A stretch of 36,488 bases of DNA from the NCBI RefSeq assembly GCF_000739635.1, contig NZ_BATQ01000177.1, forward strand, positions 1 through 36,488, in the 5' to 3' direction. The notes beneath the pieces were generated by a model, which was not told the DNA's origin, did no database searches, and saw only the letters and a program-made list of their open reading frames with translations. The position numbers and the translations under genes are program-made. The stretch is from Verrucomicrobium sp. BvORR034 (GTDB lineage: Bacteria; Verrucomicrobiota; Verrucomicrobiia; Verrucomicrobiales; Verrucomicrobiaceae). Below are positions 1 through 36,488 of the stretch, piece after piece; within the stretch, counting starts at the first letter, position 1; the number at the start of each line of letters is the position of its first letter.

Positions 1-178
1 TACCCACCCCATCACCAACGCGCTGACAGAAGGGCTCAACAGCCGCATTCAACTGCTCAAAACGTCGGCACGGGGCTTTCGCAACTTCGACAACTACCGC
101 ATACGCATTCTGTTCTTCCTCGGCGGGCTCGACATGCTTCCAGCCTTGTCACAATCTACGGAAACTAACGAAGAACCC
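1..178 (+). mobile_element. right end of an ISL3-family insertion sequence (putative)
   Basis: The transposase fragment implies an IS whose right end lies here. The stretch at about 159-178, ending in ACGAAGAACCC, read on the other strand starts GGGTTCTTCG. This resembles the GG(C/G)TCTT-type termini of ISL3 elements, so the tip is placed near 178. Only one end is visible, so neither the inverted-repeat partner nor the target duplication can be checked. The boundary is inferred from remembered family consensus. Confidence 0.35.
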
Positions 179-232
179 AAAGTTGCAGGTGATCCTTTGC
201 GGCGGAATAAGCCCCTCTACTCCGCTCCGTGA
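2..232 (+). CDS. ISL3-like transposase, C-terminal fragment
   Basis: Frame 2 is open from the window edge to a TGA at 230-232 and gives 76 residues. It contains ALTEGLNSRIQLLKTSARGF followed by RNFDNYRIRILFF, which matches the conserved C-terminal end of ISL3-type DDE transposases (a helix after the last acidic residue, then GFRNFxNYRxRIL). The N-terminus and the catalytic residues lie outside the window. The last residues (about LRRNKPLYSAP) are read from sequence that overlaps the 3' end of gspE tail-to-tail by 16 bp, so the reading frame probably runs out of the element into host DNA. Whether the full gene upstream is intact cannot be judged. Confidence 0.75.
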   Translation, partial: THPITNALTEGLNSRIQLLKTSARGFRNFDNYRIRILFFLGGLDMLPALSQSTETNEEPKVAGDPLRRNKPLYSAP

Positions 233-1992
233 TCCTCGCTCGTCACGCGCACGACTTCCTCAAGCGTCGTCACACCGTCGAGGACCTTTTGCCAGCCGTA
301 CTCTCGCATGGAGATGAAGCCATCGCGGCGGGCTTGTCGGAGGAGGGTGTTGGCGTTGGCCTTCTGGGCGATGAGGTCCTGGATCGCCGGGGTGACCATG
401 ACGAGTTCGTAGATGGCGGTACGGCCGTAGTAGCCGGTGCTGCGACAGGCGGGGCAGCCGCTCTGGGCGGCTGAATAAATGATGTGCCCGGCAGGAATGA
501 CAAAGCCTGCGGCGGAAAGCTGCTCTGGGCTGTAGTTCGCCGGCTTGCGACACTGCGGGCAGAGGGAGCGCACGAGGCGCTGGGCGATGAACGCGCGGAC
601 CGAGGAACTAACGAGGAAGGGCTCCACCCCCATTTCCACCAGACGGGTGATACCACCGACGGCGTCATTCGTGTGCAGGGTGGAAAACACCAAGTGACCG
701 GTGAGGGAGGCGCGCACGGCAATTTCCGCGGTCTCAAGGTCGCGAATTTCCCCCACCATGACCACATTCGGGTCGCCGCGCAGAATGCTGCGCAGACCGC
801 TGGCAAAGGTGAGGCTGATCTCCGGTTTCACCGCGATCTGCACCACGCCAGGAAGCTTGTGCTCCACAGGATCTTCAATGGTGACAATGCGGCGCGAGAT
901 GCTGTTGAGCTGCGAAAGGAAGGTATAGAGCGTGGTACTCTTGCCGCTGCCCGTGGGGCCGGTCACGAGCACGATGCCGTTGGGCCTCGCCAGCAGTGTG
1001 TCCACCTTGGCGCGATACTCTGCAGAAAGGCCCAGCTTGGCCAGGGTGAAGCGCTCCTGACCGAGAAGACGAAGGCTGATGCTCTCGCCTTCCACGCTGG
1101 GAATGCAGGCCACGCGCACGTCGATGCTCTGATTGTCCAGCTTGAGGTTGATGCGGCCGTCCTGCGGCAGGCGCTTCTCGGCAATATCGAGCCGGGCCAT
1201 GACCTTGATACGGGCCAACACGGAGGCCTGGAGAGACTTGATGTTCTCCGGCACGGGCACTTCATGAAGCACGCCATCAATGCGGTAGCGGATGCGCAGG
1301 TTGTCCTGCACGGGCTCCACGTGAATATCCGTGGCGCGTTGGAGCAGGGCCTCGCGGATGACTTGGTTCACAAACTTCACCACCGACGCCTCGGCGTCAT
1401 CGGCATCGATGACATTGGCCTCGTCGCGCAGGTGACTGTCGTCCGCGTCCATGTCGCGGGACTTCATGATATCATCAAAGGTGTCCGCACCCACGCCGTA
1501 GAAAGCCTGGATGGAACGCAACACTTCCTCCCGGGGAGCGAGACACCAGCGCACCGGCAGAGACACTGTGCGGGCCACCGCCTGACGGGCCATGAAGTCA
1601 AAGGGATCATAGCAGGCCAGCAGCAGCACGCGACCGGGAGCAGCAGGTTCAGAGCCCCCTTCCTCGGACGCATGGGTGGACGAAGTCATTTCCTCCACCC
1701 CGAGCGGCAGCAACCGGTGACGCAGGGCCAACCGGGCCGGGCAGAGACGTTTGAGTTCCGAGGCTTCTTCCAGCTTCGGTTGCAGCATGGGCTCCCAAGG
1801 CCAGCCCAGCTCATCCGCCAGCGGTTGGAGCATCGCCTCCTCCACGAGTCCTCGCTCCAGAAAGACGTCCACCAATGAGAGACCCGCAGCATTGGCCTCC
1901 TGCGCGGCGACTTTCAGATCCTCAGGATCAGCCACAGTCGGGAAGGCAGCACTGAGGGCAAGGGCGGGCATAAGACGCGGATCAAGGGGCAA
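217..1992 (-). CDS. gspE: type II secretion ATPase GspE
   Basis: This is the cytoplasmic hexameric ATPase that powers pseudopilus assembly in the T2SS. The N-terminal ~160 residues form a GspE/MshEN-like domain. The ATPase core then shows ATDIHVEP near residue 218, Walker A GPTGSGKSTT near 343-352, an Asp box around TIEDPVEH, Walker B VVMVGEIRD near 412, and a His box STLHTND. A zinc-ribbon pair CPQC...CPAC (about 482 and 515) is typical of GspE/PilB. The length of 591 aa is slightly above the family norm. The first in-frame start is TTG at 1992; an ATG at 1971 (MPALALSAAF) is an equally good start, and neither has a clear ribosome site. It lies 51 bp downstream of the unknown gene at 2044-2703, probably co-transcribed, and diverges from the gspK-J operon. 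Confidence 0.95.
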   Translation of the reverse strand: MPLDPRLMPALALSAAFPTVADPEDLKVAAQEANAAGLSLVDVFLERGLVEEAMLQPLADELGWPWEPMLQPKLEEASELKRLCPARLALRHRLLPLGVEEMTSSTHASEEGGSEPAAPGRVLLLACYDPFDFMARQAVARTVSLPVRWCLAPREEVLRSIQAFYGVGADTFDDIMKSRDMDADDSHLRDEANVIDADDAEASVVKFVNQVIREALLQRATDIHVEPVQDNLRIRYRIDGVLHEVPVPENIKSLQASVLARIKVMARLDIAEKRLPQDGRINLKLDNQSIDVRVACIPSVEGESISLRLLGQERFTLAKLGLSAEYRAKVDTLLARPNGIVLVTGPTGSGKSTTLYTFLSQLNSISRRIVTIEDPVEHKLPGVVQIAVKPEISLTFASGLRSILRGDPNVVMVGEIRDLETAEIAVRASLTGHLVFSTLHTNDAVGGITRLVEMGVEPFLVSSSVRAFIAQRLVRSLCPQCRKPANYSPEQLSAAGFVIPAGHIIYSAAQSGCPACRSTGYYGRTAIYELVMVTPAIQDLIAQKANANTLLRQARRDGFISMREYGWQKVLDGVTTLEEVVRVTSEDHGAE

Positions 1993-2043
1993 ATCTGCCG
2001 GAGCAGGTCAATGACAGATCTATTCAGCAAAGAAGACCATTCC

Positions 2044-2703
2044 TTACTCCGTCACCGTCACTTCTTCTTCCTCATCATCATCGTCGTCGTCATCTCCATC
2101 CGCATTGTGGAAGCCCTGGCGCTCCAGCATGAGACGGATGGCCTCCGAGGCCTGGCTCAGGCTCTGGCCTTTGTAATTTGCGCGGTTGGTCTCCTCGTCA
2201 TCCAGGTTGGCCTTGATTTCCGAGAACCCGGCGGCTCCGATGCTGCCATTCAGGGCGGGGCCTTCTGCCTCGCTCTCATCATCCGCGCTCACGGACATGC
2301 CGGTGAGGGACTTCGCCACCCGAGCATCCAGAGTGTAGGTCGGCCCGCGCACATGCACGGTGTGATTGATGTCACCCATGGCCACGAGGGCACCCATGGC
2401 CGTCCCAGCCCCCAGGCTCGCAGAGATGACGGCCTTCTTGTCCCCACCGCCACTGATGGCAGTGAAGAGTCGTCCGCCATCGGCCGCCTCCACGTACACC
2501 CGTTCATCATCCGTGCTGGTCAGGAAAAACGTGCCACTGCCTCCCAGCAGAGGAGCCACAAAGTACCCTCCGGTAAAGGGATGATAGTTGATGCCCTTGT
2601 CCTTGCGGAAGTCGAGCTTGTAAATAAGCACCTGCGCCTGCGCGGAGGAAACCGCAGCTAGGGTGAGCAGAAGGGCCAGGAAAAATGAAAGGGGGCGGAT
2701 CAT
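2044..2703 (-). CDS. exported protein of unknown function with acidic tail
   Basis: The protein has 219 aa. A clear Sec signal peptide (MIRPLSFFLALLLTLAAVSS, cleavage after AQA at about 23) precedes a beta-rich body with no family I recognise (VLIYKLDFRKDKGINYHPFTGGYF, written here as VLIYKLDFRK and GINYHPFTGGYF). The C-terminus ends in a run of seven Asp and four Glu before VTVTE, a strongly acidic tail that might bind calcium or a basic partner. It is the first gene of a likely two-gene minus-strand unit with gspE (51-bp gap) and shares an upstream region with the divergent gspK operon. This position suggests, but does not show, a role linked to secretion. Confidence 0.75.
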   Translation of the reverse strand: MIRPLSFFLALLLTLAAVSSAQAQVLIYKLDFRKDKGINYHPFTGGYFVAPLLGGSGTFFLTSTDDERVYVEAADGGRLFTAISGGGDKKAVISASLGAGTAMGALVAMGDINHTVHVRGPTYTLDARVAKSLTGMSVSADDESEAEGPALNGSIGAAGFSEIKANLDDEETNRANYKGQSLSQASEAIRLMLERQGFHNADGDDDDDDDEEEEVTVTE

Positions 2704-2850
2704 TTACCAAAACGCTACCGGGCGGGTTTCCCGGTGTCAAACCTTGTTCCGTGGCAGTTGTGGTAAAAACAGGACTTAGATTCGTGCTTGGCAGCAGCAG
2801 GGCCACCGTGGAGAATGCCTCGCTGCGTTCGCCGCCCTCATTTGACGCCG

Positions 2851-3810
2851 ATGTTCCGGCCCTCCCCGTCCCCCTATTTCCCGCGGCGCGCCACTGGCTC
2901 GGCGTTGCTCGTGGTATTGTGGGTTATTGCCCTGCTCTCCTTTCTGGTGGTGACCACCATGATGATCACCATGCAAGATGTGGAGACTGGCATCTCCCGC
3001 AAGATGGTCTTTCGCGCCCGGCAACTGGCCGAGATGGGCGTGGCCGTGGCCAGCCACCCGATGGTAAAAGCCCAAGATCCGCTCCTGCGGCGCAAGGTGA
3101 GTGACACCGAGAGCTACCACGTCAGGCTCACCACCGAGGAGGCCCGGATCAATCTGAACTCCCTGCTCACGGAGGAGAAACGCCCCGCCCTGCAGCGCGT
3201 TTTCACCCGCTGGGGCCTGCGCCCGGCCGATGCCAGTGAGTTGGTGGAGAGCTTGATGGACTGGAAGGACGCGGATGACCTGCGCCGGCTGCAAGGCGCA
3301 GAGCGTCAGGAGTATGAGCGCGCGGGTTTTGCCGACCGGCCATACAACCGTCCCTTTCACACCCTGGATGAAGTACTGCTCGTGAAGGGCATGGGTGCCT
3401 TTGCAGATGCCCATCCGGAGTGGCGGGAGATCTTCACCCTTTGGGGTGATGGCAGGGTGGATGTGAATGAGGCCTCCGCCGCCGTCATCGCAGCCACGGC
3501 AGATGTGTCCCTCTCCGTGGCGGAAACAGTAGTGGCCGTGCGGGATGGTCGCGATGGCGAGCACCAGACGGAGGATGATCAGCTCTTTGAGAATGTGGAG
3601 GATGCGCTCACGCTTCTTGGCCTGGGGGGTGAGCAACGCACGGCCGCTGCGGCCTTGTTCAGCCTGCGGGGCAGCACCCTGCGCATCGAAAGCGTCGGCC
3701 AGGTGAACGATCTCTCTCGCGGTATCGCCGTCATCCTGAAGAAGGATCCTGTGCGGCCCAAGGTGCTGGAGTGGCGTGAGTTCACCGTGGAGCCCGATCA
3801 CCGCAGATAA
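2851..3810 (+). CDS. gspK: T2SS minor pseudopilin GspK
   Basis: GspK caps the tip of the pseudopilus together with GspI and GspJ. The chosen ATG at 2851 gives 319 aa with a short basic leader (MFRPSPSPYFPRRATG), predicted prepilin-peptidase cleavage after Gly, then the hydrophobic SALLVVLWVIALLSFLVVT. Position +5 is Val rather than Glu, which is normal for GspK. Hallmarks of the globular domain follow: RINLNSLL, then LVESLMDWKDADD and a helix-hairpin region LDEVLLVKGM. An earlier in-frame ATG at 2788 would add 21 residues before the leader and is less likely. It is the first gene of the plus-strand operon, 147 bp from the divergent upstream gene. Confidence 0.9.
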   Translation: MFRPSPSPYFPRRATGSALLVVLWVIALLSFLVVTTMMITMQDVETGISRKMVFRARQLAEMGVAVASHPMVKAQDPLLRRKVSDTESYHVRLTTEEARINLNSLLTEEKRPALQRVFTRWGLRPADASELVESLMDWKDADDLRRLQGAERQEYERAGFADRPYNRPFHTLDEVLLVKGMGAFADAHPEWREIFTLWGDGRVDVNEASAAVIAATADVSLSVAETVVAVRDGRDGEHQTEDDQLFENVEDALTLLGLGGEQRTAAAALFSLRGSTLRIESVGQVNDLSRGIAVILKKDPVRPKVLEWREFTVEPDHRR

Positions 3811-3892
3811 CCGAAGCGCGAAATACATCAAAAAAACCACGAAAATTAGACTCGCTCCTAATAAGAGTATCCCCTAGCTTTCGGACTACTGC

Positions 3893-5110
3893 ATGGGAAC
3901 CCCCTCACCATCTCAGAGCTTGCGACTGCCCGGCGAAGAAGGCTGGGAGTGCTGGCTGCTCGACGCCCGGGGCGCCTGGCAAAAGTCCGCCAAACCAGAA
4001 GCTGCGGCAGGCGGCATTTTTGCCATCCCCTTGCAGAGCCTCGACAGCAGCCCGTTCTGGGTATCGCAAGCGAGTGAAAGCCGGCTGGCCGAGACCACTG
4101 ACCTGCGGTGGGAGGCACTGGGCATGGAGCCCGGGGCCGGCGGCCAACACTGGGTGCAATGGCCCGTCGCCACCATAGGAGACAAGCTGCTCGTCGGCAG
4201 CGTGGCTCTGGCAGACGATGCGTGCGAGGAGCTGTGGCATCGCAGCCTGCCCGACTCGTTTGAGATCAGCGCCCGCCTCTACCCCATCTCGCATGATGAG
4301 GCGGCCATCTGGCGGGAACTGGGCCGACTGGTCATGGCGGTGCAGCGCAACGGACAGCTCCTGCACACGACTCTTCTATCAGCCCGGGTGCTCGATGGCG
4401 CAGCAGCAAAAGAGATTCGAGACCTTCTGATGGCTCTGGACATGCAAGGTCTCCTGGCCCCCCTCCAGGCCGTGAATGTATGGACTGACAGCGCGCCAGA
4501 ATTTTCGGATGCGCTGCAAAGCGCGCTCGGGGCCCGCATCCACACCGGGGCTCGTCCTGCCCCTCATCCCCCACACACCCGCAGCCATCTGCTTCCAGCC
4601 GCTGCGGCGGCGATTCGTCGTGACCGCGAAAAGGCGCGGCGACAGGCGATGATGCTCACCGCCGCCACGCTGGTGGTGCTCCTCTGTTTCGCCGCATGGG
4701 CGGGCTGGTTGACCTGGCGCCAGCACAAGCTCGATGCCGCCCTGGCGATCCTCCGGGTGGATGAACCCCGCGTGGCGCAGGTGCAGGAGGCCCAGCTCCG
4801 GTGGCGTGCCCTGGAGCCCGCCATCGACCCCGCTACTTATCCAGTGGAAATTTTCGATCAGATTGTCAACCTGCTACCGGAAGAGGGCATCCGCTTCCTC
4901 GATTTTTCCATGGACCTCGAGACGCTCGTCATCAGCGGCGAAGCCACCTCCCCCATTCACGCCTCCAAGTTTCAAGCAGATCTGAAGGCCAGCCCCGCCT
5001 TGGAGCGCTACGCCTTCAACACGCCCGTGCCCACCATCCGTCCAGACAATCGCGCAATCTTCCGCGTGGAAGGCAACATCAACGACGGAGGTGAGCATGA
5101 AGCCCAGTGA
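3893..5110 (+). CDS. gspL: T2SS inner-membrane platform protein GspL
   Basis: GspL is a bitopic inner-membrane protein that recruits GspE through its cytoplasmic domain and binds GspM in the periplasm. The 405 aa comprise a cytoplasmic ASKHA-like region (about 1-250), one transmembrane segment (MMLTAATLVVLLCFAAWAGW, about 252-275), a short coiled stretch, and a periplasmic ferredoxin-like domain (about 300-395) of the PilN/GspL kind. Sequence conservation is low, as is usual for GspL; the call rests on this architecture plus its place between gspK and gspM. Its 3' end overlaps gspM. The 82-bp gap after gspK is the longest within the first half of the operon. Confidence 0.8.
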   Translation: MGTPSPSQSLRLPGEEGWECWLLDARGAWQKSAKPEAAAGGIFAIPLQSLDSSPFWVSQASESRLAETTDLRWEALGMEPGAGGQHWVQWPVATIGDKLLVGSVALADDACEELWHRSLPDSFEISARLYPISHDEAAIWRELGRLVMAVQRNGQLLHTTLLSARVLDGAAAKEIRDLLMALDMQGLLAPLQAVNVWTDSAPEFSDALQSALGARIHTGARPAPHPPHTRSHLLPAAAAAIRRDREKARRQAMMLTAATLVVLLCFAAWAGWLTWRQHKLDAALAILRVDEPRVAQVQEAQLRWRALEPAIDPATYPVEIFDQIVNLLPEEGIRFLDFSMDLETLVISGEATSPIHASKFQADLKASPALERYAFNTPVPTIRPDNRAIFRVEGNINDGGEHEAQ

Positions 5111-5663
5111 GCGCCGTCTGATGCTGTTGTTTTTCGTTCTGCTCGCGGTCATCTCCGGCCTGCTCGGCACGCGGGAGCTCCTCTCCTGGCAGAAGCGCCT
5201 GAGCAAGGGTGAGGACCGCCTGGAGCTCACCCAGATGGAGTCCCGCCTGCTGCTGGCGGAGGCGGACGTGTGGAATGCCCGCAATGAATGGATCGACCAG
5301 AGCCAGCCGGCGATGAAAGACGCGCTGGAGGCCAACCAGGAGCTGACCCGCGCCGAGGAGATGGCCCGCGACCGCGGCCTGGAGACGCTTAACCGGCAAC
5401 TCCTCGAACCCGAGGCCACCGGTCTCTACCAGCAGCTCGGCTTCACCATGACGGTGAAAGGCCCGCTGCAGGAGGTCTTCCGCTGGCTGCACCGGCTGCA
5501 GGCCCCTGCTGATTTTCGTGTGATCCCCTCCCTGAAAGTGGCCCCTGACAAGCAGGACCCCAATCTCGTGGTGGCCACCGTGCAGGTGTGGCGCTGGTAC
5601 CGGACAGCCGGCCAGCCAGCCCCCGCGTCCGGCCCGCTCACGGCCGGCGCCACCCGCCCGTGA
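5097..5663 (+). CDS. gspM: T2SS inner-membrane protein GspM
   Basis: This small bitopic protein is the GspL partner in the assembly platform. It has a short cytoplasmic N-terminus, a transmembrane helix (LMLLFFVLLAVISGLLG, about 7-24), a helical stretch (about 30-110), and a ferredoxin-like periplasmic end (GFTMTVKGPLQEVFRWLHRL onwards). A GGAGGTG at 5087-5093 sits at ribosome-site distance from ATG 5097, which favours this start over the GTG at 5091; it is one of the few clear Shine-Dalgarno sites in the window. The start lies inside the end of gspL, so the two are probably translationally coupled, fitting their role as a heterodimer. Confidence 0.8.
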   Translation: MKPSERRLMLLFFVLLAVISGLLGTRELLSWQKRLSKGEDRLELTQMESRLLLAEADVWNARNEWIDQSQPAMKDALEANQELTRAEEMARDRGLETLNRQLLEPEATGLYQQLGFTMTVKGPLQEVFRWLHRLQAPADFRVIPSLKVAPDKQDPNLVVATVQVWRWYRTAGQPAPASGPLTAGATRP

Positions 5664-5700
5664 CCGGTCGCCCTTTCTGAAACGCCCCGCTCATTATTTC

Positions 5701-8421
5701 ATGAATCCCCGCCTGCCCCTCCCCCGGCTGCTCCGTGGCTGCGTCGTCATCGCCACTGCGGCGACGCTAATGGCCAGCGCCCAAACTCCCGGCCCCACGC
5801 CGCCCGTGCCGCCACCCGCAGGCCCCGGTTCCGGCCCTGCTTCGGGACCCGTGCCGGGTCCCGTTCCCGGCCCTGGCCCTGGAGGTGCCCCTCCCTCCAT
5901 CCGCCCGCAGCCAGCCCCGGTGCAGCCTCCCGGCTCTGTCACCAGCACCCAGCGTCCCGGACCTCGCTCCGGCCGCGGTCACCGCATCCAGTTTACCGCC
6001 GCCCCGCTGGGGGAGGTGATCGAGTTCTACCAGCAACTCATCGGCAAGCGCATCATCCGCGATCCCAAGCTGGAAAACGCCACCGTCACGATCGAGACCT
6101 CTGGGGAGGTGCCAACCGCAGAAGCCATCGAGTTTTTGGAGAAATCCCTGCTGCTGGCGGGCTACGCCATCGTCCCCAGTGGGAACAACATGCTCAAGGT
6201 GCTCGGTTATGAAGGTGGGCGCATCCCCGCCAGCGAAGGCGTGCCCATGATCCTCTCCGACGAGGGGCTGCCCCAGTCCGACCAGGTGGTGAGTTATCTC
6301 CTGAAGCTCACCTACCTGAATTCCGAGGAGGCTGCCCAGGCCTTCGCCCAGATCATCCCGCCCCACCCGTACGGCAAGATCACCCCGGTGCCTAATGCGA
6401 AGGCGCTGGTCATCACGGAGAACTCCAACACCATCCGTGCGTACATCGACCTGACCCGCCAGGTGGACGTGCCCCCGGGCGAGGTGAAGCACAAGTCCAT
6501 CCATCTGGAGCGTGCCGATGCCGAGGAAGTCGCCAGCGCCATCAGCGAGCTGCTCGGCCTGGGCAGCCAGGGAGGTTCAGGTGGCTCCAGTTCCGGCAAA
6601 GCCCCACGACCTGCTCCGGTGGCACCGCAACCGGTGCGCCCGACCAATCCCCAAAACGCCGCGGCCATGGCCGCCGCCCAGGTGAACGTCACATCACCCA
6701 TCGGTGGGACCGAAGCCGAAGCCACGCCAGCCAAGATCCAGGCCATCGCCCGCACCAATACGCTGCTGGTGGTGGCTCGTCCGCTGGACATTCAGTACAT
6801 TGAGAGCCTGGTGGCCGAGTATGATGCGGCCTCTCCGCAGAAGACGTTTGTTTCCCGGAAGCTTCGCTACCTGAAGGTGATGGACTTCCTCGATGTAGCG
6901 CGGAATGCCTTGCTGCGCGGCGCCAAAGACGATGGCGGCAGCGGTTCCAGCCCATCCTCCAGCGGCGGCAACCAGACCACCACGAGCACTTCCTCCTCCC
7001 GCAATTCTCGCAGCGGATTCGACAGCTCGGGCGGCAGTGGGAGCGACAGCAGCATGACCGGCTTTGGTGGTGGCGGCGGGTTCGGCGGTGGTGGTGGTTT
7101 TGGAGGAGGTGGCGGCGGCGGCGGTGGCAGCAGCCAGCCAGCCGATGTGCAGCCACGCAGCGTGCTGATTGGCAAGACGCTCGTCATCGCAGATCCCTCC
7201 GCGAGCCAGTTCTACGCCAGCGGTCCTCCAGAGCAACTGCGCATGCTGACCGAGCTGGCCGATGAACTGGACAAGCGCCCACGCCAGGTTCTGCTCACTG
7301 CGGTGATCGGGGAATTCACGCTGGGCAACGACTTCTCCTTTGGGGTGGACTGGCTGAACACTTTGGAAAGTGTCGGCAAGGATGGCCTCATTGCTGGAGC
7401 CCTGAACACCACCGGTGCCGAGCCTGTGGACTTCACCAAGTTCGGTGGCATTGAAGACTTCGTGGCTCCCCAGGGCCTCGCCGTCTATGGCCACATCGGC
7501 AAGCACTTGAACGTCTTCCTGCGCACCCTCGAGCAGAACAAACGCTTCCACGTGCTGCAAAAGCCGACGGTGACGGCCCTGAATCATGAAGAGGCCAACA
7601 TCTTCATCGGCCAGGATCTGGCCATCGCCGGACAGACCCTCACCACCGGGGGCACCACCGTGAACGGAGCCTCCGTGGCCAGCACAACGGACTACGTCAA
7701 AGTCCGGCTCGAATTGCGCATCACCCCTCACATTTACGCCAATGACGAGATACGGCTGGACTTCGAGCAGACCAACAATGACGTGTCTGGCTTCACTGAG
7801 ATCAGCGGCAACCGCGTGCCCAACCTCAGTGTCCAGGGCATGCGCAACACCATCATCGTGCCCAACCGCAGCACCGTGCTGCTGGGTGGCCTCATCACCG
7901 AGCGCGACACCAAGAACAAGAGCGGCCTGCCCTTCCTCATCCGTGTGCCGGTGCTCAAGCACCTCTTTGGCAACACGTCGAACAGCAAGGAACGCCGCGA
8001 GCTGATGATCTTTGTGCAGCCGCAGATCCTGAATGACGGCATGGACCACCTCAATACCCAGTCCAAGTGGGTGGAGCAGACTCAGTCCTACCCTGTGAAC
8101 AAGCAGTTTGCGGATGACACCATCCATGTGCCTCTGGAAGTGACTCCGCCATCTCCCGGGCAGGGCGTGACCTCCCCCATCCTGCCGCTTCCAGGCTGGA
8201 CACCAGAGAACGGTGCAGCTCCCCGCATGTCCAACGATCTGCCGCCAGAAGGGCCTGCCACCACGACGGTCACCACGAACGTTCAGCAAGCTCCGCGTCC
8301 CCGCATGACAAGCGCCCCTCTCGAGGCGGCACCCGCAGCTGTCCCAGTGGATGAAAGCGCTCCCACGGCCCGCACTGCGAAGCAGAAGGCCAATGAGCGG
8401 ACCAAGATGCTGAAAAAGTAG
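5701..8421 (+). CDS. gspD: T2SS outer-membrane secretin GspD
   Basis: GspD is the multimeric secretin forming the outer-membrane exit channel. Architecture of the 906 aa: signal peptide (1-27), a Pro/Gly-rich linker (about 28-92), N0 (about 95-175, IQFTAAPLGEVIEFYQQLIG), N1 (about 195-262), N2 (about 263-378) and N3 (about 382-530). The secretin domain (about 530-775) contains RQVLLTAVIGEFTLGNDF and the conserved VPVLKHLFG followed by ELMIFVQPQIL. A Pro-rich tail of about 130 residues follows. N2 carries a Ser/Pro insert, and N3 a long Ser/Thr then Gly-only insert (about 416-482). It lies 37 bp after gspM. Confidence 0.95.
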   Translation: MNPRLPLPRLLRGCVVIATAATLMASAQTPGPTPPVPPPAGPGSGPASGPVPGPVPGPGPGGAPPSIRPQPAPVQPPGSVTSTQRPGPRSGRGHRIQFTAAPLGEVIEFYQQLIGKRIIRDPKLENATVTIETSGEVPTAEAIEFLEKSLLLAGYAIVPSGNNMLKVLGYEGGRIPASEGVPMILSDEGLPQSDQVVSYLLKLTYLNSEEAAQAFAQIIPPHPYGKITPVPNAKALVITENSNTIRAYIDLTRQVDVPPGEVKHKSIHLERADAEEVASAISELLGLGSQGGSGGSSSGKAPRPAPVAPQPVRPTNPQNAAAMAAAQVNVTSPIGGTEAEATPAKIQAIARTNTLLVVARPLDIQYIESLVAEYDAASPQKTFVSRKLRYLKVMDFLDVARNALLRGAKDDGGSGSSPSSSGGNQTTTSTSSSRNSRSGFDSSGGSGSDSSMTGFGGGGGFGGGGGFGGGGGGGGGSSQPADVQPRSVLIGKTLVIADPSASQFYASGPPEQLRMLTELADELDKRPRQVLLTAVIGEFTLGNDFSFGVDWLNTLESVGKDGLIAGALNTTGAEPVDFTKFGGIEDFVAPQGLAVYGHIGKHLNVFLRTLEQNKRFHVLQKPTVTALNHEEANIFIGQDLAIAGQTLTTGGTTVNGASVASTTDYVKVRLELRITPHIYANDEIRLDFEQTNNDVSGFTEISGNRVPNLSVQGMRNTIIVPNRSTVLLGGLITERDTKNKSGLPFLIRVPVLKHLFGNTSNSKERRELMIFVQPQILNDGMDHLNTQSKWVEQTQSYPVNKQFADDTIHVPLEVTPPSPGQGVTSPILPLPGWTPENGAAPRMSNDLPPEGPATTTVTTNVQQAPRPRMTSAPLEAAPAAVPVDESAPTARTAKQKANERTKMLKK

Positions 8422-8470
8422 CCGTGGCGCCGATCTCACCCCGTGAGCAGTTCAAGGAACTCACCTCCTC

Positions 8471-9781
8471 ATGCCCGTCTTCCATTTTGAAGCTGTGAAT
8501 CTGGCCGGCCAGGCGAGCTCCGGCACCTTGGAGGCGTCGGATCGTGGGGACGCGCTGCGCAAGCTGACCCGCCGTGGTCTGCAACCTTCCAGCGTGCGCG
8601 CTGGTGCTTCAGCCGGCGCATCGACAGCTAAAGCACCCGCAGCATCCGGCAGCACCAAGGCTGGCAAACCGGGCAAAGACGCGGAGGCACGGCCTGCTGC
8701 GAAAGCTTCCGGTCGGTCCGCGGGCACCCCAGGCACTGGCCCCATTAAACTTAAAAAGGCCCAGGTCATCCAGTTCACCGAGGAGCTGTGCGATTTGCTC
8801 GCCGCCGGACTCCAGCTGGAGCAGGCGCTGCACGCCATGGAGAACCGCAGCACCGTGGTGGTCCGTGATCTGGCCATCCAGCTCCGTGAGAAAGTGCGGG
8901 ACGGCATCCCTTTCTCAGTCTCGCTTCAGCAGGTGTCACCCTCCTTCGGCGAGCTTTATTGCAATCTCGTGGGTGCCGGGGAGGCGAGCGGCTCGCTCCC
9001 CTCCATCCTGAATCGTCAGGCCATCTACCTCACGCAGATGCAGACGCTTCAGGCGAGGGTGACCACCGCGCTAATCTATCCGTTCTTCATCATTACCTCC
9101 GGTCTGGGGCTGGCCGTGATGTTCCTCACCTACCTCCTGCCCAAGCTCGCGGTGCTGATCAAGAGCACGCATGGCGATCTGCCCACCATCGCGGTCGTCC
9201 TCATGGCAGCGAGTGATTTCTTCATCGCCTGGTGGTGGGCGATGCTGGCAGGCGCGGTGCTCACGATCCTCACCATCGTGGTGCTCTTTCAGGACAAGGG
9301 TCGACAGGCTTGGTGGGATCGCGTCCAGCTGGACCTGCCCATTTACGGCGGCGTGCTTCGCACCCGGTTCGAGGTGCAATTTCTTGAGACGCTGGGCAAC
9401 CTCATTCACAACGGCCTCCCCCTTCACCGGGCGCTGGAGCTGGTGCGCAAGGCCACCGTCAACCAGTTCCTGCGCGAGCGGCTCGGCACGGTGGAAGCCG
9501 CAGTGGCCGACGGCGGCTCTTTGAGTCGCGCGCTGGAGAAAGCGAATGTGGTGCGCCCGCTGGTCATCGACATGGTGCGGGTGGGTGAGCAGACTGGCGA
9601 GCTCTCCGACGCCCTGCAAAAGGCGGGCGGCCGTTTTGAACGTCACCTCAGCAAGGCCATTGACCGCGCCACCGCTCTGCTTCAGCCCGTTATCATTCTG
9701 GTGATGGCCAGCATGGTCGGCACCATGGCGTGGATGATGATCAACGTCGTCTGGGCCACGCTCAACAATCTGCAACGCTGA
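8471..9781 (+). CDS. gspF: T2SS inner-membrane platform protein GspF
   Basis: GspF is the polytopic platform protein that couples GspE to pseudopilin loading. The N-terminus (MPVFHFEAVNLAGQASSGTL) is the typical GspF/PilC start. An Ala/Lys/Gly-rich linker (about 45-97) is longer than usual. Two T2SSF repeats follow (about 100-215, IQFTEELCDLLAAGLQLEQA; and about 300-425, FLETLGNLIHNGLPLHRALE), with membrane segments near 198-225, 247-275 and 405-430. The end MVGTMAWMMINVVWATLNNL fits the family. It is 436 aa, close to the normal length, and is separated from gspD by 49 bp. Confidence 0.95.
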   Translation: MPVFHFEAVNLAGQASSGTLEASDRGDALRKLTRRGLQPSSVRAGASAGASTAKAPAASGSTKAGKPGKDAEARPAAKASGRSAGTPGTGPIKLKKAQVIQFTEELCDLLAAGLQLEQALHAMENRSTVVVRDLAIQLREKVRDGIPFSVSLQQVSPSFGELYCNLVGAGEASGSLPSILNRQAIYLTQMQTLQARVTTALIYPFFIITSGLGLAVMFLTYLLPKLAVLIKSTHGDLPTIAVVLMAASDFFIAWWWAMLAGAVLTILTIVVLFQDKGRQAWWDRVQLDLPIYGGVLRTRFEVQFLETLGNLIHNGLPLHRALELVRKATVNQFLRERLGTVEAAVADGGSLSRALEKANVVRPLVIDMVRVGEQTGELSDALQKAGGRFERHLSKAIDRATALLQPVIILVMASMVGTMAWMMINVVWATLNNLQR

Positions 9782-9848
9782 TCTCCCTGATTGCCGATTT
9801 TCAGCCTGCCGTTTAGATTTGAATCCCCACACCTCCTCGTTCACTACG

Positions 9849-10274
9849 ATGAAAACCCAACCCAGAATTCGCCGCCGCCAGTCCGGCTTCACCCTCATGG
9901 AGATCATGCTCGTCATGTTCATCATTGCCCTGATCATCGGCAGTGGCGTGTTCATGATGCGAAACGTTAGTGAGGGAGCCCAAATCTCCCGTGCGGAATC
10001 CGACATCAAAACATGGGAGACCATCCTCCTGCGCTATCGCACCACCCACCTCTCCCTGCCCACGCAGGCCCAGGGTTTGGAAGCCACAGTGAGACGGCCG
10101 GACGGCGTCAAAAAATGGATGCAGCTGGCCACGGAGAACGCACTGAACGACCCCTGGCAGCACAAGTATCAGTACCGCAATCCGGGTAAGAAGAATGTCG
10201 GCCGACACGACATCTTCTCCCTCGGACCTGACGGTGTAGAGGGTACTGACGACGACATTGGCAACTGGGAGTAA
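9849..10274 (+). CDS. gspG: T2SS major pseudopilin GspG
   Basis: GspG is the main pseudopilus subunit. ATG 9849 gives 141 aa with a basic leader MKTQPRIRRRQSG and the class III cleavage motif G|FTLMEIMLVMF (Glu at +5). The globular end has NDPWQHKYQYRNPG and the calcium-site loop SLGPDGVEGTDDDIGNW, diagnostic of GspG. An upstream in-frame TTG at 9819 is not needed. It starts 67 bp after gspF, as the first of four consecutive pseudopilin genes. Its C-terminal signature recurs in the three small anchored proteins at 19850, 22701 and 35283. Confidence 0.95.
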   Translation: MKTQPRIRRRQSGFTLMEIMLVMFIIALIIGSGVFMMRNVSEGAQISRAESDIKTWETILLRYRTTHLSLPTQAQGLEATVRRPDGVKKWMQLATENALNDPWQHKYQYRNPGKKNVGRHDIFSLGPDGVEGTDDDIGNWE

Positions 10275-10297
10275 GGCTCTCCTGGTTTCGCCCACCG

Positions 10298-10837
10298 ATG
10301 CGCCCGATGCGCCCGCTCATCTCCTCACCAGTGCGTCGTGGCTCCCCGGGCTTCACGCTCCTGGAGATCAGCATTGTGCTGTTCATCATGGTGCTGCTGG
10401 TGGGCCTGTGCATCTACAGCTTCGGCGGCCTGACTGCGGAAAGAGAACTGCGCAAGCCAGTGTCGGAACTACAGCGCATGACCATGGAGGCAGTCCGGCG
10501 CGCAGCGTTGCAGGAGAAACCCCAGGTCATCCTGTTTGAACCCACCGGCTTTGCCATCCGCTACCGGCAGGATCCAGACGGCATTCGTCAGAAGGATGAA
10601 GATGAATTCTACATCCGCCGCGTCAAACTGCCCCCGGCCATGAAGCTGACCTTACGCCGGTGGGGTGCAGAGAAATTCGTCCCCGCTCCCGGACAACGCC
10701 TGGTGGTGGCGGCTAGCGGACTGTGCGAACCTCTCACCGCCCGCTTTGAGCTCGGAGCGTCCTGGCTGGAAGTGACGGTGGACCCGTTGAGCGGTCGCGT
10801 GATCGATGAAGGCATGCACATTCCCGGAGATTCATGA
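10298..10837 (+). CDS. gspH: T2SS minor pseudopilin GspH
   Basis: The 179-aa minor pseudopilin has leader MRPMRPLISSPVRRGSPG and cleavage site G|FTLLEISIVLFIMVLL with Glu +5, followed by a beta-rich GspH-like domain (RRAALQEKPQVILFEPTGFA). It starts 23 bp after gspG and overlaps gspI by 4 bp (ATGA). A second ATG at 10307 could equally be the start. GspH links the tip complex (I-J-K) to the GspG filament. The assignment to H rather than another minor pseudopilin rests on order and length. Confidence 0.85.
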   Translation: MRPMRPLISSPVRRGSPGFTLLEISIVLFIMVLLVGLCIYSFGGLTAERELRKPVSELQRMTMEAVRRAALQEKPQVILFEPTGFAIRYRQDPDGIRQKDEDEFYIRRVKLPPAMKLTLRRWGAEKFVPAPGQRLVVAASGLCEPLTARFELGASWLEVTVDPLSGRVIDEGMHIPGDS

Positions 10838-11283
10838 AATCACGGCCACCACTCATCGTCCGGCGACACGCCGCAGCCTTCACCCTCCTGGAGGCGCTCA
10901 TGGCCCTGATGGTGTTTAGCACCGCCGTGGTCTCCCTGGTGGCGGCCATCAACGGCATTGGCACCGCCTGGAATGACATGCGCGAGGATCTGGTAGTGCA
11001 AACCCGCCTGGAAAGCCTGCTGGTGGAAGCCACCCGCAAGCCCGACCCCAACCAGCCGATGGGTCACATCGCCCCTGGCGAACGAAAGGTGCAGGAGAAT
11101 GGCGTGGCCTATCTGGTCAAGATCGAACCCCTGGAGCTCTCCAACAAAGAAGGACATGAACTGCCGCAACTCATGCGAGTGCGCGCCATCGCCAGGTGGA
11201 ATGATGGCGGCCGGGATCGTGAAGAAACGGCCGAGACCTGGATGTGGCCACCTCTGTTCGCCCCTAATTTGCAGCAGCCATGA
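10834..11283 (+). CDS. gspI: T2SS minor pseudopilin GspI
   Basis: The protein has 149 aa. The prepilin-type N-terminus reads RRHAAA|FTLLEALMALMVFSTA, with Glu at +5 but Ala instead of the usual Gly at -1. The domain has the GspI pattern (RLESLLVEATRKPD, then VKIEPLEL and a closing MWPPL). The ATG overlaps the gspH stop by 4 bp, and its own stop overlaps gspJ by 4 bp, so H-I-J are translationally coupled. GspI nucleates the I-J-K tip complex. Confidence 0.85.
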   Translation: MKSRPPLIVRRHAAAFTLLEALMALMVFSTAVVSLVAAINGIGTAWNDMREDLVVQTRLESLLVEATRKPDPNQPMGHIAPGERKVQENGVAYLVKIEPLELSNKEGHELPQLMRVRAIARWNDGGRDREETAETWMWPPLFAPNLQQP

Positions 11284-12137
11284 CGTTCGGCCCGCCCCAG
11301 CGACGACGCCCGGCCGGCTTCAGCCTGCTGGAGGTGATGATGGTCATGTTCATCCTGGCCATCTTGCTGGGCGCCGTGTTTGGCGTGGTGCGGGCCACCA
11401 TCCAGCTGAGCAATGACATGACCGATACCCAGCTCGCAGAAAGCCGCGTCAACGGCTTCTCCCAGTTCTGCGAACGCACTTTGCGCAATCTCCCGGCGAA
11501 TGCCGTGGTGCGGCATCGCGTGAAACAAAAGGGCAATCACTACCTGTCCCAGCTCACGTTCAAGGGATCGCCAGGAGCCTTCTCCACCCAGGGCTCTGGC
11601 GGCAATGAGGTGATGGTGCTGGAGACCGACGAGCAGGTGGATGGTTATCTCTCGGTCATCCTCCGTTCCATGACCGCCACCCAGGCCCTGGCCTGGGAAA
11701 AAGGCGACAACCGTGTGGGCCGTCGCCTGAAACTGCTGGAGGATGTCACCAGCCTTGAGTGGCGTTTCTACCGCGTGCAGAGCGGCGAATGGGAACCCGT
11801 GTGGAATGAACGGCTGGACCTTTATCCCCTCGGCGTCATCACCGCGAACCCGGCTCAGGATGATCCCGCCGCCGGTGGTCAGCCCCCCCTTCCCGGGCAG
11901 CCGGGCGCGGGCCTGAACACAGCACCCGTCATTCCGCGCAAACAGCGTCCGCAGCTCATGGAACTGCGGCTGACCATGGCGGTCGGCCCGCCGCAACACT
12001 GGACCTTCTGGGTACCTCCCGCGGAAACGCCCTCCGGCAGCAGCAGCCCCACCCCGCCGGTGACGCCGCCGCCGGGCACCCCCGTGGACCCGGCCCCGGA
12101 TCCCGTGCCTGCTCCTGCCCCGGAACCTCCGCCTTGA
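11280..12137 (+). CDS. gspJ: T2SS minor pseudopilin GspJ with Pro-rich tail
   Basis: Leader MTFGPPQRRRPAG and cleavage G|FSLLEVMMVMFILAILL (Glu +5) are followed by a GspJ-type domain (VNGFSQFCERTLRNLP; LEDVTSLEWRFYRVQ). At 285 aa it is longer than typical GspJ. The excess is a Pro-rich insert near 195-215 and a tail of about 40 residues, mostly Pro with Ala, Thr, Ser and Asp, after WTFWVPP. Such a tail at the pseudopilus tip could reach towards the secretin or the cargo (inference). It is coupled to gspI by ATGA overlap. Confidence 0.88.
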   Translation: MTFGPPQRRRPAGFSLLEVMMVMFILAILLGAVFGVVRATIQLSNDMTDTQLAESRVNGFSQFCERTLRNLPANAVVRHRVKQKGNHYLSQLTFKGSPGAFSTQGSGGNEVMVLETDEQVDGYLSVILRSMTATQALAWEKGDNRVGRRLKLLEDVTSLEWRFYRVQSGEWEPVWNERLDLYPLGVITANPAQDDPAAGGQPPLPGQPGAGLNTAPVIPRKQRPQLMELRLTMAVGPPQHWTFWVPPAETPSGSSSPTPPVTPPPGTPVDPAPDPVPAPAPEPPP

Positions 12138-12221
12138 TCTGGATTCACCACTGTATTTTCCACAAAAACGCTGGAACTTTTGACCGCACCAACGGAAAGT
12201 TGATTCCCGACGTCCCAAGGC

Positions 12222-13016
12222 ATGAAGATCCCCCGCAACGCTTCTCACACCGGCACCGCGATCCCGCTGGTGACCAGGGGGCGCGTCATGCAAGCCGCAG
12301 CCTTGGTCTTGATGCAGGCAGGCTTGTTGACCGGGCTTTCAGCGGCAGAGCCCTGGGCTCCGCCCACCCCCTTTCCAGAGCAGCGGTACGAAAACGGTTG
12401 GAGAAAAAATCCATTCACGCTGAAAACTGCCCCTGTGGCGATCCAGCGAGAGTCTTTTGCCAAAAATCTCGCTCTGGGCAGCATGTACGACGACGTCGAT
12501 GGCGTCACCTCGGTGGTCATCGTCAACACCAAGACCCGTGAGCGCACCCGACTGCGTGGGCAAGAACCCAGCGCCAACGGCATACGAGTCGAGGAGTCCG
12601 TCATCGCCGACACCCGGCGTGACTCCTATGCTGTGGTGATGATGGGTGGTGAAAAAGCCACCCTCCGATACGACGAGGCCTTTCTCAAACAGATGGCCGC
12701 AGGCGGCGGGACCAGCCCGACCGGAGCCGGAACAGCCCAGCGTCACCCTGCCGCCAACGGAGGCGAGCCTGCGGGCGAAGGCCAACCCACCCCGATGACC
12801 GCCATGAACGGAGCGCCTCCCATGGGTGGTGGCGGAGCCGCTTCGAATGCGCCCATGTCCAATGCTTCTGGAAGCGGCCCTGCGCCCACTCCACCTGGAG
12901 TGCGCACCCCATATCCCAACGGACGCCCCACCATTGCCAACCGCCGTCGCCTGACAGCACCGCAAGGCGCACCCCAGCCGCCACCCCCACCGCTCGCGCC
13001 CACGGATAATCCGTAG
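12222..13016 (+). CDS. exported Pro-rich protein, candidate GspC-like component
   Basis: This 264-aa protein is encoded 84 bp after gspJ on the same strand. A basic N-terminus and hydrophobic stretch (VMQAAALVLMQAGLLTGLSA) form a signal peptide or anchor. The core (about 60-165) contains RKNPFTLK, FAKNLALGSMYDD, GVTSVVIVNTKTRERTRL and VVMMGGEKATLRYDE. This pattern is reminiscent of the small beta-barrel HR domain of GspC and of PilP, where a periplasmic domain contacts the secretin N0. The remaining ~100 residues are Pro/Gly/Ala-rich and low in complexity. No other GspC candidate is seen in the cluster. The assignment is inference from position and pattern; it could also be an unrelated exported protein. 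Confidence 0.6.
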   Translation: MKIPRNASHTGTAIPLVTRGRVMQAAALVLMQAGLLTGLSAAEPWAPPTPFPEQRYENGWRKNPFTLKTAPVAIQRESFAKNLALGSMYDDVDGVTSVVIVNTKTRERTRLRGQEPSANGIRVEESVIADTRRDSYAVVMMGGEKATLRYDEAFLKQMAAGGGTSPTGAGTAQRHPAANGGEPAGEGQPTPMTAMNGAPPMGGGGAASNAPMSNASGSGPAPTPPGVRTPYPNGRPTIANRRRLTAPQGAPQPPPPPLAPTDNP

Positions 13017-13102
13017 CCAGGATGCTGCGGCAGATTTGGACTTGATGGAGCAGCCGGGCAACTCGGATGCTGGCCCACTCCATGCGTAGCAGCCCGCCCC
13101 TT

Positions 13103-13269
13103 GGAATTATTTCCTAGAATTAATTAATAATTCACAGGGCGCCCGCTTCGCATGGGCCGATTTCCCCCTCCGCCCTCTCCCCAAACGATGGGAGGCGCGG
13201 AACCGGCTTTCACCAGCTTCCGCGCCTCCAGCAATTGTTTCCTAGAATTAATTAATATATCACAAGCCG
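13103..13269. repeat. 39-bp imperfect direct repeat, two copies
   Basis: Copy 1 at 13103-13141 and copy 2 at 13231-13269 are 128 bp apart and differ at 6 of 39 positions. They share the exact 20-mer TTTCCTAGAATTAATTAATA (13110-13129 and 13238-13257). Copy 2 covers the stop codon of the minus-strand gene at 13260. Copy 1 has an equivalent TGA at 13132-13134 on the minus strand, so it may be a leftover 3' end of a duplicated gene. The AT-rich core stands out against the GC-rich surroundings. Confidence 0.75.
13191..13229. terminator. GC-rich hairpin between convergent genes
   Basis: A perfect 12-bp stem (GGAGGCGCGGAA at 13191-13202 with its complement at 13218-13229) encloses a 15-nt loop. It lies between the end of the T2SS operon (13016) and the convergent gene ending at 13260. 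No clear U-tract follows on either strand, so it may act as a transcript-end stabiliser or a weak bidirectional terminator. Confidence 0.5.
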
Positions 13270-14264
13270 TTGTAGATGGTGTTGGGCACCATCTTGACGT
13301 TGGCGGTGGCCCCGCGACGCTCAAAGCTGAAGGCGGAGGGGAAGGGCGTGCTGCCCTTGTCCACATCCCCCTGACCCACCTGCTTCCAGCCAGCGGTCAC
13401 CGATGGTGGGGAGGCGGTGGCATAGTAGAACTGATCCCAGCCGCCGGTGGCGTTGGGGATCCACACAATGTCGGCCGTGGTTTCCGTCCCCTGGAGCACC
13501 TGGGTGCTCAAACCGCTGTTGGCCAGGGTCGAGCCCGTGGGATACACGGTGTTGAGAGGGAGGTTGGTTCCGTTGGCGACCGGGAAGAACGTGGGCGTGG
13601 CCCGCAGCGATCCGGTGAAGGTGATGGTCAGGTTCGTGAAGTCATTCCGGGTGACCCAGAGACCATCCACGTGATAGACCGGTGTCCCGGCAGCATCAGC
13701 CGTGCCACTGTTCACCTCCCGCCAGCCTGCAGCCGCCGTGGAGTAGAACACATACTTGTACCCGCCTGCGCCGTCCGGCACATAGACCAAGTCTGCGCTG
13801 CCGTTCCACGTGGCCGTAGGACAGGGCTTCAAGCCGGCGGAGTTGGTGGCTCCGAACAACGTGGTGATCGTGTGGGCAGCTCGAACCTCATAGGTGTCCC
13901 CTGGAGCCGAGAAGCTCGAGAGGTCATCCTCTGTGGTGAGCACCCGCTGGGCAATGGCCGTGACCGGGCTTGCGATGCCCTTGTTCGTGCCACTGGTAAT
14001 TTCAACCCAGAGATTGCTCTGCCCCGCCAGCGCCACGTTGAAATCAACGTTGTTGTCGGTCAGGCTGTTTGCTGCCTCGGCATCAAGTTTGCCAGAGGCC
14101 AGCACCGGTCGAACAAAGTTGACCCCCACCAGTGTGGTGGACCAGGCGCGGGCAGTAACTTTGTGAAATCCCGCCAGTTTGGACGGAACGGTGGACGGGG
14201 CTTGCCCCATGAGGTTGGTAACAGCGGCAACCATGGTGCCGATGAGGAAGAGTGATTTATTCAT
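13260..14264 (-). CDS. secreted protein resembling the TIGR02597 family
   Basis: The ATG at 14264 gives 334 aa with a signal peptide (MNKSLFLIGTMVAAVTNLMG, cleavage near QA); an upstream in-frame ATG at 14306 would add 14 residues before it. The mature part is beta-rich and repetitive in style: NLWVEITSGTNKG, DLVYVPDGAGGYKYVFYST, then DIVWIPNATGGWDQFYYAT, and a closing NVKMVPNTIYNGL. The paired D-V-W/Y-(I/V)-P-(N/D) ... GG ... FYY/FYS blocks near residues 165 and 275 suggest an internal repeat. From memory this fits TIGR02597, a family of Verrucomicrobia secreted paralogues of unknown function. It is divergent from the DUF1800 gene at 14429 with an AT-rich 164-bp gap. Confidence 0.65.
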   Translation of the reverse strand: MNKSLFLIGTMVAAVTNLMGQAPSTVPSKLAGFHKVTARAWSTTLVGVNFVRPVLASGKLDAEAANSLTDNNVDFNVALAGQSNLWVEITSGTNKGIASPVTAIAQRVLTTEDDLSSFSAPGDTYEVRAAHTITTLFGATNSAGLKPCPTATWNGSADLVYVPDGAGGYKYVFYSTAAAGWREVNSGTADAAGTPVYHVDGLWVTRNDFTNLTITFTGSLRATPTFFPVANGTNLPLNTVYPTGSTLANSGLSTQVLQGTETTADIVWIPNATGGWDQFYYATASPPSVTAGWKQVGQGDVDKGSTPFPSAFSFERRGATANVKMVPNTIYNGL

Positions 14265-14428
14265 GATTTTTCTTAATAAATCACGCTGAAAATAAGAGGG
14301 ATTCATCCCGCCTGTCTACACTAAATATAAAACGTATGGAACTGAGCAAATTGTATTGACCGGTCTAAGCAAAATTCATAGACCTAAGCCCGGAATTATT
14401 TTCCTTAATTCCACTAACGCGTCAACAC

Positions 14429-17400
14429 ATGGTTATGACACGCTTCCATACGTCTGTGAAAATCGGGTTCGCTGTGGCCTTGGGGATGGCCGCTTCTGAC
14501 GGGTACGCTGCCACTGATTACAACAATGATGGGTACGACGACGTCTGGCAGCAACGCCACGGCATCACAGTTTCCTCATACCCGCTCACCAGCGACTACG
14601 ATGGTGACGGTGTTACCAATCAGGCGGAAAGCGTCGCGGGTACGGATCCCAAGAACTCCTTGGATGTGCTGGCTGTGACCAATATTGTGGTTTCAGGCAC
14701 CAACATCCAGGTATCGACCAAGACCCAATCGGGCAAGCGGTACAAGCTGCAAAGCAGTGCTGCCCCGAACGGCCCCACCTGGACGGATGAAGGCAGCCCG
14801 CTGACCGGCAACGGCACCGTGCAGACCTTCACAGTCGCAATGGGCAGTGGCACGGCACCCAAGTTCTACCGGGTGCAGGCCGAAGACCAGGACACCGATG
14901 GTGACGGCATCTCTGACTGGGCCGAAGGGCTCATGGGGACCAACGCCACCCTGGCCAACTCGCCCAACAACGCGTCTGGCGGTGTCGCTTCCGACAGCGA
15001 AACCCTGCGCAGCCTGATGTCGATCACCACCAGCGTGGTCACCGCCAGTGCTTATGAAAAGGAAGCCACCACTGCCCGCCTCCGGCTGACCCGCTCCTAT
15101 GGCACGATGCCACTGACAGTCTCCTACACCACGGCTGGCAACACGGACACCATCAAAGGATCCGCCGCCGCCGGGGACTACACGCTGAAGGATTCGGCGA
15201 ACGTTGCGATTGGCAGCTCCTTCACCATTCCTTCCGCCGCGACCCAGTACGATGTGCAGATCGCCCCGGTGCTGGACACAGCCAACGAAGTGCCGGAAAT
15301 GCTGCGCCTCACCTTCCGCAGGGTGACCGGCAGCGTGACCACCCAACTGGGCAACACCCAGGCGGTGCACATCCGGGATGCCACGAACACCACGGCCAAC
15401 CGCAAGCTCTTTGTCGCCTATCTGGGGCGTGAAGGTGGCGCGGTGACCACCGCCACTGGCGTGGCCACGCTGCTGCTCAACGGGGACAACACTTCCGCTG
15501 AAGTGAACTCCACCTTCAACAACCTGACCTCTCTCCAGAGTGCCTCCCACCTGCATGCGGCTCCCGCCGGCACCCCGCAGGCGAGTGGCCCCATCATTGA
15601 GAGTCTGGAGCTTGGCCAGGTAACAGCCCATGTGTACCCCATCACTGCGGAGTCGGTGGCTCTATGGAACACCGATCAGGCCACGTTGGACAATCTCTAC
15701 AACGGGTACATCTACATCAACGTTCATACCGCGAACTACGGCAGCGGTGAAATCCGTGGCAACTACGCTCTGGCCAATGGGTCCGTCACGCCGCCTCCGG
15801 CACCTGCGGCTCCCCCCACCTATGGCAGCACGGAGTTCCCGAACCTCGCGGCCAGTGGCGTGAACAACAACCCGGCGCTGGATCGTGACATCGCCCGCTT
15901 CCTCACCCAGGCCAGCTACGGCCCCACGCCGGAAAGCATCCAGGAGGTGAAAGACCTCATCGCCGCCAATGGCAACAACGCCATCAACGGCTACACGGCC
16001 TGGATCAACAAGCAGGTCGACCTGGTACAGACTCCCTCACCGTCCCTGACCACCCTGGTGCAGGCTGCCGATGTGGAAGAGTTCATCATCCGCAACAACA
16101 AGCCGGTCACCTACGGCAACGATCCGCAGTTTGGTGGCAACTCCACCCAGTGGAACGGCACCACACGGGCCTGGGATGCCAGCAGCATCTGGAACAACAA
16201 CTACCCCTTCCAGAACAACCGCCGTCGTGAGTGGTGGACGCTGGTGCTGCAAAGCAAGGACCAGCTCCGTCAGCGGCTGGCCCTGGCCCTGAGTGAGATC
16301 GTGGTGATCTCTGAAAATGACGGCACGGTCTCCACCTACCACTACGGTGCCTCCAACTACTGGGACATGCTGGCGCAAAACGCGTTTGGCAAATACCGCA
16401 CCATCCTGGAGAACGTGACCTACAGCCCCATGATGGGCATCTACCTGAGCCACCTGAAGAACCAGAAGGCGAACGGTCAGATCAGCCCGGATGAGAACTA
16501 TGCGCGGGAAATCATGCAGCTCTTCTCCATCGGTCTGGTGCTGCGCCACCAGGACGGCAGCCTCCAGCTCAACACGAGCGGCCTGCCCGTCTCCACCTAT
16601 GACCAGACGGACATCACGGAACTGGCCCGCGTCATGACGGGGCTCAGCTTTGGCAAACGCAATGCCACGGTGGTTGGGGCTCCTACCTACCCGACCGCCA
16701 CCAACCAGGCGATCGGTGCGGTGGAAGACAACACGAACTTCTTCCAGGGTGGTGGCCACCGCTTCTGGCAGGCCTCCTGGGTGAATCCCATGAAGATGTT
16801 CGACGCCTACCATGACTTTGCCGCGAAGACGCTCTTCGCGGGCAAGGTGGGTGCCACCGCCATCCCTGCGCGGACCAACAACGCAACTCCGGAGTCGGAA
16901 GGCAATGCCGATGTGATCGATGCGCTCAACGTGCTGGCTGGCAATCCTGCCAGCAGCACCTACAACGGGCACCCGAACACCCCGGTCTTCGTCAGCCGCC
17001 TGCTCATCCAGCGGTTTACCACCTCGAACCCCAGCGCCGGCTACCTGTACCGCGTCACCCAGAAGTACAAGGACACCAACGGCAACCTGGGCGAGGTGAT
17101 CAAGACCATCCTGCTGGACTACGAAGCCCGCAGCCTGAACACTGCGGATTCCGTGGTGGCGTTTGGCAAGGCCAAGGAGCCGCTCCTGCACTTCACCGCC
17201 ATGATGCGCGGCGTAAAGAGCTACACCGGCTCCCCGCTGGCCACCCTGAACACGATGCCGGTGACCTTCACCGCCACGGAGTCCCCGGTGACCACCGCCT
17301 ATCCCTCCACGGAGCTTGCCAAGTTCCCCGCTGGTGCGGTGCGGTTCCGCTTCTTCGACACGCAGTCCTCGATCACCCAGTCTCCGCAGCGCGCTCCCAG

Positions 17401-18103
17401 CGTGTTCAACTGGTTCATGCCGGACTATGTGATGCCTGGACCGCTGGCTTCCGCCGGTCTCTTCGCACCTGAGTTGCAGGTGGCGACAGAGTCCAACGTG
17501 GTGAACGTGGTCAACTCGCACTACAACATCCTCTTCACCTCGGTGCCACCGACGGTGAAAGCGGGTCGCGGGCTGGATGACTACCTGAACCTCGCCTCCT
17601 ACCGCAGCGCGGCCGGAGTGCAGCTCACCGTACCAGCCTACGCGGTTTCCGCAGGATACTTCAGCGCGAACACCTTCGATCCCGCAGGTGCCACCACGCA
17701 GCCCGGAGACATCAACAACCAGGTGGACAACTTGATTCCCAAGTTCGACGACCTGATCACGCTGTACACCAACACCTACACCACCACGCTCGCCGCTCAG
17801 TATGCGCCCGCCGCGGTCCCGGCCACCCCGGGCACCACACAGAAGCAGGCAGCCCATGCCGAAGCGGTGAAGGTGGTGCTGGACCAGTGCGACCTGCTCT
17901 TCACCTCCGGTTATCTGAAGGCGAAGTTCGGCAGCGCCGCCGCTCCGAACCCCCGCCAGTCCATCATTGACGGCGTCAACCTCATCGCGGCCAACAACCG
18001 GCACACGACGGATCCGACGAACTTCACCAATGATGCCCGCACCCGGGTGCGCAACCTCCTCTACCTGGCGGTCAGCGCCCCTCAGGCCATCGTTCTCAAA
18101 TGA
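14429..18103 (+). CDS. secreted multidomain DUF1800 protein (module 1)
   Basis: The protein has 1224 aa with a Sec signal peptide (about 1-28). Regions in order: calcium-binding type-3 repeat-like segments (DYNNDGYDDVW, DYDGDGVTNQAE near 28-75; DQDTDGDGISDWAE near 151-165); a Calx-beta-like domain (about 200-315, starting AYEKEATTARLRL); a CHRD-like domain (about 325-448, ASHLHAAP ... YINVHTANYGSGEIRGNY); and the DUF1800 domain (about 484-1224) with FLTQASYGPTPESIQEV, RRREWWTLVLQSKDQLRQRL and PDENYAREIMQLFSIGL near 686. DUF1800 has no established biochemical activity and is commonly encoded beside DUF1501. The gene is followed after 57 bp by the DUF1501 gene. Its close paralogue is at 25036-28686. 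Confidence 0.9.
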   Translation: MVMTRFHTSVKIGFAVALGMAASDGYAATDYNNDGYDDVWQQRHGITVSSYPLTSDYDGDGVTNQAESVAGTDPKNSLDVLAVTNIVVSGTNIQVSTKTQSGKRYKLQSSAAPNGPTWTDEGSPLTGNGTVQTFTVAMGSGTAPKFYRVQAEDQDTDGDGISDWAEGLMGTNATLANSPNNASGGVASDSETLRSLMSITTSVVTASAYEKEATTARLRLTRSYGTMPLTVSYTTAGNTDTIKGSAAAGDYTLKDSANVAIGSSFTIPSAATQYDVQIAPVLDTANEVPEMLRLTFRRVTGSVTTQLGNTQAVHIRDATNTTANRKLFVAYLGREGGAVTTATGVATLLLNGDNTSAEVNSTFNNLTSLQSASHLHAAPAGTPQASGPIIESLELGQVTAHVYPITAESVALWNTDQATLDNLYNGYIYINVHTANYGSGEIRGNYALANGSVTPPPAPAAPPTYGSTEFPNLAASGVNNNPALDRDIARFLTQASYGPTPESIQEVKDLIAANGNNAINGYTAWINKQVDLVQTPSPSLTTLVQAADVEEFIIRNNKPVTYGNDPQFGGNSTQWNGTTRAWDASSIWNNNYPFQNNRRREWWTLVLQSKDQLRQRLALALSEIVVISENDGTVSTYHYGASNYWDMLAQNAFGKYRTILENVTYSPMMGIYLSHLKNQKANGQISPDENYAREIMQLFSIGLVLRHQDGSLQLNTSGLPVSTYDQTDITELARVMTGLSFGKRNATVVGAPTYPTATNQAIGAVEDNTNFFQGGGHRFWQASWVNPMKMFDAYHDFAAKTLFAGKVGATAIPARTNNATPESEGNADVIDALNVLAGNPASSTYNGHPNTPVFVSRLLIQRFTTSNPSAGYLYRVTQKYKDTNGNLGEVIKTILLDYEARSLNTADSVVAFGKAKEPLLHFTAMMRGVKSYTGSPLATLNTMPVTFTATESPVTTAYPSTELAKFPAGAVRFRFFDTQSSITQSPQRAPSVFNWFMPDYVMPGPLASAGLFAPELQVATESNVVNVVNSHYNILFTSVPPTVKAGRGLDDYLNLASYRSAAGVQLTVPAYAVSAGYFSANTFDPAGATTQPGDINNQVDNLIPKFDDLITLYTNTYTTTLAAQYAPAAVPATPGTTQKQAAHAEAVKVVLDQCDLLFTSGYLKAKFGSAAAPNPRQSIIDGVNLIAANNRHTTDPTNFTNDARTRVRNLLYLAVSAPQAIVLK

Positions 18104-18160
18104 CCGTGCTCCGCGTGATGTTGTTTCAAATATCCTCAAACCTTTTCCAAGCTTCCAAAC

Positions 18161-19777
18161 ATGAATCTTCTGTTTCGTCGCAAGAATGAACCCAGCCGCC
18201 GCCAGTTCCTCGTCCAGACGGGGTGCTCCGCCATGGGCATCACCAGCGTGGTGAACACGCTGGCCCACCTCAAACTCATGCAGGGTGCGCTCAATGCGCA
18301 GTCCTCCGGGGGAGGGTACAAGGCCCTGGTCTGCGTCTTCCTCAACGGGGGCAACGACTCCAACAACATGCTGATGCCCTTTACAGGCACGGCACGTACG
18401 GACTATGAAACCGGCCGCGGGGTGCTCACCATCCCCACGGCCAACGCCAATGCCGCACTGAATGCGCTCCAGATCAATGCCACCAACGTCGCCGAAAGCG
18501 ATCCATTGGGCGGCTATCTGGGCACCTTCGGCGTGCACCCGAAGTTCAACCATGTGAAGACCATGTTTGACACCGGGGAACTGGCCTTCGTCTCCAACGT
18601 GGGCACCCTCACCCAGCCCGGTGTGACGCGCGCCAACTACGCCACGGCCTCCAAGCCGCCGCAGTTGTTCTCGCACTCCGACCAGCAGGTGCAGTGGCAG
18701 AGCTCCATCCCAGACAAGCCCTTCACCAGCGGCTGGGGTGGTCGTGTCGCGGATCTGCTCGACCCGGTGTACAACCCCACCACGGGGAATGCCTCCATGT
18801 CGGTCTCCATCTCCGGCGTGAACAGCTTCCAGGTCAGCCCCACAGGTGTGGTGGCCCCTTATGTGATGACCAGCAGCGGGGTGGTGAGCTTTGGTGGTTA
18901 TGGCACGAACTACGCGAGTGCCGTGAACAACCCCAGCCTCCTCTTCCAGGCCGCGAATTACAAGACGGGTGAGCAGGGTCGACGCCTCCAGGCGTTTGAG
19001 AACATCCTCCAGATGACTCATGCCAGCCTGATTGAAAACGCCTACAACGGCGTGGTCATGAACGCCCGTGTCACGGAGGGCATGGTCGGCACCGCCCTTC
19101 AGGGCACGGCGGGCGCCACCGCCGGCACCAGCACGCTGGACACGGTCTTCAATGACGCATTCGTGGGTTCAGGGTTCAACGCCAACAACGACTTCACCAA
19201 TCAGATGAAGCTCGTGGCCCGCCTCATCGCGGGCCGCTCCTCCCTCGCCAACACCCGCCAGATCTTCTTCGTCCAGCAGGGTGGCTTTGACACCCACACG
19301 ACGCAGATCCCGGCTGGCAGCAACACGGGTGGCCACACCGGGTTGATGAACAACCTCAACTGCACGCTCAAGGGCTTCCGCGATGCGCTCACCTCCATGG
19401 GCGTGTTCGACAACGTGGTGACCTTCACCGCCTCCGACTTCACCCGCACCTTCACGGCGAACAAGGGTGACTCCTCTGCAGGCAGCGATCATGCCTGGGG
19501 TGGACACGCCATCGTCATGGGCGGTGCGGTGAAAGGCCAGCGGGTGTACGGGAAGTTCCCCGTGCTCAAGCTCGGTGCCGCCACCAACAGCATCGACTCC
19601 ACCGGAGCCAGCGGTCGCTGGATCCCGAGCTCCAGTGTGGACCAGTACGCCTCTGTCCTGGCCAAGTGGCTGGGCGTGGGCGATGCGCAGCTGGCCAACA
19701 TCTTCCCGAACCTGAGCCGGTTTAACAGCCCGTCCAGCGCGGCTGCCAACCTGGATTTCCTGGACTTCAGCGTCTAA
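18161..19777 (+). CDS. Tat-exported DUF1501 protein (module 1)
   Basis: The 538 aa begin with a twin-arginine signal (SRRQFLVQTGCSAMG, RR at 13-14) suited to export of a folded, possibly metal-loaded protein. DUF1501 belongs to the alkaline phosphatase/sulfatase-like superfamily. Its hallmarks are visible: LNGGNDSNNMLMP near 62-74, FVQQGGFDTH near 370-379, and SDHAWGGHAIVMGG near 442-455, where Asp and His are likely metal ligands (inference). The substrate is unknown. It pairs with the DUF1800 gene 57 bp upstream and is followed by a strong terminator at 19793-19833. The paralogue at 23334-24953 is very similar. Confidence 0.9.
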   Translation: MNLLFRRKNEPSRRQFLVQTGCSAMGITSVVNTLAHLKLMQGALNAQSSGGGYKALVCVFLNGGNDSNNMLMPFTGTARTDYETGRGVLTIPTANANAALNALQINATNVAESDPLGGYLGTFGVHPKFNHVKTMFDTGELAFVSNVGTLTQPGVTRANYATASKPPQLFSHSDQQVQWQSSIPDKPFTSGWGGRVADLLDPVYNPTTGNASMSVSISGVNSFQVSPTGVVAPYVMTSSGVVSFGGYGTNYASAVNNPSLLFQAANYKTGEQGRRLQAFENILQMTHASLIENAYNGVVMNARVTEGMVGTALQGTAGATAGTSTLDTVFNDAFVGSGFNANNDFTNQMKLVARLIAGRSSLANTRQIFFVQQGGFDTHTTQIPAGSNTGGHTGLMNNLNCTLKGFRDALTSMGVFDNVVTFTASDFTRTFTANKGDSSAGSDHAWGGHAIVMGGAVKGQRVYGKFPVLKLGAATNSIDSTGASGRWIPSSSVDQYASVLAKWLGVGDAQLANIFPNLSRFNSPSSAAANLDFLDFSV

Positions 19778-19792
19778 GGTTCCTGAACTTGC

Positions 19793-19833
19793 AAAGGCTC
19801 CGGCAAACAAAGGTTGCCGGAGCCTTTTGTTTT
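19793..19833 (+). terminator. rho-independent terminator
   Basis: A perfect 14-bp stem (AAAGGCTCCGGCAA at 19793-19806, complement at 19814-19827) has a 7-nt loop, with a T-rich run TTTTGTTTT overlapping and following the right arm. It sits 16 bp after the DUF1501 stop and ends 17 bp before the ATG at 19850. The small downstream gene is therefore reached only by read-through or its own promoter. Confidence 0.85.
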
Positions 19834-19849
19834 CATTCTACTAGCTGCC

Positions 19850-20377
19850 ATGTCCTCCTCTCAAAAATCGCGGAGCACGTTATTGCTGATTGTCGCCGTC
19901 ATCGCCATCGCTGCGGTGGTGCTGGTGTTTGTGATCCGTTCCTCCCCAGACGCAGCCTCACCCACCACGCCGGGCAAACCTACGGCGGAAGCTCCCAAGC
20001 CCGTTCAACCGGTAGTGGATCTCGGACCGGTATCTGTACACCAGTCCGCACCGGAGCTGGCCGCTCAGCTCACCCGGAATGATCTGGACTCCATGGCGCG
20101 CATTGAAGCGGTGAACCAGATCCTGTATGTGTACCGCCAGGGCTTTGGCGGCAATCCCTCTGGTCAGAACGAGGACATTGTGGCCGCCATACTGGGCGAA
20201 AACGAAAAGCGCACCGCCCTGCTGCCCAAGGACTGCCCAGCCATCCAGGATGGCAAGCTGGTGGACGAATGGGGCACCCCCTACTGGTTCCATTCCGTGA
20301 CGGCGAAGGTCATGGAAATTCGCTCCGCCGGGCCTGATCGCGATCTTTTCACCAATGATGACATCTTCGTCCAGTAG
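19850..20377 (+). CDS. membrane-anchored protein with GspG-like C-terminus (module 1)
   Basis: The 175 aa start at ATG 19850 (MSSSQKSRSTLLL); an upstream in-frame start at 19814 lies in the terminator arm and is rejected. One N-terminal transmembrane helix (about 10-30) is followed by a Pro-rich linker (about 33-58), a helical part (ARIEAVNQILYVYRQGFGG), and a compact end with DEWGTPYWFHSV and SAGPDRDLFTNDDI. That end matches the order of features in GspG here (DPWQHKYQYR ... SLGPDGVEGTDDDIGNW). There is no prepilin cleavage motif, so it should remain anchored. Paralogues are at 22701 and 35283, each after a DUF1501 gene. Function unknown. Confidence 0.8.
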   Translation: MSSSQKSRSTLLLIVAVIAIAAVVLVFVIRSSPDAASPTTPGKPTAEAPKPVQPVVDLGPVSVHQSAPELAAQLTRNDLDSMARIEAVNQILYVYRQGFGGNPSGQNEDIVAAILGENEKRTALLPKDCPAIQDGKLVDEWGTPYWFHSVTAKVMEIRSAGPDRDLFTNDDIFVQ

Positions 20378-20381
20378 CAGC

Positions 20382-22487
20382 ATGTCGTTCTTGCTTCGAA
20401 AACTCTGGCTGGCCCCTGCGGCCCTTTGTTGGGGGGCAGGGGCGCTGGTTGCCTCTGCTGCCGAGCCGCCGCCCGCCTGGCGCTGTCTTTCCGCCATGGC
20501 CTGGCAGCGGGAGCAGGAGTTTCAAAAACCTGCCAACGAGGAGCAGGCTTTTCGCAATGGCCCGTTCGACCTGCCTGTGATTCCTGATCCCGGCCCGCGG
20601 GCCGCCTTTCTGCCTTGGGTCGTGACAGGCGTCTCCGCAGAGGTGAAGGCGCGACTCGTGGAGGGCGTGCGGCACCTCCATGCGCTGGACGACACAGCGG
20701 CCGAACGTTGTTTCCGCGATGCCGCGCGGCTGGATGCAAAATGCGCCGCCGCCTGGCTGGGGCTGGCCATTGCCAATGAGAAACTGCCCTCCCGGGCCCT
20801 CTATTTTCTGGATCAAGGAGCCACCGCAGCAGAAGGCAGCCCCGAGGCAGCATGGTACAGTCTTTATCGAGCCTTTTTCCAAACCGTACAGCCCCGTGAT
20901 CTGTCAGACCGGCTCAATACGTTGGCCGATGGCATTGAGGCCACACAGAAGACAGGCAAACCCCTGCCCGGAGCCCTCGCGATGGCGCTGCGCTACCGCA
21001 TGCTCGCCTCCCATGTGTCCGGACTGCCGGTGAAGAATCTTGAGGCGGCCGATGCGCAGCTCCTGGCCTGGACGAAGCTCCCCGGAGGAGACATCCTGCT
21101 GCCCTACACCGTGCTCCTGTGGACGAAGACGGACCCCGCCCGTGCCTCGGCACGAGTGGAGGCGCTGGTGCAGAAGTGGCCGCAGCCGGCCATGCAACGA
21201 CTTGCGGCCGACCCGTTGCTTGCCGCCGGGAACCTCCCCGGGGCCATGAGCCATCTTGAGGCCGCCTACCAGGCAAAGGAGCCCTACCAAGCCGTTGCCC
21301 TGGAAACTCCCGGTCAGATCCAGCAGAAATGGGACCGCGGAGCCGCGCTGGCCTGGACGCTCTATCACTCTGGCGCTGCCGCTTCAGCATTGGATACCGC
21401 CAGCAGCCTGCTTGGTCAGGCCCGCAAGCCCGGCTTCACTGGCCTGGAGGCTGTGGATGATGACCCGTACGGCATCTACCTGGAGGGCGTCAAACTGCGG
21501 GCCCAGCTCATGATGGCCACCGGCGACTGGGCGGGTCTGGCCGCATGGATGCAGGAAATCACTACGAACTCCGACGGGCTGGTGCAGAAGCTGCACAGCC
21601 AGTACTTCGGCATGCTCGCCGCCGCCGGTTCAGGTCAGCGGGAGGCTCTGGTCAAGCTGCGTCCTGCCCTGAAGCAGACTGCAGATCTGGTCCAGGCCAC
21701 CCCCTATCTCAACCGCCACGGGCCGCTCGCGATTCGCATGGTGCGCGGGGCCGATGCCTTTGCGGACCTCTGCCAGGGGCGCGTGTCTCCGTTTTTGAAG
21801 GATGTGGTGGATGTGCCCGCCGTGGTGCTGGCGCCGAAAGTGGCGGCCGCAGGCGCGAAAGACGGAGCCATTGCCATGCTGGAGGAGGCTCTGGTTAAAC
21901 AACCCGGCTCCAAGCCCGTGCTCGCAGCGCTGGAGAGCCTCAAGACCTCGTCAACGGCGCAGACAAGTGCCGCGGGGACCGACGCAGCAGCAGCAGCCGT
22001 AGAGGCCAAGAATGGGACACTGGCACCGCTGGCCCCTGCCCTTGCACTGCCAGACAAGAATGGGTCCATCGTGGATCTGACCGCCTACCGTGGTCGGCCC
22101 GTGCTGGTCATCTTCTTCCTCGGCGGCGGCTGCCCGCATTGTGTGGAGCAGTTGCAGAAGTTCCGGCCCCATGTGCCGTCTTATCATCTCGCGGGCATTT
22201 CGTTGCTCACGATCAGCACAGATCCGGTTTCTGATTTGGCGCTGACCTTGGGAGGCAAGTCGGAATTGGATCCTGATCTGCCGTTTCAGATTCTGTCAGA
22301 CTCAGGGTTGGGCACCTTCAAGGCCTGGAAATGTCACGATGATTTCTTGAATAAACCCATGCACGGAACCTTCCTGCTGGATGGCGAAGGACGGGTGCTG
22401 TGGAGCGACATCAGTCATGATCCGTACGTGCAGGCGGGATATCTGCTGGGCGAATGTCGGCGGTTGTTGAAGGTGGGGGGTGGGTAG
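20382..22487 (+). CDS. exported TPR-like protein with C-terminal thioredoxin-fold domain
   Basis: The ATG at 20382 gives 701 aa starting with a signal peptide (MSFLLRKLWLAPAALCWG ... ASA); in-frame ATGs at 20355/20358 lie within the preceding gene and would put a Ser run in front. The body (about 80-500) is helical and TPR-like (RHLHALDDTAAERCFRDAAR; CAAAWLGLAIANEKLP). The C-terminal ~155 residues form an AhpC/TSA- or TlpA-like domain: LALPDKNGSIVDLTAYRGRP, then FFLGGGCPHCVEQLQKF with a CPHC redox pair at 584-587. It starts 4 bp after the small anchored gene, so the two are probably co-translated. It may handle disulphides or act as a peroxiredoxin in the periplasm. No counterpart accompanies modules 2 or 3. 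Confidence 0.8.
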   Translation: MSFLLRKLWLAPAALCWGAGALVASAAEPPPAWRCLSAMAWQREQEFQKPANEEQAFRNGPFDLPVIPDPGPRAAFLPWVVTGVSAEVKARLVEGVRHLHALDDTAAERCFRDAARLDAKCAAAWLGLAIANEKLPSRALYFLDQGATAAEGSPEAAWYSLYRAFFQTVQPRDLSDRLNTLADGIEATQKTGKPLPGALAMALRYRMLASHVSGLPVKNLEAADAQLLAWTKLPGGDILLPYTVLLWTKTDPARASARVEALVQKWPQPAMQRLAADPLLAAGNLPGAMSHLEAAYQAKEPYQAVALETPGQIQQKWDRGAALAWTLYHSGAAASALDTASSLLGQARKPGFTGLEAVDDDPYGIYLEGVKLRAQLMMATGDWAGLAAWMQEITTNSDGLVQKLHSQYFGMLAAAGSGQREALVKLRPALKQTADLVQATPYLNRHGPLAIRMVRGADAFADLCQGRVSPFLKDVVDVPAVVLAPKVAAAGAKDGAIAMLEEALVKQPGSKPVLAALESLKTSSTAQTSAAGTDAAAAAVEAKNGTLAPLAPALALPDKNGSIVDLTAYRGRPVLVIFFLGGGCPHCVEQLQKFRPHVPSYHLAGISLLTISTDPVSDLALTLGGKSELDPDLPFQILSDSGLGTFKAWKCHDDFLNKPMHGTFLLDGEGRVLWSDISHDPYVQAGYLLGECRRLLKVGGG

Positions 22488-22533
22488 CAGCCTCCAATCG
22501 TGGACTTGGTGGGCAAAGATGTCCGCAATCAGG

Positions 22534-22640
22534 GTTGGAATACCGCCTTTAGGCAGAGTATTGGGTGTCATTGTGCATCCAACATTTCTTTGGATGACAG
22601 GAGACGTGCGACTGATTCCGCCTAAAGGCGGTACTCCAAC
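22534..22640. repeat. inverted pair of REP-like palindromes
   Basis: The left arm at 22534-22554 and right arm at 22620-22640 are inverted copies matching at 20 of 21 positions, separated by 65 bp. Each unit contains its own small palindrome (CCGCC TTTA GG(C) on the left, CCGCCTAAAGGCGG on the right). Two REP-like hairpins in opposite orientation are the arrangement called a REPIN. The pair fills the 213-bp gap between two convergent genes (ends at 22487 and 22701), where it could stabilise both transcript ends. Confidence 0.75.
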
Positions 22641-22700
22641 AATGCCGCCTCCGTCGATGTCACTTGCTTCCTCGAACCCCAACTGACGCACTGACGCCCC

Positions 22701-23237
22701 CTACTCCTTCACATCCGGCACCACATCATCATCCGTAAAAAGCTCCCGATCCGGCCCCGCAGACCTGACCTCCATGTCCTTGCTGGTGACGGAGTGAAAC
22801 CAATAGGGCGTGCCCCATTCGTCCACGAGTTCTCCTTTGACGATGGCCGGGCAGTCTTTGGGCAGGAGGGCGGCGCCTTTTTCATTCTCGCCTAGCAGGG
22901 CATTGACCACGAGTTCGTTGTGGCCGGTGGGAATGCCGCCCATCACCTGGCGGTACATGTAGATGACTTTTTCCACGTACTGGATCCGCTCTTCAGCCGA
23001 CTGACCGGGCTGACAGATCAGGCCAGAGAGTTCCGCGGCGGACTCGTGCAGCACGACAGGAGGTGGCTGCGGCAGCACGGGGGCTTTCACCGAAGGGCTC
23101 GAAGGCGCAGGCCCTGGCTTGGATGGCCCAGCGCCGTCCTGTCTGGTGATGTACCAGATGGCGACGGCCGAGACAGCCACCACCAGCACGGCAATGATCG
23201 GCAACACGCGCCCACGCGAGGGAGAAGAAGATGACAT
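22701..23237 (-). CDS. membrane-anchored protein with GspG-like C-terminus (module 2)
   Basis: The protein has 178 aa: a short basic start, a transmembrane helix (VLPIIAVLVVAVSAVAIWYI, about 11-30), a Pro-rich linker (about 38-62), a helical part (YVEKVIYMYRQVMGGIP) and the compact end DEWGTPYWFHSV ... SAGPDRELFTDDDVV. It is a close paralogue of the protein at 19850 (shared LLGENEK, ALLPKDCPAI and GTPYWFHSVT blocks). It follows the DUF1501 gene on the minus strand after 96 bp containing a strong hairpin. Like its paralogues it has no prepilin cleavage motif. Function unknown. Confidence 0.8.
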   Translation of the reverse strand: MSSSSPSRGRVLPIIAVLVVAVSAVAIWYITRQDGAGPSKPGPAPSSPSVKAPVLPQPPPVVLHESAAELSGLICQPGQSAEERIQYVEKVIYMYRQVMGGIPTGHNELVVNALLGENEKGAALLPKDCPAIVKGELVDEWGTPYWFHSVTSKDMEVRSAGPDRELFTDDDVVPDVKE

Positions 23238-23266
23238 GAGATTCAGGAAATGACAGCAACCACCAG

Positions 23267-23304
23267 CCGGCCGCCGTCACCCATCATGGGCGGACGGCGG
23301 CCGG
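23267..23304 (-). terminator. strong GC hairpin between DUF1501 and the small gene (module 2)
   Basis: A perfect 12-bp stem (23267-23278 with 23293-23304) contains a nested 4-bp stem (CCCA TCA TGGG). It lies 29 bp past the DUF1501 stop and 29 bp upstream of the small gene on the minus strand. No U-tract follows, so it may slow or process the transcript rather than end it. It occupies the same place as the true terminator in module 1. Confidence 0.55.
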
Positions 23305-23333
23305 AATCTCCAGTAGAATCGCACGGACCCGGA

Positions 23334-24953
23334 TCAGACTTCAAGGAAGTCCATGTTGCCCGAGGTGATACTGGGCAGCGTCACGAAGCGGCTCAGGTTC
23401 GGGAAGATGTCGCCCAGAGTGCTGGCGTCCACCCCGAGCCAGCGCGCCATGATGGCGGCATACTGGTCCACCGGGGTGCTCGGGATCCACAGGCCACGGG
23501 TGCCCGTGGCATCGATCGAGTCTGTCACGGTGCCCAGCTTGAGCACAGGGAACTTCCCGTACACGCGTTGGCCCTTGACCGCACCGCCCATGACGATGGC
23601 GTGGCCGCCCCAGGCGTGGTCGCTGCCTGCGGTGTTGTCCGTCTTGTTGGGAGTGAAGGTGCGGGTGAAGTCGGAGGCGGTGAAGGTCACCACATTGTCC
23701 CAGACGTTCCCCACTTCCGCGCCTTTGAGCGCGTCGGCAAATCCCTTGAGCGTGCAGTTCAGGTTGTTCATCAACCCTGTGTGGCCGCTGGTGTTGCTGC
23801 CTGCAGGGATCTGGGAAATGTGGGTGTCATACCCGCCATGCTGGACGAAGAAGATCTGACGGGTGTTGCCCAGCGCCGAACGTCCCGCGATGAGACGGGC
23901 CACGAGTTTCATCTGGTTGGCGAAGTCGTTGTTCGCGCTGAGGCCGGATCCACTAAAGGCATTGTTGAAATAACTATCCAGCGTCGTCGTGCCGGAGGCA
24001 CCGACCGTGGACTGGAGCGCGGTGCCCACCATGCCCTCTGTGAGGCGGGCGCTCATGGCCACGCCGTTGTAGGCGTTTTCCATGAGGCTGGCATGGGTCA
24101 TCTGCAGCACGTTCTCAAACGCCTTCAGCCGGTGTCCCTGCTCGGTGTTCTTGTAGTTGCTGGCCTGGAAGAGCAGGCTGGGATTGGTCACGGCACTCGC
24201 GTAGTTCGTGCCATAACCAGTGAAGTTTACCAGACCGCCGCTGGTCATGATGTACGGAGCCACCTGTCCCGCCGGGCTGACCTGAAAGCTGTTCACCCCG
24301 GAGATCGAGATGTTCATCGAGGCATTGCCGGTAGAAGGGTTGTACGCCGGGTCGAGGAGCTCGGCGACACGTCCACCCCAGCCGCTGGTGAAGGGCTTGT
24401 CGGGAATGGAGCTCTGCCACTGCACCTGCTGGTCAGAGTGCGAGTAGAGTTGTGGGGGCTTGGGGGCGGAGGAGTAGTTGGCCCGCGTCACACCTGGGAA
24501 GGTGAGCGTGCCCACGTTGGCGATGAAGGCGAGGTCGCCCGCATCGAACATGGACTTCACGTGCGTGAACTTCGGGTGCACACCCAGCGTGCCCAGATAG
24601 CCGCCCAGCGGATCGCATTCGGCGATGTTGGTGGCATTGAGCTGGAGCGCATTGAGCGACGTGGTGGCATTGGCCGTGGGAATGGTCAGCATGCCGCGGC
24701 CGGCTTCATAATCTGTGCGGGCCGTGCCGCTGAAAGGCAGCAGCATGTTGTTGGAATCATTGCCCCCGTTGAGGAAGACGCAGATCAGGGCCTTGTACCC
24801 TCCCCCAGAGGACTGCGCATTGAGCGCGCCCTGCATGAGGTTGAGGTGAGCCAGGGTGTTCACCATACTGGTGATCCCCATGGCGGAGCAGCCGGTCTTG
24901 ACGAGGAACTGGCGGCGGTTGGGCTCGTTCTTTTTCGGAAATTTGAGGTGCAT
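23334..24953 (-). CDS. Tat-exported DUF1501 protein (module 2)
   Basis: The ATG at 24953 gives 539 aa; an in-frame ATG at 24992 would place 13 extra residues before the signal. The twin-arginine signal reads NRRQFLVKTGCSAMGITS. DUF1501 hallmarks: LNGGNDSNNMLLP, FVQHGGYDTH and SDHAWGGHAIVMGGAVKGQR. It is very similar to the protein at 18161, also at DNA level (38 of 39 bases between 18290-18328 and the complement of 24786-24824). It follows the DUF1800 gene by 82 bp, with a GC hairpin between them. Enzymatic role and substrate are unknown. Confidence 0.9.
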   Translation of the reverse strand: MHLKFPKKNEPNRRQFLVKTGCSAMGITSMVNTLAHLNLMQGALNAQSSGGGYKALICVFLNGGNDSNNMLLPFSGTARTDYEAGRGMLTIPTANATTSLNALQLNATNIAECDPLGGYLGTLGVHPKFTHVKSMFDAGDLAFIANVGTLTFPGVTRANYSSAPKPPQLYSHSDQQVQWQSSIPDKPFTSGWGGRVAELLDPAYNPSTGNASMNISISGVNSFQVSPAGQVAPYIMTSGGLVNFTGYGTNYASAVTNPSLLFQASNYKNTEQGHRLKAFENVLQMTHASLMENAYNGVAMSARLTEGMVGTALQSTVGASGTTTLDSYFNNAFSGSGLSANNDFANQMKLVARLIAGRSALGNTRQIFFVQHGGYDTHISQIPAGSNTSGHTGLMNNLNCTLKGFADALKGAEVGNVWDNVVTFTASDFTRTFTPNKTDNTAGSDHAWGGHAIVMGGAVKGQRVYGKFPVLKLGTVTDSIDATGTRGLWIPSTPVDQYAAIMARWLGVDASTLGDIFPNLSRFVTLPSITSGNMDFLEV

Positions 24954-24998
24954 GGAAGAAACAGGTTGGAATTGAAGTCTGGAAGATGACATCGGGAC

Positions 24999-25025
24999 CC
25001 GCCGCCCGGCACATCCGGGCGGCGG
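24999..25025 (-). other. GC hairpin between DUF1800 and DUF1501 (module 2)
   Basis: A perfect 11-bp stem (CCGCCGCCCGG at 24999-25009, complement at 25015-25025) has a 5-nt loop, 10 bp after the DUF1800 stop on the minus strand. Without a U-tract it is more likely an mRNA-stability or processing element that sets the DUF1800:DUF1501 ratio than a full terminator. Module 1 has no equivalent here. Confidence 0.55.
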
Positions 25026-25035
25026 ATCATTCCGG

Positions 25036-28000
25036 TTATTTCAACACCACGGCCTGGGGCAGCGTGGCCAGGAGGTAGAAGGTGTTCCTCACGCGGGTGC
25101 GCGCATCATTGGCGAAGTTCGTCGCATCCGTCGTGTGCCGGTTGTTGGCCGCGATCAGGTTCACACCGTCAATGATGGACTTGCGCGGGTTGGACGTCGA
25201 GGAGCTCCCGTAAGCCGATTTCAGATAGCCCGCTGCAAGGAGGCTGTCACCGAAGTCCACAATCACCTTCACCGCCTCAGCATGGGCCGCGGCCTTCTGC
25301 GTCGTTCCCGGAGTGGCCGGGACTGCCGCAGGGGCATACTGGGCCGCGAGGGCCGTCGTATAGGTGTTCGTGTACAGGGTGATCAGCTCATCGAACTTCG
25401 GAATCAAGTTGTCCACCTGCTTGTAGAGGCTGCCCGGGGAGTTGGTTCCAGGAGTAAACTGGGTGGCCGTGAAGTAACCCTTGTCCACCGCCCACTGGGG
25501 GATGGAGAGCTGCACTCCGGTGCCTGTTTGATAGCCGGCAATGTTGGGCAGGTCATCCAGGTTCCGTCCTGCATTGGCCGTGGGAGGCACGGAGGCAAAG
25601 ATGGTGTTGTAGTGGCCGTTGACCACGTTCACCACATTGGACTCCGTCGCCACCTGCAGCTCCGGTGCCACCAGGCCCGCTGAGGCCAGCGGTCCGGGCA
25701 TCACATAGTCCGGCAGGAACCAGTTGAACACGCTGGGGGCGCGCTGCGGAGACTGGGTGATCGACGACTGCGTGTCGAAGAACCGGAAGCGCAGGGCACC
25801 GGCCGGGAACTTGTTGTACTCCGACACCGGATACGCCGTGGTCACCGGGGACTCCAGCGAAGTGAAGGCGATCGGCACCGTGGTGAGGTTCACCAGAGGA
25901 AGGCCGGTGTAGCACTTCAAGGAGCGCAGCATGGAGGTGAAGTGGAGCAGAGGCTCCTTCACCTTTCCAGATGCCACCGTCCCATCCGCGATGGAGAGGC
26001 TGCGGGCCTCATAGTCCAGCAGGATGGCCTTGATCACCTCACCCAGATCTCCGCAGGTGTTCTTGTACACGTTGGAAACGCGATACAGATAGCCGGAGCT
26101 GGGGTTCGAGGTGGTAAACCGCTGGATGAGCAGACGGCTGATAAACACCGGAGTGTTCGGGTGACCGTTGTAAGTGCCGCCGGAGAGCGGGCCTGCCAGG
26201 GCGTTGAGCGCATCCGTGATGTCCGCCAGGCCTTCCGACTCCGGCGTGGTGTTGTTCGTACGTGCGGGGATGGTCACCTGACCGGCCTTGCCATTGAAGA
26301 GCGTTTTGGCACCGAAGTCATGGTAGGCATCAAACATCTTCAGCGGATTCATCCACGCGGCCTGCCAGTAGCGGGCGGACGTGCTGGACTGGAAGAAGTT
26401 CGTGTTGTCCTGAAGCGCACCCACCGTCTGGCTGGAGGGGTTGGGATAGGTGGGAGCCGTCACGCTGGCGTAGCGCTTGCCAAAGGCAAAGCCGGTGAAG
26501 ACACGGGCCAGCTCCGTGATGTCGGGCTGGTCATACGTGGCGATCGGCAGGCCGTTGTTGTCCAGTTTCAAGCTGCCATCCAGATGGCGCTGCACCAAGC
26601 CGATGGAGAACAGCTGCATCACCTCACGGGCGTAGTTTTCATCCGGCCGGATGTTGCCCGTCGCCTTCTGGTTGCGCAGGAAGCTCAGGTAGTACGCCAT
26701 CACCGGGCTCTGGCTCACGTTGGAGAGGATCTGGCGATACCGGCCAAACGCACCCTGCGACAGCATGTCCCAATAGTGAGCCATCCCGTAGTGGTTGGTC
26801 TGCAGGGTGGAGTCGTTCTCCGAGACCACCACAATTTCACTCAAGGCCAGGGCCATGCGCTGACGAAGCTGGTCCTTGCTCTGTAGCACCAGCGTCCACC
26901 ACTCGCGGCGCCGATTCGCATAGTTGGGGTAGTTGTTCTGGTGGATGGTGCTGGCCACCCAGGCGGTGCCATTCCAGGAGAAGGAACCGGCACCGAACTG
27001 CGGGTCACGGTTGTAGTTGATGGGCTTGTTGCCGCGCAGATAGAAGTCCTCCATGTCCGCGGCCTGCACCAGTGTGGTGAAGGAAGGCGAAGGGGTCTGT
27101 CCCAAGTCGATCTGCTTATTGATCCAGGCAGCGTATCCGGCAAGGGCGTCGTTGCCATTGGCGGCAATGAGGTCCTTCACCTCCTGGATGCTTTCCGCCG
27201 TGGGGCCATAGGTGGCCTGGAGCAGGAAGCGGACGATGTCGCGGTCCAGATTGGAACCGGTGAGGGCCGGCCAGCCCGTGCTGCCATAGACTGGCGGAGC
27301 AGGCGGGGCCGGAGGCTCGGCCACCGAACCGTTGGCCAAGGCGTAGTTTCCTCGGATTTCACCGCTCCCGTAGTTGGCCGTGTGCACGTTGATGTACACG
27401 TACCCGTTGAAGAGAGCGTTGAGCGTGGCTTGCGAGGTGTTCCAGCCACCGACCGGCTCCGGCACGATGGTGTACACGTGGTCGGTCACCTGGCCGAGCT
27501 CAAGGCTTTCCACGATCGGGCCGCTCGCTTGAGCATCCGCCGCGGGGGCAGCGTGCAGGTGGGAGGCGCTCTGGAGGGAGGTCAGGTTGCCAAAGGTCGA
27601 GTTGACCGTGGCCTGGGTGTTGTCCCCGTTCAACATGAGGGTGGCCAATCCGGTGGCCGTGGTGATGGCCCCGCCCTCCCGGCCCAGGTAGGCCACAAAG
27701 AGCCGGCGGTTGGCCTCGGTGTTGGTGGCATCACGAATATCCACCTGCGCCGTGCCCAAGGGCGTGGTCACACCACCGGACACTGACTGGAAGGTGAGGC
27801 GGAGCACCTCCGGAACTTCGTTGTTGGTATCCGTAGAAGGTGTCACCCGCACATCGTACTGCGCCGTCCCTGCCGGAATGGTGAAGCTCGTACCGGAAAT
27901 GGTGCTACCGGCACCATTCTTGAGCACGTAATCCGAAGCAGAGGCGGAACCGAGCGTGGCATCAGAATTGCCGGCAACAGTGAATGACACCAAAAGCGGC

Positions 28001-28686
28001 ATGCTGCTGTCGCTCCGGCTCAACCGCACCACGGCGGCCGTGCCTTCTTTTTCATAGGCGCTGGGTGTCACCACGCTGGCAGAGATGGAAAGCAGACTGT
28101 TCAGCGTCGCCCCATCTGTTCCCACCCCGCCGGAGGCGTTGTTGGGTGAGTTGGCCAGGGTTGGAGAGGTGGTCATCTGGTCTTCCGCCCAGTCCGATAC
28201 CCCATCACCATCTGTATCCTGGTCACCAGCGATCACCCGGAAGAATTTGGGTGCCGTGCCGGACCCGAGCGGCACGGTGAAGCTCTGCGACACCCCGGTT
28301 CCCGTGAGCGGAGAGCCTTCTGCCGTCCAAGTGGGGCCATTGGGGGCAGCGCTGCTCTCCAATACATAGCGTTTCCCCGTCTGGGTCTTCACGGAGACCT
28401 GGAAGTTGCCTCCCGAAGCGCTCACCTCCCCGACCTTCAGCACATCCAGAGGATCGTTCGGGTTCGTCCCCGCAACGCTCTCCCCCTGGTTGGTGGCACC
28501 ATCACCGTCCGCATCTTCTGCGAGCGGGTGCGACGCCACCGTAATGCCGTAGCGGTTCTGCCACACGTCATCGTAGCCGTCGTTGTTGCTGTCGGTGGCT
28601 CCATGAACCAACGACACTGACGTGGCGGCCAGTCCCAATGCCGCAGTCATTCCTTTTATTTTGCACAGTGAGGAGGGGCGCATCAT
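25036..28686 (-). CDS. secreted multidomain DUF1800 protein (module 2)
   Basis: The 1216 aa are a close paralogue of the protein at 14429 with the same order: signal peptide (to about 29, SLVHGA), calcium-binding segments (DSNNDGYDDVW; DADGDGATNQGE; DQDTDGDGVSDWAED), a Calx-beta-like domain (AYEKEGTAAVVRLSRS), a CHRD-like domain (ASHLHAAP ... YINVHTANYGSGEIRGNY), and DUF1800 (FLLQATYGPTAESIQEV; RRREWWTLVLQSKDQLRQRM; PDENYAREVMQLFSIGL near 677). The start has two adjacent ATGs (28686, 28683). It is the first gene of the minus-strand module, divergent from module 3 across a 586-bp gap. Function unknown. Confidence 0.9.
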   Translation of the reverse strand: MMRPSSLCKIKGMTAALGLAATSVSLVHGATDSNNDGYDDVWQNRYGITVASHPLAEDADGDGATNQGESVAGTNPNDPLDVLKVGEVSASGGNFQVSVKTQTGKRYVLESSAAPNGPTWTAEGSPLTGTGVSQSFTVPLGSGTAPKFFRVIAGDQDTDGDGVSDWAEDQMTTSPTLANSPNNASGGVGTDGATLNSLLSISASVVTPSAYEKEGTAAVVRLSRSDSSMPLLVSFTVAGNSDATLGSASASDYVLKNGAGSTISGTSFTIPAGTAQYDVRVTPSTDTNNEVPEVLRLTFQSVSGGVTTPLGTAQVDIRDATNTEANRRLFVAYLGREGGAITTATGLATLMLNGDNTQATVNSTFGNLTSLQSASHLHAAPAADAQASGPIVESLELGQVTDHVYTIVPEPVGGWNTSQATLNALFNGYVYINVHTANYGSGEIRGNYALANGSVAEPPAPPAPPVYGSTGWPALTGSNLDRDIVRFLLQATYGPTAESIQEVKDLIAANGNDALAGYAAWINKQIDLGQTPSPSFTTLVQAADMEDFYLRGNKPINYNRDPQFGAGSFSWNGTAWVASTIHQNNYPNYANRRREWWTLVLQSKDQLRQRMALALSEIVVVSENDSTLQTNHYGMAHYWDMLSQGAFGRYRQILSNVSQSPVMAYYLSFLRNQKATGNIRPDENYAREVMQLFSIGLVQRHLDGSLKLDNNGLPIATYDQPDITELARVFTGFAFGKRYASVTAPTYPNPSSQTVGALQDNTNFFQSSTSARYWQAAWMNPLKMFDAYHDFGAKTLFNGKAGQVTIPARTNNTTPESEGLADITDALNALAGPLSGGTYNGHPNTPVFISRLLIQRFTTSNPSSGYLYRVSNVYKNTCGDLGEVIKAILLDYEARSLSIADGTVASGKVKEPLLHFTSMLRSLKCYTGLPLVNLTTVPIAFTSLESPVTTAYPVSEYNKFPAGALRFRFFDTQSSITQSPQRAPSVFNWFLPDYVMPGPLASAGLVAPELQVATESNVVNVVNGHYNTIFASVPPTANAGRNLDDLPNIAGYQTGTGVQLSIPQWAVDKGYFTATQFTPGTNSPGSLYKQVDNLIPKFDELITLYTNTYTTALAAQYAPAAVPATPGTTQKAAAHAEAVKVIVDFGDSLLAAGYLKSAYGSSSTSNPRKSIIDGVNLIAANNRHTTDATNFANDARTRVRNTFYLLATLPQAVVLK

Positions 28687-29272
28687 GGCGGGTTAAGCGT
28701 TGAGAATTAGTCCCTTGGCTGAAGTCGAAGTCCTCGCGAGGCTGCCAATTTGCGAAAAAACAATCAACGAAAAATTGCACCCGTTATAATTTATATATTT
28801 CCATTAAGTCATTAAATACAACCTCAGCTAATCCTTCGCAAAATTCATTTAAATACATGCAATAGTGTAACGCATGAACCGCGATGCCTTTGTTTATGCG
28901 GCAGGACGCGTGATGAGCCCGGGTTCCGACCTTCAACATATCCATCGGCCGTCACCGCACCGGGTGTGAGCGGGCCCGACAATCTGACCCTGAAAGTGGA
29001 AAAATTCTAATTCCTACCTTGCCTATATACATTAGATGATTTAAGCATGGAAATAGTCTCGAATTGCTCCTTGGGCATTCGCCAGACCTGTCCGACCAGA
29101 AGTCTGGAGGCTACCAGCTCCTTCTGCCTACCGCATTCTTCACGGCGGCTCTTCACGCCTGCTCCTTTCCAGGAACGGGCACGTCATTCAAACCGCCGGA
29201 TCACTGGGATGGCCTCTGCCACCCCACGCCACCCTTTTGTCCGGGGTTGTCGCACGCGAACCCTAATCCAAC
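28687..29272. promoter_or_regulatory. 586-bp divergent intergenic region
   Basis: This gap separates the start codons of the two divergent DUF1800 genes, so it should hold promoters for both modules. The part at about 28745-28875 is markedly AT-rich against the GC-rich window (for example ATAATTTATATATTTCC near 28784), as is 29005-29045. I could not fix convincing -35/-10 pairs. Short open frames at 29047-29370 and 29064-29276 have no recognisable domain and no ribosome site, and I do not call them genes. Confidence 0.5.
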
Positions 29273-32200
29273 ATGATATCCCGTACCGTAAGGCGGCACC
29301 TCGCCGCATGGATGGCCCCTGCCCTGTCAGCGGCCCTCGTCATCACCACCCAGGCCGCCCCCAAGTATGAGAGCGGCGTGGTCAACAACGCCCAGGCCAA
29401 TGCCACCACATGGCACACCGTCACCTTCACCACACCGTTCTCCGCTCCGCCCGTGGTGGTGCTGGGAACGCCGACTCAGTCGGATGCGCAGGCCCTCACC
29501 ACGAGGGTGAGGAACGTCACCGCCACCAGCTTCCAGTACCAACTGGACGAGTGGGACTACCTGGACGGCGTGCATGCGGCCGAGGCGGTGCAATACCTGG
29601 CCCTCGAGCCGGGGGTGCACACCATCGGCGGCATCACCTGGCAGGCCGGTCGCAGTTCCAGCATCACCAAGTCTGCCTCCACGGTGAACTTCAGTTCCGC
29701 CTTCACCGCCGCTCCAGTGGTGCTGGCGCAGGTGGAAAGCGCGGTCAACAGCAAGGCGCTCACCTCCCGGGTCCGGCTGGTGACCACCTCGAACTTTGAG
29801 CTGAAGCTCACCACCCAGGAGTCGGACACGGCTGCCGTGTCCGGGGAGTCGGTGGGCTGGATCGCCGTGGCGACCGGCACGGGCACAGTGGATGGCGCCA
29901 CCTTCCAGTCGGCTCGTACGGGTGCGACAGTCACCCAGGCATGGACTGCGCAGCTTTTCACGGGTGCCCACCGGCAGCCGCTGTTCTTCGCCCAGGCCCA
30001 GACGGTGAACGGAGCCGATCCCTTCACCATCCGTCGGCGCAATCTAAGCAGCACCGGAGTGGAGATCTTCCTGGAGGAGGAACAGTCCGCCGATGCGGAG
30101 GTGAACCATGTGGCTGAAGACGTGGGTTACCTAGTCTTTGCCGAGAGCGCCGGGGAACTGCGCGCCAAACTGGATCTCGTGGAACTGGTGCAAAACCAGA
30201 GCAGCGCGACCACCTGGCACACGGAGACCTTTGCCCGCAGCTATACCAATCCCGTCGTGGTCTTTGGCCCCCTCACCCAGAACGGGGCTGACCCGGCACG
30301 AGTGCGGGTTCGCAACATCACGAGCACCGGATTTGAGTGGCAGCAGGACGAGTGGGATTCGCAAGACGGGGCCCATGGATCAGAGACGGTGCACTACCTC
30401 GTGGCGGAAGAGGGCTCCTATCAGATCGGTGGCCTGCGCTGGCAGTTCGGCCGGTACGCCGGCGTCACTCACACGGCAGGCACCAAGACGTTTGCCGAGG
30501 CCTTCCCGGTAGCTCCAGCGGTCTTTGGCCAGGTGGTCACCACCAATGAGGCCAGTGCGGTGTCCCCCAGGGTCAGCGCCGTCACCACCACGGGCTTCAG
30601 CCTTCGTCTTCAGGAGGAAGAAGCCGCCAATCAAACGCACGCCGGCGAAACCGTGCACTACGCCGCCGTGGAGAAGGGCAGCGGCCGCATCGTCACCAGC
30701 CAGTTCGTCGTCGAAGCCGGCAGTTCAGGAGCCAACGTCACGAATGCGTTTAAGACCGTGAACTTTGCCCGCAAACTGGCAGACCCGTTTGTGCTGGGCG
30801 AGGCCCAGACGCTCAATGAAGCCGACCCCATCGTGGTACGGCAGCGCAACCTGGGCCCTACCAAGGTGGACCTGCGGGTCCAGGAAGAGACTTCCGCCAA
30901 CAGTGAGATCACGCACGCGGCGGAGAACGTGGCCTACCTCGTGGTGTCCGGCTCGCTGGACGTAGATGAAGACGGGCTGCCCGATGCCTGGGAAACCTCC
31001 GTGGGCCTGAATCCCGCAGATCCCAATGATGCCGGGCTCGACGGTGATGGCGACGGCATCACGAACCTCAATGAGTATGCCTATGGCACCAGCCCCAGCA
31101 GCTTCGACTCCGGCGGCACAGTGACCGTGGCCGCGAGTGTGTCCGATGGTTATGAGAAAGAAGGCATCCCCGCACGCTTCACAATCAGCCGGACCGGCGG
31201 CACCGTCCCGGTGACCGTGGCCTACGCGCTCTCCGGCCGGGCCACAGCCCCAGGAGCCAGCGGCGCTGACTATGCCACCACGAACAGCAGCGGCGGCACG
31301 CTCAATGGTTCGGTGACCATTGGCTTCAACGCCACCTCGGCAGATGTGGTGATCCAGCCCGTGGTGGATACCGTGAACGAGTACCCGGAAACGGTGGTGC
31401 TCACTCTGAGCAACGGCAGCACCTACACGGTGGGCTCCGCCGCCAACAGCACCGCCCAGGTGAATGACGCCACGGCCACCACGGCCAATGAGGAGCTCTT
31501 CGTCGCCTTCCTCGGACGTCAGGGTTCCGCCCAGACCTACGCGTCGGGATTCGCCACCATCCATCTGAGCGGGCCGAAGAACAGCGCCCGGGTGAACCTG
31601 AGCTTCAGCGGTTTGACCTCGAACCAGACCAATGCCTACCTCCGCTATGGTGTCGCCTCAGGCGTCGGACCGGAACTGCGCCCCACCCTGCCCATCGGCC
31701 AGGTGGTGAACGAGCCCTGGACCATCGGCCCCGTGGGGGCGCTCACCGGCCAGAACATCGTGGACGCCATCTACCAGACTGGTGGGAAGTGGGTGTACGT
31801 CAACATCGGAACAGGAAACTACCCTGCGGGTGAGATCACCGGCATTGCCGCCCGCCAGACGGGCTCCAGCACCTTCACGCCGCCGCCGGCACCTCCGGCC
31901 ATCACTCCGCTCGCGGGCGATGCGCTGAAACGGGATGTGGCCCGCTTCCTCACCCAGGCCACGTTTGGCCCGACCAAGGCAGACATCGACGCGCTCGTCA
32001 CCCAGATCAACACCACCCATGCGGGTGACCGGATCGCAGCCTACGACGCCTGGATCGACGCCCAGTATGCCCTGGATGCGACCAAGCTCCTGGCCTACAC
32101 CGAGGCGGCCGACGCCCATGAGTGGACCCTGCGCGGAGCCAGCCCGAGCAACTTCGTCAACAACAACGAGCCCCGGCACCACAACCGGCGTCGCGGCTGG

Positions 32201-33733
32201 TGGACCCTCTCCGCCAAGGCGCACGACCAGCTCCGTCAACGGGTCGCCTTTGCCTTGAGCGAGATCCTCGTGACCTCGGACGAGCTCAATATCCTGCGCA
32301 CCCGCCACTATGGCCTGGCCAACTACTACGACCTCCTGGCGGCGGCGGCTGACGGCAACTACCGCACTCTGCTGGAGAACGTGAGCAAGAGCCCGGTGAT
32401 GGGCAAGTACCTCAGTCATCTGCAGAACCAGAAAGCCATCCTCGATGGCAATGGCAATGTGCTGGTGAGCCCGGATGAGAACTATGCCCGCGAGATCCTG
32501 CAATTGTTCTCCATCGGCCTGGTACACCGTCACCCGGACGGCAGCCTCCAGCTCGGTCCGGACGGCCTGCCCATCCAGACCTACAACAATGACGACATCA
32601 CGAACCTCGCGCGGGTCTTCACCGGCTGGAGCTTCAGCAAGCGTCATGGAGCCGCGGCGGATGGCTACCCGGTGGTGGACAACACCAACTTCAGCCAGGG
32701 CAACGGCCCTGCCTACTTCCAGGCCTCCTGGACGAACCCGCTGAAGAACTTCGCCACCTATCATGACACGGGAGCCAAGACCGTCCTGGGAGGCAGTATC
32801 GCCTCCGGCCTGAATGGCCAGCAGGACCTGACCGCGGCGCTGAACATCATCTTCGCCCACCCCAACGTCGGCCCCTTCGTAAGCCACCTGCTCATCCAGC
32901 GGCTTGTCACCTCGAACCCCAGCGCCGGCTACATCCACCGGGTGACGCAAAAGTTTGAGAACAACGGCTCCGGCGTGCGCGGCGATCTGAAGACCGTCAT
33001 CAAGACCATCCTGCTGGACCATGAGGCCCGCAGCCTGGACGTGGTGGCCAACATCGGCTACGGCAAGCCCAAGGAACCCCTCATCCGCTACGTGCAGCTT
33101 CTGCGCACGCTTGGGGCGTGGTCGGACCTGCCGCTGAGCACGCTCTCCAGCCACGGCTATCCCGCAGGCCAGCTCAACAACTTCCCTTCCGGGACCACAC
33201 TGTTGCGCTATCCCAACACGGACGCACGCCTGGCCCAGACCCCGCAGAGCGCGCCCAGCGTCTTCAACTGGTACCTGCCCAGTTACAACCCCGGTGGCGC
33301 AACCGGCGCGGCCGGCCTGGTGGCTCCGGAGCTGCAGCTCAGCACGGAGACGAGTGTGGTTCAAGCCATCAACTACCACTACACCGTCGCCCAGGTGAAC
33401 AACGGCCAGAACGTGGACGCCCTCTATGGTGCCACGGTGGCGCTGGACGACAACGTCCGGCTGGACCGCACCCCCTATGAAACGCTCTACGACGCGGAAA
33501 TAACCGCTGGCAAGACAGTGCCCCAGGCCCTGGCCACGGTGCTGGACTCCCTGGACCTGGTGCTGACCTCCGGCAACCTGAAGGCCCGCTACGGCAGCGC
33601 CGCCGCGCCCAACCCACGCAGTGTCATCATCGACTCCGGAGCCTCGCTGGCCGCCGGCACCGCCACCGCAGTGCGGGTGAAGGAGCTGCTCTACCTCCTG
33701 GCGACCTCCCCGGAGTTCGTCATCCAGAAGTAA
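29273..33733 (+). CDS. giant secreted DUF1800 protein with six lectin-like repeats (module 3)
   Basis: The protein has 1486 aa with a signal peptide (MISRTVRRHLAAWMAPALSA ..., to about 29). Residues ~30-559 are six beta-sandwich-like repeats of about 80-100 aa resembling H-type lectin domains (F..PF..PPVV ... RVRNVT..SFQYQL). They form two triplets (about 30-294 and 295-559): repeats 1/4, 2/5 and 3/6 match best. Next come calcium-binding segments (DVDEDGLPDAWE; DGDGDGITNLNE), a Calx-beta-like domain (about 620-730), a CHRD-like region (about 740-865) and DUF1800 (about 885-1486; FLTQATFGPTKADID, PDENYAREILQLFSIGL near 1066). The repeats suggest carbohydrate or surface binding (inference). The DUF1501 gene follows after 38 bp. 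Confidence 0.88.
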   Translation: MISRTVRRHLAAWMAPALSAALVITTQAAPKYESGVVNNAQANATTWHTVTFTTPFSAPPVVVLGTPTQSDAQALTTRVRNVTATSFQYQLDEWDYLDGVHAAEAVQYLALEPGVHTIGGITWQAGRSSSITKSASTVNFSSAFTAAPVVLAQVESAVNSKALTSRVRLVTTSNFELKLTTQESDTAAVSGESVGWIAVATGTGTVDGATFQSARTGATVTQAWTAQLFTGAHRQPLFFAQAQTVNGADPFTIRRRNLSSTGVEIFLEEEQSADAEVNHVAEDVGYLVFAESAGELRAKLDLVELVQNQSSATTWHTETFARSYTNPVVVFGPLTQNGADPARVRVRNITSTGFEWQQDEWDSQDGAHGSETVHYLVAEEGSYQIGGLRWQFGRYAGVTHTAGTKTFAEAFPVAPAVFGQVVTTNEASAVSPRVSAVTTTGFSLRLQEEEAANQTHAGETVHYAAVEKGSGRIVTSQFVVEAGSSGANVTNAFKTVNFARKLADPFVLGEAQTLNEADPIVVRQRNLGPTKVDLRVQEETSANSEITHAAENVAYLVVSGSLDVDEDGLPDAWETSVGLNPADPNDAGLDGDGDGITNLNEYAYGTSPSSFDSGGTVTVAASVSDGYEKEGIPARFTISRTGGTVPVTVAYALSGRATAPGASGADYATTNSSGGTLNGSVTIGFNATSADVVIQPVVDTVNEYPETVVLTLSNGSTYTVGSAANSTAQVNDATATTANEELFVAFLGRQGSAQTYASGFATIHLSGPKNSARVNLSFSGLTSNQTNAYLRYGVASGVGPELRPTLPIGQVVNEPWTIGPVGALTGQNIVDAIYQTGGKWVYVNIGTGNYPAGEITGIAARQTGSSTFTPPPAPPAITPLAGDALKRDVARFLTQATFGPTKADIDALVTQINTTHAGDRIAAYDAWIDAQYALDATKLLAYTEAADAHEWTLRGASPSNFVNNNEPRHHNRRRGWWTLSAKAHDQLRQRVAFALSEILVTSDELNILRTRHYGLANYYDLLAAAADGNYRTLLENVSKSPVMGKYLSHLQNQKAILDGNGNVLVSPDENYAREILQLFSIGLVHRHPDGSLQLGPDGLPIQTYNNDDITNLARVFTGWSFSKRHGAAADGYPVVDNTNFSQGNGPAYFQASWTNPLKNFATYHDTGAKTVLGGSIASGLNGQQDLTAALNIIFAHPNVGPFVSHLLIQRLVTSNPSAGYIHRVTQKFENNGSGVRGDLKTVIKTILLDHEARSLDVVANIGYGKPKEPLIRYVQLLRTLGAWSDLPLSTLSSHGYPAGQLNNFPSGTTLLRYPNTDARLAQTPQSAPSVFNWYLPSYNPGGATGAAGLVAPELQLSTETSVVQAINYHYTVAQVNNGQNVDALYGATVALDDNVRLDRTPYETLYDAEITAGKTVPQALATVLDSLDLVLTSGNLKARYGSAAAPNPRSVIIDSGASLAAGTATAVRVKELLYLLATSPEFVIQK

Positions 33734-33771
33734 TCGTCACTTCAGTTACAACCTAGAACTTCTTTTGTACC

Positions 33772-35286
33772 ATGAAAAAGAATGACCGTGAATTGCTCGC
33801 CACCCGCCGCCGTTTCCTGCGCCAGTCCGCCTGCTCGGCGCTGGGCATCACCGGCGTGGTGAACACCCTGGCGCACCTGCGCCTGGTGAACTCCGCCCTC
33901 GCCCAGGCGGCTCCGCTGCCGGACTACAAGGCCCTGGTGGTGATCTTCCTCTTCGGCGGGAACGACTCCAACAACCTGCTCATCCCGCAGAAGAACCACC
34001 CGGCTTATGCCGACTACAAGAGTGCACGCGGGGTGCTGAAAATCCTGGACCCGACAGACAGCGCCTATGTGGCGGGCAATCCCGCCTCCATCCCGCTCAC
34101 CACCACGAGCGGTGACTACGGCGTGCACCCCTCCGCCCAGGGGCTGGCCACCTTGTTCAATACAGGGGAGCTCGCCTTTGTCTCCAATGTCGGGACGCTG
34201 CTGCATCCCACGACGCGGGCGCAGTTCCAGGCCGGATCCGTTCCCCTGCCACCGCAGCTCTTCTCCCACTCCGACCAGCAGGTGCAGTGGCAGAGCTCAG
34301 TGCCAGACCAGCCCTTCACGAGCGGCTGGGGCGGCCGGGTGGCAGACCTGCTCGCCGCACAAAGCTACGCTCAGGGGCAGGTCTCCCTCTCCGTCAGCCT
34401 GGCCGGCATCAACAGCCTGCAGGTGGGCAGCCAGGAGGTGCAGTACGCACTCACCCCGGAAGGGGCGGTGCCGCTCACCGGCTACAGCGATGCCACAGGT
34501 CCCTATGGGCTGGCGCTCAACACCAACGGCACGTACAAAACCTCCCTGCAGGGCAAACGGCTCAAGGCGTTCGATGACATAACGCACTACACCTACCAGC
34601 ACCTGCTGGAGGACTCCCATGCCGGAGTGGTGAAGCGCGCCCAGGCCAATGAAGGTCTCGTGGGGGCGGCCTTCACCGAGGCTGCCGCTTCCGGGGTGGA
34701 CTTTGACACGCTCTTCACCAATGCCCAGACCACTCTGGGCGACCAGCTCAAGGCCATCGCCAAGCTCATCGCGGGGCGCAACAGTCTGGGGAACCGCCGG
34801 CAGATCTTCTTTGCCAGCATCGGGGGCTTTGATACGCATCAGGACCAGCTCGATGCGCAGGTGAATCTCGTCGGGGAGCTCAGCGGAGCCTTCAAGGCTT
34901 TCCGTGATACTCTGGTGGCGCTGGGCGTGTATGACAACGTGCTCTCTGTCACGCACTCTGACTTCACCCGCACGCTCACCCCCAATGGCCAGGACCCCAA
35001 CACCGCAGGCTCCGACCACGGCTGGGGCGGCCACCAGATCGTCTTTGGCGGTCCGGTGAATGGAGGCCAGGTCTATGGCACCTTCCCCAGCCTGAAGCTG
35101 GGTCAGGACCAGGATGCAGGGACCAGCAACCGCGGGCGGTGGATTCCCACCACGGCGGTGGACCAGTACGCCGCCGTCGCCGCAAACTGGCTCGGCGTCA
35201 GCAACGGAGATCTGGGCACGATCTTCCCCAACCTGGGGCGTTTCAATGATCCCTTCGGTGGCAGCGCCAACCTTGCCTTCGTATGA
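33772..35286 (+). CDS. Tat-exported DUF1501 protein (module 3)
   Basis: The 504 aa begin with twin-arginine signal TRRRFLRQSACSALGITG (RR at 12-13). DUF1501 hallmarks: FLFGGNDSNNLLIP, FASIGGFDTHQDQ near 345-357, and SDHGWGGHQIVFGGPVNGGQ near 413. It is more divergent from the other two DUF1501 proteins than they are from each other, with a shorter middle region. It follows its DUF1800 partner after 38 bp, and its stop overlaps the start of the small anchored gene by 4 bp (ATGA at 35283-35286). Substrate unknown. Confidence 0.9.
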   Translation: MKKNDRELLATRRRFLRQSACSALGITGVVNTLAHLRLVNSALAQAAPLPDYKALVVIFLFGGNDSNNLLIPQKNHPAYADYKSARGVLKILDPTDSAYVAGNPASIPLTTTSGDYGVHPSAQGLATLFNTGELAFVSNVGTLLHPTTRAQFQAGSVPLPPQLFSHSDQQVQWQSSVPDQPFTSGWGGRVADLLAAQSYAQGQVSLSVSLAGINSLQVGSQEVQYALTPEGAVPLTGYSDATGPYGLALNTNGTYKTSLQGKRLKAFDDITHYTYQHLLEDSHAGVVKRAQANEGLVGAAFTEAAASGVDFDTLFTNAQTTLGDQLKAIAKLIAGRNSLGNRRQIFFASIGGFDTHQDQLDAQVNLVGELSGAFKAFRDTLVALGVYDNVLSVTHSDFTRTLTPNGQDPNTAGSDHGWGGHQIVFGGPVNGGQVYGTFPSLKLGQDQDAGTSNRGRWIPTTAVDQYAAVAANWLGVSNGDLGTIFPNLGRFNDPFGGSANLAFV

Positions 35287-35921
35287 GTCACGCCACCTCC
35301 TCATCCTACCCGTTGTCGGGGAGCAGCCGCGTGGCGGTTGCGGGTGCATTTGGCCTCGTGCTGCTGGGCAGCGTGGCATCCATCTGGCTGCTCACGCGCC
35401 AGGTTCAGGATGTCACGGGCTCTCCTGGAGTCCTTCGGGAGACATTTGCCCGGACCCCTGCCCTGCTGCCTCCCGCCCCTGCCCCCACGACAACGGCCAC
35501 GCCGTTGCCCAAGGCCCCGCCCAACACCGATGGCCGCATCCTCGCCACCCGGCGGGATGGGCTGGTGGTGGTGCCGGAGCTCGCTGTTGAGGCGGCCGAG
35601 CTCAACGCCAAGGAGTCCACCATTCAAAGGGATCTCGAGATCCTTGAAACTCTGGTCGGTTTCTTCCGGAGCTTTCAATATGGCGAAAATCCATTTGGCG
35701 GCGAGAACGACGAGATCGTGGCCCAGCTCTCGGGGCGCAATCCACGGAATCTGGCGGTGATCCCGCCGGAGAATCCAGCGATTGATGGCCGCGGACGTCT
35801 GCTGGACCGGTGGGGCACCCCCTTCCACTTCCACCCGGTGACCCATGAGATCTTGGAAATAACCTCAGCAGGCCCAGATAAGAAGCTCTGGACGACGGAC
35901 GATGTGAAGAGTGTGCCGTGA
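35283..35921 (+). CDS. membrane-anchored protein with GspG-like C-terminus (module 3)
   Basis: The 212 aa have a Ser-rich start, one transmembrane helix (VAVAGAFGLVLLGSVASIWL, about 17-37), a long Ala/Pro/Thr linker (about 55-80), a helical region (IQRDLEILETLVGFFRSFQY) and the end DRWGTPFHFHPVTHEILEI, then SAGPDKKLWTTDDV. This is the divergent third member of the family at 19850 and 22701. It retains the N-x-x-IV-x-x-L-x-G-x-N block (ENDEIVAQLSGRN) and the W-G-T-P-(Y/F)-x-F-H motif. The ATGA overlap with DUF1501 implies translational coupling, unlike modules 1 and 2. Function unknown. Confidence 0.8.
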   Translation: MSHATSSSYPLSGSSRVAVAGAFGLVLLGSVASIWLLTRQVQDVTGSPGVLRETFARTPALLPPAPAPTTTATPLPKAPPNTDGRILATRRDGLVVVPELAVEAAELNAKESTIQRDLEILETLVGFFRSFQYGENPFGGENDEIVAQLSGRNPRNLAVIPPENPAIDGRGRLLDRWGTPFHFHPVTHEILEITSAGPDKKLWTTDDVKSVP

Positions 35922-36001
35922 GATTCCAGATTGACCGTTTGTCAATCAATCAGTCAGTCAGTGCAGTGAAAGTGTGTGTTGGAGTAAGTTGGTGAACAGA
36001 G

Positions 36002-36039
36002 AAGTCCATCTCCCGAGAGGGGGATGGACTTTTTTCTTT
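36002..36039 (+). terminator. rho-independent terminator after module 3
   Basis: A 13-bp stem with one G-U pair (AAGTCCATCTCCC at 36002-36014, partner at 36019-36031) has a GAGA tetraloop and a T-rich run TTTTTTCTTT overlapping and following the right arm. It lies 80 bp after the last gene of module 3. The spacer contains short CAAT/CAGT iterations near 35942-35960. Confidence 0.9.
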
Positions 36040-36073
36040 GCCGGACGAATTGCAATCAGGCAGCTGTGTATTC

Positions 36074-36488
36074 GTAGCTGCATTCGTGAGAATGCGGAGG
36101 AGACGTCCAACGGCAGGCTAAGCGATGGTTTGCTCGAACGCTCCATTGGCTGATGCCACCCACCACGTTCTCACGAACGCAGCCACGAGCTGCCCCATAC
36201 GCGGTCGCACAATGGCTCTTGTAGCTGCATTCGTAAGAATGCGGCGGCGACGTCCAACGGCAGGCTAGGCGATGGTTTACTCGAGCGCTCCATTGGCTGA
36301 TGCACCCACCGCGTTCTCACGAACGCAGCCACGAGCTGCCCCATACGCGGTCGCACAATGGCTTTTGTAGCTGCATTCGTGAGAATGCGGACCCGACGTC
36401 CAGCGGCTGGCTAGGCGATGGTTTGCTCGAACGCCCCATTGGCTGATGCACCCGCCACGTTCTCACGAACGCAGCCACGAGCTGCCCG
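36074..36488. repeat. tandem array of ~147-bp units, each with inverted ends
   Basis: Three direct units start at 36074, 36221 and 36367 (147, 146 and at least 122 bp; the last is cut by the window edge). Each begins GTAGCTGCATTCGTGAGAAT, or GTAAGAAT in unit 2, and about 100 bp later carries a near-complement (GTTCTCACGAACGCAGC), so each can fold into a long imperfect hairpin. Units differ from one another by scattered substitutions, a pattern of an ageing tandem array. Open frames here on the minus strand merely mirror the repeat. Confidence 0.9.

What the first reader, a model, noticed from the sequence alone, without database searches (positions are those of the whole stretch)
14429..35921. 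A three-gene module (DUF1800 / DUF1501 / anchored GspG-like protein) occurs three times beside a T2SS
The sequence shows three sets of the same three genes in the same order: 14429-20377 (+), 28686-22701 (-), 29273-35921 (+). DUF1800-DUF1501 pairing is known in Planctomycetes and Verrucomicrobia. The third, small anchored protein as a constant partner is, as far as I know, not described. With a complete T2SS cluster next door, a Sec-exported giant protein, a Tat-exported metallo-enzyme-like protein and an inner-membrane protein echoing GspG, a dedicated secretion or surface-assembly system is a reasonable hypothesis.
Basis: partly seen in the sequence, partly recalled or inferred. Interest (0 to 1): 0.78.

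Follow-up and report, generated by a model that had tools for sequence, protein, structure and literature searches.

The report
Anchored GspG-like partner of DUF1800–DUF1501 operons
Verrucomicrobia repeatedly carry a three-gene operon for a giant sugar-binding-type surface protein, an exported enzyme-like protein and a membrane-anchored look-alike of a secretion-machine subunit, which may be a purpose-built link between the cargo and the machine that exports it.

Summary
Three sets of DUF1800 – DUF1501 – small anchored protein lie at the stated coordinates beside a type II secretion (T2SS) cluster; a fourth small copy follows DUF1501 on another contig. The trio is widespread: of 100 relatives of the small protein fetched from the same order, 93 follow a DUF1501 gene and 87 also have DUF1800 upstream. 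In reverse, 14 of 20 sampled giant DUF1800 genes have it, and 0 of 20 short ones.

The small protein shares the globular GspG domain (hhalign 95.4%) and its invariant Asp triplet, but no member of 96 has a prepilin motif. The DUF1800 partners carry varied glycan-binding-type heads. DUF1501 has a Tat motif and an alkaline-phosphatase-superfamily fold.

T2SS link: all 30 genomes with a clear family hit in a phylum-wide sample also hit GspK. 11 of 124 listed loci lie within 20 kb of GspK (about 1 expected; 5 of the 11 in the window's genus). In two other genera the small gene runs into gspE-gspF.

Best reading: an exported surface module with its own anchored, GspG-derived docking or folding partner. 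Co-inheritance is shown; export and binding are inferred. The pair is known; I found no report of the third partner.

The parts
14429..18103 (+). Module A, giant DUF1800 protein (P0001): signal-peptide-like start, TSP3, CHRD, DUF1800
18161..19777 (+). Module A, DUF1501 protein (P0002) with twin-arginine motif
19850..20377 (+).
22701..23237 (-). Module B, small anchored GspG-like protein (P0005)
23334..24992 (-). Module B, DUF1501 protein (P0006); predicted alkaline-phosphatase-superfamily fold
25036..28686 (-). Module B, giant DUF1800 protein (P0007)
29273..33733 (+). Module C, giant DUF1800 protein (P0008) with N-terminal H-type lectin domains and a CHRD domain
33772..35286 (+). Module C, DUF1501 protein (P0009)
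35283..35921 (+). Module C, small anchored GspG-like protein (P0010); overlaps the DUF1501 stop by 4 bases
217..1992 (-). GspE-type ATPase of the T2SS cluster (best model TIGR02533, under its equivalog cut-off)
2788..5663 (+). GspK (2788-3810), GspL-like (3893-5110), GspM-like (5091-5663)
5701..8421 (+). Secretin GspD
8471..12137 (+). GspF (8471-9781), GspG (9819-10274, over the NCBIfam cut-off), GspH-, GspI-, GspJ-like pseudopilins
12222..13016 (+). P0011 ('P11'): T2SS-linked protein of unknown family, found as GspL-GspM-P11-GspD in relatives; a second copy follows the small gene of the fourth module

Best explanation
The trio is a surface module exported in steps. (1) A giant Sec-exported protein carries a swappable glycan-binding or adhesive head and a helical DUF1800 base. 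(2) A DUF1501 protein, a Tat-exported member of the alkaline-phosphatase superfamily, crosses the inner membrane folded. (3) The small protein stays in the inner membrane by one uncleaved helix and holds a GspG-type domain out on a proline-rich linker. I propose that it binds its own DUF1501/DUF1800 cargo and presents it to the T2SS, because its domain copies the major pseudopilin without being able to polymerise. It may also help the cargo fold, as LipH does for LipA. The T2SS then carries the cargo to the cell surface, where the head binds sugars and DUF1501 acts as a hydrolase. Shown: conserved operon, co-divergence of partners, domain resemblance, absence of the prepilin motif, and restriction to genomes with GspK in the sample searched. 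Inferred: signal peptides and anchoring (from sequence), binding, docking, export, enzymatic activity.
For: Synteny: 93/100 and 87/100, and 69/80 and 65/80 in the 80 best of 248 loci found by another route, partly the same genomes. Reciprocal: 14/20 giant against 0/20 short DUF1800. Pairing: over 92 loci, distances of small proteins and of their neighbouring DUF1501 correlate (Spearman 0.56; shuffling partners within genomes gives mean 0.36, max 0.53, 0 of 2000 reach it). GspG domain: hhalign 95.4%, E 1.8e-8, 98 columns; best PDB chain 3g20, a type II secretion protein (GspG, name recalled), E 0.0044 for the whole chain though no single stretch passes; T2SSG matched by 13 of 52 members. D163, D170, D171 invariant in 52 members, the same spacing as D138, D145, D146 in 18 true GspG. 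Prepilin motif in 0 of 96. Co-occurrence: 30 of 30 genomes with a clear family hit also hit GspK where 198 of 288 genomes do (p 6e-6; 1.2e-4 if 26 GspK-negative genomes of the Akkermansia-like genus g12 are assumed and removed, of which 20 are listed). Adjacency: 11 of 124 listed loci within 20 kb of a listed GspK, about 1.06 expected; five genera, 5 of the 11 loci in the window's own genus. small-gspE-gspF on one strand in L079/L177 (one locus), L089, L111, L133 (two genera); small followed by a GspG and a weakly matched GspH in L217. In the window's genus a copy of the T2SS gene P11 directly follows the small gene of the fourth module (L042, L149). Heads: H_lectin in 7, PA14 in 5, GLEYA in 4 of 26 DUF1800 proteins of such modules. 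Tat: R26, R27, F29 invariant in 42 DUF1501.
Against: No experiment. 113 of 124 listed small loci are not within 20 kb of a listed GspK, both lists are capped at 150, and leaving out the window's genus 6 near loci remain. Co-occurrence rests on one marker and 23 genera, some GspK hits are weak (down to E 1.8e-4), and tree relatedness was not corrected. Genomes that lack GspK in the order are mostly one genus that also lacks DUF1800. The co-divergence test is also met by an operon that simply duplicates as a block. GspG-like proteins are numerous in these genomes (up to 20 matches, the number scored, per genome), so a GspG domain need not mean contact with T2SS. Six of 20 giant DUF1800 genes lack the small gene, one of them also DUF1501. 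Small genes also stand without DUF1501 directly before them: L070, L076, L093, L122, L133, L135, of which L133 has a divergent DUF1800-DUF1501 pair nearby and L135 a full trio with another small gene 3 kb upstream.
Confidence: 0.42

Rival explanations
1. Dedicated membrane-anchored foldase or steric chaperone: the small protein matures the DUF1501 or DUF1800 protein in the periplasm and has no contact with the T2SS, which only exports the finished product (works like LipH for LipA).
For: Same layout as LipH in outline: encoded just after the client, one anchor helix, flexible linker, periplasmic domain (LipH gene layout recalled). LipH/LipA precedent with T2SS export (PMC13381987, start of abstract in the listing). 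One of 52 members weakly hits the lipase chaperone model (E 8e-4).
Against: The domain is GspG-like, not Lif-like; the lipase chaperone hit is 1 of 52 and probably chance. In L133 the small gene runs into gspE-gspF without DUF1501 before it.
Confidence: 0.22
2. Envelope complex unrelated to T2SS: the three proteins stay together in the periplasm or on the outer membrane, and the GspG-type domain is reused as a general calcium-stabilised module. The T2SS association reflects lineages rich in envelope systems.
For: Most modules are far from a listed GspK; GspG-like proteins are numerous in these genomes; a genome with 67 PulG-like homologues has been reported (PMC13274419, passages).
Against: 30 of 30 co-occurrence, direct joins with gspE-gspF in two genera and with GspG in an Opitutia contig, and the P11 copy in the window's genus.
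Confidence: 0.24
3. The small protein is a real pseudopilin that joins the pseudopilus.
For: GspG domain and Asp triplet.
Against: No prepilin cleavage motif in any of 96 members, and a long proline-rich linker between helix and domain.
Confidence: 0.04
4. Ordinary DUF1800-DUF1501 operon with an unimportant passenger gene.
For: Short DUF1800 pairs (0 of 20) and 6 of 20 giant DUF1800 genes do without it.
Against: Retention with both partners in 87 of 100 loci, matches in 34 of 43 genera of the order (weak hits included), invariant residues and partner-specific divergence.
Confidence: 0.05

Closest known systems
DUF1800–DUF1501 operon pair (PF08811, PF07394), noted beside bacterial chitin synthases in PMC5122149
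   Same: Same two families in one operon, Tat-type DUF1501
   Different: In the passages seen no giant DUF1800 with lectin-type heads, no GspG-like third gene and no T2SS link is mentioned
GspG / T2SSG major pseudopilin (TIGR01710, PF08334)
   Same: Globular domain with helix, beta part and C-terminal Asp loop; 95.4% profile probability
   Different: Uncut N-terminal helix, no prepilin motif, long linker, encoded with cargo-like genes
LipH/Lif lipase foldase
   Same: Membrane-anchored periplasmic partner of an exported client that uses T2SS (abstract start in listing; gene layout and linker recalled)
   Different: Unrelated domain; the clients here are a DUF1800/DUF1501 pair
PVC DUF1501 gene clusters (Kamneva 2012, cited in passages of PMC4452313 and PMC4960237)
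   Same: DUF1501 partner expanded in the same superphylum
   Different: Other partners (recalled: DUF1549/DUF1553 cytochrome-type proteins); the original paper was not held
PulG-like pseudopilin expansion in Verruconatronum (PMC13274419)
   Same: 67 PulG homologues in one Verrucomicrobiota genome; a pseudopilin over-expressed on alginate
   Different: Called pseudopilins there; the text has no word beginning with DUF1, so no DUF1800/DUF1501 association is described

Membership tests
GspG major pseudopilin | GspG globular domain | tested here: met
   hhalign 95.4%, E 1.8e-8; Pfam T2SSG in 13 of 52 members at E 0.01 or better; 3g20 E 0.0044 for the whole chain
GspG major pseudopilin | Prepilin N-terminus cut by prepilin peptidase | tested here: not met
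   0 of 96 members carry the motif in the first 60 residues; the 18 GspG in A6 show it
GspG major pseudopilin | Equivalog score of TIGR01710 (88.85 bits) | tested here: not met
   P0005 17.7 bits; 9 of 52 members match at E 0.01 or better, best E 5.8e-4
GspG major pseudopilin | Calcium ligands at the C-terminal loop | tested here: inconclusive
   Asp triplet invariant with the same spacing in both families; that these are the calcium ligands is recalled
DUF1800 | Pfam PF08811 above cut-off | tested here: met
   Three window proteins above cut-off; 26 of 26 module proteins match at E 0.001
DUF1501 | Pfam PF07394 above cut-off and twin-arginine start | tested here: met
Alkaline phosphatase superfamily (DUF1501) | Superfamily fold | tested here: met
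   Model pLDDT 74.8, pTM 0.80. The 50 Foldseek rows shown are phosphatases, sulfatases, NPPs, LtaS and YejM (superfamily membership recalled), but best E is 0.012 and TM-scores are low. VIA: 5egh Z 14.2, rmsd 3.5, 218 aligned; 478 of 999 chains Z 5 or more; the 50 entries shown are NPP/autotaxin types or choline sulfatase
Alkaline phosphatase superfamily (DUF1501) | Metal ligands and nucleophile | tested here: inconclusive
   D79, H185, D389, H391, D441, D458, H459 invariant in 42 sequences; not mapped on coordinates, nucleophile not identified
Type II secretion substrate | Export lost in a gsp mutant | not testable with these tools
   Only co-occurrence and adjacency
LipH/Lif foldase | Lif sequence family | tested here: not met
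   1 of 52 members hits NF002335 at E 8e-4, the other 51 do not at E 0.01
Verru_Chthon cassette (NCBIfam) | Cassette protein models | tested here: not met
   No such hit in P0005, P0008 or P0009 nor for the 52 small members, at E 0.01

The most novel reading that the evidence does not exclude
Verrucomicrobiota give surface cargo its own membrane-anchored pseudopilin mimic. Each mimic recognises its cognate DUF1501/DUF1800 pair and docks on the T2SS in place of a GspG subunit. Cargo selection is thus encoded beside the cargo instead of residing only in the machine.
Probability: 0.27. Interest if true: 0.85.

Novelty: new variant of a known kind. Interest (0 to 1): 0.62.

Why it matters
[quoted passage not shown] A cargo operon that carries its own anchored GspG-like protein would give a genetic and structural handle on that question. 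It would also suggest a function for two widespread families of unknown function, DUF1800 and DUF1501, as glycan-directed surface proteins.

Tried and rejected
P11 as a GspC homologue: suggested by its place between GspM and GspD, but no relevant Pfam match in 21 members (two lone hits, CarboxypepD_reg and GcrA) and no PDB match, so left as unknown. DUF1800 fold: the predicted domain (pLDDT 77.9, pTM 0.85) has no Foldseek match better than E 2.9 and best VIA Z 4.5 among 91 chains; this does not show that the fold is new. Solved relatives of DUF1501 and DUF1800 by sequence: none below E 0.09. GspG as a T2SS marker: too common (all 189 genomes match at E 0.001, 150 over the cut-off), so GspK was used. 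A4 hits weaker than about 1e-17 align mostly to the C-terminal loop and were treated as other GspG-like proteins; 68 of 288 genomes hit at 1e-5, and I set the threshold of 1e-25 that leaves 30 after seeing this. A true pseudopilin was rejected for lack of the motif. The name 'T2597' in my scripts was a guess from memory; NCBIfam gave no family.

Papers: passages only of PMC5122149, PMC6653060, PMC4452313, PMC4960237, PMC5615132 (no DUF1501 in its main text), PMC13274419 and PMC10128026. PMC13381987: start of the abstract in the listing only. Literature searches behind 'no report found': (open-licence library only).

Full report
What is there. The window is bases 1-36488 of contig C24 of an 8.58 Mb genome in 200 contigs; the nearest named relative found is Verrucomicrobium sp. 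BvORR106 (where records very near the window may be left out). It holds a T2SS cluster followed by three sets of DUF1800, DUF1501 and a small anchored protein. In the cluster GspG and GspK pass curated cut-offs; GspE, GspD and GspF have the right best models but score under the NCBIfam equivalog cut-offs; GspL and GspM are weak; H-I-J rest on prepilin-type starts and position. Sets A and B are close copies facing each other; C is distant. A fourth small gene lies on contig C22 after a DUF1501 gene.

Is the third gene constant? I searched 189 genomes of the order with the three small proteins: 111 have a match at E 1e-5, weak GspG-like hits included. I fetched 100 of the 150 listed places without looking at neighbours. 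DUF1501 lies directly upstream on the same strand in 93, and DUF1800 as well in 87. Of the 13 without the full trio, six meet the contig end within 1.8 kb. L076 has only 4.4 kb upstream and shows neither partner. L152 has DUF1501 but no DUF1800. L070, L093, L122, L133 and L135 lack DUF1501 directly before the small gene. In L093 a sulfatase and a cytochrome c giant stand there. In L133 an AhpC/TSA-TPR gene stands there and a DUF1800-DUF1501 pair faces the other way. L135 has a full trio with another small gene 3 kb upstream. In the 80 best of 248 named loci found by another route, partly the same genomes, the counts are 69 and 65. In reverse, 14 of 20 hand-picked giant DUF1800 genes have the small gene after DUF1501, and 0 of 20 short ones (two of those cut by contig ends). 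The third gene therefore marks the giant subtype.

What is the small protein? 98 of 100 members have a hydrophobic 19-residue stretch of mean hydropathy 1.3 or more (the others: 1.19, and 0.78 in one cut by a contig end). The median length is 193 residues. A proline-rich linker follows, then a domain with invariant G116, D139, H148, G161, D163, D170, D171 in 52 sequences. This domain aligns with GspG over 98 columns (95.4%, E 1.8e-8). True GspG carries the same Asp spacing and a prepilin start; none of 96 small proteins tested has the prepilin motif. It is GspG-like but not a GspG.

What are the partners? The 26 DUF1800 proteins scanned (two of the window, 24 of relatives) carry CHRD (20), TSP3 (11), H-type lectin (7), PA14 (5), GLEYA (4) and, singly or in pairs, Ig/PKD domains in front of DUF1800. 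These are adhesive or glycan-binding types of heads on a common base. The DUF1800 base is predicted to be mostly helical with no credible match in the PDB by Foldseek. DUF1501 has an invariant RR-F motif and invariant Asp/His residues in 42 sequences. Its model matches NPP and choline sulfatase structures at Z 13-14, while Foldseek alone gives only weak E-values to the same superfamily.

Link to T2SS. In 288 genomes of the phylum, the 30 with a small-family hit at E 1e-25 or better all have a GspK hit, against 198 overall (p 6e-6; 1.2e-4 if 26 genomes of the Akkermansia-like genus g12 are assumed among the negatives and left out). The 30 fall in 23 genera; some of their GspK hits are weak, down to E 1.8e-4. 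In the order the split at E 1e-5 is 109 of 158 against 2 of 31. Of the two, G173 has GspD-P11-GspM-GspL (L330) and G187 is a weak hit. Of 124 listed small loci in genomes with a listed GspK, 11 are within 20 kb of it, about 1.06 expected under a simple model; they fall in five genera, 5 of them in the window's genus. In L079/L177, L089, L111 and L133 the small gene is followed on the same strand by gspE and gspF; in L217, from Opitutia, by a GspG and a weakly matched GspH. P11, which sits between GspM and GspD in 18 loci, has in the window's genus an extra copy straight after the small gene (L042, L149). Small proteins diverge together with their own DUF1501 neighbour more than with other copies in the same genome (92 loci, 17 genomes with several modules); block duplication would also give this.

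Mechanism. I favour an anchored docking or folding partner that takes a Tat-exported enzyme and a Sec-exported giant to the T2SS. The operon, the domain, the missing prepilin motif and the genome-level restriction are shown; every physical contact is inferred. A foldase without T2SS contact and a T2SS-independent envelope complex remain serious rivals.

Known or new. The DUF1800-DUF1501 operon is in print (PMC5122149, passages). My searches found no report of the third gene or the T2SS link; the library holds open-licence papers only. I rate it a new variant of a known kind.

Noticed in passing
window 12222-13016; L042:8275-9246; L149:9543-10523; L326-L352: P11, a conserved T2SS-cluster protein of no known family (GspM-P11-GspD in 18 loci), with invariant W-x2-NPF and N-x2-T in 21 sequences; possibly the missing GspC equivalent. 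No relevant Pfam and no PDB match.
   Followed up: partly
window 20355-22487; L057, L059, L133: Exported-type TPR plus AhpC/TSA-redoxin protein recurs beside the module: homologues in 18 of 100 and 5 of 80 loci.
   Followed up: partly
L261, L263, L265: Short DUF1800-DUF1501 pairs lie tail to tail with GspG-H-I-J-K in three genomes of one genus (3 of the 20 sampled), so the T2SS neighbourhood may extend to the pair without the third gene.
   Followed up: no
L093:2974-9431: A small-family gene follows a PF00884 sulfatase and a cytochrome c giant instead of DUF1501/DUF1800; sulfatases belong to the same enzyme superfamily as DUF1501's fold (superfamily recalled).
   Followed up: partly
L086, L118, L119: A second DUF1800 gene begins directly after the small gene, suggesting tandem modules. 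L207 has two small genes in one locus.
   Followed up: no
own genome, 56 places: 56 DUF1501 matches, most with high scores and outside the trio.
   Followed up: no
window 13260-14306 (-): Unknown secreted-type protein between T2SS and module A, with homologues in 4 of 100 and 2 of 80 module loci; no Pfam or NCBIfam family.
   Followed up: no
window 2044-2703 (-): Protein with a signal-like start and a strongly acidic C-terminal tail between GspE and GspK; no Pfam hit.
   Followed up: no
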